From Halocaridina rubra (taxonomy: Eukaryota; Arthropoda; Malacostraca; Decapoda; Atyidae): 64,000 bases of DNA. A program made the translations under genes and the position numbers. The stretch is taken from NCBI GenBank assembly GCA_037179515.1, contig JAXCGZ010007632.1, forward strand, positions 92,660 to 156,659. Reading direction: 5' to 3'. Positions 1 through 64,000 of the stretch are shown one piece after another. Position 1 is the stretch's first letter, and every line of letters starts with the position of its first letter. The notes beneath the pieces are model-generated. The model ran no database searches. It saw only the letters and a list, made by a program, of their open reading frames with translations, and was not told where the DNA came from.

Positions 1-540
1 ATGTGATCAAATTCAAATTTCAAGAAAGTTAAAATCACCATTAAATATCAGAGAATATCGATATTTAAGTTTAAGAATTCTTCACATGCAATGAGGCAAT
101 AAAATAATATGCAAAAAGAATACAATATACGTAAAAGGAAAATTTGAACAAAGTCGTCATTAACACTGGCAACTGGATTTAAAATAGCTTCAGCTATTTA
201 ACACTAACCTAAATGTTTGCGCCATGTTCTGGCTTTCAGGACCCACAGAGGGAAATATAAAACTACAATCAAATAAATATTCTTTATCTTTTTCTTCATC
301 TTCCATTAGGGATAACGTAATTAAACATGGATACGTTCCACAAGAGTGCATAAACACACTATACTAAAGAAAACTAAGCAAAATCTACTTTACACGTACA
401 AATTGATATACGTTTGTAAGCTGAAATAAACAAGTACAGTATTAAAGACATAAAAGATAAACATAAAAATAAACAACACATCAGAGAAGTAATCTTTACC
501 GACTAGTCAAACTGAGGCTAACAGCACCAGCTTCCTCATT

Positions 541-1010
541 TTAGGGTAACGACTGTCGACTTAGTAGATCAGCGAGGTCACTGTCCTTTTCATCAACATG
601 TTGGGCAGTGAATTTGAAAAGATTCAGGTAAAGTGTCCACTTTTCAGGCGAGGATTCAGATTGTCTGCAATCTGTAAATATAGGAGAGGATGGTGGTCGG
701 TTCTCAGTGTAAAATGTCAGCCATACAGATGAACGTAAAATTTCTTTATGGCACAATATGCGGCTAAAGCTTCCTTCTCCATGGTTGAGTATTTCCACTC
801 TGAAGGGCGAAGCCTGAGGCTTGCATATAGCACTGGAGCTACTTCTGCTGAGTTGTCTGATCGGGCTTGCAAGAGCACGGTGCTCAGGCCTTCAACTGAG
901 GAGTCTGTCTGTTAGATAAAGGGAAAATTGGGGTTTACCAGCTGTAATACTGGCTCACCTGCCAATGCTTCTCAGAGCTTGAAAAATGCTCTCTCTGCCT
1001 CGTCTGTTCA
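541..1010 (-). pseudogene. RNase H domain of Gmr1-like copy 1
   Basis: C-terminal RNase H of the gypsy-type pol. An open stretch of 85 codons (541-798) carries the end of the domain, including the tail motif HVDEKDSDLADLLSR. Further upstream on the minus strand, in a shifted frame, a TDSSVEGL segment corresponds to the first catalytic aspartate. That segment is missing from copy 2, where the RT/RNase H joint is deleted. At least two frame changes separate the pieces. Degrading the RNA strand of the hybrid is the family role; this copy cannot do it. Confidence 0.75.
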
Positions 1011-1019
1011 TTGGACAGG

Positions 1020-1960
1020 GTAGGTTTTACCTCGCTTTGAGGAGGTCATTTGCTGCAAAGGGGCAGCGATAGTATTAAAGTGTGGAATGAACCATTGCTA
1101 GTAGCCAACACTTCCCAAGAATGATCTCACTTGAGTGACAGTAGCAGGTTTCTCTATATCCTTAATAGCTTGCACCTTGTCCTGTAAAGGGGATATAACT
1201 CCTTATCTGACCAAGTGGCCGAGATACTGCAATTGTGTGAAACCAATCTCGCATTTGCAAAGCTTTAACTGAAGTCCATGCTGGTTCAGACGAGCAAGAA
1301 CTCTGCAAATAGACGCAGGTGTGATGACCAATCCTGAGAATGCACCAGGATGTCGTTTGAAAAGCATGAAACATTGTCAAGGTCCTGCAATACTGTCCTC
1401 ATGAGTCGGCTGAAACAGGCAGGGGCATTCACCATACCAAAAGGAATGACCCTGAACAGGTATAGACCGTATCTTGTAGAAAGACTGTTAGAGACTTGGT
1501 AGTCTCGCTCAGTGGGACTTGCCAAAATCCACTGACCAGATCCAATTTGGACAGGTAGCAGGCTTAGGAGAGTACAGAGTAAATATGCTTGGCATCGGCA
1601 GTGGGCTCTCCATCAAAGATGGTATGGGAGTTAAGCTTATGACAGTCAAGGCAGACCCTGTGACTGCCATCTCTCTTATGCACTGCCAGTAACAGCAAAC
1701 ACCAAGGCAAATTGCTCTTTTCAACTATTCTGAGCCAGACCCAAGTGCCAAGATCTTCCTTCAGCTGTACAGACAACTGGTGGGGAAGGCCATAGGAATA
1801 CCGATATGGCTCTGGGTCATTTAATCTGACATGATGCTCAAGGGTAGTGGTTGTGCCTGGGAGGTCAGTGAAGATATTCTCGTAGTCCTCTAATAGATTG
1901 TTCAGCTGTTCATGATGACTCAGTTGCAGTCTGGAGTTAAAAATGCAATTACTCACACTT
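1020..1960 (-). pseudogene. Reverse transcriptase domain of Gmr1-like copy 1
   Basis: Gypsy-type RT spread over several overlapping frames. The N-terminal part (1564-1956, 130 codons) contains the lead-in segment ending LGTWVWLRIVEKSNLPW and the substrate-strand motif HRVCLDCHKLNSHT. The palm region (1286-1525) has FRVIPFGMVNAPACFSRLM. The catalytic box reads FSNDILVHS where family members have a YxDD-type box, so it is mutated. RT lies downstream of integrase on the coding strand. Frameshifts occur near 1520 and 1290. Confidence 0.8.
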
Positions 1961-2339
1961 TCCTTTTGGTGTGTGGGAATGGCAGGATCCTTACCATCAT
2001 CAAAAGTTAAGGTTAGGTCTTCATTTGCGAGGGCGGTGGCTTCAGCCAGAGGAGCTTCTTCCGAAAAACTTCACACCTGTAAGTCTGTCTCCACCGCAAT
2101 GGAGGAGTCTTCCTATATAGGAGGTAAGGGGTGGCTATAATGGAACACCTGTGTTGCTGCAGCCTTGGAAGTAATATTGATGCTGAGGACACCTATAGAG
2201 GTTGCTGAGAGTGCCAACATAGGATCCCTGTGGGCCTCCGGGTCCTCACAATACTGCTTCAGCTTATTAATGTAGTATTTCTAGTTATTGCCATCAACAT
2301 TTAACAGGTAATTGTCGTGGGTCACACGGTGTACCACAG

Positions 2340-3330
2340 TCTACGGTCCTTTCCAGCATAGCATTGGCTTGCGAGTATCTGTTGGAATAAGTAACAGAGC
2401 TCGATCTCCAGGTGTCAGGGCGCAATGCCGGGCACGCTTGTCAAAGAGAAGCTTAACAGTCTGCTGGTGACCCTTAACTACTAAATGTGCAGTTTTCTAG
2501 GCCTTTTTGAGATGGGACGAAAACTTCAAAATGTACTCATGGACATCCCTATCGTCATCCTTGACGGTAGGCGAGACCCAACATTCTGCCAAGAATTCCA
2601 CTGGGCCTCTGTCCTTATGACCATAATACAGCTCGAAAGGTGAGTATCCAGTAGTTTTGTGGGGCATGTCTCTAAGGGAGAAAAGTGGAGCGGGGATGTA
2701 CTTGTCCCACTGCCTGGGTATATCTATCGTTGGCTTGCGCAAACATCGCATCAATGTCCCGTTATAGCATTCACATGCTCCATTTGACTGGGCATGATAG
2801 ACACTCGTACAAATGTGCTTCATTTCTAAGAGGCAACAGAATGTCTCAAAGTGACTACTTGTAAACTGACTTCCATTGTCAAAAGTGACCTGCTCAGGGA
2901 AGCCGACCCTGGAGCACATTCCAAAAAGGGCCTGAGCAACTGCTTTGGTCGTGATAGAAGGTAATGGCACTGCATCTGGGTACCTTATTGCCAGGTCGAT
3001 GTATACCAGGAGGAACTGTTTCACTGTAGATGAAGCTGGGTTAATAGGACCTGATAAGTCAATAGTAACCTTGGAAAATTGCTCCATTGAGAGCTTTATT
3101 ATGCCCATGCGGACTTTTGGTACTGGTGCCTGAGAGGTGGATTGACGGACAAGCCAGGAACCCACGTATCTGTCTACTCGGCGTACATGTTTGGCCATGC
3201 AAAATCCTTCTAAAGGACATGCCAAGTCTTTGCTTTGCCTCTATGTCCCCTCAGAGGTAAATGGTGTCCCACATACATAGCCTGGCGGTGCAACAGAGCG
3301 GGCACCATCAACTGTTTAAAGATGTGGCCA
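2340..3330 (-). pseudogene. Integrase of Gmr1-like copy 1, catalytic core open, with GPY/F module
   Basis: The 242-codon open stretch 2497-3225 holds the core of a retroviral-type integrase. The three acidic catalytic positions are visible in VTIDLSGP, TFDNGSQF and SNGACECYNG, and the downstream PHKTTGYSPFELYYGH motif is typical of gypsy integrases. Between 2340 and 2500 a GPY/F-like module is readable (PGDRALLL, then CWKGP followed by a stop). The Zn-binding N-terminus (3226-3330) is decayed. Because 2497-3225 keeps all three acidic residues, this is the best-preserved integrase core in the window, although the rest of the element is dead. It sits immediately upstream of RT on the coding strand. 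Confidence 0.85.
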
Positions 3331-3753
3331 ACCTATAGTCACATGCCTGCGAAGGACACCATCTTCAAGGGCGTAAGTTATCTGGCCTCCTCCTCTCACC
3401 GTGAAGATTCTTCCCTCGGTGGCCTGTTGCATCCAGCAATTGAGGCTGGGGCAGTCCTGCTGCAGTTTGACGAAGTTTGGACAGGACTTCAGTGGCTCTA
3501 GAGGTGCATCATCTGGTAAAGGAGGGGGAAACTCTCCGCGTTCTACATTACGGGTACTAACTACGGCAGACTCAATGGAGTCAGTCGGAGAATCATCCAA
3601 ATTCCTGGTGTTGGAGCCAGCAGTTGCGGCTGAAATGACTTGTTGTGACTTCAACCAAGGGATGCTGCAGTGAGAAATGTCCTGATGTTAGAGGTCGGCC
3701 TGGTAGATAGGAGCTAGGTATAGAAATCGACCCATCAAGACAGGGTACATAAC

Positions 3754-4695
3754 TGTGACAGAGTGTTTCGCTCAAAGTCACCAGAGGCTGTTAGATGCCT
3801 TATTAAGTAATTTAGTAACTTAGCTGTCATTTTTCTAACTAAAAAAATAATTCCCACTTCTTGACTTTTGCAGATTATGATAATTTGCAATTTATATTTT
3901 AGCTTATAGCTAATTTTAAATATACTTTATTTACTCTTCTTGTACGTGTAAAGTATAGTCCCGATATAAAGGCTGCTCCTATTGTCCGTCTGCTACGAGC
4001 CAAGAACATTCTGGAGATTGTTTACCAGTAACCTAACTTTTCATTATTATTCTCGTTTTATTTTATTTGCTTCCACTTGTTGCACCTAAAAATACTGTCT
4101 CTCCCTTGCATCTCTGCTATAATTGCCTGCCAGGGACCACCACTAAAATAGTCCTTAAATGATATCAGAGCCAGTTACTGCTCTAGAAATGTATCCTACA
4201 GATGAACTCACCAGGAGGGACAATGAGACGTCCTCTTTTGGCGCCCAAACTTCCATGAGGCAACATCTCGCCTGAGCAGTCTAAGTTTATTTCAAACCTT
4301 ATTTACGTGGCATCTTCACAGGAATTCATCTGGCACAACAAGTGTCCTGTATTCTACTCTGCCTGTGTGACAGAGGTAATCATCGAGTTGAGGCCAAAGT
4401 CTTGGTATACGTCCGTGGTGCCGGGAAACGAAATCGTGCTCACCACTTCCGGGATTCGAGGCAGCATTTCATAAAATTTAATTAGAAAATTCAATTCTTT
4501 TAATGTCATTGCATTTTCAAAATTAAAAGAAAGTTGAATTCTGAGTTTCATTTAACCGACTAATGGTAAAAGAGATGGGGTGTTCAAGGACAAATATCTG
4601 TCCTGTCTGTTTGTGAGCTCTTAACCGAGCTCGGTACTTTGAGTCCCCTTAGTAAAACAGAATCTTAACAACACTCAGCCATCCTAACCCCAACA
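3754..4695 (+). repeat. Solo LTR of the Gmr1-like family, intron-less form, TSD ATAAC
   Basis: 942-bp LTR starting TGTGACAGAG and ending CCCCAACA, flanked by a perfect 5-bp direct repeat ATAAC (3749-3753 and 4696-4700). It lies inside the pol region of copy 1 in the opposite orientation. Its ends and body match the 5' LTR at 40286-42470, but it lacks one internal block: it joins CACAACAAG (ending 4342) directly to TGTCCTG (starting 4343). In the 5' LTR these two points are separated by 1,023 bp bounded by a GT donor and an AG-type acceptor. It therefore looks like an LTR made from spliced RNA that later lost its interior by LTR-LTR recombination. The terminal 130 bp belong to a subfamily different from copy 2 (CCCCAACA versus CACTCCACA). 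Confidence 0.93.
3965..3970 (+). promoter_or_regulatory. TATA box of the solo LTR
   Basis: TATAAA 211 bp into the LTR. The same box sits at about the same offset in the other three LTRs (40495, 52781, 62900), in a conserved context (CC[AG]ATATAAA). The spacing predicts transcription start near 3995, which places the putative intron in the transcribed R/U5 part. Confidence 0.6.
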
Positions 4696-5086
4696 ATAAC
4701 CCAATCAATGCCACTGCTGGGGCTTTCCTTTGTAGTATTTGCAGTCCAGGTCAATGACACAGCAGCATCGTATTTGAGGTGTTCCTTCAGCAACACCCAC
4801 ACGAACAACTCTTTCTAGCCTTGTTTCTATGGCATGGGCCGAGTGAGTGGCCAGACGGTTATGCGTGCCGTCACTGTGAGAGGGAATGTGGTGTCTCTTA
4901 GAGTTTGGCGTGATAACCCTGGAAAGGTGGAGCAGGGTAATTGCCCTTGCCTCTTAATTGCTGAGGCTTAGGTCTTACCGAGTCGTCCTTCTTGAGTGAT
5001 TACCTAATTGTGATTACCTAATTGTGCTTACGGGAAAGAGCCCAAAGCTCGTATCTTCCCGTCTCCTGATCGGTTCCATTTTAGAC

Positions 5087-7909
5087 TTAGTGATACTTAT
5101 CGTACCTGTCCTTAAAACTATGGATTGAGATAGCATTAACTACCTCCTCGCTTAGCGAATTCCAATTATCAACTACTCTTACACTGAAAAAGTATTTCCT
5201 TACATCCTGCAAAGAAGTTTTCTTACGAAGCTTCAAACTATGACCTCTAGTTCTAGAGCCAGCCATATCGAAATATCGATCCCTATCCACTCTATCATAA
5301 CCATGAAGGAATTTAAAGACTGTCACCATATCCCCCCTTACTCTTCTAGCTTCGAGTGATGGCAAGTCTAATTCCCTCAGCCTCTCATCATAACCGAGAT
5401 TGCGTATTTCTGGCACCAGTTTCGTGGCATGTCTTTGAACTTTTTCAAGCTTAGCTATGTGCTTTTTCAAGTGCGGATTCCAAAAGGGGGCTGCATATTC
5501 GAGTTTTGGCCTCACATAGGTTACATAAATATTTCTGAACATTTCCTTGTCCATGTGCCTGAAGGCTACCCTTACATTTGATAAGAATGCATATGCTGCC
5601 CTTACTACGCCATTTATATGTATTTCTGGAGACAAATCTGCCAGTATGTTTACTCCCAGATCTCTCTCATTTTCTGTCTCTTGAAGTTGTACTCCAGCCA
5701 CCGAGTAGTCAAGCTTGGGCCTTCTTGCACTTGTACCCATTCTCATTACCTTACATTTTGAGGTATTGAATTTCATTAGCCACTTTTCTGACCACTCATG
5801 CAGATTATTTAGATCCTCCTGAAGTTCTCTACCATTGTTCTCGTTTTTTACTTTCTTCACAATCTTTGCATCATCTGCAAACATATTCATGAATGAATTT
5901 ACAGACTCTGGTAGGTCATTTACATATACAAGGAACAAAAGTGGCCCTAAAACTGAACCCTGTGGAACTCCACTACTAACTCTTCTCCATTCAGACACTG
6001 AGTGTCTTACTCTAACCCTCTGTTCCCTTCCTTCTAAGTAAGTTTTTATCCATTCCAAGACATTTCCACCTATTCTAGCCATTGATTGCAGCTTCCTAAT
6101 AAGTCTCCCATGTGGAACAGTGTCAAACGCTTTCTGGAAGTCTAGGAATATGCAATCTGCCCAGCCCTCTCTTTCCTGTAAGATATGGCTTACCTCATCA
6201 TAAAATTCTAATAAGTTTGTTACTGTTGATCTACCTTCTCTGAAGCCATGTTGCCTCACTGACAAAAAGTTGAAGGATTCCAAGTGAAGAGAGATATGTT
6301 TCCTTAGTAGTTTCTCCATAACTTTGCAAACTATGCTGGTCAAGGAAACTGGTCTATAGTTCAGAGCCGTATCCCTCCTTCCCTTTTTGAAGATAGGTAT
6401 CACATTTGCTTGTTTCCAGCATCTTGGAATCTCCCCCGACTCCAGTGACTCCTTAAATATGATACTTAGTGCCACTGATATTGTGTTTGCGCATTTTTTA
6501 AGCACACGAGGGGATATGTCATCAGGACCTGTAGCTTTATGAACATCTAAATCCATCAGCGCTTTGCATACCTCTGTGGCTGTAAGGTTGATGTTCTCTA
6601 ATACCGGCCCTTGAGCTTCTATCACTGCAATCTGAGGGGGTGGGGTATTTTCTACTGTAAATACTGACTGAAACTCCTTGTTCAATTCTTTGCAGATCTC
6701 TTCGTCCGTCTCAGTGATGCTTCCATCCGCTCTCTTTAGCCTTAAAACCTGTTCTTTTACCTTCAGTTTTCCTCTGATAAAGCTGTGGAAAAGCTTGGGA
6801 TTTTCTTTAGCCTTCCTGGTGATGTCCCTCTCATAATCTCTCTCTGCCTCTCTCCTTTTACTTAGGTAGTCATTTCTTGCTCTTTTGTAGGTTTGCCAGG
6901 CATTTATGTTTTTTCTCCTCCTATACCTTTTCCAGCATTTGTCTCTCCACTCCTTAGCTCTTTTACACCCATTATCGAACCATTTCTCTCTGGCATGAAT
7001 TACACCTACTTTGGTGACAGGTATGCAGCAATCTACTATCTTCCCATATTTCTCACAAAAGATGTCATACATTTCTTGTACAGATTTGTTGTAAAATAAG
7101 GTTCTCCAGTCAATAACTGCAAAAAGCTCATTCATTTTGATGTAATCTCCTTTCCGATAGTTCCTCCTCATGTCCTCAGTGCCTCTACTCTCAGGAAGAA
7201 TATCTTCAATGATATACTCCATCAACAACACACAGTGGTCACTCTTTCCAATTGGTGGTTCATACTCAATATTTTCAATATCCAACACATTATCTGTGAA
7301 CACTAGATCAAGTAGTGATGGCTCATCCCCACCCCTGGCTCTTGTTGGTTCCATTACATGTTGGTGTAGGAAATTCCCTTGTACGCAATCTAGGAATCTT
7401 GCCCCAAATGAGTCCTCACCACTGTGTGGGTCAAGATTTATCCAATCTATCTCTTTATGATTAAAGTCTCCCATAATCAAAATCCTACATTTTTTCTCCC
7501 GTGCCATGTTAACAACTGAGTTTATGACTTCAATAGTACCTATATGACTTTCCTCATAAATTTCAAGCCTATTTTGGTTCCTTGGTGGGTTGTATACAAC
7601 AGTTATTATAATGCTCTCTGACCCAGTATTTATGCGAGCAACAAGAAATTCCCTGAACTCACTTTCTATAGCCAAGTTTATTTCTTCAACTTGAATCCTC
7701 TCACTTATGAGCAGTGCTATCCCTCCACCAGTCCTCTCACATCTTTCAACCCTTAGTATTCTGAAGCCCTTAGGAAAAACTGTGACACTGTTTATGTCCT
7801 CATTCAACTTAGTCTCTGTATTTGCTACTATATCTGCCTTACTGTTGTGAATCCTATCTTTTAATTCTACTGCCTTACCAGCTAATCCATCAGCATTTGT
7901 GTATAACAA
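5087..7909 (-). CDS. LINE ORF2 protein: AP endonuclease and reverse transcriptase, intact
   Basis: 940 codons without a stop. It encodes the enzyme that nicks target DNA and copies the element RNA into it (target-primed reverse transcription in the nucleus). The N-terminal endonuclease (about residues 1-230) shows YTNADGL, the glutamate in NTETKL, MGDFNHKEIDW and the terminal SDHCVLL. The RT (about 430-720) shows HKATGPDDISP, FLDFQKAFDTVPHG, SSGVPQGSVLGPLLF and the catalytic box FADDAKIV. The C-terminal part ends in WNSLSEEVVNAISIHSFK, typical of CR1/L2-like LINEs. The codon at 7909 is TTG, and the frame stays open a little upstream, so translation probably begins further up or by coupling to ORF1. 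All catalytic residues are present. It differs from the 58028-60076 copy at about eight residues over 682. Confidence 0.92.
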   Translation of the reverse strand: MLYTNADGLAGKAVELKDRIHNSKADIVANTETKLNEDINSVTVFPKGFRILRVERCERTGGGIALLISERIQVEEINLAIESEFREFLVARINTGSESIIITVVYNPPRNQNRLEIYEESHIGTIEVINSVVNMAREKKCRILIMGDFNHKEIDWINLDPHSGEDSFGARFLDCVQGNFLHQHVMEPTRARGGDEPSLLDLVFTDNVLDIENIEYEPPIGKSDHCVLLMEYIIEDILPESRGTEDMRRNYRKGDYIKMNELFAVIDWRTLFYNKSVQEMYDIFCEKYGKIVDCCIPVTKVGVIHAREKWFDNGCKRAKEWRDKCWKRYRRRKNINAWQTYKRARNDYLSKRREAERDYERDITRKAKENPKLFHSFIRGKLKVKEQVLRLKRADGSITETDEEICKELNKEFQSVFTVENTPPPQIAVIEAQGPVLENINLTATEVCKALMDLDVHKATGPDDISPRVLKKCANTISVALSIIFKESLESGEIPRCWKQANVIPIFKKGRRDTALNYRPVSLTSIVCKVMEKLLRKHISLHLESFNFLSVRQHGFREGRSTVTNLLEFYDEVSHILQEREGWADCIFLDFQKAFDTVPHGRLIRKLQSMARIGGNVLEWIKTYLEGREQRVRVRHSVSEWRRVSSGVPQGSVLGPLLFLVYVNDLPESVNSFMNMFADDAKIVKKVKNENNGRELQEDLNNLHEWSEKWLMKFNTSKCKVMRMGTSARRPKLDYSVAGVQLQETENERDLGVNILADLSPEIHINGVVRAAYAFLSNVRVAFRHMDKEMFRNIYVTYVRPKLEYAAPFWNPHLKKHIAKLEKVQRHATKLVPEIRNLGYDERLRELDLPSLEARRVRGDMVTVFKFLHGYDRVDRDRYFDMAGSRTRGHSLKLRKKTSLQDVRKYFFSVRVVDNWNSLSEEVVNAISIHSFKDRYDKYH

Positions 7910-7911
7910 TC

Positions 7912-8097
7912 TTAATGAGGCCCCATCCCCTGATCTTCTGTCATTATCTTCTTTATCTCCCCTTTGTCTGGAAGTATTCTGTAACGAAAATTTTTCTTCT
8001 CTTCTTCATTTCTTTCATCATTTAACCTTCTTGCCTCTTGGAACAAGTTTTTGATCTTTCCCATCTCTTCCTGTGTTCTGTATCGTCTAATGAACAC
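7912..8097 (-). CDS. LINE ORF1, C-terminal fragment
   Basis: A 62-codon charged stretch directly upstream of ORF2 in another frame, rich in Lys, Glu and Arg (DERNEEEKKNFRYRIL), ending GMGPH. Position and composition suggest the C-terminus of the LINE ORF1 RNA-binding protein, cut by 5' truncation near 8138. Its stop overlaps the open frame of ORF2. No conserved domain was identified, so the assignment rests on context. Confidence 0.5.
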   Translation of the reverse strand: MFIRRYRTQEEMGKIKNLFQEARRLNDERNEEEKKNFRYRILPDKGEIKKIMTEDQGMGPH

Positions 8098-9477
8098 TTC
8101 TTTGCATTATTGAAGGTCTTTTAGACTTTTTAGACTTTGAGGGTGCATGGATGTAATAAGGCTTAAGAAAGTGCGGAGGATGAGCTGAACGATCGAAGTT
8201 CTGAGAAGGGCCCTTGTGTTTCCCATTCCTGCGATCTCCTTTCCGGTGAGAACCATGGCCTGCTGCGGGGCTACAGGGGAGATGACACTCTGAGGATGGG
8301 CCTTGGGATCAGCCCTTCTTGCCCTCATCAAGTCGCAGACATGTATTCCAGGCTGGTTGTGCTGGAGGTACTCATCCACAGTGGCTAAACCTTTTTCGAA
8401 GTTGATCTCATCCTTAAACTGAGTCCTTACATATGCAGCAACATCTATAGGGAGGTCATTGGCAAATGAATCAAGCATCAAGAATGCATACCACTTCTCA
8501 GGAGGACGCCTTGCAACTCGCAGCCAATCATTAAATAGGTGAGCCTTCCGTTTGCCAAAGGTACTACAGTTTTCCTCCTTCAATGGGATAGCTATGACAT
8601 AAATAGTACGACACTCAGCTGGTAAAAAGTTCTGCGAGGCAATGCGTGTACTTTTAACTTTTTTGTAGTCCCTCAATTGCCTGTGGTCGAGTTCACTGAC
8701 CAGGGCGAGCAGACAGGGTGGCATGGAGGCGAGCAGCCAACAACTCTTCTCAGCCTCTGTGCCTTCGCTAGCTATCGCAAGACTTTCCAATGAACGGATG
8801 TAAGTATCTAGCAGTTGCTTGCCATCGTCCTCGTATTTCCATATGGGGGGCCTCTAACGAGTCTGGTCCCCACTTCTGGGTGAAGGACCACTGTCTGGGG
8901 TTCCCACTCAAAGCCTAGCAAGCACAGGCTCATGTTCACGTTGTGCTTGTGCCTGCGCCTTGTCGTTATCATGTTGTGCTTGCTCACTTTCTCATTTCAC
9001 TCGTGCCTGCTCCTGCTCACATGCTTTCCTCTCCAGATCAGCTCGGCATTTAGCCATCTTGTTATGAGCCCACTCAAAGAGCGTCGGTCCTGGGGAATTG
9101 CCGTATTTATCAGCCATAGCAATCGTCTTGTCTAGGTAACTAACATGGTTTACATGTTAGTTCCCTGTGACTGCCCAGTTGCCTTGGTGGTTTCCTAAAC
9201 AGTCAATAATGAAGCACCAAAACATACAACCACAAAAAAAACAAATCTCTACAATAGTCAAAAAATATGAAAGAACCACACAACACCAAGGAGAGAAAAA
9301 AAAATTCAACACCACAGTTCAAACTTAAACGTGGCCATGATCCCAAAACCGCACCATGAAAGTGACTCAAAATACAATCTAGGGCAACAGCAGAAAAGTG
9401 TTGCAAAACAATACATGAGACACTGGTAATACAGGATGTTAGTTGTGCCTGCTTAACAGCAATATACTTTTTTTACC

Positions 9478-9640
9478 CTAGGTAAGTATATTCTTTTCAA
9501 TCTGTAGAGAAATTTTCTTATGAAACTTCAAACTATGACCTCGTGTTATAGAGCCAACCATACCGGAGTATTGCTCCCTATCAACTTGGTAATAATCATG
9601 AAAAAAATTTAAAATTATCTGCCAAGAGGAGAGTTCTTAA
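9478..9640 (-). mobile_element. Degraded LINE 3' end in duplicon A
   Basis: Weak but clear match to the 3' coding end of the CR1-type family: TTCAAACTATGACCTCGTGT followed by AGAGCCAACCAT parallels 5227-5270. The same decayed piece sits in duplicon B (37640-37940), so it was present before the duplication. Too damaged to encode anything. From 9640 to 10620 no gene is visible; this is AT-rich 3' flank of the zinc-finger gene. Confidence 0.6.
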
Positions 9641-10633
9641 GCTAAATGTGGCTCAGGTATATCATACACGCATATTTCAAAAAACATCTCTGCTCAAGCG
9701 AATACACTTTCTTCTTTTCTCTCATCACAGTCAAATATGCATTAACAACCATAACTAAGATTATTTCAAAAATAAATCAACTTAACGCTAATTATTCCTT
9801 GAAATAATATTGCAGTTATGAACATTTGTTCAACATAATATTAAGAAAACCATAGCTTCATATAAAGTTTAAATAAAAAAAAAGGTAATGGTCATTTTAT
9901 AAGACAGGATTCATTAAACAAATCTCCTATTAAAATATTATAACGAGGATATTTTGTGACAAGAATATTACTCTGTAAAACAAATTTTGTCCTTTAATAG
10001 TTAATTTAAACTAATCAATTCGTAGTAAGTTGGTACATGACACCAGCTGCCCAAATGCAATACTACAGTTGAAGGTTTTTTTTTTTGTTGGACTTAAATG
10101 GGACTGTCTAGGAAAGTTTGATATTAAGTCTTCCTTCAGTTACAGTTCTTTTTCTATGCTTACATCAACACTGAATATTCTTTGATATTCCTTACACATC
10201 TCTTCACATCTGACAAGTCACAAAACTCTCCATCTCTGTTTCTCTTTACTTTGTTTTCTTTGTCCCCAAGCCCGATAAGGGAAGATTTATTTCATTTCTT
10301 TGCACGTCCTTGTGCTACACTCATAAAAAAATAATATGTATCTGGTGTGTTCTATATCCAGTCCCTAAATTATACAACTGCTGATGTCTTTAGGAACAAA
10401 TATCTGATAAGAAAAAAAATAGTTAGTGAAATGAAATCCAGCTCACCCAGTCAGTTTGGAAATATTGTATACAGTCATATCTCAGCACTATTTTTGCTTC
10501 ATTTAAGAAAGAGAATATCATTTAGCCACATTCATGCAAAAATAATTGATGAATATGAAATGAGACTAAAATTATACAAATAACACTACCAAGCAATTAT
10601 TCCATATTTTATCTTCAAGTGAATAATTACTAA

Positions 10634-10793
10634 TGTTGTATATTATATATGCTGTATTATTATGTTTTGTATGTTATTATTAGACGTTAAGGTAATTGTT
10701 ATTTCTATTGCTTGCAGATTGTTAATTATGGTGTGATTTTGTTGTAGACTAAAGCCATTGTATTATGGTGAGACACTGTTTCATTTACAAGAA
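10634..10793 (+). repeat. 5' LTR of the conventional gypsy element
   Basis: About 160 bp beginning TGTTGTATATTATATATG. It matches 15349-15487 over most of its length. The 3' copy carries an AATAAA signal (GAATAAAGCC); here the equivalent reads ACTAAAGCC. The exact 3' border is uncertain by a few bases because both copies share CATTTACAAGAA. Confidence 0.7.
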
Positions 10794-10824
10794 TTTATTC
10801 TACAACAATTATAAAAGATCATCT

Positions 10825-11610
10825 CCTGCATCCAGATAAGCTCAACATTGATCCTAGAGCACCAGATGCTGAGAAGGAATACAAGCACTGGAAAAAAAAT
10901 TTGTCAACTTCATTGAGGAGTGTTGAGCCAATACACCTAACAAACTGTGCTGTCTAACGAAATATGAGTCTGCTTCCGAGTACAAACATATTGTTGATCA
11001 TGTAACTTTCAATGCAGCTATTGGAATCCTGGATAAACCTATTTATAAAAAGAGAAAAATTTTATTTTTACATGTCATCTGTTGGTCACAAGACAACAAC
11101 AGCAGATGGAGAACATCAACGAATTCTTACAACAACTACATAAGCTGAGCAAGAACTGCCAATTTACAGCTGTTACTGCTGAGCAGTACCGTGAGGACCT
11201 GGTTTGAGATGCCTTCATATATGGTCTCCAATCTGGCATGATTCGTCAGCAGTTACTTGAAAACCAGGAACTAAGTTTGAGCCAGGCCTATGAGACTGCA
11301 AGGGCACTTGAGCTCGCTCAGCATAATTCTGAACAGTATGCTCAAGCTGCAGCCACCCAAGTTGTTGCTGCTTTACCTGCTGATGATTTGCCTGCAATGA
11401 AATCTGACAACTGCCGCTTTGTAAACAACACTGTTGGCTCTTCACATACAGAATCAGTTAATGCTGCTACCACAAAGAAAAAATGTTGGTTATGAGAGCG
11501 AATTCTGCATCTTTGGTCTAAATGTTCTGCTCAAACCAGTAAGTGTACATCCTGTGGCAAGACAGGTCACTGGGCTAAGGAATGTCAGTCAAAGCATAAG
11601 TGGAAAATTG
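10825..11610 (+). pseudogene. gag remnant with CCHC zinc knuckle (gypsy)
   Basis: Structural gag protein of the gypsy element, in several frames. An early part reads PDAEKEYKHWKKNF, the tryptophan-containing start of many gypsy gags. A later open stretch (11238-11495, 85 codons) has RQQLLENQELSLSQAYETAR. At 11521-11596 a nucleic-acid-binding knuckle of CX2CX4HX4C type is readable (CTSCGKTGHWAKEC). Stops at several points, for example in 11200-11210, break the frame. Confidence 0.75.
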
Positions 11611-11633
11611 TAGCTTCAACTGGCCATGGAGAG

Positions 11634-12047
11634 TTGTGTGCAATTTCTGCTGCTGCACCTGACTGCTTATCAATTTCTACAGCTCCTATATTGATTAATA
11701 ACTATAATGCAACAGCACTGATTGACTCAGCCAGTTCAGATGGCTTTATTGATTACAAATTAGCATGGAGACTGAAGTTGCATATCAAGCCCAGTTCCCA
11801 AAGTATCACCTTAGCAATGGCATCTAAACGTGCTCCAGTCAGAGGTGTCTGTCACGCAGATTTAATTATAAATGACAAGCATTATAAAAGAACTCACCTA
11901 GAGGCAATCGAAGATCTGTGTGGTGATATCATTTTGGACTTGGATTTACAAAAACATAGCATGCTGCTCTTACTATCCTGTATAGTGGGCCAAAACCTAA
12001 TCGACGAATTAATGACCCATAAGCCTATATTTGTAGCTTGGCTGTAG
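11634..12047 (+). pseudogene. Aspartic protease of the conventional gypsy element
   Basis: 137 open codons. The retropepsin-like active site appears as ALIDSASSDGFID (the family norm has a glycine after the Ser or Thr), followed by a substrate-flap-like region and a conserved GDIILDLDLQKH segment near the C-terminus. It lies between the gag knuckle and RT, as expected for the standard gypsy order. The frame ends in a stop before RT, so no gag-pol fusion is possible. Confidence 0.72.
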
Positions 12048-12059
12048 CAAATCTCTCCA

Positions 12060-12700
12060 AACCACGTCTATTTGCTAATATGAAGGCAAATGTTAAGCCA
12101 ATTGTGACTAAATATCGCGAATACAGTGCTACTAAGCAGCAGTTTATAGCTCAAGAAGTTAAGGAATAGTTAGCAGAAGGTATTATTGAGCCTAGCTTGT
12201 GTCCTTGGTGAGCTTAGGTAGTAGTTGTGAAAGATGAACTTGATCGCCGTAAGAAACATATGTGTGTAGACTACTGCAATACTGTAAATTTGCATACTGA
12301 CCTTGATGCATACCATTTGCCCAAGATCGAATCTCTAGTTAATAAATTAGCGTAATACAGAATCTTCTCAGCAGTTTGCTTGAAAAGTGTGTATTATCAG
12401 GTGCCTTTATGCGAGGATGACAAACCGTACACAGCTTTTGAGGCTAATGGAAGCCTATTTCAATTCACAAATGTGCCCTTTGTTGTAACTAATGGTGTGG
12501 CGGTTTTGCAGCGTGCTATAGACATATTTGTTGATGAGGAGAACCTCCAAAATACATTTCCATACCTGGATAATATTACTGTTGCAGGGAGAGACCAAGC
12601 TGAACATGATGAATGTGTGAAAAGACATTTAGCTGCTACTAAGAGAATATGTCTTACTCTAAATTAATCAAAATCTATACTGTCAGTTAGTAATATTTCT
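12060..12700 (+). pseudogene. Reverse transcriptase of the conventional gypsy element
   Basis: Readable RT with internal stops at about 12168, 12210 and 12353. Motifs: EGIIEPSLCPW, then MCVDYCNTVNLHT, the palm segment FQFTNVPF, and the catalytic box FPYLDNITVAG, in which the second aspartate of YxDD has become Asn. The longest open piece is 12380-12667. Not functional. Confidence 0.8.
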
Positions 12701-12727
12701 GTTCTTGGTTACGAAATCAGTGATGGG

Positions 12728-13330
12728 TTGATTCGACCAGATAAATCTAGGATGAAGCTACTTCTTAATCTTGAACCACCTATGAGTATGAATGCTTTAA
12801 AGAGAGTATTAAGCATGTTTGCATATTATGCCAATTGGATATCTTGTTTCTCAGACTATGCTCAGCCCTTAATTAAGGCAAAAACTTTTCCACTAACTTC
12901 TGAGGCTTGTAAAGCACTTAGCAGTTTGAAGCAACTTCTCATGAATTCTGCTCTACGTTGTTCTGACAATTCCAAGTCTTTTGTGGTGGAATGTGATGCC
13001 TCGGATTATGCAGTTTCGGCTATGTTAACTCAGTTGGAACAACCAGTAGTGTTCATGTATCAAATGTGAATGGACATGAATGACATTATCCATCAGTTCA
13101 AAAAGAAGCTACAGCAGTGATTGAGGCTGCAAGAGAATGGTCTCATTTTTTGTCTGGTCAACGCTTTACCATCATGACTGACCAGAGATCAATTGCATTT
13201 ATGCTGGACAATCATAAGCAATCAAAGATTAAAATTGATAAAAGCCACAGCTGGCATTTAGAGTTGGCCAATTTTTGTTATGATATTCGTTATCGTCCAG
13301 GATGCTACAATGTTTTTTGCTGATACTTTA
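12728..13330 (+). pseudogene. RT thumb and RNase H of the conventional gypsy element
   Basis: Open pieces 12728-13069 and 13117-13323. The first has the thumb segment MNALKRVLSMFAYYANWI and the first RNase H aspartate in VVECDASDYAVSAML. The second has the glutamate helix (VIEAAREWSHF) and TDQRSIAFML. A stop and frame change near 13070 separate them. Confidence 0.75.
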
Positions 13331-13826
13331 AGTCGTTCTTGCTGCAATGCCAATTTTTCACCATCTCTCAAGAAATTACATGATGATTTATGCCATCCAG
13401 GTGTAACTTGCCTTCTTCAATATGTGTGATCAAAGAACTTGTCATTCTCAACAAAAGAAGTAAAGGAAGTATGTTCTGCATGTCATGCATACGCTGACCT
13501 AAAACCACAGTTTGTTTCTATGTCTCTTAGGAAACTCATTAAAGCTACACAAGCATTAGAATGTATAAGCGTTGATTTTAAAGGGTCTTTGCCTTCACGG
13601 ACAAACAACAAGTATCTGTTAGTTCCAGTGGTTTCCATTTTCTATACCATGTAAGGATACATCTTCCAAGACTGTAATTCAATGTTTGGAAGCAATTTTT
13701 TCTGAGTGGCGCTCAAAATTTTATTCACTTTGACAGAGGCTTGGGGTTCATATCTCGGGAAGTGCAGGAATATCTTTTTTTCCTTATCACCCTGAGGGGA
13801 ATGCACAGGTTGAAAGATACAACGGG
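13331..13826 (+). pseudogene. Integrase N-terminus and core fragment (gypsy)
   Basis: Zn-binding region with LHDDLCHPGVTC and EVCSACHAYADLKP, then the core start ECISVDFKGSLPS with the first catalytic aspartate. Near 13780-13825 the glutamate region is readable (YHPEGNAQVERYNG). The sequence then changes abruptly into an I-type LINE. Placement after RNase H is the ordinary gypsy order and contrasts with the Gmr1-like elements in this window. Confidence 0.75.
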
Positions 13827-15348
13827 ATTGATACTCTCAGTTCTCGTTGCGAAGCAGATCAAAGGAAACCTTCTCTCATGGATCAAGCAGAGCCTACAAA
13901 ACCATAGTGCTTGAGTCAAAGTACAAGGGCACTACTCCACCTACAAAAACCACAAAAATGGGACCCCCCCAAAGTGGAATCCTTAGCCCCTTCCTCTTTA
14001 ACTGTCTCATGGAAAAATTCATGGACACTGCACTAACACATGGAGCCAAACTCTTCAACTATGCAGACGACTTTGCCCTTGTCACAACAGGCAACAGAAG
14101 CTCCAACAAGACCCAGCGCTACCTAGATACAAGACACTCCACTTCCTGAATACCAATGCCTACCCGCATGGAACGACCAACCACTCAGCATAAAGATCGA
14201 GTTCCCTCTCTGACAACCCCAAAAGCTCAATCAACCTGCTTCTCCTTAAAAACATATATAAGGAAAAACTTCAGAGCTGGAGCAGGCCAAACTCCCAAGT
14301 CTTCTACACTGACGGCTCAGTAAATCAAGAAACTGGAGCCTTTGCCGGCACCTTCACCACCAGAAACCACGTCCAATCCTGGAGACTGTCAAACTGCTGC
14401 TCGTACTCCAGACTGAGCTTGTTGCCATAGCCAACACCCTCAAATTCTTCACCCAGCAAGGAGCTTACCATGCCACTCCTCATAGACAATGTATGCACCA
14501 TCACCACCATTCTCAACCTCTACCAAAGGACAATCAGCCTTGTAAAAGCAATCACTCTTGCCTGGATTCCAGCCACTTCGGCATCAAGGAAAATGGGGAA
14601 GCTGATCAGGCCGCCAAACAAGCCACTCTTAGAGCAGAAATCCAAATATCTCTGCCTCCTGGGATTCAACAGATAAGAAATAAAGCCACCAAGTAACTCC
14701 TCACTGTCTTACTAACTAGACACAACCTGTGCACAGACACTGGCTCCCCCTCCACCTGGTGGTACAAAGCCACCACCAATCTTCAGCAAATCACCCTGCC
14801 CAAGAACCTTTGACGAAGCACTGCGGTCAATGTGTACCGTCTGAGACTTGGGTACAAGTGCACCTGGTGAATACTTGAGGATATCGTCAGGGAGTGCACC
14901 TTCTGCCAGGAAACCTCACCTCATTCACTGCTCCACTACATCCTTGAATGCGATGCATTTTCAGGAATTCAACAGAAAACTGGTGCCCCCGAAACATCCA
15001 GCATAGATCCCAATGCCCTTCATGTTGCTAGCTCCATAATCAGACTAGCAACAAATAACTACATGGACAGTCTACTGAATACCATTAGTCAATACCCTCC
15101 ACCCAGATAACTATGTAACAACTCTCAATCATCACCAACACATGAGTTCATGAGGTTGAAAACCAATTTCTCAACCTATCCAGGGCTACTAAAAGAATAT
15201 TGGTTTGATGTACTTACCTAATTGTGAACTAATAATCCTGAGCTGAACACTTATGTTTTCTATTATCATTACAGATTAGTACAACCCCACCTACGGGCCA
15301 AAAGGGAAGGCCCGGTCACCCACAAGAATGAATATCATCATCATCATG
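13826..15348 (+). mobile_element. I-type LINE fragment (RT end, RNase H, 3' end)
   Basis: 5'-truncated non-LTR element of the same family as 28050-37350. The RT palm is open at 13847-14149 with GPPQSGILSPFLFN and an intact catalytic box YADDFALV. At 14300-14340 an RNase H start is readable (YTDGSVNQETGA). At 14560-14700 comes the motif HFGIKENGEADQAAKQAT, where the family has H-x-G-x-x-GNE-x-AD. A CCHC-like C-terminal segment follows (CTFCQE, about 14905). It ends in (ATC)n at 15333-15347, inside the LTR of the host gypsy element. An RNase H domain after RT is characteristic of the I group of LINEs. Confidence 0.82.
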
Positions 15349-15487
15349 TATTATTATTTTTTGTATGTTACTATTAGACATTAAGGTAATTGTTATTTCT
15401 TTTTCTTGCACATTGTTAATTATGGTGTGATTTTGTTGTAGAATAAAGCCATAGTATTATGGTGAGAAACTGTTTCATTTACAAGAA

Positions 15488-16080
15488 CTATATAACAAAG
15501 AAAATAGAAAAATACATTGTGACTAAAAGACTTCAAATATTTTCAGTGACTATTTCGACACTTCATTACAGTTATATTCCTATCCATTTAAATACATGCC
15601 ACTGAATAGTGACAATTTAAGAAATGTTAAAATCAGAGTACAGACTTTATTGGTTTCAACTCATTGAAGTATTAAATTGGCAATAAATATAAAATTGCTA
15701 AAGAAATAAAAGATTTCTAATAGTCATGTTCTAAATAGCTTTGTATACAGTATGCTGTAAGAAGTGTCATTGCCCTCGTCGAAGCCTGAGCATGTGAGAA
15801 CACTAAAAATTATCCAACACATATGTAGAGATCTATGATACCGCAGTGAACTCTACATGTATACTGTTCATATGTTAACCTGGATTATTCCAGGATTATA
15901 CAATGTTCATTGCTAATTGAAAGGTGAGTATATACTTTCACAGTTATTGAACAAGCACTACATACTCAGCTAGCAGCGATAATGTAAGGTGTGGTATGCC
16001 ATTTATAAAAAAAAATTGCAAAACGTTGTCTCACAAACCATCCAAGGAATACCAGACACCTTTTTCGTTCCCTTCAATAT
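15488..16080. other. Non-coding part of zinc-finger duplicon A
   Basis: AT-rich sequence matching 38660-39215 of duplicon B (for example TTCAGTGACTATTTCGACAC beside TTCAGTGACTATCTC). No reading frame of note. It lies downstream of the zinc-finger pseudogene and may be its 3' untranslated or intronic DNA. Confidence 0.6.
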
Positions 16081-17283
16081 CTAATTACTTTTCCATTTTT
16101 ACAAGATGAAGATCTAACTTTATTGGTTCATGAATAAGGTGCTTATAGGTGTTCCTCCCTTTGGTGTCATCAACTCTTTTCAAAACATGTACTTGATCAT
16201 TCCTTTCATCTAGTTCATCATCAGGTAAAATTTCTTCTTCTTTATTGCTAAAACGCTCGTCTTTGACCTCAGTCTTAAGTAAAGAAACTGTCGTATCATC
16301 TTTCTCCTGATTGCTACTGAAGAGATCTGAGAAAGTTTCAGGATCATGTTTAAGAGCTTGGACACATAGTGTGCTAGTTTTTTCACTTTATACTACTGAT
16401 TTAATAGTATCTGATGGTTCATCAATTTTCGAACACTTATCATATTCTGCACTGATACCAAGAGCGTTATCATTTCCTGAGGATGTAATGTCATGCAAAT
16501 TCAAATTAATCTGAGGATCAATTCTTTTGCCTTCAGTATGTATTTTCAGGTGCCCGTTCCAGTTATCAGACTTACTGAATTTTTTCCAACACATACTACA
16601 TGAGTAATGTTTTTCTTCCGTATGCATTCTCGTGTGTGTATTAAGAGTAGATTTTCCGCAGAAGCTCTTTCCACAGATACTACACAGTCTTTCATGAGAA
16701 TGTATTCTCATATGTTCTGTTAGAATACCTATCCAACTAAAACTCTTCCCGCAATCAGTATAATTATAAGGTTTTTCAAGTGTGTGTGTCTTCAAAAGCT
16801 TACTAAGGCAATCTTTTCGAGCAAACCCTTAACAACAATTATTGCATTTGAAGGGTCTTTCTTTTGTGTGTACAGTCATATATATAGTGGCATGCCCTGA
16901 TTTTGTAAAGCCCCTGTTGCATATAGTACACATACATGGATTTTCTTTGGTATGAACCCTCATATGTGAGGTAAGATTGCTCTTGTAACTAAAACCTTTT
17001 CCACATTCAGAACATTCAAATGGCTGCTCTTTAGTATGAATCCTCATGTGTGTGATAAGACAGCTTTTTACACTAAAAGCCTTTCCACATTCAGAACACA
17101 AAAATGGCTTCACTTTGGTATGAACACTGATATGTGTGATAAGACGGCTCTTGTCACTAAAACTCTTTCCACATTCAGAACACACAAATAGCTGTTCTTT
17201 GGTATGAACCCTCATATGTCGGATGAGACTACCCTTTGCACTAAAAATCTTTTTGCATATGCTGCATATGAATAGTTTTCTTG

Positions 17284-19002
17284 TGATTACCTAATTGTGT
17301 TTACGGGAAAGAGCCCAAAGCTCGTATCTTCCCGTCTCCTGATCGGTTCCATTTTAGACTTAGTGATACTTATCATACCTGTCCTTAAAACTATGGATTG
17401 AGATAGCATTAACTACCTCCTCGCTTAGCCAATTCCAATTATCAACTACTCTTACACTGAAAAAGTATTTCCTTACATCCTGCAAAGAAGTTTTCTTACC
17501 AAGCTTCAAACTGTGACCTCTAGTTCTAGAGCCAGCCATATCGAAATATCGATCCCTATCCACTCTATCATAACCATGAAGGAATTTAAAGACTGTCACC
17601 ATATCCCCCCTTACTCTTCTAGCTTCGAGTGATGGTAAGTCTAATTCCCTCAGCCTCTCATCATAACCGAGATTGCGTATTTCTGGTACCAGTTTCGTGG
17701 CATGTCTTTGAACTTTTTCAAGCTTAGCTATGTGCTTTTTCAAGTGCGGATTCCAAAAGGGGGCTGCATATTCGAGTTTTGGCCTCACATAGGTTACATA
17801 AATATTTCTGAACATTTCCTTGTCCATGTGCCTGAAGGCTACCCTTACATTTGATAAGAATTCATATGCTGCCCTTACTATGCCATTTATATGTATTTCT
17901 GGAGACAAATCTGCCAGTATGTTTACTCCTAGGTCTCTCTCATTTTCTGTCTCTTGAAGTTGTACTCCAGCCACCGAGTAGTCAAGCTTGGGCCTTCTTG
18001 CACTTGTACCCATTCTCATTACCTTACATTTTGAGGTATTGAATTTCATTAGCCACTTTTCTGACCACTCATGCAGATTATTTAGTTCCTCCTGAAGTTC
18101 TCTACTATTGTTCTCGTTTTTTACTTTCTTCACAATCTTTGCATCATCTGCAAACATATTCATGAATGAATTTACAGACTCTGGTAGGTCATTTACATAT
18201 ACAAGGAACAAAAGTGGCCCTAAAACTGAACCCTATGGAACTCCACTACTAACTCTTCTCCATTCAGACACTGAGTGTCTTACTCTAACCCTCTGTTCCC
18301 TTCCTTCTAAGTAAGTTTTTATCCATTCCAAAACATTTCCACCTATTCTAGCCATTGAGTGCAGCTTCCTAATAAGTCTCCCATGTGGAACAGTGTCAAA
18401 CGCTTTCTGGAAGTCTAGGAATATGCAATCTGCCCAGCCCTCTCTTTCCTGTAAGATTTGGTTTACCTCATCATAAAATTCTAATAAGTTTGTTACTGTT
18501 GATCTACCTTCTCTGAAGCCATGTTGCCTCACTGACAAAAAGTTGAAGGATTCCAAGTGAAGAGAGATATGTTTCCTTAGTAGTTTCTCCATAACTTTGC
18601 AAACTATGCTGGTCAAGGAAACTGGTCTATAGTTCAGAGCCGTATCCCTCCTTCCCTTTTTGAAGATAGGTATCACATTTGCTTGTTTCCAGCATCTTGG
18701 AATCTCCCCCGACTCCAGTGACTCCTTAAATATGATACTTAGTGCCACTGATATTGTGCTTGCGCATTTTTTAAGCACACGAGGGGATATGTCATCAGGA
18801 CCTGTAGCTTTATGAACATCTAAATCCATCAGCGCTTTGCATACCTCTGTGGCTGTAAGGTTGATGTTCTCTAATACCGGCCCTTGAGCTTCTATCACTT
18901 CAATCTGAGGGGGTGGGGTATTTTCTACTGTAAATACTGACTGAAACTCCTTGTTCAATTCTTTGCAGATCTCTTCATCCGTCTCAGTGATGCTTCCATC
19001 CG
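17284..19002 (-). mobile_element. CR1-type LINE, family L, copy 2 (5'-truncated)
   Basis: Same family as 4997-8138, inserted in the zinc-finger pseudogene. ORF2 is open at 17360-18211 and 18233-18958 in one frame. The only break is a TAG that replaces the glutamine codon of the conserved GVPQGS motif (18233-18235). The 5' end stops at about residue 430 of ORF2 (near 19002). The tail unit CAATTAGGTAAT is at the 17284 end. TGTG flanks both ends (17282-17285, 19003-19006). Confidence 0.92.
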
Positions 19003-19004
19003 TG

Positions 19005-20060
19005 TGATTACCTAATTGTGATTACCTAATTGTGTTTACGGGAAAGAGCCCAAAGCTCGTATCTTCCCGTCTCCTGATCGGTTCCATTTTATACTTAGTG
19101 ATACTCATCATACCTGTCCTTAAAACTATGGATTGAGATAGCATTAACTACCTCCTCGCTTAGCAAATTCCAATTATCAACTACTCTTACACTGAAAAAG
19201 TATTTTCTTACATCCTGCAAAGAAGTTTTCTTACGAAGCTTCAAACTATGACCTCTAGTTCTAGAGCCAGCCATATCAAAATATCGATCCCTATCCACTC
19301 TATCATAACCATGAAGGAATTTAAAGACTGTCACCATATCCCCCCTTACTCTTCTAGCTTCGAGTGATGGTAAGTCTAATTCACTCAGCCTCTCATCATA
19401 ACTGAGATTGCGTATTTCTGGCACCAGTTTCGTGGCATGTCTTTGAACTTTTTCAAGCTTAGCTATGTGCTTTTTCAAGTGCGGATTCCAGAAGGGGGCT
19501 GCATATTCGAGTTTTGGCCTCACATAGGTTACATAAATATTTCTGAACATTTCCTTGTCCATGTGCCTGAAGGCTACCCTTACATTTGATAAGAATGCAT
19601 ATGCTGCCCTTACTATGCCATTTATATGTATTTCTGGAGACAAATCTGCCAGTATGTTTACTCCTAGATCTCTCTCATTTTCTGTCTCTTGAAGTTGTAA
19701 TCCAGCCACCGAGTAGTCAAGCTTGGGCCTTCTTGCACTTGTACCCATTCTCATTACCTTACATTTTGAAGTATTGAATTTCATTAGCCACTTTTCTGAC
19801 CACTCATGCAGATTATTTAGATCCTCCTGAAGTTCTATACCATTGTTCTCGTGTTTTACTTTCTTCACAATCTTTGCATCATCTGCAAACATATTCATGA
19901 ATGAATTTACAGACTCTGGTAGGTCATTTACATATACAAGGAACAAAAGTGGCCCTAAAACTGAACCCTGTGGAACTCCACTACTAACTCTTCTCCATTC
20001 AGACACTGAGTGTCTTACTCTAACCCTCTGTTCCCTTCCTTCTAAGTAAGTTTTTATCCG
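19005..20060 (-). mobile_element. CR1-type LINE, family L, copy 3 (5'-truncated)
   Basis: Second head-to-tail insertion at the same site, ending in two tail units (19005-19034). Its RT C-terminal half is open. The 326-codon frame 19095-20075 begins in zinc-finger sequence (MRVHTR) and runs straight into the LINE at IKTYLEGREQ, a chance chimera. The 5' junction has TATCCG, and copy 2 has CATCCG at its own 5' junction, followed each time by TGTG, so both truncations ended on the same short motif. Confidence 0.92.
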
Positions 20061-20170
20061 TGTGTGCACTCTCAAGTGTTATTTCAGATGGGATGATTTA
20101 CAAAAGGACTTATCACATTCAATACAGGAGAAAAAATTCTCTATATTTCAAACAGACACCCTGAAGCTGG

Positions 20171-23090
20171 AGTATTCTCTACAATACTACTCCCACTTAG
20201 TTCCTCCATGTTTATAACAATTTTGACAATATGTCACAGTAGAGATTTGAGATATACTATGAACACTCTCCATGATGATTGGTTAACAAATCAAATAATA
20301 ATAAATGTTGTATCCTATCTTCAGTTTCATTAGTCATAAACTATGTTTTTCACATTAAAGCTTTCTCACTCTTCAATATAAATTTGAATCTTATATATAG
20401 ACGAATATAATGTAATTAATTTCTATAATATAGAGTTGTGTAGATCAAAATAACTCAAAGAATGAGTAACTAGAAACACATAGTTCGATTATATAACATT
20501 ACATTTGTTTTTTTATCTTCTGAAGAACTATATGATGGTTACATATAGGAACACTGTAGCAAGCTTTACCTCTAAGTGATCATGTGTGAAAACTCTCAAT
20601 TGCAATACATTTTTCATCTAGACACTGTTTTCTTGAAAATGCTACTCGGTGTATAAACATGATGGTTACATCTCTGAATCATAAATCTCTTCAATTCTGG
20701 AAAAGAAAAAGGTGCTGAAATTTCAGCACCAATAGAACCTCTGACTACAATAATTCCTAATTACAAATTATTAAAAAAATCTTAAATCAGCACCTAATCA
20801 GCTATCTTCCACAATATAAATGAAAGGTCTCAATAGATATAAAAGCTAAAATTATTTGAAAAAAATTATCTGGTACAAGTCATACAAAACTAAAGCCATG
20901 AAGAATTTCAACAATGATTCAGGAATGTATTGTGATAACACATCAGCGTACCATGCCACACAAAATGGATTAATTCACTTAAAATCACTTCTGAAACACA
21001 AAACTACATTTTCTCAGGTAATTATTCATACTAAAATCTGAACTGTTAATAACCACAACAATTTTCAAATAAATGCGGCCTAGACTAACATAGGACAAAT
21101 CTCAATGGGATGCTTTGACTTGTTGATGTTTTTAGAATGACTGACTTCAGAGAAGATCATGTAAAATAAAAGTTCTGTATACAGAGAAGAAACTCTTTAC
21201 AGTAAATGACAGCTGCATGATGGGTATTCCTACCTTAAATGAAGTCTGAGATCACAAAGTAATACTATCATGTAATAATAAGACATCTAACGGTATACTC
21301 AATGATCTTGTTCAGTTGGCAGAGCACATGTTGTTTGGAAATATAAACAGCTTTTACATAAAATAGTGAATCTAAGGGACAAATTCTATCATTTTTAAAT
21401 GTCAGATACTCATAGAACTAAAGATTAGAATGATGAAAAGAATGCATAATGTAATGATGGAAAATTATACTAAATTGAATTTCTCATTACCGTCTACGCA
21501 GTTATTGAGACTCAAAAAAAGTCAGATAAATATGTGTTATCAATATATTAGAGGGTAGAGCAACCTGAAATGAAAATATCGTACTTCAATTTATAAAATG
21601 AAATATTTATTAAACAAATCCAGATGCAGCAGCAGATGCTCCGACTGTTAACATAGAGCCTAAAATTCCATATTTGTGAAGAATTCATGCTTAATTCTAT
21701 GTTGCTGACTGATGTCAGTACTTAACTTAAAAATTGATATTGGGATATGTTTGTATGCTGCAAAAAAGGTGATTATTTGATGATGGCATTGTAAAATGAG
21801 TTAAGGTTAGGAGCAATGGATGAGATATGGCTATGATCAACTCTATTCCAATATACATGTTTCTATACAGCAACACAAGCACTTCCTGTTCCTACAGTCT
21901 GAGAGAACCTAGCAGTGCTCTCTTATCTGCATAGCCTCATCAATTCTCATTCCTCAGTTATCTCTCTAACTGGAAGGTTCATCTCCTATCCTTCGTATGT
22001 TATGGTGCTCCAATAAACCTCCATTTTGTTGCTATAATAGACAAGGAAATGTCAACATAATGGGGATTTAGGTGAGGACATATGCTGCTCAAGGCAGCTA
22101 TGGTGCTTTCTATGTAGTAATCTGGCAATGCCTTGGTTTCCTTCCATGTGAAATATATACGTGAATACCTCAACTGATCACTTAACAAGTGAATGTTTGC
22201 CTGCTAGCAGATACTTGATTTAGCAATCGTTTCTTAACCTTGCAGTCAGCATGTTATGGTAGTAAGGCATAGGATGGTTGAGTACGCAGATGAAATATCA
22301 TTTTCTCTAGGACCCAATTGGAGTAATCTTCAACTGTGTTGAAGTGTGAGGAAATATACTAATACAGTAATGTTTATAATTCAAGAAAATAATGAAAATA
22401 CACAAATAAATTCAATATTAGCCCAACCTCAATGTTATGCTTTTAGTAAAATAATTTCATGTGGTTCTCTTACCAGCAAAATAACAAAGAGACATTCACC
22501 ATGTTTACCTTTTCATTAAATTAGAATCCCCAAGATAAGAGACATTACATTATATAATGCAGTTAAATGAGAGTACCGCTCTGGTCATACGTCATGCAAG
22601 ATTCCGCATATTACTATCAGCTGCAACCAAATTTGGTACATTAATTTTAAGTTACAAAACATATCAAGACTACTGTAAAAATTCCCACTTTAAATCATAC
22701 ACTCTTTAATAATGTATGAGGTTTGCTTGCTAAAGGCATACATTAAGCATTAATATCAATAAACAATGAAAATATAGATTAGATTATATAATGAATATAA
22801 AAAATTATGTTATACATATAGATGTAAATTTTTCACAAATTTCATGAGACAGGTATATTTCATATCATAAAATTCTTAACCTTAAAAGTTAAGAAAATAT
22901 GGCTTTGCCATTATGAGTTATCTAAAAACTAGCCAAACAAGTCTAAACTTCAAAAACCTTTTATTTTCTTTCTAGTCCTTTCTAGAACTAATAACTATTA
23001 GAGATTCATTAGCCTAAGAAGTCCTGTGGGCAAGTCCTAAATATTGCTGAGGAAATCATGAAACAAAGAAGAGATAATCATATCAAATAC
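20171..23090. other. 5' flank of zinc-finger copy A
   Basis: AT-rich DNA with no supported gene. As far as about 22870 it parallels 54975-57860 of duplicon B, for example TAGAGTTGTGTAGATCAAAA (20432) with TAGAGTTGTGTAGATTGCAA (56012). It lacks the hAT-like and mariner-like inserts found there. From 22870 to 23090 nothing is recognised. Confidence 0.6.
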
Positions 23091-23097
23091 ACAGAAT

Positions 23098-23366
23098 ATA
23101 GTACTGGCTCTAGAACTAGAGGTCATAGTTTGAAGCTTCGTAAGAAAACTTCTTTGCAGGATGTAAGGAAATACTTTTTCAGTGTAAGAGTAGTTGATAA
23201 TTGGAATTCGCTAAGCGAGGAGGTAGTTAATGCTATCTCAATCCATAGTTTTAAGGACAGGTATGATAAGTATCACTAAGTATAAAATGGAACCGATCAG
23301 GAGACGGGAAGATAGGTGCTTTGGGCTCTTTCCCGTAAACACAATTAGGTAATCAATTAGGTAATC
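23098..23366 (+). mobile_element. CR1-type LINE, family L, copy 4 (3' end only)
   Basis: Only the last 60 codons of ORF2 and the 3' UTR remain, on the plus strand: SRTRGHSLKLRKKTSLQDV through HSFKDRYDKYH, stop at 23277-23279, then the 3' UTR and two tail units. Nearly identical to the ends of copies 1 and 5, so a recent, severely 5'-truncated insertion. Confidence 0.9.
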
Positions 23367-23554
23367 ACTATATATCTTGGAATCACACATACCAGTTAAA
23401 CTCAGCTTCAGATTCATTCTAATAAGAAAAACCCGAAGTGCCAACTGCTAGAAAGCTTTAACTTGTAATTGGAGCCTGCAAAGAACATACATGCTGAAGA
23501 TCTCAGCATGTCAGACATAGTCTATTCTACTCTATTTTTTCTTTTTTAATATAC

Positions 23555-26345
23555 AATGCACTAACCTATTCATACCCACCCTTCATCCGTCATATGCCTG
23601 TCTAACTTACATTTGAAGGAGTCTAAGGTATTGGCATTTATTATACTACTAGGAAGCCTGTTCCATGTATCAGCTACTCTATAACCAAACCAATTTTTAC
23701 CAATTTCCTTTCTGAACCTAAATTTATCAAGCTTAAACCCATTATTTCGAGTTCTGGTTTGATCATGAATTTTTAAAACTTGATTAATATCAGCCTTGTT
23801 AATCCCTTTAAACCAGTTATACACCTAAATCATATCCTCCCTAACTCTGCACCTCTCTAGAGAGTGCAGATTAAGTGTTTTTAGCTTGTCTTCATATGAC
23901 AGATTTCTGATATTGTGTATCATATTGGTCATTCTTCACTGCACTCTCTCCAAGGATTAAATTTCCATCCTATAATAGGGTGACCAGACTTGCACAGCAT
24001 AATCCAGGTGGGACCCAACTAATGCAAGACAGAGCTGTAAAATAACCTTTTCTGTCTTATTGCTAACACTTCTTGAGATAAATCCTAAAATTCTATTTAA
24101 TTCATTTCTGACCTCAGTACATTGCTCTCTTGGCTTAAGATTTCTACTCACAAGAACATCTAAATCCCTCTCACACTGAGAACTCATTATTACATGGTTA
24201 TTTAGCTAGAGAGGCAGCTATAGTGGCAGTGGGGGATGTTCAAGTGCCAGTAATGGGAGATGAAAATGAAAGAGAGATTACAAGAGAGGAGGTAAAGCAC
24301 CTGGAATGGATGGTGTGAGAGCGGAGATGTTGAAAGAAGGGGGGTGACTGCATTGGAATGGTTAGTGAGAGTGTTTAATATATGCTTTAAGTTGTCAATG
24401 GTGGCAGTGGAATGGGTGGTTTCTTGTATAGTGCCTCTATGCAAAGGTAAGGGAGATGTGTATGAATGCAATAATTTTAGGGATATAAGTTTGTTGAGTG
24501 TGGGAGGAAAAGTAAATGGTAGGATACTGGTTAATAGGATTACGGATAAGACAGAAAATGTGATCGCAGAAGTGCAGAGTGGGTTTAGGAGAGGTAGAGG
24601 TTGTACAGATCAGATTTTTATAGTTAAGCAGTTATGTGAGAAATAATTAGCAAAGGGTAAGGATGTGTATTTTGCATTTTTGGATATGGAGAAAGCGTAT
24701 GATAGAGTTGATAGAGAGGCAACGAGGAATGTTTTGAGGTTATATGGAATTGATGGTAAACTGTTGCATGCAGTGAAGAGTTTGTATGAGGGTAGTAGAG
24801 CTTGTGTTAGGGTAGGGAATGAAGTGAGTGAGTGGTTTCCAGTGTGTGTGGGACTGAGACAGGGATGTGTGATGTCGCTATGGAAGTTCAATTTGTATAT
24901 TGATGGAGTCGTAAGAGAGGTGAATGAGCGAGTGCGTGGTCGAGGTTTGAGAATGGTAGATGGGGATGATAACGAGTGGGAGCTGAATCAGTTGCTGTTT
25001 GCAGATGATACTGTGGTGGTGGCAGATTCAGAGGAAAAGCTGTGTCAGTTAGTGTTAGGATTTGGAATGGTGTGTGAGAGAAGGAAGTTGTGAGTGAATG
25101 TGGGAAAGAGTAAGGTTACGAGGTGTACAAGAAATGAGGATGGTGCTGGATTGAATGTTATGTTGAATGGAGAGACACTTGAGGAAGTTGATCAGTTTAA
25201 GTATTTAGGCTCGGTTATAGCTGCAAATGGTGGAGTGGAAGCAGATGTGTGTCACAGAGTGAATGAAGGATGTAAAGTGTTGAGTGCATTGAAAGGAGTG
25301 ATGAAGAATAGAGGGTTGGAAATGAATGTTAAGAAAGCTTTGTATGAGAAAGTGGTTGTGCCAATTGTGATGTATGGATCAGAGTTATGGGGTATGAAAG
25401 TAAGTGAGAGACGGAAACTAAATGTGCTTGAGATGAAATGCCTGAGGAGTATGATTGGTGTATCTCGATTGGATAGGGTTAGGAATGAAGTGGTTAGAGC
25501 AAGAACGGGTGTGAGAAGAGAAATTGCAGCCAGAGTAGCTATGAATGTTCTGAGATGGTTTGGCCATGTGGAAAGGATGGATGATGAAAGACTGCTGAAA
25601 AAGGTGAGTTGATGGGAGACTTGCTAGAGGGAGACCTAGGTTTGGGTGGATGGATGGAGTAAGAAGAGCCCTGAATGATAGGAGGATGGATGTGAGGGAA
25701 GCAAGTGAGCGTGCTAGGAATATAAATGATTGGTGAGCAATTGTGACACAGCTCTGATGGGCATCTGCTGTTACCATGGGGTGCATCTTACAGAGGTAGC
25801 CCTGTGGTAGGGGCAGTAGGGGAGTTGGCAGTTGTGAAGCGACACAGGTTGTGGAAGAGCCGGGACGATGGGCTGTGGCACTCCAGCAGTGCCATCTGAA
25901 CGGTCGCCAGCTCCCTCGTCATTGCCCATAGAGCAAAATAATCCCCTTATTGTTTTCTTTTTTTGATGTTGGCTCCCCCCCCTAATTAAAGAGGGAAACA
26001 GCCAAGGTAGATAGCGTAGAATCTAGCTTATAACTCGTATTGTCTATTATAGTACCCATTTTTACTGTTTTACATTTTCCAACATTAAATTCCATTTGCC
26101 ACTTCTCCGACCATTCAAATAATTTATTTACATCTTCTTGTAAAGCATAAATATCTTCTTTTCCATTTATAACTCTACCTATTTTAGTGTCATCTGTTAA
26201 TTTACTTTGTTTACTACTGATATCCGAATCCAGATCATTTAGATATATGACGAATAACAGAGGACCAGAACACACTGTATTTTGTAAAACTGACAGCCAT
26301 TGATCCATATATGATTTTGTTGTAATACAATATGCCTCCAAATGA
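23555..26345 (-). mobile_element. Older CR1-type LINE, family M, split by an RTE-like element
   Basis: A second CR1-type family, decayed, in two parts: 25985-26345 (RT palm; box degraded to LTDDTKIGRV, then DVNKLFEWSEKWQMEFNVGK) and 23555-24206 (RT C-terminus: SQCERDLDVLVSRNL, LALVGSHLDYAVQVWSPYY, DTWNRLPSSIINANTLDSF). The order and spacing match family L proteins, which shows the parts were one element before the insertion at 24207-25984. A fragment of the same family lies at 60760-61075. Confidence 0.82.
24207..25984 (+). mobile_element. RTE-like LINE fragment (5'-truncated)
   Basis: Plus-strand RT from a different LINE type, inside family M. One frame is open at 24344-24643, 24665-25090 and 25094-25612, with single stops at 24644 (TAA) and 25091 (TGA), then a frameshift near 25612. 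Motifs: NNFRDISLLSVGGKV, the palm segment FLDMEKAYDRVDRE, VGLRQGCVMS and the catalytic box FADDTVVVADS. The C-terminus has MYGSELWGMK and LRWFGHVERMDDERL, typical of RTE-type elements. No endonuclease domain is present. The end is a C-rich stretch near 25975. The clade assignment is from motifs only. Confidence 0.8.
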
Positions 26346-26554
26346 CTCTGCCTATTAAAAATTTGATTACAGCTTTGTTGAGTAATAGAGTAGGTAGTGG
26401 TGCCAGTTGGTTAACTTCTTGTATAGCTTCTTCTTTATGTACTTTAAAATTATTTTTGGTATTGCTGATTAATATTCCTAAGTATATATTTTCCTAAGTA
26501 ATTTTTAATCCATTATCATTATCTGAACCTTACCTTAAGAAACCTTATGACGGT
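26346..26554 (-). mobile_element. Degraded LINE remnant
   Basis: The minus strand reads as a broken LINE RT C-terminus (YLGILISNTKNNFK and a lysine-rich segment) that resembles neither family L nor M. Stops are frequent. Probably the target into which the neighbouring LINE pieces fell. Confidence 0.4.
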
Positions 26555-26925
26555 ACTGAATGCAAGGCCATTAGGCCTCTAAATCCAGATCTACAACTTC
26601 ATCAGTGCTCAAATTGATATGGTAGTGGCCTGGAGTGGTCACGTTATCCCAATACTTGTCTAACCGTTTTTCAAAGGACACCACACTTGCTGCCTCTATT
26701 ACTTCATTGGGTAAACTTTTTCCAGACTTCCACAACTCTTGAGCTAATACATTTGTCATCTCTTGATTCTGCCATTTTCTTTGGATAGTTTCATGTAATT
26801 ACCAGAAGTTGGCCCCATATTCCTCTCAAGATGAAAGTTCATTTCGTTGTCATATTTATTGCTCAAAATTTTATACACTTCTATCAAGTCTCGCTTTATC
26901 CGCCGATAAATCACCGTTGGTATCT
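26555..26925 (-). mobile_element. LINE 3' fragment, third CR1-like family
   Basis: The minus strand encodes a CR1/L2-like C-terminus: KRDLIEVYKILSNKYDNEM near 26900 and, after a frame change, SLPNEVIEAASVVSFEKRLD (open 26571-26759). The ends of these proteins typically read W-x-x-LP-x-x-V-x-A-x-S-x-x-SF-K-x-x-LD. Ends in DLDLEA then a stop. Confidence 0.65.
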
Positions 26926-28050
26926 TTTTATATGAATTTGTTTATATAGCATATAAATTTGTTCATATAACATAATAATTTCAGTTATACTTTTGTATGT
27001 ACTTAATCCATATTTTTTTCCTAATATTTTTAGTTGGGCTTGCCAGTAACTATCAACGGGCAAATAAAGTGAGCTAATTCTTAAATAATCTTCAAATCCG
27101 ATTCCTAGATTTTTTAGTCATTATTATTCTATAAGCCACTGATCTAAATGGTGAAGTTGTACCTGTGAATCCTTGTCTAATGCCACTTGTTCGATACCAT
27201 TTGTTATATTCAGATTCAATTAGTTATTGTTTTCATAAGTTTTGCATGTGCTATCATTTCAGTTTATTAGCTATGACATTTATCAAGTTAGGATGCATCT
27301 TATACTCCATTAGAATTTGTACTATTTTCCCTCTTTTTACTAACTCAAAAGCTTAAGCATAGTCTGTTGTGTTAACGATTAATGGTACTTTTCTTTTTTG
27401 TCTATTTTTATACAACATTTCAAGATGCAAATAAAATTCTCTACCCTGCCTCCGCCAGTAAGACCATTTAGATTTACTTATATTTCTTTATTTTCCCAAT
27501 TGTGCTATGATATGGGTCTGACGATTCGTACTGTCATAAATACTTTATATTCACAGCAAGACATAGGAATGAGTCGTCAGTTATCTGCACTCTGGTTTTG
27601 GTTACTTTTGGTATCATTTTTGTACTTGACACTCTCCAGTATCTCATTTGTTTGTTGTATATTATTTAACATTTATTTAGTACTCTTGAACATATTCAAC
27701 TCTTTAGTAATATCCTGTAAATTTCTGGTTTTAAGTTATTTGGTTTTCAAGCTTTTTTATTATTAACTTTCTAAATTGCATTTTTTTTTCAGCAATGCTA
27801 CTGATATTTTGGGTTCTTCCATTGGTGTGTTTTGTTTCTTTTTTCGTTTTATACCCTATTTGCCATTTCTATAAGCTCTTCCATATATTTACAACAAAAT
27901 TCCAGGTGACCTTCCTAATCCGTCAGGACACTGTATATTTCAAAATGATCATTATTTTCCTCAAATAACCTTATGTATTCACTTTTTGTTTCGTTGCTCC
28001 AGATTTTGCTTACATCATTTTCATTTTTTTGATAAATGCCATTCCAGTAC
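26926..28050. other. AT-rich region with LINE decay, no gene supported
   Basis: The minus strand of about 27040-27400 has short LINE-like scraps (for example KRGKIVQILMEYKMHPNL) with many stops. The 122-codon plus-strand frame at 27398-27766 is hydrophobic and AT-driven, without a credible start or homology. 27770-28050 shows only T-rich sequence. Confidence 0.4.
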
Positions 28051-28842
28051 GTGATTATTTCTCTTTCAGCTCCCTCCCCAGTCAGGTTCCAGCTCCAGTA
28101 GACGTCCTCCTCCCATCTACAGCCAAGCCATCAGCTTGAAGTCGACTCCTCCTCCAGATAGACTGAATTTCCTCCTCAACTCCTTTCCCTCGATGGAAAG
28201 TTAATAACTATAGGAAGACGTTCCCGTTTCCGTTGTTTTTCTCTCTCTCTTGAAGAGTACAATCGGAATGGTGGGTCTCTTTTATAAATCGAAACTGACA
28301 TTTTTTACCCATTTTTTTTTCTATCTCTTTTGCTAGAGTTAAAAAAGAAAAAGCAGGTTTAATGATTTTTGCTTTAGTCTCCTTTCGGGAGCATTTTTGT
28401 GCTATAAAACCGTATTAATTTTTTCCTTTTTTACAATTTCTGCTTTGTGTACAGTGCTAAGTGTTTTTAGTGTTTATTATAAATTTCCGTTTCAGGGTTT
28501 TTTATTTCTGTGTTAACCTAAGTAATAAATTCCCTTTCAGATTTTTTTGCTGTGCTAACCAACTCGGATATACAGTGCTCACCTAAGTGATAAATACCTT
28601 ATCAGGCTTTTATTTTTTATTTTTTATGTTATTTTTTTATCACCCCGTTTATGTATCCTTAGTGTTATAGCATAATTCACAACTGCTTCATAGCGGTAAG
28701 GCCTGTATTATTATATAAATCAATTTAATAAAGTGCTCAGTGCAAGTAACGAAATATGGTGCTCAGTGAGGGTCTGTGGATCTACATGACTAAATTCTAG
28801 TCATGCCCTCCTCCTACTCTCCTGCTACCCTCCTGGAGGGGG

Positions 28843-29350
28843 ATGGAGCTTGACCACCACACCCAGGAGGGGTGGATGCTTGTGGGAAAGAATATGCAAA
28901 GGATGGCCTCTGGCAGCAGCCAGGAAAGTGCTACCGCTCCAGTTCACCCCCAGCCCCGAATTCCGCTGCTGTTAGAGAGCCCATCTTTAAATTCAAAGTT
29001 CAGGCCCCTTTCACTGCAGAGGCCTACTATCTCCTGAAAGAGCTGGAAGACTAGCTCACTGAGTTTGGATGCACCGTCAAACCCAATGAACAGGATGAAT
29101 ATATCATCCACCCATCCTCCATAAAAGCTGTGGAGAAGATCTGTGACCTCAACTCTCCTCACTTGGCCGAGATGACCCCTGCTCAAAAAATAAAGAAGAT
29201 CATCCTCGTTAATTTCCCCACTGCTTGGTCAACGGATCTATTGACCAAGCATTTATACATTACCTCTGCCTTGCACTGCTCCTCCAAGATTGGAGGACAA
29301 ACCATACCTTCAAAGCAAGTCTTAGTCCACATCTGTGGTCCACCGAAACT
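28843..29350 (+). pseudogene. I-type LINE ORF1, N-terminal part
   Basis: RNA-binding ORF1 start, frames shifting near 28870 and a TAG at 29052-29054. Readable segments include FKFKVQAPFTAEAYYLLKEL and MTPAQKIKKIILVNFP, followed by the start of the conserved block before the zinc knuckles (VHICGPPKLQ). Cut at about 29350 by the nested LINE and resumed at 32579 (CAAGTGAACCTTGG). Confidence 0.7.
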
Positions 29351-29389
29351 ACAACTATGACTATGGATACCACCCCAATGAAACATGGT

Positions 29390-31399
29390 AATACCTCGTC
29401 TCCTGCTGCTGCTGTTACTGCTGCCGATGTGAAAGTTACTTGTAAATATAATGATAGATTATCTGTCGTACATATAAATGCACAATCCCTGTTATCCCAT
29501 ATACTAGAAATTGAACATATGCTTGTACAAGAAAATACTGATGTTCTTTGCATTAGCGAATCATGGCTGTATCCGTCAATTAATAATGCATTTATTAATA
29601 TTCCTTCATATAATATTTATCGCTATGACAGTGGTAGAGGTGGAGGTGTATGTTTATATGTTAAAAATTATTTGAAGGCCACTGAACTAAATCTTGAAAC
29701 TGAGAAGCACGAAGGAGTGGAAGATAAATGGATCTCTGTCCAACATAAAAAGCTTCCTTCTATTATCATAGGCTGCGTGTACCGCCACCCCAAAGCCTCG
29801 GTAACCTCTTTTAGCTATATTTTGGACGTTTTTAAGGAGATAATTTTAAAAAACAAACCAGTTTTTATATATGGCGATTTTAATGATGATCAACTAAAAA
29901 GAGAAAATAAAATGAGTAGACTTATTAAGAATTTAAATCTAGAACAGATTATAAATAAACCAACTAGAATCACTCCCACCTCAGTTTCCCAAATCGATCT
30001 AGTAATAACAAACTCCAAGCATATGATAACTAAGTGTGACGTAATGCCAAGCCCTATAGCAGACCACGAGGAAATTGTAACGTCCCTAAATATTCGCAAA
30101 CCAAAGAGACAACCAATCTTTAAAACATTCAGATGCTTAAGAAATTATTCACAAGAATTACTTTGTAGTTTACTTATGAATGAAGTACATAAATTAAATG
30201 AAATTCTATATACCGATAATATTAATATACAAGTAAAAATTTTAACCAGTGTCTTATCATCATGTATAGATCGATGTGCACCACTCGTGACAAGAGAAAT
30301 ATTTCGTCCCCCCGCTCCTTGGATAACAGATGACATAAAAAACATTATGAAAGAAAGAGACAAACTACAAAATGAAGTAAAACTACAAAGAGATAATATC
30401 CCTTTAAGAGAAAAGTTTACAGAGCATAAGAAACAAGTAAAATCATTATTAAGTAACAGTAAGAAACAGTATTACAAAAATGAATTTCAAAACGCTAAAG
30501 GCAATATTTCTGATACATGGAAAATTGCTAAAACCATGCTTTCCAATAACTGTAATAAAAGTAGTAACATATCAATTATACCCGACGAGGTAGATGTAAG
30601 TGCTAAAGCAGAAGAGTTCAATAATTTTTTCGCTGAAGTGGGGAAAAAAACCTTTGAAAAAACAAAAAAAGAAATAATAAATGAAATCAATAATAGTAAT
30701 GGTGGTAATAATAATGATGATGGTAGTAGTAATAATAATAGAAATGTTGATAATGGTGTAAATAATAATGATGGTGGTAGTAATGGTAATGATAATAGTG
30801 ATGATGGTAGTAATAATAATAATAATGTTAATCTTCAAGAACATAGTGCATTCAATAGAAGTAATGATGTCTTTAACCCTACTACAGTAGATTGTAATAC
30901 AGTAATCTTAGTAATAAAAAATCTGAAAGACTCTAATGCATATGGATCAGATGGAATTTGTTTTCGTTTTATTAGAGATTCATTATTTGTAATAGCATAT
31001 TATCTGACGGTAATAATCAATACTTCCATAGTTACCAATATTTACCCAGATTTATGGAAAAATCCCCATGTAATTCCTGGTTTTCAAAATGGAAATCCTG
31101 ACGACGTCTCTAACTATAGACCAATCTCTTTACTACCAATTTTATCAAAGATACTTGAAAAGATTGTTGCAAATCAGTTAAGTGAGTTTCTTGAAAAAAA
31201 TAAACTTATTGCAAAAAGTCAACACGGTTTCAGGCCAAAATTATCAACTGAAACTGCCTTATTGAAAATATCAGATGAAATATACAAAAATATATATAAT
31301 AAGAAAATATCATTGCTACTACTACTCGATCTTTCTAAAGCTTTTGATAGTGTACACCATACCATCTTATTAGAAAAATGCAAAAAAAATGAACATTGA
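29390..31399 (+). pseudogene. Nested LINE ORF2, endonuclease and first half of RT
   Basis: Open from 29225, but codons before about 29350 belong to the I-type ORF1. Endonuclease motifs: VHINAQSLLSHILEIE, ISESWLYPS, YGDFNDDQL and ADHEEIV. RT begins near 30890 (NLKDSNAYGSDGICFRFI, NYRPISLLPILSKILEK, LLDLSKAFDSVHH). Between endonuclease and RT, residues about 495-545 form a low-complexity run of Asn, Asp, Gly and Ser, coded by GATAATAAT-type repeats (30676-30830). The frame is lost at a run of eight adenines at 31382-31389, and the rest is in another frame. Confidence 0.85.
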
Positions 31400-32435
31400 C
31401 CCAAGCTGGTTCGAGAACTATTTAAAAAACCGCTACCAGTCAGTCAGAATAAAAGATGTAGTTTCAAGTCGCAAGAAGGTATTGTTTGGGGTCCCTCAGG
31501 GATCGATCCTAGGACCTATACTTTTTCTAATATATGTAAACGATCTAGTAAAATATTTACCTAACTGTTATGTCATTCAATATGCTGACGATACTCAAAT
31601 CTTAATTGAAGGAGAAATTAATGATTTAGAAAATATTATTCGTAGAGCAGAAGAAATTTTGTATATGGCTAAACGTTACTTTCTAAAAAATGGTCTGTTA
31701 CTTAATGAAACTAAAACCCAATCTATTCTTATCGGATCCAGACAATTATTATCAGAAGTTGATGACAATCTTCATATAAATTTTAACGGTAATATCATTA
31801 AGCCAATGAACTCGGTAAAGAACCTAGGTGTCTATTTTGACCGTTACATGAATTTTGAAATGCATATAGATGAAATTTATAAAAAAGTAATGGGTACTCT
31901 AATATATCTAAATAGGGTAAAAGACTCATTTGAAACATCAACTCGTATAATAATTGTCCAGTCCTTAGCTATGAGTTTAATTAATTACTGTCTCAAAGTT
32001 TGGGGATGTACAAATAAGACTCAATTACAAAGAATACAAAAGTTACAAAACTTTGCAGCACGAGTGGCTGTTGGCAATGTAAGAAAATACGAGCACATCT
32101 CTCCTGTTTTAAAAGATCTAGAATGGATAAAGATTAGAGATAAATATGTTTTTGATATATGTACCTTTGTTTTTAATATACTAAGAAACAATCTTCCTGA
32201 TTGCTTGTATAATTTTTCTACAGTAAGCTCAGTTACCGGGTTAACTACCCGTCAAGGGGAAGATTTATTAGTACGAAGGTCTAAAACTGATATTGGCTCA
32301 AGAGATATAAACATTCGTGGACCTCATTTATATAATCAGCTTCCCAGAGAACTAAAAAATGCTGGTTCAGTGTATACTTTTAAATATAATCTTAAGAAGT
32401 TACTATTAAAGGAAGATTTTACTTGTAAATTTTAA
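31389..32435 (+). pseudogene. Nested LINE ORF2, second half of RT and C-terminus
   Basis: 348 open codons continuing the same protein after a one-base frame change in the A8 run. It has SWFENYLKNRYQSVRIK, GVPQGSILGPILFLIYVNDL and the catalytic box YADDTQIL, and ends with RELKNAGSVYTFKYNLKKLL. Apart from the homopolymer the frame is undamaged, so the shift could be a recent mutation or a sequence/assembly error. Confidence 0.88.
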
Positions 32436-32578
32436 TAGTACACCCATCTTTATGATTTGTTTGTTTTAGTATGTCTATATCATACACCACAGATGTCTAT
32501 CTGGAATATATATGCATCTTATTTGAATACCCAATGTACGTTGGAAATAAAGACTTATTATTATTATTATTATTATTC

Positions 32579-33330
32579 TGCCCAAGTGAACCTTGGTACC
32601 TGGGGAAAATTCCATCTCACGGAATATAACCCTGAACCCATGAAATGTTCTGCTGCCAATGGTTTGGCCATCACCGGAACACCTGCCATTTCCCAGTGAG
32701 ATGTGCTATCTGCAGTGAGGGGCATGCCACCGACTGTTGCCTCACTAAATACATGGCCAATGAAGAGACAGTGCCCAAGTGCCCTAACTGCTGGGGCGCC
32801 ACCATGCATGGAATAGTTGCTGTCCTGAGAGGCTAAAGAGGATTCCTCAGGATTCCCTTCCTCTGCTCTTGCCGCCAACTGCACCACCTCTACCTTCATT
32901 CTTGCTCGTCCTCCCACATCCAATCCCTGACACAGATCCCCTCCTGCCCCACCCAGACCCAACCCCCCTACCCAACACCCATCACACAACACTAACCTGG
33001 ACCCTGACACACAGACTACACCTCCTACCACTCCTATTCCAACACCAACTCCAACCACCTCACACAAGAGTCACACTCCCACTGACACCCCACACAACAC
33101 CCACACTAACATCACCACCCCACACAACAATCAGACACATAACACCACCTCTTACAACACTCAGACTACAACTACCACCACTCACAGACCCCCTAACCAC
33201 ACCAGGTCTCGGGGCCTCAGACTTTACACCCGCACTCACACTTATTCTCAACAGACTCTCCAAACACCTTCCTCTGCCTCCTCACCCTAACCCATTCCCA
33301 ATCCTCAACATCTCTTCACGGTGGAAGACA
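32579..33330 (+). pseudogene. I-type LINE ORF1, zinc knuckles and C-rich linker
   Basis: Continuation of ORF1: the segment NLGTWGKFHLTEYNPEPMKC leads into Cys/His knuckles readable across two frames (CXXCXXFGHHRNTC, then CAICSEGHATDCC, then CPNCWG). From 32880 to 33290 the DNA is strikingly C- and A-rich and G-poor; it is coded as a Pro/Thr/His/Leu-rich linker of about 150 codons, probably a degenerate repeat tract rather than a folded domain. Confidence 0.75.
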
Positions 33331-33493
33331 TAACCAGCTTCATTATTCAGGCTATTCAAGCAGCCATTTGACTCTTCACTGCGAAGGCCTCTCCCAGAGA
33401 TGCCTTCAATCAAGTCGCTGATATTACTCATAGCATCGTTGCCCAAACCTTCATCTCCAGGAACCACTGCCAGCCTTAACAGGCCACTGCTCC

Positions 33494-34315
33494 TTGCACC
33501 TCCACCTTTTAAATCTTCATGTCACCCAATCATGGGATCCTTCACCGGAATGCCCAGGGTTCGAGACAAAATTCCAACACTTGGAAGGCATTGCCAGGGC
33601 TGACAATATCGATGTCATCATGGTTCAAGAAACTTTGTGTATGGATCAAAATACTCCTAAAGTCTCTGGATACCAGGGATTCTACCAGCACTGGACTTGG
33701 GAGAGAATAGAGGAAGTGCCACCTTTATCAGGAAAAACTTACTGGCCAAAGAAATCACCCTACCTGCCTTTTCTGGTGAGGGTGTCCATGTCCATGCTGT
33801 CATCATTATACTACAGGGCAGCTGCATAGATCTTTTCAACATAGGAGGCGATTTTGATACGCACCATCTAAGAGTCAGGTATGAGCACCCCTGTGCAGCA
33901 GGCAGACACATTATGAGTCTGCTGGACGACCAAGAAGACATCACCATGCTCAACAACCACGAGCCAACTCATGACAGGTGGGATACTTGATTTCACCTTT
34001 GTCTTTAACTCCCTAAAACAAGACGCCACTGGGAGAGTTCACCCTCTGGTCATGAGTGACCACTACGGGATCCACCTCCTGCTGCCAATTCCTGAAATCT
34101 TCCAAATCCCTGCTCCTCCTCCTCAATGGTATTTCAAGAGGGCCGACTGGGGCCGATTCCAGGAGCACCTCAGCAATTGGTTCTCAGCTTATACACCACC
34201 TGGAGATATAGATCAAGCTGAGGCTGAGCTAGTTAATGCCTTGCAAGCCTCAGCTGACTCCTCTATCTCCCTTTACAAATCACATCACACTAATCATCAT
34301 GATAGAGTCAAATAA
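33494..34315 (+). pseudogene. I-type LINE endonuclease
   Basis: AP-type endonuclease in at least three frames. Visible motifs: NIDVIMVQETLCMDQNTP (active glutamate), then GEGVHVHAVII, then a possible SDHYGIHLLLP (catalytic His) at about 34050. The usual GDFN box is changed (IGGDFDTHH). A charged linker follows. Confidence 0.7.
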
Positions 34316-34483
34316 CTTAATCACCACAGGCTCAACATTGTCCAAAAAAAGCACAGGAACTGTCACACTGAAGGCTCCTACCATACTCTCCAGGTAATCA
34401 AAGAACATGTCCATGAAGAGACACAAGAAATAAAGAGGAATGAATGGCTTGAGTGGTGTTCCACGATAGATGCTCACACCTCT

Positions 34484-35667
34484 GTGGGCCAAATGTGGAG
34501 GACTATCAACTCTTTTGCCAAAGGAAGACCTTCTATTACCATCATCCATAGGGACCCCAGCTGGGTAGCTGAAGAACTCTCCACCAAATTCACGGAGAGG
34601 GCTAACTCCGACCAGTTCCCCATTGCAACCAGAACAACTCCTCAGGGTCTCACCACTGCAAGATGGGATGAAGTAGAAGAGACCATCAACACTGAAGATC
34701 AAGCAGATGCCCCTTCACTCTGACTGAGCTGTAGAAAGTGAGCAAGAGCTCCAAGAACACAGCCCCAGGTGTGGACAGAATCACATACTCGATGATTCAC
34801 AATATGGGGCCCCAGGGGGAGCTTGCTCTACTCTCTCTGATTAACAAGACATATACTCTGAGAGTGAGACCAGCTTCATGGAACAGGGCAGATATTCATC
34901 CCATTCCTAAGCCAGAGGATCCTGATAACCCACGCCTATCTCCCTCTTAAGTGCCTGAGCAAGACGGCAAAAAGATGGTGCTTAACAGACTTTGTTGTAA
35001 GTACCTACCCATCCACGAAAATATGTTCACCTATCAGCCAGGCCTAGGCACCTCAGAATGCATAGCTTCCATGCTATCATTCATCAATGATCGTCATGGA
35101 TTCATTGTTTTTCTTGATCTAGAAAAGGCCTTTGAACATGCCAATGTACCGGCAATATTCTCTGCCCTGGTCACTAAGCAGATCAAAGGAAATATTCTCT
35201 CCTGGATCAAGCTGAGTCTACAAAACTATAGTGCTCGAGTCAAAGTTCAAGGGAATTATTCCACCTATAAAGTCCATGAAAATGGAACCCCGCAAGGTGG
35301 AATTCTCAGCCCCTTCCTCTTCATTTGTTTCATGAAGAAAATCATGGACATTGTACTACCACTTGGAGATGAGATCTTCAGTTATGCTGACAACTTTGCC
35401 CTCATCACAAGAGGCAACAGGAATTTAAACAAGACCCAGCGCTTCCTCACCAAGATTTACAAAGCCTCCATCTTCCTCAGACTAAAGATAAATGCCCTCA
35501 AAACCAAGGCGCTCCCCATCTGCCAATGGAGACCAGACACTAGATTGGTCATAGGCAATGAGCCTGTGAACTGGGTTAACAAGCACGTCTACCTGGGTGC
35601 ATTCAATGATAGCCGACTAACCTTCGGACCTGAGATACAACACTTGCCTGACAAATGTAAACTATGA
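34484..35667 (+). pseudogene. I-type LINE reverse transcriptase
   Basis: RT in three frame blocks (34484-34723, 34738-34950, 34951-35667). Motifs: KSSKNTAPGVDRITYSMI, WNRADIHPIPKPEDP, FIVFLDLEKAFEHANVP, GTPQGGILSPFLFI and the catalytic box YADNFALI, where the second aspartate has become Asn. The relative at 13847-14149 keeps YADD. Confidence 0.82.
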
Positions 35668-36059
35668 CAGATGGGCTTTTTCAACAATGCATCCTTCAAT
35701 CTCCTTTGAACCTTCTATGTGTAATCCATACAAAGCCTCATAGACTATGAATGTCTCACTCTCTGGCTAATGGAAGACCAACAAAGGGACAAGATAGAGT
35801 ATATACAAAATAATGTCATGTGGACCATGCTTGGAGCCCCAATGTGGACCAAGAGAGAATACCTCCAGCTGGAATCCAACCTCATGCCACTTAAACTTGG
35901 ATCTCTACAAAGATTAACCCTCTAAGTGGCCAAAACCACCACGGATCAATGTCCCTGCCTAGTCGGCTCCGACTTCCGGCTAGCCTTCGATCACCTCGGA
36001 CCTCCCTGCAAGAACCTGGGCAACCAAGGTCTGTGCCAGCTTGCAAGCATTACTAGTCC

Positions 36060-36766
36060 AGGTAGACATTCTAACCAATGACCGATGACTATATCCAATC
36101 CTGGAGGCTGTTGAACTCCTGCTCTTTGCTCCAAACTGGGCTGGGTGCCATAGCCAATGCCCTCAGTTTTTTTTCTCCCAGCAAGGAACTCCCCTAGCCC
36201 TTATTCTCTCCAACTCTAAAGGTGTCCTACAGGCCATCAAGAAGACACTTTTCAAAGATAATGTGAGAATTATTACTAGCATTCTTGACCTTTATCACAA
36301 GGCAGTCAGCATTGGAAAAGCCATCACTCTTGCTTGGATTCTCAGCCATGTCAGCATCAAGGGAAATGAAGAAACCAACCAAGCTGGCAAAGAGGCCTCT
36401 CTCCGAGGAGAGACTCAAATATCCCTGCCTCCTGGGACTTTCCAGATACAAAACAAAGCTTCCAGGTCACTCTTTAACCTACTACTAACCAGACACAACT
36501 TGTGCGCTGACATTGGTTCTCCCTTCACCTGGTGGAGCAAAGCAATCACCAATCTCCAGCGCAGCACCCTGCCCAAGAACCACCGCAAAAGCACAGCAGT
36601 CAACTTGCACCATCCGAGACTTGGTTATAAGTGCACCTGGCAAATAGTGGAAGATGTCGTTAGGGAGTGCACCTTCTGTCAGGAGCCTCGCCACATCCAC
36701 TGCTCCACTACATCCTCAAATGTGAAGTCTTTTCTGATATTCAATGGAAGATTAGTGCCTCAGTAA
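36060..36766 (+). pseudogene. I-type LINE RNase H end and Cys-rich C-terminus
   Basis: Open stretch 36263-36766. The RNase H C-terminal motif reads SHVSIKGNEETNQAGKEASL; the N-terminal TDGS segment is missing through deletion near 36060. A C-terminal Cys/His segment follows (RECTFCQEPRHIHC), similar to the CCHC end of I-type proteins. From 36770 to 37350 is 3' UTR. Confidence 0.78.
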
Positions 36767-37350
36767 CACCTAACATAGATCCCAACACCATTCATGTTGC
36801 TAGCTCCATAATCAGAATAGCAACAATGAACTCCATGAACAGCCTACTGAACATCATCAGGCGGTACCCTCCTCCTAGATAACAAGGCAACAAGTCATGC
36901 TCTTTGTCAAGACATAAACTCATGAGGTTTAAGACCTGTTCCTCAGTCTCTCCAGTATGAGTCCAACACACGCTGGTGTTGTTCCAAATGGAAGCCTTGT
37001 CCTTACTGGTCATCAACAAGACCCTTTCTTTTTTACTTTTCCGTATTTATGCTCATCCATTTTTTTTTCATTTTTATATATTCATGAATTTTTTTGTCTA
37101 GTTTCTCTTACTCTTTCTTCCTGGTGATCCTCTAGGGGTTAAAAGCGTGCATGCAGCGCCATCACCTCTCCCTTTTTCACCTCTATCTTATTTCAACTTT
37201 CCCTTTCCTCTCTACGAGGCACCTCAAAAATTGAAGGAGACTATTAATTCTGCTTCATATTGTCTTTACAGATGTATTCCAGATCCAGACGATCCCACCT
37301 GTGGGTCCACCAAGGCCCGGTAACCCCCAGGGGTGGATATCGATAATGGT

Positions 37351-37639
37351 AACGGGTCCCTCCTCCGACAGGAAACGAGGTCTGGTCAGGTTTCATTTCA
37401 GGTCCCTACTATTTTGTTCCTAGAGATGTGACGGTGATGATCACTGTACGATACTGATAATTTAATACACACAATTATATTGAGTACCATCATCTGATAT
37501 CATCCTTGGTGAAATAGGACTGATATGAATGGCAGAATATATGGAAAATGGAATTTACATGGTGAACTGAACAACAACATAGTCCTTTATAGTCAAGATA
37601 TGGTAAAAGTTGACTATCTATATATTCATAAAATTTTTC
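37351..37639. other. Unassigned sequence between I-type LINE and duplicon B
   Basis: About 290 bp of mixed composition without a gene or a recognised repeat. Confidence 0.4.
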
Positions 37640-37940
37640 TAATTGGACCAGAAGAAAAAGCACAATGCTCGTTTCTTCCTGTCTCCTTTTCTTTTCTTTT
37701 CTTTTTAATAATGAATTCTCCTCATATATTTCCTTACTACTTCAAATGCACTTAATATTTACTGCTTTTGGCTAAGCAAATTCCAATTATCAGCTATTTT
37801 TCCCCTAGATACATATATTCTTTGCAATCTGTGGAGAGGTTTCCTTATGATACTTAAAATTATGACCTCTAGTTCTAGTTCCACCCATATTACATTTTAT
37901 CAACTAGGTCAAAAGCATGGGGAAATGTAAAAACCTTTGC
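37640..37940 (-). mobile_element. Degraded LINE 3' end in duplicon B
   Basis: Old relative of family L: the 3' UTR reads GCTCGTTTCTTCCTGTCTCC where family L has GCTCGTATCTTCCCGTCTCC, and coding pieces TTCCAATTATCAGCTA and TATGACCTCTAGTTCTAGTT follow. Shared with 9478-9640 of duplicon A, so older than the duplication. Confidence 0.7.
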
Positions 37941-39058
37941 CAAGAGGAGAGTATCTAAACTAAAACTGGCTTAGGTATGTCATACAGCAGCATTTCAGAA
38001 AATTTTCGCTTATTGTAATGTAAAAAGTCTCCTCTTGTCTCATCACAGTCAAAACCGCAATAACAACCATCAATATAATTATTCTAAAAATAAATGAACT
38101 GAACACTAATTTTTCCTTCAACATAACAATAACGAACATATATTCAACACAACATTATGGAAATCATAGCTTCAAATAAAATCTAAAAAATTTTAGTGGT
38201 CATTTTATATGACAGGATCTATTAAACAAATATTAATAAAAATATAATTGCAGACAATTTCTCATAAGAAAATATATACTGTAAAACAATTTTTGTCCAA
38301 TAATAGATCATTTTCATTAACAAAATAATAAGTATTTGGTGTATCCATAATTAAGTCCCTAAATTACATCAGGAGATATCATTAGGAACAAATATCTAAT
38401 AAAAAAAAATAGTAATTGCAACGAAATCCAGCTCACCTAGTAAGTTTGAGAGAAAGAAATTTGCAGTCTTTCAAGTAGTAGTTCAAAGTCATATTTCAGC
38501 AATATTTTTACTTCATTTATGAAACAGACAATATATTTTAGTAATACTCAGGCAAACAAATTTGATGAATATAAAAAGAGAACAAAATTTTTATATGAAA
38601 CACTCAAGCTTTTTATTCCTTATTTTACCTTCAAGTGAATAATTAATATATATCAAAGCTAGGAGATCAGTACAATGTGAAGTGAAAGATTACAAATATT
38701 TTCAGTGACTATCTCATATATTTCATTACAATTATATTCCTATCCATTCAATACGTGCCACTGAACAATAACAATTATGCGATGTTAAAATCAAGTAAGA
38801 ATTTTATTGGTGTCAACTCATTGACGTAATAAACTGGCAATAAATATAAAACTGGCAATAACATAAACATTATTTTAATGGTTATGCTCTAAAGGTACTG
38901 TATGCAAAATGCAGTAAGAAGGTGTCATTACCCTTATCGAATCCTGAGCACGTGAGTACACCTAATATGATCCAACACACATGTAAAGATCTATGACACT
39001 GTACATTATCAAACTCAACATGTATACTGGTCATACATTATATCCGTCTATTTCAGGA

Positions 39059-40285
39059 TTAGACAATGCTCATTGCTAGTTGGATGGTGAGTAAAGACTT
39101 ACATAGTAATTGAATAAGCACTGTATACTCAGTTAGCTGAGATGACGTAAAGTAAGGCATGGCATTTATAACAAAATTAGCAAACAGTTGTCTCACAAAC
39201 CACCAAAAGAATCCCGGACAACCTTTATCTGAAAATTTTTCCATCTTGACAAGATAAAGATCTAACTTTATTGGTTCATGAATAAGGCATTTACAGGTGT
39301 TTCTCCCTTTGGTGTCATGAACACTGTTCAAGACATTTACTTGTTCATTTCTTTCATCTAATTCATCCTCAGGTAAAATTTCCTCTTTAATAATAAATAA
39401 TTCGTCTTCGACCAATGTCTCTAGAATAGAAACTGCTCCATTCTCTTTCTCCTTATTGCTACTAAAGAGATATAAAATTTTCAGAATCAAGTCTTTAAGC
39501 TTGGCACCTAGTTGCTAGTTTAATCACTTTCTACCACTGATTCAATAGTATCTCAAGGGTTCAGAATATTTTGAACACTAATGAATCAGGAGCTTCATCA
39601 TTTCCTGATGTAATGTCATGTGAATTCAAATTATACTATGGGGCAATTCATTTGCCTTCAGTATGTATTTTCTGGTGCTTGTTCCAGTTGAAGGATTGAC
39701 TAAGTTTTTTTCCAGCATATACTACATGAGTAAGGTTTATCTTCCGTATGCATTCTCATGTGCATATTAAGTGGATATTTTTGGCAGAAACTCTTTCCAC
39801 AAACACTGCTCGGGTATGGTCTTTCTTGAAAATGTATTCTCATATGGTCAGTTAGATTATCTTTCCAACTAAAACTCATTCCGCATTCGGTACTATTATA
39901 AAGTTTTTCAAGTGTTTGCATTCTCAAATGCTTGTAAATGCAATATTTCCAGGCAAATCCTAGCACATTCATTGCATTTGAAGGGTCTTTCAAGTGTGGC
40001 CCTTCTCAAATGCTTGCAAAGGCAATCATTACGTGCAAATCCTTGACTAAGTTCATTGCATTTGAAAGGTCACTCTTTTGTATGTTTCACCATATGGCTA
40101 GTGACATGCTCGGCTGAACAAAACCCCCGTCACATATAGTACACATAAATAGTATCTCTTCTGTATGAACCCTCATAAGTGAGGTAAGATTGCTCTTGTC
40201 ACTAAAACCCTTTCCACACTCAGTACATTCAATGGATGCTCCTTAGTATGAGTCATCATGTGTGTGATAAGACAGCTCTTTACAC
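39059..40285 (-). pseudogene. C2H2 zinc-finger gene, copy B, 3' part
   Basis: Minus-strand paralogue of 16080-17283, decayed. Fingers at 39700-40285 (for example MHMRMHTEDKPYSCSICWKK) have lost several Cys or His (Pro-Ser in place of a CxxC pair at about 39805) and contain frame breaks. The acidic tail is open at 39059-39490 for 143 codons (EEILPEDELDERNEQVNV) and lines up with the tail of copy A through LVKMEK; beyond this the two sequences diverge. The gene is cut at 40285 by the Gmr1-like insertion and continues at 54689. Confidence 0.8.
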
Positions 40286-40494
40286 TGTGACAAAGTATTT
40301 TGCTCAAAGTCACAAGAGGCTATAGTAGATGCCTTGTTAGTTAATTCAGTAACTATTAACTGTCTTTTTTTTTCTTACTAAAATCATTCTCACTCCTTGC
40401 CTTTTGCATATTATGATTATTTGCAATTAATATTTCAGCTTATAGCTAATTTTAAATATATCTTATTTAATACGTGTAGAAAGCATGATCCCAA

Positions 40495-40500
40495 TATAAA
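40495..40500 (+). promoter_or_regulatory. TATA box of 5' LTR
   Basis: TATAAA in the context GATCCCAATATAAAA, at offset 209 in the LTR, conserved in all four LTRs of the family in this window. Confidence 0.6.
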
Positions 40501-41098
40501 AATCTCCATCCTATTTCTCCACTTTCTGCCTTTTTTTTTCTAATGATTGGTACAATATTCCTAGGGAATCTGTTAGATACGTTTTTACACAATTTTCTTA
40601 TGATAAAATAGCTCTTGCTGCTAAATTCTTTATATAATAAAAATCGCTCTTCCTAATAATTTTGTTATAAATTTGACCCTGCTGATATGACATCAGCCTG
40701 TCTAGATACATTTCAGTAGCTTCTTTATTATTTGAATAGTTAAAATTCCGTCTCCTTTAATGCAAAGAACTTTCTAGGGATTGCTCGCCGGTAACCTATT
40801 TTGCCCATAAATTTTTTTTTTATTTGCTTTCACTTGTTGCACCTAAAATATTGTCTCTCCCTTGCATCTCTGCCATAATTGCCTTCCAGGGACCACCACA
40901 ACAGTAGCCCTCGAATATTATATGAACAAATTATTTCTATGGATATATATTCTGCAGATGACATCACCAGGAGGTACATTGAATCATCTTCATTTGGCGG
41001 CCAAACATCCCAGAGGCAAGATCTCTCCTCAGCAGTCAAACTTACTTCAAACCTTACTTACATGGCGTCTTCACAGGAATTCATCTGGCATTAACAAG

Positions 41099-42121
41099 GT
41101 GAGAGATAGTGTATGGTAAAGTTCGTTGGTCAAGCAAATTGGGAACTCGAGAAACTGGTTAAATTCGTTACAAGTCAAATCCTTTACTGGTCAAATCCTG
41201 CGAAAGTTTTCTCAGATTCCATCCCCATATAAAACGAACTTTTGTAGATTACCTAACTGGAATATCATTTGCCAAACTTAATTCCTTGACCTGGAAATTA
41301 CAGCCGATATACATTGATAAGAAGTTTCTTTCACTGAATGTGCCAAACAAAAATCTCATCCTCAGAAGACTGCTTATTACCGCGTAAATATCTATCCCTT
41401 TTCCCTAACGAATTCCAATTTAATTTCACCCACTTTCTATCATCGTAAATAAAGTATTTTACGTCAAAACTAGTAAATAAAGTGATTTACTATATAAATT
41501 GCAAATTATTAATCATTTAACTAAAATGTTTTATGATATAAACCGCAAATAATTAAAAAGTAATTATACCCTGTTGGCTTTGCAATTTTTTCTTGTTAAC
41601 CACAATTTAATGAATACATATTGTATTTATCATGCTGATTCTTCATATATTGGGGATAAAGTGTTTTGAGTTATAAGTTGCAAATACTTCAAAAGGTGGA
41701 TTTTCCCTTTTTGCATTGCAAATATTCCTTGCTAACCAAAGTTGAATGAATACTGCATTTATCTCGTAGATTCTCACTTTATTGTAAATAAAGTGTATTA
41801 CCATATAAATTGCAAATAATTAATAGGTAATTTTGCCCAATTGGCAGTGCAAACTTTTGTGTTTGCCTACAATTTAAGGAATATACTGCATTTGTCTTGC
41901 TTATTCTTCATTTATTGTGAATAAATTGTTTTCCTCTAATGCTGGCAAAATAATTAATGGTTTTATATGCTCTTACGGTAGCGTAAATATTTCTGGGCAG
42001 CTGTGACTAACCAATATATTTTCATCCAACAGATTTAATATTGGAAACTCATTATTTATGTGCTCATGCCTTCGGTTTTCCCATTATTAACGGTGTGTCA
42101 TTCCTGTTTCGGCAATTGCAT
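41099..42121 (+). other. Putative spliceosomal intron inside the LTR
   Basis: 1,023 bp bounded by AAG|GTGAGA and, in the 3' LTR, by a textbook acceptor TTTCTGTAATTGCAG|TG (54307-54323). Here the acceptor has decayed to GCAT. The solo LTR at 3754-4695 lacks precisely this segment. The interior is AT-rich with repeated GTAAATAAAGTG-like segments, which include several AATAAA motifs. It lies downstream of the TATA box, so in the leader of the genomic RNA. A 105-bp deletion removed the donor from the 3' LTR. Confidence 0.82.
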
Positions 42122-42475
42122 TGTCCTTTATTCTACTCTGCCTGTGTGACAGAGGTGATCGTCGAGTTGAGGCCAAAGTCTTGGCATCCATCTGTGGTGC
42201 CGGGAATCGAAATCGTGCTCACCACCTCCGAGAACCAAGGCAGCAATTCATAAATTTAAATTTTAAATTTATTCCAGCTCTCCAAAAATTTATTCAATTT
42301 CTTTTAATGTGTCATTGCATTTCCAAATTAAAAGAAAGTTGCATTCCGAGTTTCATTTAACCGAGTAGTGATTGCACGGGTAATTTGCTAAAGTAATAAA
42401 TGTCCTGTTTGTTTGTGAGGTCTTAACCGAGTTCAGTAAAACAGAAACTTAACAACCTCCCCACTCCACAAAATT

Positions 42476-42493
42476 TAGCGCCCCAACAGGGAC
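42476..42493 (+). other. Primer-binding site, lysine-tRNA type
   Basis: TAGCGCCCCAACAGGGAC starts 5 bases after the LTR end. From memory it matches 16 of 18 bases of the complement of the lysine tRNA 3' end used by lentiviruses (TGGCGCCCGAACAGGGAC). The position directly after the LTR is right for minus-strand priming. Confidence 0.7.
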
Positions 42494-43600
42494 CCTAACA
42501 AACAGATTGATTTTGATAATTTTTTTTTATTTTGCTTTTCAACGTTGCACATAAAACTCAATTACAATTGGCTTGGATTATTGAAATGAATAAATCTTAG
42601 GCTGCGCATAAAATTTCATCGCTAGACGTTGCGTGTCAGGATATTTTTTTTTTAATTATCAAAATTAAGTACGGTACCTTATATTTTCCTTGTTTACTAT
42701 GTGGTAAACAAAATTTCAGGAAATCTGCATGAGATTATGTGGTAACAGAATTAAGAAATTTTGCATGATGAGAACACGTGTTATTTGAGATTTTATTTAT
42801 TGGCGTGATAAGATTGACTTTTAAAGCATTAGTGATTTATATATCTGTTAAAGGATGATATTTGTTAAGAATTGTTTATATTTATTTGGGATTTAGGAAT
42901 TGGGAGTAAGCATATTAAGTATTTTGTTTATAATTGAGTTTTATATTCAAACATTGACTGCTCATTGATTGGAAAGAAAAACTTTGGTGTCGTTTGTTGA
43001 GCCTAGGCTAAGCCCCTCATGTGTCTGAGTTGTCACATAATAATAATTTTTTTTTCATTATTGGTAGACACGTGTAATCTGGTTGCCTTGTAAGCCATTA
43101 GCTATTTTTTGGTGTATTTTGCATAGGATCTGTGCCCTTTTGGCAAACACTCCAGAATTTTACTTACGACATTTTATTTGTGGGAACAGCCATATACGAG
43201 CTCATATGCACACACGACCGCTATACCTTACTTGTTTGTATTCTCTTGCACTGGGTGCTTGTCTGTAAAATTTGTTGTTGCTCATTCCTTTCATTTGCAC
43301 CATAACCGCAGGTACTGCCAAATATTGCTGATAAGCAGGCACAAATGCCATCCTGTATTACCAATGTTTCATGCACTGTTTTGCAACATTGTACTGCTGT
43401 TGCACTTGATTGTATTTTGAGTCACTTTCATGGTGAGGTATTGAGATCATCGTTACATTTAAGTTTGAACTGTGGTGTTGAATTTTTTTTCTCTCCTTGG
43501 TGTTGTGTGGTTCTTTTATTTTCTTTACTATTGTAGAGATTTGTTTTTTTTTGTGGCTGATTGCTCTGGTACTTCATTATTGACTGTTTAGGAAACCACC
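42494..43600 (+). other. Leader of Gmr1-like copy 2
   Basis: About 1.1 kb between the primer-binding site and the gag start without a convincing frame. From 43322 on it matches copy 1 (9466-9175 reversed). Confidence 0.6.
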
Positions 43601-44050
43601 ATGGCAACTGGGCAGTCACAGGAAACCTACGTGGAAGACAGGCAGTCACAGGAAACCATCGAAACATTCGACGAGAAGAGTTACCTGGACAAGACGATTG
43701 CTATGGCTGAGAAATACGGCTATTTCCCAGGACTGACGCTCCTTGAGTGGGCTCAAAACAAGATGGCTAAATGCCGAGCTGAGCTGGAGAGGAAAGTACA
43801 TGAGCAGGAGCAGACACAAGCGAAACGAGAAAGCAAGCAAGCACAACGCAATTACGACCAGGCACATGCACAAGCAGAATGCGAACATGAACTTGTGCTT
43901 GCTCGGTTTCCAACGGGACCCCAGACAGTGGTCCTTCACCTGGAAATGGGGACCAGCCTTGTGAGAGGCTCCAATACAGAAATACGAGGACGACGGAAAG
44001 CAACTGCTCGATACTTACATCTGCTCTTTCGAAAGTCTTGCGATCGCTAG
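43601..44050 (+). pseudogene. gag N-terminal part of Gmr1-like copy 2
   Basis: Starts ATGGCAACTGGGCAGTC. 149 codons, very Gln/Glu/Lys/Arg-rich: helical segments LEWAQNKMAKCRAEL and EQEQTQAKRESKQAQRNYDQ suggest a coiled coil of about 70 residues. A frameshift near 43920-44050 separates it from the capsid-like part, whose reading continues in the frame opening at 44082. The equivalent start in copy 1 is AAG. Confidence 0.78.
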
Positions 44051-44081
44051 CGAAAGCACAGAGGCTGAGAAGAGTAGTTGG

Positions 44082-46109
44082 TTGCTTGCCTCCATGCCAC
44101 CCCATCTGCTCGCCCTGGTGAATGAACTCGACCACAGGCAACTGAGGGGCTACGAAAAAGTTAAAAGCATACTCTTTGCCACGCAGAACATTTTGCCAGC
44201 TGAGTGTCATGCTAGGTATGTCTCCGCATTCCCACTGAAGGAGGAGAACTGTAGTACCTTTAGCAAACGCAAGTCTCGCCTCTTTAATGACTGGTTGCAA
44301 ATTGCAAAGTGTCCTCATGAGAAGTGGTATCCATTCTTGATGTTTGACTCAATTGCCAATTACCTCCCTACAGATGTTGTTGCATATGTAAGGACTCAGC
44401 TTAAAGATACGATAATCTTCGAGAAAAGTTTAGCTGCTGTGGATGAGTACCTCCAGCACAACCAGCCTGAAGTACGTGTCTGTGACCTTATAAGGGCAAG
44501 AAGGGCCGATCCCAAGGCTCGTCCTCAGAGTGTCATCTCCACCGCAGCAGGCCATGATTCTCACAGGAAAGGAGATTGCAGGAACGGGAAGCACAAGAGC
44601 CCCTCTCAGAACTTCAATCATCAAGCTCATCCTCCTCACACTCTTAAGCCTCATTACAGCCAAGCACCCACACTCAAGAAAGACAACTCGGTAAGACGTA
44701 CGCCTCAGCAGTTCAGAGGCAGGGGCAATTACCCTGCTCCACTTTCCCAGGGTTTTCAGCCGAACTCTAAGAGCCACCACACTCCCCCTCACAGTGGCAG
44801 CCCGCATAAGCGTCTGGTCACTCACTCGGCCCATGTCATACAAACAAGGCCAGAAAGGGCCACTGAGGATAACGCCAAGGAACTACTGTACAAACTTGCC
44901 AATGTGAAATTCACCAAATATGATGATCCCGAGATGATCACAAAATGCCTAGGAACCATTAATGGTGTGGATGCTGAGATAGCCCTCAACACAGGGGCCA
45001 GTGGCATATTTGTTGATGAGAGATTCATCAGGGATGAAGATTTCACCGGCAAAGTCGTTCATGTGCGGGTTGCTGAAGGAACACCTCAGATACGACGCTG
45101 CTGTGTCATTGACCTGGATTGCAAATACTACAAAGGAAATGCCCCAGCTGTGGCATTGATTGGGCTTATGTACCCTGTCTTGCTGGGTCTTGTTCTGAAC
45201 CTAGCTCCTATCTTCCAAGCCGACCTCTATCATGAGAACATTTCTCACTGGAACATCCCTTGGGTGAAGTCACAACAAGCCATTTCAGTGGCAACTGCTG
45301 GCTCTGACGCCAGCAATTTGGTCGATTCTCCGACTGACTCTATTGAGTCTGCCGCAGTTAGTACCCATAATGCTGAATGCAGAGAGTTTCCTCCTCCTTC
45401 ACCAGATGATGCATCTTTAGAGCCACTGATGTCCCGTCCAGACTTCACCAAACTGCAGCAAGACTGCCCCAGCCTCAAACTCTGGATGCAACAGGCCACC
45501 GAGGGAAGAACCTTTACGGTGAGAGGAGGAGGCCAGATCACTTACACCCTTGAAGATGGAGTCCTTCGTAGGCATGTGACTAAAAATGGCCACACCTTTA
45601 AACAGTTGGTGGTGCCCACTTTGTTGCATTGCCAGGCTATGTATGTGGCACACCATTTACCTCTGAGAAGACACAGAGGCAGAGCAAAAACTTGGCACGC
45701 CTTTCAGAAGGCTTTTGCACGGCCAAACATGCATGCCGAGGTAGACAGATATGAGGGCTCCTGCCCTGTCGGTAAATCCACCTCTACGGCACTGGTACCA
45801 AAAGTACCCATGGGCATAACTATGCTCTTAACAGAGCCACTTTCCAAGGTCACCATTGACATATTAGGTCCTAATAACCCTGCTTCGTCCACAGGGAAAC
45901 AGTTCCTCCTGGTATGTGTCGACTTGGTAACAAAGTACCCAGATGCAGTGCCGCTATCTTCTATCACGACTGAAGCAATTGCTCAGGCCCTATTTGAAAT
46001 CTGCTCCAGTGTCGGCCTCCCTGAGCAGGTCACTTCTGACAATGGAAGTCAGTTTACAAGTAGGCACTTTGAGGCTTTCTGTTACCTCTTAGAAATGAAG
46101 CACGTATGA
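44082..46109 (+). pseudogene. gag-protease-integrase polyprotein, Gmr1-like copy 2
   Basis: 675 codons in one frame. Residues about 1-150 are capsid-like (LLALVNELDHRQLRGY, VDEYLQHNQPEV). Residues 150-260 are His/Pro/Ser/Arg-rich, without a CCHC knuckle. Residues about 285-380 are the retropepsin: the active site reads ALNTGASGIFVDE, so the catalytic Asp of DTGAS is Asn. Then come a linker and the integrase Zn region (about 505-560) ending SCPVGK, where the family has CPVC. The integrase core starts with VTIDILGP and TSDNGSQF, two of three acidic residues. The frame ends at 46109 just before the third. Protease and integrase are thus fused to gag, upstream of RT. Confidence 0.88.
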
Positions 46110-46660
46110 TTGTCTATCATGCCCAATCAAATGGAGCATGTGAACACTATAACGGGACACTAAAGCAATGTTTGCGCAAGACGGTAATAGATATAGCCAC
46201 GCAGTGAGACAAGTACGTCCCTGCTGCACTTTTTTCCTTCAGAGACATGCCCCACAACACTACTGGATACTCGCCTTTCGAGCTGATTTATGGTCATAAG
46301 GTCAGAGGCCCAGGGGACTTCTTGACAGAATATTAGGACTCGTTTACCGTTGAGGATGATGATAGGGATGTCCATGAATATATTTTGAAATTTTCGTCCC
46401 ATCACAAAAAGGTCTAAAAAATGGCACAATTAGCCATTAAGGGTCACCAGCAGACCGCCAAGCTCTTCTATGACAAGTGTGCTCGGTGTCGTGCCCTGAC
46501 ACCTGGAGATCAAGCTCTGTTACTTCTTCCAACAGATACTCGCAAGCTAATGCTATGCTGGAAAGGACCGTACACTTTGGTATACCGCATGACACCCCAA
46601 CAATTATGTGTTATATGTTGATGGCAATAATCAGAAATACTACATTAAACAGCTGAAGCT
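46110..46660 (+). pseudogene. Integrase C-terminus with GPY/F module, Gmr1-like copy 2
   Basis: Continues the integrase after a frameshift: the glutamate region NGACEHYNG (about 46130), then a stop at 46205, PHNTTGYSPFELIYGH, further stops near 46335 and 46417, and a 66-codon stretch (46421-46621) with LTPGDQALLLLPTD and MLCWKGPYTLVYRM. The GPY/F module is diagnostic of gypsy-type integrases. That it precedes RT confirms the unusual domain order. Confidence 0.85.
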
Positions 46661-47890
46661 TTATCGTGAGGACCCGAAGGCCCACAGGGATCCAGTGCTG
46701 GCACTCTCAGCAACCCCTATAGGTGCCATCAGCATTAACATTACCTCCGAGGCTGCAGCAACACAGGTGCTCCATTATAGCTAACCTTTACCTCATATAT
46801 TCAAGGACTCTTCCCTTGCAGTGGAGACAGACTTACGGGATTGGAGATATTTCGGAAGAAGCCCCTCTGGCTGCAGCCACCATCCTCGCAATTGAAGACA
46901 TAACCTTAACTTTTGATGATGGTAAGGATCCTGCCATTCCCACACACCAAAATGAAACTGTGAGTAATTGCATTATTAACTCCAGACTTCAACCGAGTCA
47001 ACGGGAACAGCTGAAGAAGCTATTAGAGGACTATGAGAACATCTTCAATGACCTACCAGTCACTACCGCTACCCTTGAGCATCATGTCAGATTGACAGAC
47101 CCAGAGCCATTTTGGCATTCCTATGGCCTTCCCCACCAGCTGTCCATATAGCTGAAGGAAGATTTTGACACTTGGGTCCACCTCGGAATAGTTGAAAAGA
47201 GCATTTCACCTTGGTGTTTGCCATCACTGACAGTGTGTAAGCAAGCTGGCAGTCACAGGTTCAGCCTTGACTGTCTAAAGCTTAACTTACATACAATCTT
47301 TGATGGAGAGCCCATTGTCGACGCCGAGCATATTTTCTCGTTACTCTCCTGAGCCCGCTACCTGTCCAAATTGGATCTGGCCAGTGGATTTTGGCAAGTC
47401 CCACTGAGCGAGACTACCAAGCCTCTAACAGCCTTTTTTCCTCAAGATACAGTCTATGCCAGTTCAGGGTCATGCCTTTTGGTATGGCGAATGCCCCTGG
47501 CTGCTTCAGCGGACTCATGGGGACAGCATTGCAGGACCTCGACAATGTTTCATGCTTTACAGATAACATCCTAGTGCATTCTCAGGATTGGTCATCGCAC
47601 CTCGCAACTTTTCACAGAGTTCTTGCTCGTCTGAACCTGCATGGACTTCATTTAAACCCTTGCAAATGTGTGACTGGTTTCACACAATTGCAGTATGTCG
47701 GCAACTTGATCGGAAAAGAAGTTATGTCCTCTTTACAGGACAAGGTGCAAACTATTAAGGATATGGAGAAACATGCTACTATCGCTCAACTGAGATCATT
47801 CCTGGGTGGTGTCGGCTACTACCAATGGTTCATTCCGCCCTTTAATACTATCGCTGCCCCTTTGCAACAAATGACCTCTTCAAAGCACCA
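46661..47890 (+). pseudogene. Reverse transcriptase, Gmr1-like copy 2
   Basis: RT begins with a spacer (46723-47151) containing REQLKKLLEDYENIFNDLP and TATLEHHVRL. A stop at 47149-47151 and another near 47350 precede ARYLSKLDLASGFWQVPLSE. After a frameshift near 47430 the palm continues (47391-47975 frame): FRVMPFGMANAPGCFSGLM and the box CFTDNILVHS, where YxDD is expected; then LHLNPCKCVTGFTQLQYVG and LRSFLGGVGYYQWFI. The joint to RNase H is deleted near 47885. Confidence 0.86.
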
Positions 47891-48288
47891 TGCTCTTGCA
47901 AGCCCAATTAGACATCTCAGCAGAAGTAGCTCCAGTGCAATATGCAAGCCGCAGACTTCACCCTGCAGAGCGTAATTACTCCACTGTGGAGAAGGCAGCT
48001 CTGGCCGCATATTTGACCATAAATAAATTTGAAGTCCATCTGTATGGCCGACATTTTACACTGAGAACAGACCACAGTTCTCTCCTATATTTACAGACTG
48101 CAGACAATCTGAATCCTCGCCTGAAAAGGTGGTCACTTTACCTGAATCTTTTCAAATTCACTGCCCAACATGTTGATGGAAAGGACAATGACCTCACTGA
48201 TCTACTAAGTCGACGATCGTTTCCCTCAAATAAGAAAGCTGGTGCTGCTAGCTTCAGTGTGACTAATCTGAAAAGATTACTTCTCTGA
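47890..48288 (+). pseudogene. RNase H, Gmr1-like copy 2
   Basis: 132 codons. The first catalytic strand is lost by deletion, but the glutamate helix (NYSTVEKAALAAYLTINKFE), TDHSSLLYLQT and the terminal VDGKDNDLTDLLSR remain. It is the last coding unit: no env and no second integrase follow. Confidence 0.85.
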
Positions 48289-48695
48289 TGTGCTGTTTAT
48301 TTTTATGTTTATCTTTTATGTCTTTAATACTGTACTTGTTTATTTTAACTCACAAACGTATTTCAATTTGTATGTGTAAAATGGGTTTTACTTAGTTATC
48401 TTAAGCGTAGTTTGTTTATGCACTCTTGTGGAACGTATCCATGTGTATTAACGTTATTCTTAATGAAAGACAAAGAAGATGAAGAATATTTCTTTGATTG
48501 TAGTTTTATATTTCCCTTTGTGGGACTCTGAAAGCTAGAACATGGCGGAAACATTTAGTTTAGTGTTCAAAAGCTGAAGCTGTCATAAATCCAGTTGCCA
48601 CTGTTAACAACAACTTGGTTAAAAATTTTCCTTTTATGGATATTGTATTTTTTTTTATTATCTTATTGCCTTATGGCATGTGAAGAATTCTTAAA

Positions 48696-48900
48696 TTTGT
48701 TCCGTTCCGGTTTTACGTCACAGACTCCCTTTTCTACCAAGGGCTAGGACGGTTGCCTTCTTGCGAAGGACTTGTTTTGGCAGATGTAATCGTTACCCTG
48801 AGTGCATGCCCTTGCTAACCTCATACCGTGACAGGGCGCAAACCCTCGACCTGATGCCTCAGAGTCGCAGACACTACCGCTTGAGCCACGGTGACTACTT
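48696..48900 (-). mobile_element. tRNA-derived SINE, unit 1
   Basis: On the minus strand it begins GTCACCGTGGCTCAAGCGGT, with a pol III A box (TGGCTCAAGCGG, 48878-48889) and a B-box-like GGGTTTGCGCC near 48840. It then passes into a tail with TTTTGGC... and CCGGAACGGAAC. Together with unit 2 it is bounded by AGAATTCTTAAA (48684-48695, 49133-49144), and copy 1 shows the empty site near base 73. Confidence 0.75.
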
Positions 48901-48914
48901 AAAAATTCCTTAAA

Positions 48915-49132
48915 TGTAGACGAGTCAACAGACAAAGGTTTCGGTTTTACGTCACGATCTCCTTTTTCTACTAAGGGCTAGGATGGTTGCCTTCTTGCGA
49001 AGGTCTTGTTTTGGCAAGTAATCATTACCCTGAGTGTACGCCCTTACTAACCTCAGTCCATGATGAGGCGCGAACCCTCGACCTGCCTCCTCAGTCGCGG
49101 ACACTACCATTTTGGCACGGAGACTACTAGAA
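48915..49132 (-). mobile_element. tRNA-derived SINE, unit 2
   Basis: Same SINE in the same orientation directly beside unit 1, with a B box GGTTCGCGCC and a more decayed A box (TGCCAAAATGG). A partial target copy (AAAATTCCTTAAA, 48902-48914) lies between the units, so two separate insertions at one A/T-rich target are likely. Confidence 0.75.
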
Positions 49133-49529
49133 AGAATTCTTAAACTTAAATATTGATATTCTCTGATATTTAATTGCGAATTTAATTTTCTTGAATTTTG
49201 AATTTATTCACATTCCATTTATGTTTTGCATGTCATTTAATGTTGTTTTTTTTTATAAGAATTGTTCACTTTACTGATAGTATGATATGTTCCTGTGGTG
49301 GGTCCCATTTTTTGTTGCTGTTCATTTTTTCTTTTCCATTAGAATGAACTCTCATCCCTTATAATAACACTGAAGACACCATCACTTCCTCTGTTCTTTT
49401 TTTGCCTTCTGTAGTGGAATTTTGTTAATTCAATATTCTCTGAAAAGGTCCTTTGTGAAAATGTTTCGCTCAAAGTCACCAGAGGCTGTAGTGGAAGCCT
49501 TATTAGTTAATTTAGTAACTATTAACTGT

Positions 49530-52500
49530 AACCCAGCCTCTGGGTTGCTAGAAATAGCAGCCCAGTGCCGGTCCCAAGCCCGGAAAAATGGGGAGGGTTG
49601 GCGTCAGGAAGGGCATCCGGCTGTAAAACCCTTTTGCCAAAACCCATGGATAGCAGTCGAGAGAATACCGAAGATGGCCAGGGCGTACCCCGCTCACGCG
49701 ACACACAGAGGAGCCCGACCTCTGTTGAAACTGGACGAGGGTTACCGCATCAATATGGACGGGTGCGGCTAAAGAAGCGAGTCCATACCCTGAGGATTGC
49801 TACTCTTAACATCGGTAGCATGACCGGTAGAGGAAGAGAAGTTGCGGATTTGATGGAGAGAAGGAAGATTAACATACTGTGTGTACAAGAGACAAGATGG
49901 AAAGGAAATAAAGCGCGAGATTTGAGTGGAGGCTACAAGTTGATATACAGTGGAGCGGATGAGAGAGGAAGAAATGGAGTGGGTGTGGTGCTAGACCCCC
50001 AAACCAAGGAGGAGCTGGTGGAGGTGGTGAGGAAGAGCAGCAGGATTTTGAGGATCAAGTTGGTATATGGTCAGGAAGCAATAAACGTGATCAGCGCATA
50101 TGCCCCCCAAGTTGGGTGCGATGACGCAGAGAAAGAAACGTTCTGGCAAGAAATGGACGAAGTACAGAGGGAGGTCCCGCCGGGGGAGAGGTGTGTCGTG
50201 GGCGGCGACTTAAACGGGCATATAGGACATGACAACGATAGAGTGAGACGAGTTCATGGAGGCAAAGGTACTGGAGTGAAAAACCAGGAGGGGGAGAGCG
50301 TGCTGGAATTTGCCATAGCATTTGACATGGCAATCCTGAACACGTTCTTCATGAAAAACAGCTACCGGACATACAGGAGTGGTCCCAGAGAGAGTCAAAT
50401 CGACTTCCTCCTGTATCGAAGAGAAAACATCCGAGAAGTGGAAGACTGTAAAGTAGTACAAGGAGAGAGTGTGGGAGCGCAGCACAGCCCAGTTGTGGCG
50501 AAGCTGGTTGTAAGGACGCGAAGGACTGGAGTCGAGAGGGGAGAACCTAGGATCAAGTGGTGGAAACTCAAGGATGAAGTGGTGCGGCAGGAGTTCAAGA
50601 GGAAAGCACTACATAGGATAGAAGAGGCAGAGGAGGTGAATCAGTGGTGGAAAAGGAACAGTGAAGTGATCAGGAGTACGGCAGAGGAAGTCCTCGGAAA
50701 GTCATCTGGAAAGAAGCCGAGAAACGGAAAAGAGTCTTGGTGGTGGTCCTCAAATTGCAAAGAGAAGATAGAAAAGAAGAAAGAGATGAAGAAAGCTTAC
50801 GACAAGGAAAGAACAGAGGAGCGTAAAGCTATGTTAAAAGATGCAAATAAGGAGGCGAAGAGGGCTGTAGCACAGGTGCGTGCTGCAGCACTGCAGGATA
50901 TGTATGAGAACCTTGAAACAAAGGAGGGACAGAAGAGAATCTATAAGTTAGTAAAAGAAAGGAACAGATCGACAAAGGACCTAACATCAATAAAGCAAAT
51001 CAAGGATAAGAACGGAAGAGTGCTTACTGACCCCGACATGATTAAAATGCGGTGGAGGGACTACTACGAAGAACTTCTAAATCAGGAAAATCCAAGAATA
51101 CGATGAGGTGAAGGAGTGGGAATGGAGGGAGAGGTAGACGCTGTGAGTGAGGCGGAAGTCAGAGAAGCGTTGAAGAAGATGAAAAATGGAAAGTCAGTAG
51201 GGCCAGACCAGATTCCTGCAGAGGTATGGAAGAGTTTAGGCGAAGAAGGGATATGGGTGCTGACAAAGTTCCTGAACATGGTGATGAAGGAGGAGACTAT
51301 CCCGAACAAGTGGAGAGATAGTATAATGGTACCGATTTTCAAAGAAAAGGGAGACATCCAGAGTTGCAACAACTATAGAGGAATTAAGCTAACATATCAC
51401 ACTATGAAGCTGCTGGAAAGAGTGTTGGATAAAAGGCTGAGGGAGGAGACAGAAGTTTGTAGTGAGCAGTTTGGTTTTATGAAAGGTCGAGGAACAATGG
51501 ATGCAGTATTCGCAATGAGGCAGACAATGGAAAAATATAGAGATAAGCAAAGAGGACTGTACATGGCATTTATTGACCTGGAAAAAGCTTATGATCGGGT
51601 CCCGAGAAGCGAGGTGTGGAGGAGTATGAGGTCGAAGGGAGTGAAGGAGAAGTATGTCAAGATAGTTCAGGACATATACAGGGAAGCCACAACAAGAGTA
51701 AGAAGTACAGTTGGCACTACAGAGCCTTTTCAGGTGAAAGTTGGACTCCATCAGATCAGCTCTTAGCCCCTATCTATTTAACCTTCTCATGGATGTGATG
51801 GTGGAGGAAGTGACAAAGGAGGCACCATGGAGCATGCTCTTTGCAGACGATATTGTTTTGGTCTCTGAGAGCCGTGAAGAATTGCAAGAGAGGTTGGAGC
51901 TATGGAGGGGTTTGCTGGAGGATTACGGATTGAAGGTGAGCAGACAGAAAACGGAGTACCTGGAGTGCAATGTGACACAAGGAGGCGACCTGTTCATGCA
52001 AGACCACAAGCTCCCAAAGGCGGACGCCTTCAAATACCTCGGCTCCTACGTAACGAAGGATGGAGACCTAGAGAGAGAGATTGATCATAGGAACCAGGTA
52101 GCATGGAACAGCTGGAAGAGAACATCAGGGGTGCTATGTGACAAGAAAATCAGTGCTAGAGTGAAAGGAAAAGTGTACAAGTCAGTTGTGAGACCAGCGT
52201 TGCTGTACGGTGCGGAGACGTGGCCGGTGAAAAAGGTTCAAGAAAGGAAGATAGATGTCGCAGAAATGAGAATGCTGAGGTGGATGTGTGGGGTGACGAG
52301 GGAGGACAGGATACGAAATGACCAGATCAGAGGTACAGTGAAGGTGGTGGAGGCGTCGGCGAAAGCGCAGGAGAGGAGATTACAGTGGTTCGGTCATGTG
52401 AAGAGGAGAGAAGAAGACTACGTGGGTGTGAGAGTGATGGAGATGGACGTGGAGGGCAGATGTAGACGAGGAAGACCTAAACTACGGTGGGAGGACCGAC

Positions 52501-52626
52501 TGAAGGAGGATCTCAGAGAGAGACAGCTGGAGGAGGAGCAAGTGATGGACCGGAACCAGTGGAGACGACTAGTGAAGAGATGCGACCCCATATGAAAATG
52601 GGAACGCAAATAGAGGAAGAAGAAGA
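49530..52626 (+). mobile_element. Full-length RTE LINE, 16-bp target duplication
   Basis: 3,097 bp, bounded by AGTAACTATTAACTGT at 49514-49529 and 52627-52642. The first bases form a small hairpin (AACCCAG/CTGGGTT). The 5' UTR (CCCAAGCCCGG, GGCATCCGGCTGTAAAA) and the 3' end in GAAGAA repeats are typical of RTE elements. One long ORF covers endonuclease and RT. Few lesions, so younger than the host LTR. Confidence 0.93.
49565..52595 (+). pseudogene. RTE ORF2: endonuclease and reverse transcriptase, two lesions
   Basis: Frame open 49565-51103 (513 codons) and, after a TGA at 51104-51106, 51116-51766. A small deletion near 51752 shifts the frame, and 51741-52595 continues in another. Endonuclease motifs: TLNIGSMTGRGREV, CVQETRWKG, VGGDLNGHIG, SQIDFLLY and AQHSPVV. 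RT motifs: KSVGPDQIPAEVWK, FIDLEKAYDRVPR, SALSPYLFNLLMD and FADDIVLVSES. The C-terminus has LLYGAETWPVKK and LQWFGHVKRREEDY. Apart from these two lesions all catalytic motifs are intact. A close relative of such RTE proteins is often annotated in animals as craniofacial-development-protein-like. Confidence 0.9.
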
Positions 52627-52780
52627 AGTAACTATTAACTGTCTTTTTTTTCTTACTAAAATCATTCTCACTTCTTGCCTTTTGCAGATTATGATTATCT
52701 GAAATTTATATTTCAGCTAATAGCTAATTTTAAATATATCTTATTTAACATTTTTGTACGTGTAAAAAGCATGATCCCAA

Positions 52781-52786
52781 TATAAA
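52781..52786 (+). promoter_or_regulatory. TATA box of 3' LTR
   Basis: TATAAA in GATCCCAATATAAAAATATC, equivalent to 40495 in the 5' LTR. Confidence 0.55.
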
Positions 52787-54688
52787 AATATCCCTCCTAT
52801 TTCTCCGTTTTCTGCCTTTGTTTTTTTCTCATGCACGGGACAATAATCCCAGCGATGTCTGTTAGATACGTTTTTTTTACACAATTTTCTTATGATAAAA
52901 TAGCTCTTGCTGCTAAATTTTTAATAATATAAAAATCGCTCTTGCTAATAATTTGTTACAAATTTTACCCTGCTGATATGTCATTACCCTGTCTAGATAC
53001 ATTTCAGTAGCTTCTTTAGTATTTGAATAGTTAAAATGCTGTCTCCTTCAATGCAAAGAATGTTCTAGACATTGTTCGCCAGTACCCTATTTTGCCCATA
53101 GGATTTCTCGTTTTTTCTTTATTTGCTTCCACTTGTTGCACCTAAAATACTGTCTTTCCCTCGCATCTCTGCCATAATTGACTGCTAGGGGCCACCACTT
53201 GTGTAGCCCTCGAAAATTATATGAACAAGTTATTTCTCTGGATATATATCCTACAGATGACGTCACCAGGAGGTACATTGAATCGTCCTCATTTGGCAGC
53301 CAAACATCGCAAGAGGCAAGTTCTTGCCTCAGCAGTCAATCGGGAATTCGAGAAACTGGTTAAATTCATTACTGGTCAAATCCTTTAAAGGTCAAATCCT
53401 ACGAAAATTTTCTAAGCTTCCATTCCTGTACAAAACGATTTTTGTAGATTACCTAACTGGAATCTCCTTTGCCAAACTTAATTCCTTGACCTGGAAATTT
53501 CAGCCAATATACACTGATAAGAAATTTCTTTCATTGAATGTGCCAAACAAAAATCTCATCCTTAGATGATTGCTTATTACCATGTAAAAATCCATTCATT
53601 TTTCCTAACGATTTCTAATTTCATTTGACCTACTTTCTATCATCGTAAATAAATTGTTTTACGTCAAAACTAGTAAATAAAGTGATTTACTATATAAACT
53701 GCGACTACTTAATCATTTAACTAAAATGTTTTATGCTATAAACTGCAAATAATTAAAAAGTAATTTTACCCTGTTGGTTTTGCAAATGTTTCATGTTAAT
53801 CACAATTTAATGAATACATACTGTATTTATCTTGCTAATTCTTCATTCACTGGGGATAAAGTGTTTTGAGTTTTAAGTTGCAAATACTTCAAAAAGCAGT
53901 TTTTCCCATTTTGCATTGCAAATATATCTTGATAACAAAAGCTGAATGAATACTGTATCTACCTCGTAGATTCTCTCTTTATCGTAAATAAAGTGTTTTA
54001 TCATATAAATTTAAAAAAATGAATATGCAATTTTGCCCCATTGGCACTACAAACTTTTGTGGTTACCCACAATTTAAGGAATACATACTGCATTTGTCTC
54101 GCTTATTCTTCATTTATTGTGAATTAATTGTTTTCCTCTAATGCCGGCATATATATAATGGTTTTGTATGCTCTTACGGTAGCGTAAATATTTCTTGTTA
54201 GCTTTGACGAACCAATATATTTTCATCCAGCAGAATAATATTGGAAACTCATTATTTGTGTGCTCGTGCATTCAGTTTTCCCATTATTAACGGTGAGTCG
54301 TTTCTGTTTCTGTAATTGCAGTGTCCTTCATTCTTCTCTGCCTGTGTGACAGAGGTGATCGTCGAGTTGAGGCCAAAGTCTTGGCATCCATCTGTGGTGC
54401 CGGGAATCAAAATCTTGTTCACCACCTCTGGGATTCAAGGCAGCATTTCATAAATTTTAATTTTAAATTTATTCCAGCTTTCCAAAAATTAATTCAATTT
54501 TTTTTTAATGTGTCATTGCATTTCCAAAATTAAAAGAAAGTTGAATTGCGAGTTTCATATAACTGAGTAGTGGATGCATATGTAATTTGCTAAATTAATG
54601 TGTTTGTTTGTGAGTTCTTAACCGAGTTCAGTACTTTGAGTCCCCTTAGTAAAACAGAAACTTTACAACCTCCCCACTCCACATACAC

Positions 54689-54975
54689 TAAAACCCTTTC
54701 CACACTCAGAACACAAATATGACTCCTCTTTGGTATGAACCCTGACATGTGATAAGATGCCTCTAGTCACTAAAACCCTTTCCACTTTCAGAACACACAA
54801 ATGGTTGCTCTTAAGTATGAACCCTCATATGTCGGATGAGACTTCCCTTTGTGCTAAAACTCTCTTTGCATAAGCTGCAAGCATATCGTTTTTCTAGTGC
54901 GTGCACTCTCAAGTGTTGTTTTAGATGGGACAGTTTATGAAAGGACTTGTCGCATTCAGTACAGGAAAAAAAAAT
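54689..54975 (-). pseudogene. C2H2 zinc-finger gene, copy B, 5' part
   Basis: Minus-strand finger remnants continuing 39059-40285 across the retrotransposon. They match 17090-17280 and 20062-20165 of copy A: two linkers of the HTKE type and a finger with CTECDKSF near 54940. They contain frame breaks. At 54893-54897, where copy A carries two LINE pieces, copy B has the uninterrupted sequence CTAGTGCGTGCACTC. Confidence 0.78.
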
Positions 54976-55193
54976 TATCTTTAGATATCACACAGACCAT
55001 TGAAGCTGGAGTATTCTCTACAGTGCTACTCTCACTTAATTTCTCCATATTCATTACAATACTGACAAAATGTCATAATGGAGATTTGAGATTTGCTATG
55101 AACACTGTCCATGAAGACTGCTTTATAAATTATACCAAATTTTGCATCCTATCTTCAGTTTCATTTGTCTTAAACTATGTTTTCACACTACTT

Positions 55194-55911
55194 ACTTGGT
55201 TTCCAACGTGAGGTGCACACCCAACAGGGAGGCAATATGATTTTTATGGGGGGCAATTCAAGAATGTGTTATTGACAGAGAATTTTTTTCTAGCGATTCT
55301 GTATGTGTGTGCGAGTTAATACATATGGTGCATATAGAGTAAGTATAAGGTACATAAAAAATTTTGTGCATGTAGTGATTTCTTTTTCAGTACTTCAACT
55401 GTCCTTTTGTTCTTTTATTTTCCTCTTTCAAGAATGCCGTGTTCCTTGGAAGCTTGCTTAGACCAAGTTAACGGCCTTTTAGGCTTCCTCCACGTGAATA
55501 GAAGTTCACTTTTTTAATACAGAAGCTACGCTATGTTTGAACAACTAAGTTACGAACACACAGATATAAACAAAAATCAACCCATTATCTACTCATGTAT
55601 TAATACATGCATTACTGAACTCTGTATTATTTCATTATTATTAATGCATTAAAACTCATTAATACTGTATAATTTATGTTTTATGTAGTAGTAAAGTGTC
55701 ATTAGCCAAAGTACTTTGAAGCGCTGCATGCATGTACTGTACAGAGGCTATTTTTACCTATGCACAACTTACGAGCAATTCTACTCATGAACGACTTCTG
55801 GAACCTATCTCATTTGTAAGTTGGGGAGTGATTGTAATAAGAATTATACGTCACGGGGGCATCAGGGTTTTAGAGATGCTTTAGTGGGCGTGACTAAAAA
55901 AAGTTGGGAAC
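55194..55911. mobile_element. hAT-like non-autonomous DNA transposon
   Basis: About 718 bp absent from duplicon A. The left end reads GGTTTCCAACGTGAGGTGCA and the right end, inverted, GTTCCCAACTTTTTTTAGTC, resembling hAT terminal repeats (GGTTCCCAAC). CACTACTT occurs on both sides (55186-55193 and 55912-55919), the 8-bp size expected for hAT. No transposase. It contains a mariner-like insert at about 55500-55855. Confidence 0.68.
55500..55855 (+). mobile_element. MITE-like insert, member 1
   Basis: Includes ACCCATTATCTACTCATGTA and ends in CATTTGTAAGTTGGGGAGTG, a form common at the ends of mariner/pogo-type short elements. An inverted relative lies at 57030-57290. No coding capacity. Confidence 0.5.
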
Positions 55912-57029
55912 CACTACTTGAGCGTTCTCATTATTCAATATAAATTTGAGATTTTAAATATGGATGAATCTGAAGCCATCTGGTTCTGTAATATACAAGT
56001 ATAAGCTCAAATATAGAGTTGTGTAGATTGCAATACCTAAAAGTTTAGTATCTAGAAGAACATGGTTCTATATACAACATTATATGTGTTTTCGTACAGT
56101 ACAGTGAAGAACTCACAGGTTATATATAATTAAACTATAGTATGTTGTACCTATAGCATGTTGTACTAGGTGTAAAGGCGTGATGGTTACATCTCTGTAT
56201 GATATAGCTTTATCAGTTCTGAAAAAGAAAAAACAATTAAATTTCATTGCTAAATGAGTCTATGATTACAACACGTCTTAATCACAAAATTATCACCCTA
56301 ATATTCGCACCATTCCAATGAAGTAAGCTCGAGGACATACCTCAAAAGCTGTAAATCAGCAACAAATCGGCAATTTTCCGCAGGATTAAATAAATAGTCC
56401 CAACAGATGTAAAAGCTAAAAATACTGGGAATAAAAAAGTTATCGTAAAGATCTACTTAGAATTACTAAAGACTAACTCTATGCTATTTCTATTAAATAA
56501 TTCAGGAATTTATTGTGACACCATAACAGTGTACCTCACTGTACAGCATATGAGATAAATTCAGGAAAAAAATACTTCCCAAAAGAAAAATTATATTTCT
56601 CAGATAATCAGACAAATATCTAAACTGCTAAATAATAAAATAGGTCTCAAATTAACATGGCTAAAACTAAGATAGAGCAAATCTGATGTTTGTAGAATGA
56701 CTGAGAGGGGTGAGAGAGAAACATGATAAAATAATAGTTTTGTAAACCGAGGAAAACACTCTCTACAACAAATGACAACTGTAAGATGGGTATTTTTGCC
56801 ATAATTTAGTCTAAGTTTACTAGAAGACATCAATCTAGTCAGCTCACCGAGCTCCTCTCTCATTAAAAACCACAAAATAGTAAGCATTGTCCGGCTCCAT
56901 CGAATCTTGAAATCTCGGTATTAGGAGTACTTATATATTATATGAAATCAACCGTCAGTGTGTTTATCGTCGAAATAGTAGACATACTTAACCTTATAGA
57001 TAGTTGTTACAGAAGTCCATTCATATGCA

Positions 57030-57290
57030 AAATTGTTCATTAACTTGTGCTTAGGCATTAATAGAGTACTGTACAGTACATAAATATGCAGTACCATAAA
57101 GTACTTAGGCTACAGACACTTAGCTGCTACATAAAACATTAAGTATACAATATTAATAAATTTTAATACAGTAGAGTACAGTAATACATAAGTTAATACA
57201 TGGGTAGATAATGGGTAAGTTTTTTTCATATCTACGAATGTTAGTAACTCGGTTATTCATAAGCAGGGGAGATTCTGCATTTATTCAGTT
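57030..57290 (-). mobile_element. MITE-like insert, member 2 (inverted)
   Basis: Contains TTAATACATGGGTAGATAATGGGT, which is similar to the reverse complement of 55580-55620, and the end-like GTTAGTAACTCGGTTATTCA. Opposite orientation to member 1, about 1.5 kb away. Confidence 0.5.
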
Positions 57291-58023
57291 ATTATTGTTG
57301 ACTGACAAATAAGTTATTGATTGATTTTAATGCTCGGAAATTGTGACAAATGTTTATGGCAATTTTTAGGTCAAAAAATATATTTTTGCAATTGAACAAT
57401 TTCAATCATTCCTAAGGTAATCAAAAAGTTCATAAATACAAGATACAAAAGAATTCAACATAAGCTCAACCTGAACAAGCTGTTCCTAGAACAACCATTC
57501 CATGAGGTCCCCTAATCAGTAAATAACATAAAATGACACCCACCATATTTTCCTGCAGTATTAAGTAGAGAGTGGCACTCTGGTCATTCATAATGCAAGG
57601 GTTCATATGGTACCATCATCTGCAAAAAAGTTTAAGTTATGATGTAAATATGGTCTAATACAGAAATTAACATTTTATACGTTCTTGTATATTGCATGAA
57701 CTTTTTCTGTTTAAGGATTAAATAAGTAATAATAATCCATCTCGTTAAACAATGAAAATATAGATTAGAATACTTACAGAGGATAAAAACTGTAGCAATA
57801 CATTACTTTGAAAACTAATCACACGTTTTATGTGATAGGTATATTTCTTGTCAGTTTATTCATAACAGGGTTAGCATGTTTAAAATCAAATAATTTTAAT
57901 TATGTCTTTATAATCGATAATAATCACATAAAAATCACTAATTAAAATAAAAATATATTATTTTGAAATATAAATGTATACCGTCCACCACTATGACCTA
58001 AAAATTACAGACATATGAAATCA

Positions 58024-60167
58024 CAAAATGAATGAGCTTTTTGCAGTTATTGACTGGAGAACCTTATTTTACAACAAATCTGTACAAGAAATGTATGACA
58101 TCTTTTGTGAGAAATATGGGAAGGTAGTAGATTGCTGCATACCTGTCACCAAAGTAGGTGTAATTCATGCGAGAGAGAAATGGTTCGATAATGGGTGTAA
58201 AAGAGCTAAGGAGTGGAGAGACAAATGCTGGAAAAGGTATAGGAGGAGAAAAAACATAAATGCCTGGCAAACCTACAAAAGAGCAAGAAATGACTACCTA
58301 AGTAAAAGGAGAGAGGCAAAGAGAGACTATGAGAGGGACATCACCAGGAAGGCTAAAGAAAATCCCAAGCTTTTCCACAGCTTTATCAGAGGAAAACTGA
58401 AGGTAAAAGAACAGGTTTTAAGGCTAAAGAGAGCGGATGGAAGCATCACTGAGACGGATGAAGAGATCTGCAAAGAATTGAACAAGGAGTTTCAGTCAGT
58501 ATTTACAGTAGAAAATACCCCACCCCCTCAGATTGCAGTGATAGAAGCTCAAGGGCCGGTATTAGAGAACATCAACCTTACAGCCACAGAGGTATGCAAA
58601 GCGCTGATGGATTTAGATGTTCATAAAGCTACAGGTCCTGATGACATATCCCCTCATGTGCTTAAAAAATGCGCAAACACAATATCAGTGGCACAAAGTA
58701 TCATATTTAAGGAGTCACTGGAGTCGGGGGAGATTCCAAGATGCTGGAAACAAGCAAATGTGATACCTATCTTCAAAAAGGGAAGGAGGAATACGGCTCT
58801 GAACTATAGACCAGTTTCCTTGACCAGCATAGTTTGCAAAGTTATGGAGAAACTACTAAGGAAACATATCTCTCTTCACTTGGAATCCTTCAACTTTTTG
58901 TCAGTGAGGCAACATGGCTTCAGAGAAGGTAGATCAACAGTAACAAACTTATTAGAATTTTATGATGAGGTAAGCCATATCTTACAGGAAAGAGAGGGCT
59001 GGGCAGATTGCATATTCCTAGACTTCCAGAAAGCGTTTGACACTGTTCCACATGGGAGACTTATTAGGAAGCTGCAATCAATGGCTAGAATAGGTGGAAA
59101 TGTTTTGGAATGGATAAAAACTTACTTAGAAGGAAGGGAACAGAGGGTTAGAGTAAGACACTCAGTGTCTGAATGGAGAAGAGTTAGTAGTGGAGTTCCA
59201 CAGGGTTCAGTTTTAGGGCCACTTTTGTTCCTTGTATATGTAAATGACCTACCAGAGTCTGTAAATTCATTCATGAATATGTTTGCAGATGATGCAAAGA
59301 TTGTGAAGAAAGTAAAAAACGAGAACAATGGTAGAGAACTTCAGGAGGATCTAAATAATCTGCATGAGTGGTCAGAAAAGTGGCTAATGAAATTCAATAC
59401 TTCAAAATGTAAGGTAATGAGAATGGGTACAAGTGCAAGAAGGCCCAAGCTTGACTACTCGGTGGCTGGAGTACAACTTCAAGAGACAGAAAATGAGAGA
59501 GATCTAGGAGTAAACATACTGGCAGATTTGTCTCCAGAAATACATATAAATGGCATAGTAAGGGCAGCATATGCATTCTTATCAAATGTAAGGGTAGCCT
59601 TCAGGCACATGGACAAGGAAATGTTCAGAAATATTTATGTAACCTATGTGAGGCCAAAACTCGAATATGCAGCCCCCTTTTGGAATCCGCACTTGAAAAA
59701 GCACATAGCTAAGCTTGAAAAAGTTCAAAGACATGCCACGAAACTGGTGCCAGAAATACGCAATCTCAGTTATGATGAGAGGCTGAGGGAATTAGACTTA
59801 CCATCACTCGAAGCTAGAAGAGTGAGGGGGGATATGGTGACAGTCTTTAAATTCCTTCATGGTTATGATAGAGTGGATAGGGATCGATATTTTGATATGG
59901 CTGGCTCTAGAACTAGAGGTCATAGTTTGAAGCTTCGTAAGAAAACTTCTTTGCAGGATGTAAGGAAATACTTTTTCAGTGTAAGAGTAGTTGATAATTG
60001 GAATTGGCTAAGCGAGGAGGTAGTTAATGCTATCTCAATCCATAGTTTTAAGGACAGGTATGATAAGTATCACTAAGTCTAAAATGGAACCGATCAGGAG
60101 ACGGGAAGATACGAGCTTTGGGCTCTTTCCCGTAAACACAATTAGGTAATCTCAATTAGGTAATCAC
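58024..60167 (+). mobile_element. CR1-type LINE, family L, copy 5 (5'-truncated, RT intact)
   Basis: Plus strand. Begins inside ORF2 after the endonuclease and runs to the two tail units (60133-60167). AATCACAA is found at both ends (58019-58026, 60162-60169), a possible short target duplication that overlaps the tail. Nearly identical to copy 1 over the shared length. Confidence 0.92.
58028..60076 (+). CDS. LINE ORF2 fragment: reverse transcriptase, open
   Basis: 682 codons without a stop, from MNELFAVIDWRTLF to FKDRYDKYH. It carries the linker, the whole RT with FLDFQKAFDTVPHG, GVPQGSVLGPL and FADDAKIV, and the C-terminal region. The endonuclease is missing through 5' truncation, so the piece cannot retrotranspose alone, and the ATG is an internal methionine of the full protein. 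The open frame shows recent insertion rather than selection. About eight residue differences from the copy at 5087-7909. Confidence 0.88.
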   Translation: MNELFAVIDWRTLFYNKSVQEMYDIFCEKYGKVVDCCIPVTKVGVIHAREKWFDNGCKRAKEWRDKCWKRYRRRKNINAWQTYKRARNDYLSKRREAKRDYERDITRKAKENPKLFHSFIRGKLKVKEQVLRLKRADGSITETDEEICKELNKEFQSVFTVENTPPPQIAVIEAQGPVLENINLTATEVCKALMDLDVHKATGPDDISPHVLKKCANTISVAQSIIFKESLESGEIPRCWKQANVIPIFKKGRRNTALNYRPVSLTSIVCKVMEKLLRKHISLHLESFNFLSVRQHGFREGRSTVTNLLEFYDEVSHILQEREGWADCIFLDFQKAFDTVPHGRLIRKLQSMARIGGNVLEWIKTYLEGREQRVRVRHSVSEWRRVSSGVPQGSVLGPLLFLVYVNDLPESVNSFMNMFADDAKIVKKVKNENNGRELQEDLNNLHEWSEKWLMKFNTSKCKVMRMGTSARRPKLDYSVAGVQLQETENERDLGVNILADLSPEIHINGIVRAAYAFLSNVRVAFRHMDKEMFRNIYVTYVRPKLEYAAPFWNPHLKKHIAKLEKVQRHATKLVPEIRNLSYDERLRELDLPSLEARRVRGDMVTVFKFLHGYDRVDRDRYFDMAGSRTRGHSLKLRKKTSLQDVRKYFFSVRVVDNWNWLSEEVVNAISIHSFKDRYDKYH

Positions 60168-60759
60168 AATATGCTGGAGATTTCAGGACCTGTTCCTGGT
60201 TATTCAGGTGTGACTTGTACTAAACGTGTTCCCGAGCTTCTCACTCAGTGGGAATGTCAGCTTGGTATACGCCTAGTTCTCAGAATAACGCCTAGATAGG
60301 TTCTCAGAAGTGTCGGGTAAATGGAAAATCGCGTGAAAAAACGAGATATTTTCCATAGGAAACAATGATAAAGGGCATAGATACGTTCCAAACCTTATAT
60401 AGACACACCATGCCAAAGATATAAGATAAGTAAAAATCATATTTTATTACTACATAGCAAAGCAGAAAGCTCTGTATCTATTTTTAAGAGTATACAAAAT
60501 ATATTCATATTCACTTTACAGCTAGAAATTAACATACATTACTATACTTTACTCTATTATGCAGTGGGCAACAGTTATACAGTACACTGGGACATGCATG
60601 GTGGCAGTGAGCAAGTAACTTATGTGGTAGAAGAGGAGGAGGATGCAGGAGAACGAACCTCTATCTGCAGATGTATACAAAGATAATATAAGAATTATAT
60701 ATAACCAAAACAAGACTAAAAAACAAAAAAAACAAAATTAATTATGCAATGCCTAAATC
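60168..60759. other. Unassigned region, possible short transposon pieces
   Basis: No ORF of interest. 60345-60420 (ATAGGAAACAATGATAAAGG, GATACGTTCCAAACCTTAT) resembles the inner part of mariner-type MITEs, but no ends were found. Confidence 0.3.
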
Positions 60760-61075
60760 TACCATATGACAGATTAAAAAAACTTAATCTACATTCTCTA
60801 GAGAGGCACAGAGTTAGGGGGGATATGATTGAGGTGTATAAATGGTTTAAAGGGATTAACAAGGGTGATATTAATAAAGTTTTAAAAATTCATGATCAAA
60901 CCAGAACTCGTAATGGGTAATGGATTTAATCTTGATAAATATAGGTTCAGAAGGGAAATTGGTGAAAATTGGCTTGGTAATACCGTAGAGTATTCCTAGT
61001 AGGATAATAAATGCCAATACCTTAGACACTTTCAAATGTAGATTAGACAGACATATGACAGAGGTAGGGTGGGTG
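60760..61075 (+). mobile_element. CR1-type LINE family M, 3' fragment
   Basis: Plus-strand relative of 23555-24206: TTTAAAGGGATTAACAAGG, ATTCATGATCAAACCAGAAC and AAATGTAGATTAGACAGACA match the reversed minus-strand copy. Several frame breaks. It ends at the left arm of the palindrome. Confidence 0.75.
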
Positions 61076-61277
61076 TATATATAATGTATAATGATGATGA
61101 TCTTTTCTTAACGTAATCCTCTTTGTACTGGTGGAAGAAGCCTCCGTGGGCGCTTATTTACAAAATGGATTTTTTTTTTTAAATGTAGTAAATAAGCGCC
61201 CGCCACCAGTACAAAGAGGATTACGATAAGAAAAGATCATTATCATTATATATTATATATACACCCACCCTATTGGG
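61066..61277. repeat. Long palindrome (inverted repeat, arms about 90 bp)
   Basis: Left arm 61066-61160 (TAGGGTGGGTGTATATATAATG, then CGTAATCCTCTTTGTACTGG) is repeated as its reverse complement up to 61277 (CCAGTACAAAGAGGATTACG, then ATACACCCACCCTA). A T-rich spacer of about 30 bp lies between. The left arm starts in LINE 3'-terminal sequence, so this may be an inverted duplication formed at insertion, or a foldback element. Confidence 0.8.
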
Positions 61278-61291
61278 TAGAATAGAATGTT

Positions 61292-61292
61292 G

Positions 61293-61361
<69 letters not shown>
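61292..61361. repeat. (GA)n microsatellite
   Basis: About 70 bp of nearly pure GA with one GAGGAG interruption near 61307. Confidence 0.97.
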
Positions 61362-61364
<3 letters not shown>

Positions 61365-61440
61365 CTTTAATTAACTCTTGTTCATTCAACCAAAACTATA
61401 TTATTTATTGTAAAAATAATGGTTTAATTACAAATTCGTA

Positions 61441-61570
<130 letters not shown>

Positions 61571-61628
61571 CTCCACAATCATCATCAAAGGAAAATTATT
61601 GTTAAAAATAATAATAATAATAGTAATA

Positions 61629-61735
61629 CAGTGTAGCCTCACTTATCTCGGTAGTTCGGTTCCGGAACCGGACCGAACCAGGAAATCCGCGAAGTAGGAT
61701 CCGCCTATATGTACATAGATATTTTAATATATTTT
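61629..61735. mobile_element. Possible mariner/pogo-type terminal sequence
   Basis: CAGTGTAGCCTCACTTATCT followed by GGTTCCGGAACCGGACCGAA and CCGCGAAGTAGGATCCGCC resembles the ends of Tigger/pogo-like MITEs (CAGT... CCGCG...). The matching other end was not found; it may lie beyond the tandem repeat. Confidence 0.4.
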
Positions 61736-62515
61736 TACGTTTACACTGAATAAACCCTCCCTGCACTGTTAAAAAACACCCTTTACATTATAAATAACAG
61801 CAAGCAACGTAAATTTTTATGAAAGTGATAGATAAAATTACGGTGAATGAAGTGATAATGACGTGACATACATACTCATTTACAATTATTTTTTCGTTTA
61901 CGTAATGTATAAACCCTCCCTGCACTGTTAAAAAACACCCTTTACATTATAAATAACAGCAAGCAACGTAAATTTTTATGAAAGTGATAGATAAAATTAC
62001 GGTGAATGAGGTGATAATGATGTGACATACATACTCATTTACAATTATTTTTTCGTTTACGTACTGTATAAACCCTCCCTGCACTGTTAAAAAAACACCC
62101 TTTACATTATAAATAACAGCAAGCAACGTAAATTTTTATGAAAGGGATAGATAAAATTACGGTGAATGAGGTGATAATGACGTGACATACATACTCATTT
62201 ACAATTAGTTTTTCATTTACGTACTGTATAAACCCTCCCTGCACTGTTAAAAAATCACCCTTTACATTATAAATAACAGAAAGCAATGTAAATTTTTATG
62301 AAAGTGATAGATAATTTACGGTGAATGAGGTGATAATGACGTGACATACATACTCATTTACAATTATTTTTTCGTTTACGTACTGTATAAACCCTCCCTG
62401 CACTGTTACAAAACACCCTTTACATATAAATAACAGCAAGCAACGTAAATTTTTATGAAAGTGATAGATAAAATTACGGTGAATGAGGTGATAATGACGT
62501 GACATACATACTCAT
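61735..62515. repeat. Tandem repeat, about 159-bp unit, nearly five copies
   Basis: TAAACCCTCCCTGCACTGTT recurs at 61751, 61910, 62069, 62229 and 62388, a period of 159-160 bp. Each unit includes ACGTAAATTTTTATGAAAG and TGATAATGACGTGACATACA. Units differ by only a few bases, so expansion is recent. The array ends abruptly at an LTR (62516). Confidence 0.95.
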
Positions 62516-62655
62516 TGTTGGGGTTTAGGATGCTAGAGTGTTGTTAAGATTCGGTTTTACTAAGGGGACTCAAAGTACCGAGCTCGGTTAAGAGCTCACA
62601 AACAGACAGGACAGATATTTGTACTTGAACACCCCATCTCTATTACCATTAGTCG
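62516..62655 (-). repeat. LTR terminal fragment, Gmr1-like family, inverted
   Basis: TGTTGGGGTTTAGGATGCTA ... is the reverse complement of the last 140 bp of the solo-LTR subfamily (4555-4695, ending CCTAACCCCAACA). It is cut at 62655 by the next LTR, which begins TGTGACAG. Confidence 0.88.
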
Positions 62656-64000
62656 TGTGACAGAGTGTTTCGCTCATGTCAACAGAGGCTGTTAGATGCC
62701 TTAACAAATAAATTAGTAACATAACTGTTATTTTCTAACTAAAAAATAAATTTAACTTAACTGTTATTTTCTAACTAAAAAAATAATTCCCACTTCTTGA
62801 CTTTCGCAGATTATGATTATTTGCAATTTGTATTTTAGCTTATAGCTAATTCTATATAGCTTATTTACTCTTCTTGTACGTGTAGAAGTATAGCCCCAAT
62901 ATAAAGGCTGCTCCTATTTTTCTGCCTGCTACGAGCCAAGAAAATTAAGAAAAAAGAACCAGTAACCTAACTTTTCATTAGTATTCTGTTATGTTATTTG
63001 CTTCCACTTGTTGCACCTAAAATACTGTCTCTCCCTTGCATCTCTGCTATAATTGCCTGCCAGGGACCACCACTAAAATAGTCCTTAAAATGATAACAGA
63101 GCCAATTACTGCTCTAGGAATGTCTCCTACAGATGACGTCACGAGGAACAAGGAGACGCTCTTTTTTTGGCGCCGAGACTGCCCAGAGGCAACATCTCGC
63201 CTGGGTAGTCAAAGTTTATTTTCAAATTCCAATTACGTGGCATCTTCACAGGAATTCATCTAGCACACAAGGAATTCATCTAGCACAACAAGGTGAGGGA
63301 TAGTGGTCTGGTAAAGCTCGTGGGTCAAGCAAATTGGTTTATTTCGAGAATTAGTTACATTCGTTACTGGATAAATCTTATGGATTTCTATTCTCCGATT
63401 CCATTCCCAGTCACACGAATTTTGTAGATTACCACACTGAATCTCACATGCCAAAGTTAATTCCTTAACCTGTAATTACAGCTGATATATATGCTGAGAA
63501 GTTTCTTTTCACTGAATGCGATAAACGAAAACTCTCATCCTCTGAAGACTGGTTATGAGCCGTAAAAATCTATCTCTCTTCCTAATAAATTACTAATTCA
63601 TTTCACCCCTTTCTATCATCGTAAATAAACGTGCTTTACTTCAAACCACTCGTCAGTAAAGCTATTTGCCAAAAACACAATTGCAAATATTTAAAAGGTA
63701 CTTTTTCCCAGTTGGCTTTGCAAATATTTCTTGTTAACCACAATTTAATGAATGCATACCGTAATTATCTTGCTAATTCTTCATATGTTGGGATAAAGTG
63801 TTTTGAGTTATAAGTTGCAAAACCTCAAAAGGTGGTTTTGCACCCTTTTTTTTCATTGCAAAGTTCTTGATAACTAAAAGTAAATGAATACTGTATTTAT
63901 CTCGTAGATTCTTCCTTTATCCTAATAGAGTGTTACCATATTAATTGTTGATCAGTAATAAGCATTGCAACTTTTGTGGTTGCCCACAATTTTAGGAATA
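62656..64000 (+). repeat. LTR of the Gmr1-like family, incomplete at window end
   Basis: TGTGACAGAGTGTTTCGCTC ... through the TATA box (62900-62905) and a donor site AACAAG|GTGAGG (63292/63293), then about 700 bp of the intron-like part up to the window edge. A 20-bp direct duplication (GGAATTCATCTAGCACA at 63251 and 63271) lies just before the donor. Either a solo LTR or the start of a complete element continuing to the right. Confidence 0.88.
62900..62905 (+). promoter_or_regulatory. TATA box of the right-edge LTR
   Basis: TATAAA in CCCCAATATAAAGG, the same position and context as in the solo LTR. Confidence 0.55.

Follow-up and report, generated by a model that had tools for sequence, protein, structure and literature searches.

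In Ty1 and L1 indicator genes, the precise loss of an engineered intron reports passage through a spliced RNA. Spliced retroviral RNAs, such as the SD' RNA of murine leukaemia virus, are packaged and reverse transcribed into DNA, giving products that are missing coding regions and are defective. In foamy (spuma) retroviruses, the splice donor is joined to acceptors deeper in the genome to produce subgenomic mRNAs. According to the sections of PMC3694450 used here, this major donor is located in R, inside the LTR and upstream of the poly(A) signal, U1-based suppression of 5' LTR polyadenylation has been shown, and a spliced pol transcript is mentioned. Spliceosomal introns are present in the transcripts of two plant retrotransposons, Ogre (Gypsy; cited in PMC3735527) and BARE1 (Copia), the latter intron being 104 nt long and starting just past gag, with its removal blocking pol (PMC3735527, in the sections used here). 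In the same sections, the BARE authors hold that retrotransposons have to prevent the reverse transcription of their spliced RNA, and report that DNA copies of spliced RNA could not be amplified from barley (PMC3735527). In a light survey of the literature, we found no description of an intron that is contained entirely in an LTR and has been lost precisely and repeatedly.

In the retrotransposon family analysed here, LTRs occur in two states, with and without a block of 0.95–1.03 kb (GTGAG...AG) situated within the LTR, 3' of its TATA box. The window, i.e. the whole stretch of DNA that was analysed, comprises 64,000 nt of Halocaridina rubra (assembly GCA_037179515.1, contig JAXCGZ010007632.1, positions 92,660–156,659 of the forward strand).

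LTRs of the window and type of the element

Alignment and border inspection identified four LTRs of one family and one inverted fragment in the window (Table 1). An earlier note on this DNA had described a solo LTR with its two exon parts directly joined, the same parts 1,023 bp apart behind a donor in a 5' LTR, the exon 2 block of a 3' LTR with the sequence that precedes it, a further donor at the right edge, and a TATA box upstream of the donor; all of these were verified at their coordinates, with the addition of ATAAC duplications on both sides of the solo LTR and of a deletion that removed the donor of the 3' LTR. No window LTR was seen with donor and acceptor both intact; the acceptor of the 5' LTR is mutated (GCAT in place of GCAG), and the right-edge LTR, in which the end of exon 1 is tandemly duplicated ahead of the donor, stops short of the acceptor at the window end.

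Table 1. Positions of LTRs, their parts, target duplications and coding frames in the window
Feature	Position	Strand	Remarks
Target duplication ATAAC, 5 bp	3749-3753 (left), 4696-4700 (right)	+	Flanks the short solo LTR
Short solo LTR, TG...CA	3754-4695	+	Both 5-bp duplications present
Solo LTR, exon 1 part	3754-4342	+	U3, TATAAA (3965-3970), start of presumed transcribed leader
Solo LTR, exon 2 part	4343-4695	+	Abuts exon 1 at splice borders, CAACAAG/TGTCC (4342/4343)
Target duplication TACAC of full element	40281-40285 (left), 54684-54688 (right)	+	
5' LTR of full element	40286-42470	+	
5' LTR, exon 1	40286-41098	+	TATAAA (40495-40500), terminal AACAAG
5' LTR, intron, 1023 bp	41099-42121	+	Donor GTGAGA (41098/41099), branch-like motif TATTAAC, acceptor GCAT
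5' LTR, exon 2/U5	42122-42470	+	Begins TGTCC; end is CCACTCCACA, followed by primer-binding-like sequence
Frame with rve core domain	43965-46106	+	Domain search; integrase zinc-binding domain weak, below cut-off
Frame with reverse transcriptase	47304-47972	+	Domain search; 3' of integrase
3' LTR	about 52627-54683	+	Without its start; donor region deleted
3' LTR, acceptor TTGCAG and exon 2	54316-54321; exon 2 from 54322	+	Acceptor intact; TTTCTGTAATTGCAG directly before exon 2
Right-edge LTR	62656-64000	+	Exon 1, donor GTGAGG at 63293, 5' part of intron; interrupted by window end

The order of integrase before reverse transcriptase is the defining trait of the Gmr1-like group, and animals are known to carry Gmr1-type elements. 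Besides the window frames, H2C2 and rve domains followed by RVT_1 and RT_RNaseH were found both in a short-LTR element (L040) and in a long-LTR element (L041), each searched as two pieces. By this predicted gene order, the family is assigned to LTR retrotransposons of the Gmr1 type, with the integrase upstream of the reverse transcriptase. The integrase frame has four relatives in public data at 59–64% identity and a distant one at 26%, and no match was found among phage records. The LTRs end in TG...CA with 5-bp target duplications, as seen in the window element (TACAC), the solo LTR (ATAAC) and two long elements (CCTCT in C10124 and GGGGT in C13233).

LTRs of the family are also inserted into, or placed head-to-head with, one another (L032 at ~2268, L080 at ~2043, window 62655/62656, and L043/L044 in C19447); in L032 and L080 the insertion point is the terminal GTGAC of the target LTR, and self-targeting is possible. 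One locus (L087) that had been considered an aberrant reverse-transcription product is better read as an older short LTR with an intron-bearing one inside it, and the former interpretation was rejected. In the short LTR L107, a LINE starts (~308) directly after TGTCCTGT of exon 2, and the intron-bearing L010 (acceptor side) has the letters GATT at the matching point; a shared target site is possible. In the window, positions 16770–17266 represent a paralogous empty site matching the flanks of the element (39984–40286, 80%; 54684–54879, 87%), and positions 61726–62516 form a tandem array (period ~158 bp, ~95% identity) adjoining the inverted fragment of an LTR 3' part (62514–62655). Three repeat copies (4996–7139, 17281–20059, and 58024–60167) are 98–99% alike, and a frame with endonuclease and reverse transcriptase domains (5087–8005) points to a LINE family that was apparently active recently.

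Intron signals, precision of the junction and elements with two short LTRs

Among genome copies in which splice sites were located by similarity to the known site (some rows being overlapping fetches), GTGAG was present in 39 of 39 donors and AG in 31 of 32 acceptors. The GTGAG donor, a TATTAAC or TATAAAC branch-like motif ~30 nt upstream of the intron end, a pyrimidine tract, and TTGCAG are conserved across subfamilies whose introns are 15% apart. From its GT...AG borders, together with this extended donor, the branch-like motif and the pyrimidine tract, the block is predicted to be an ordinary spliceosomal intron. Its position is unchanged in the copies that have diverged most (subfamily A of the window and L032/L048, with the intron end visible in L066), and intron divergence broadly increases together with exon divergence; on these two grounds the intron is taken as ancestral. 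The AATAAA motifs conserved in the intron were considered as poly(A) sites and are not claimed as such, their density of 3–4 per kb being only somewhat above the estimated chance for AT-rich sequence.

The whole genome (1.18-Gb assembly in 21,031 contigs) was searched for exact matches. The 24-mer of the intron/exon-2 border occurred 2269 times, that of the spliced junction 224 times, and the exon-2-start 18-mer 2788 times, against 0 for the reversed-pattern control in every case, which excludes chance; these counts do not equal independent insertions, because the assembly seems to contain allelic copies at some loci. Among the first 100 listed of the 2788 exon-2 starts, 83 were preceded by the exact intron border and five by the exact spliced junction, and the remaining 12, when fetched, proved to be 11 intron-end variants and one point mutant of the spliced junction, giving 94 and six in total. 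No other upstream neighbour or breakpoint was present among these 100, as far as the 18-mer, which is blind to deletions entering exon 2, can show. A 181-bp query gave 40 scored matches from 650 candidates, and the gap between exons 1 and 2 was 0 in all 40 fetched copies, although the query spans the junction and so favours exactly joined copies. With a 301-bp query derived from an older short copy, 40 matches crossed the junction with no fewer than 298 of the 301 bases aligned, three loci being common to the two match sets. A narrow search for the spliced form of the exact exon 1 end of subfamily A (14 bases) gave 0 matches. The short forms break at the same two points and not at scattered positions, in agreement with the expectation of the earlier note: all 40 copies from the junction-spanning query are exact, and the first 100 listed exon-2 starts all conform.

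Full-length elements with two short LTRs, which the earlier note had suggested looking for, were also found. In 13 LTR pairs compared, eight were short/short, five intron/intron and none mixed, a sample biased toward agreement since it came from one-state queries; the partners of two single short LTRs, looked up without this bias, were both short, one carrying a LINE insertion in its exon 2. The two LTRs differ by 0.4–3.6% in the short/short pairs (n = 8), by 0–0.4% in four young intron/intron pairs, and by 10.4% in the damaged element of the window. Matching 5-bp target duplications flank five of the eight short/short elements (TCTTT, TTAGC, CTATG, GCCAT, and CCAAC in C19634, C19680, C8152, C1636, and C721, respectively); a sixth (C16255) has a duplication with one mismatch, and the other two were not assessable. 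C19680, with an LTR divergence of 0.4%, retains a 1368-aa stop-to-stop frame containing integrase, reverse transcriptase and RNase H. The LTR spacing is 7.0–8.4 kb in 19 short pairs among 100 spliced-junction places listed, and 7.8–8.7 kb in 15 intron-bearing pairs chosen by eye from 100 border places listed, the gap between the two ranges being about the intron length. Based on the target duplications, low LTR divergence, spacing, and the frame of C19680, the short/short elements are regarded as ordinary and recently integrated.

Recurrence of the short state and alternative origins

The earlier note had envisaged a single short-LTR lineage. This part of its reading is rejected by trees of both exons, according to which there were several origins of the short state, some of them within the young intron-bearing clade. 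In the both-exon tree of 72 rows (37 short), for which the bootstrap had not settled, six changes of state are needed, three of them forced by well-supported branches; one short clade is rejected on these data (p = 3.5e-5), as is the main short group alone (p = 2.5e-4). A single short clade is likewise rejected by exon 1 alone (2.5e-45) and by exon 2 alone (0.009, bootstrap of the exon-2-only tree not settled). The 75-row tree, with two more short copies added and its bootstrap also not settled, again needs six changes (AU p = 8e-5) and places the old copy L090 with subfamily A. In the 79-row tree (43 short), at least nine changes are required, seven of them forced by well-supported branches (AU p = 1.3e-37); nine is the minimum when regain is allowed, and with regain disallowed the count is 20 losses, or 12 once weak branches are merged. 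Some of these changes of state may not be fresh losses and may have come from exchange between short and long LTRs, either by recombination through template switching or by gene conversion. Copies for the trees came from several searches (30 of 40 matches fetched in one, L088 besides L080 of 40 in another, and only L032/L048 of 40 in a third); short copies that looked allelic or were partial (L003, L008, L049, and L067), sequences already contained in larger fetched loci, and intron-bearing loci without an exon (including L010, L011, L025, L027, and L035) were left out.

A marker adjoining the junction gave a further line of evidence. In the young intron-bearing clade, the donor is immediately preceded by a tandem duplication of 21 bp, GAATTCATCTAGCACAACAAG (L012:1600–1645; window ~63250–63292). 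Recurrent loss predicts spliced copies carrying this duplication, and the search then found them at 44 places with at most two mismatches (30 exact; control, 0), including 14 pairs 7.1–7.9 kb apart. Exon 2 starts with TGCCC at 11 of the 44 places, and this variant is also present in the intron-bearing L018 and L019. Four marked short copies that were fetched fall into three separate places in the marked clade of the 79-row tree, with placements that are not all strong (99/77 for L094; 87/87 for L091/L092 with L015). The duplication itself starts directly after an AG (CACAG/GAATTC) and could be a trans-splicing scar, a misaligned template-switch scar or the result of plain slippage.

Other comparisons were less decisive. 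Between the intron-bearing L088 and its short neighbours (S40), divergence in the two exon parts is 2.6% and 1.7%, about equal to the differences of those neighbours from each other (2.9% and 1.6%). Exon 1 of the young clade is unusually diverged, and the intron and exon distances there fit retention and regain alike. A U3 block of ~160–280 bp (window LTRs, ~40499–40770; L081), present in subfamily A and some old copies, absent from the main clade and found with both intron states, was dropped as an independent proof of recurrence, since intermolecular strand transfer can bring together a U3 and an R-U5 of different origin.

The most serious alternative supposes one ancient splicing-derived loss, after which template switching or LTR gene conversion carried one state or the other, short or intron-bearing, from sublineage to sublineage. 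It is compatible with the established knowledge that retroelement RNAs are co-packaged and that R-U5 is moved by strand transfer, and with the nesting of some intron-bearing clades in short ones in the 72-row tree. We nevertheless regard it as unlikely, in view of the rejection of one short clade by each exon side separately and the grouping of the old short copy L090 with subfamily A. Two markers also flank the junction closely, the 21-bp duplication reaching right up to it and the TGCCC variant following 3 bp behind it; as each is present in LTRs with and without the intron, exchange would require crossovers confined to a few bases on either side.

The block might instead have been gained by insertion into a short LTR, as in introners, the short form being ancestral. 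The AG common to the end of exon 1 and the end of the intron can be read as a 2-bp target duplication, whereas the unchanged position of the intron in copies that have diverged most, with a divergence that broadly follows that of the exons, and the rooting on the intron-bearing A group, which makes most short copies derived, speak against such a gain and render it very improbable. An inserted transposon or introner, which by the earlier note would have refuted the splicing reading if the block had transposon ends of its own, was also rejected on the block itself: in the one copy tested (L088), neither terminal inverted repeats (terminal 100 bp compared) nor a clear target duplication was found, only the 2-bp AG being shared. 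The same AG repeat provides the microhomology by which the junction is formally explicable as a DNA deletion of the block, through AG–AG pairing or unequal recombination. Such deletions would have had to recur at one spot, which is odd, with the same endpoints in 40 of 40 fetched short copies, in several lineages and in both LTRs of young elements, and with no other upstream neighbour among the first 100 listed exon-2 starts; we consider this origin hardly credible.

Proposed replication route and comparison with known systems

The best reading, which we hold with high confidence, is recurrent reverse transcription of genomic RNA predicted to be spliced inside its own leader. The earlier note had proposed such reverse transcription of spliced genomic RNA, and its proposal is supported by the exact junctions and the short/short elements, except for the single lineage that it derived from them. 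The family would be an active LTR retrotransposon of Gmr1 order with a spliceosomal intron wholly inside the LTR; located downstream of the TATA box, the intron should lie in the 5' leader of the transcript, whose start we infer from this arrangement. Most copied genomic RNA would be unspliced, as about nine-tenths of the copies retain the intron. Occasionally, the leader would be spliced ahead of reverse transcription, and the spliced RNA would still be a complete genome because splicing spares the primer-binding site and gag-pol. In established retroviral replication, strong-stop DNA is the source of R-U5 in both LTRs. Minus-strand strong-stop DNA made from the spliced leader would thus supply R-U5 of both new LTRs, a strand-transfer route that predicts elements with two short LTRs, as observed. 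The loss would have occurred several times, and some short elements would then have multiplied further.

We give an even chance to a broader view, in which the family has two replication-competent genome forms, spliced and unspliced, and can lose the intron in any cycle without loss of function, yet keeps it in ~90% of copies and in the youngest dated elements. Selection would then probably maintain the intron because it serves the intron-bearing RNA, for instance by suppressing polyadenylation in the 5' LTR, in nuclear export or in the choice of RNA for packaging, and its loss would provide a natural record, kept over a long time, of how frequently genomic RNA is spliced ahead of reverse transcription. 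By analogy with foamy viruses, U1-based suppression of 5' LTR polyadenylation is one candidate reason for the survival of the intron; the AATAAA motifs of the intron are compatible with it and are not evidence for it. The thousands of natural copies make it possible to measure how frequently splicing precedes reverse transcription, which template each LTR was made from, and what an apparently dispensable intron is worth. As a caution, LTRs that differ in length within one family should not automatically be taken for separate subfamilies.

Compared with the systems described above, the present family shares with foamy viruses a splice donor inside the LTR, as far as the sections of PMC3694450 used here describe it, but the acceptor implied by its short copies is in the same LTR, so that the spliced RNA would be the whole genome. 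As in BARE1 and Ogre, an LTR retrotransposon carries what is, by its sequence signals, a spliceosomal intron; unlike in BARE1, spliced DNA copies are abundant (PMC3735527, sections used here). Against the rule given by the BARE authors in those sections, spliced genomes seem to be copied repeatedly, because the intron is sited where its removal costs nothing essential. In contrast to the SD' products of murine leukaemia virus, the short copies keep all coding regions. Finally, whereas the intron of Ty1 and L1 indicators is engineered, that of the present family is natural and situated in its own LTR, with its losses recorded over a long time.
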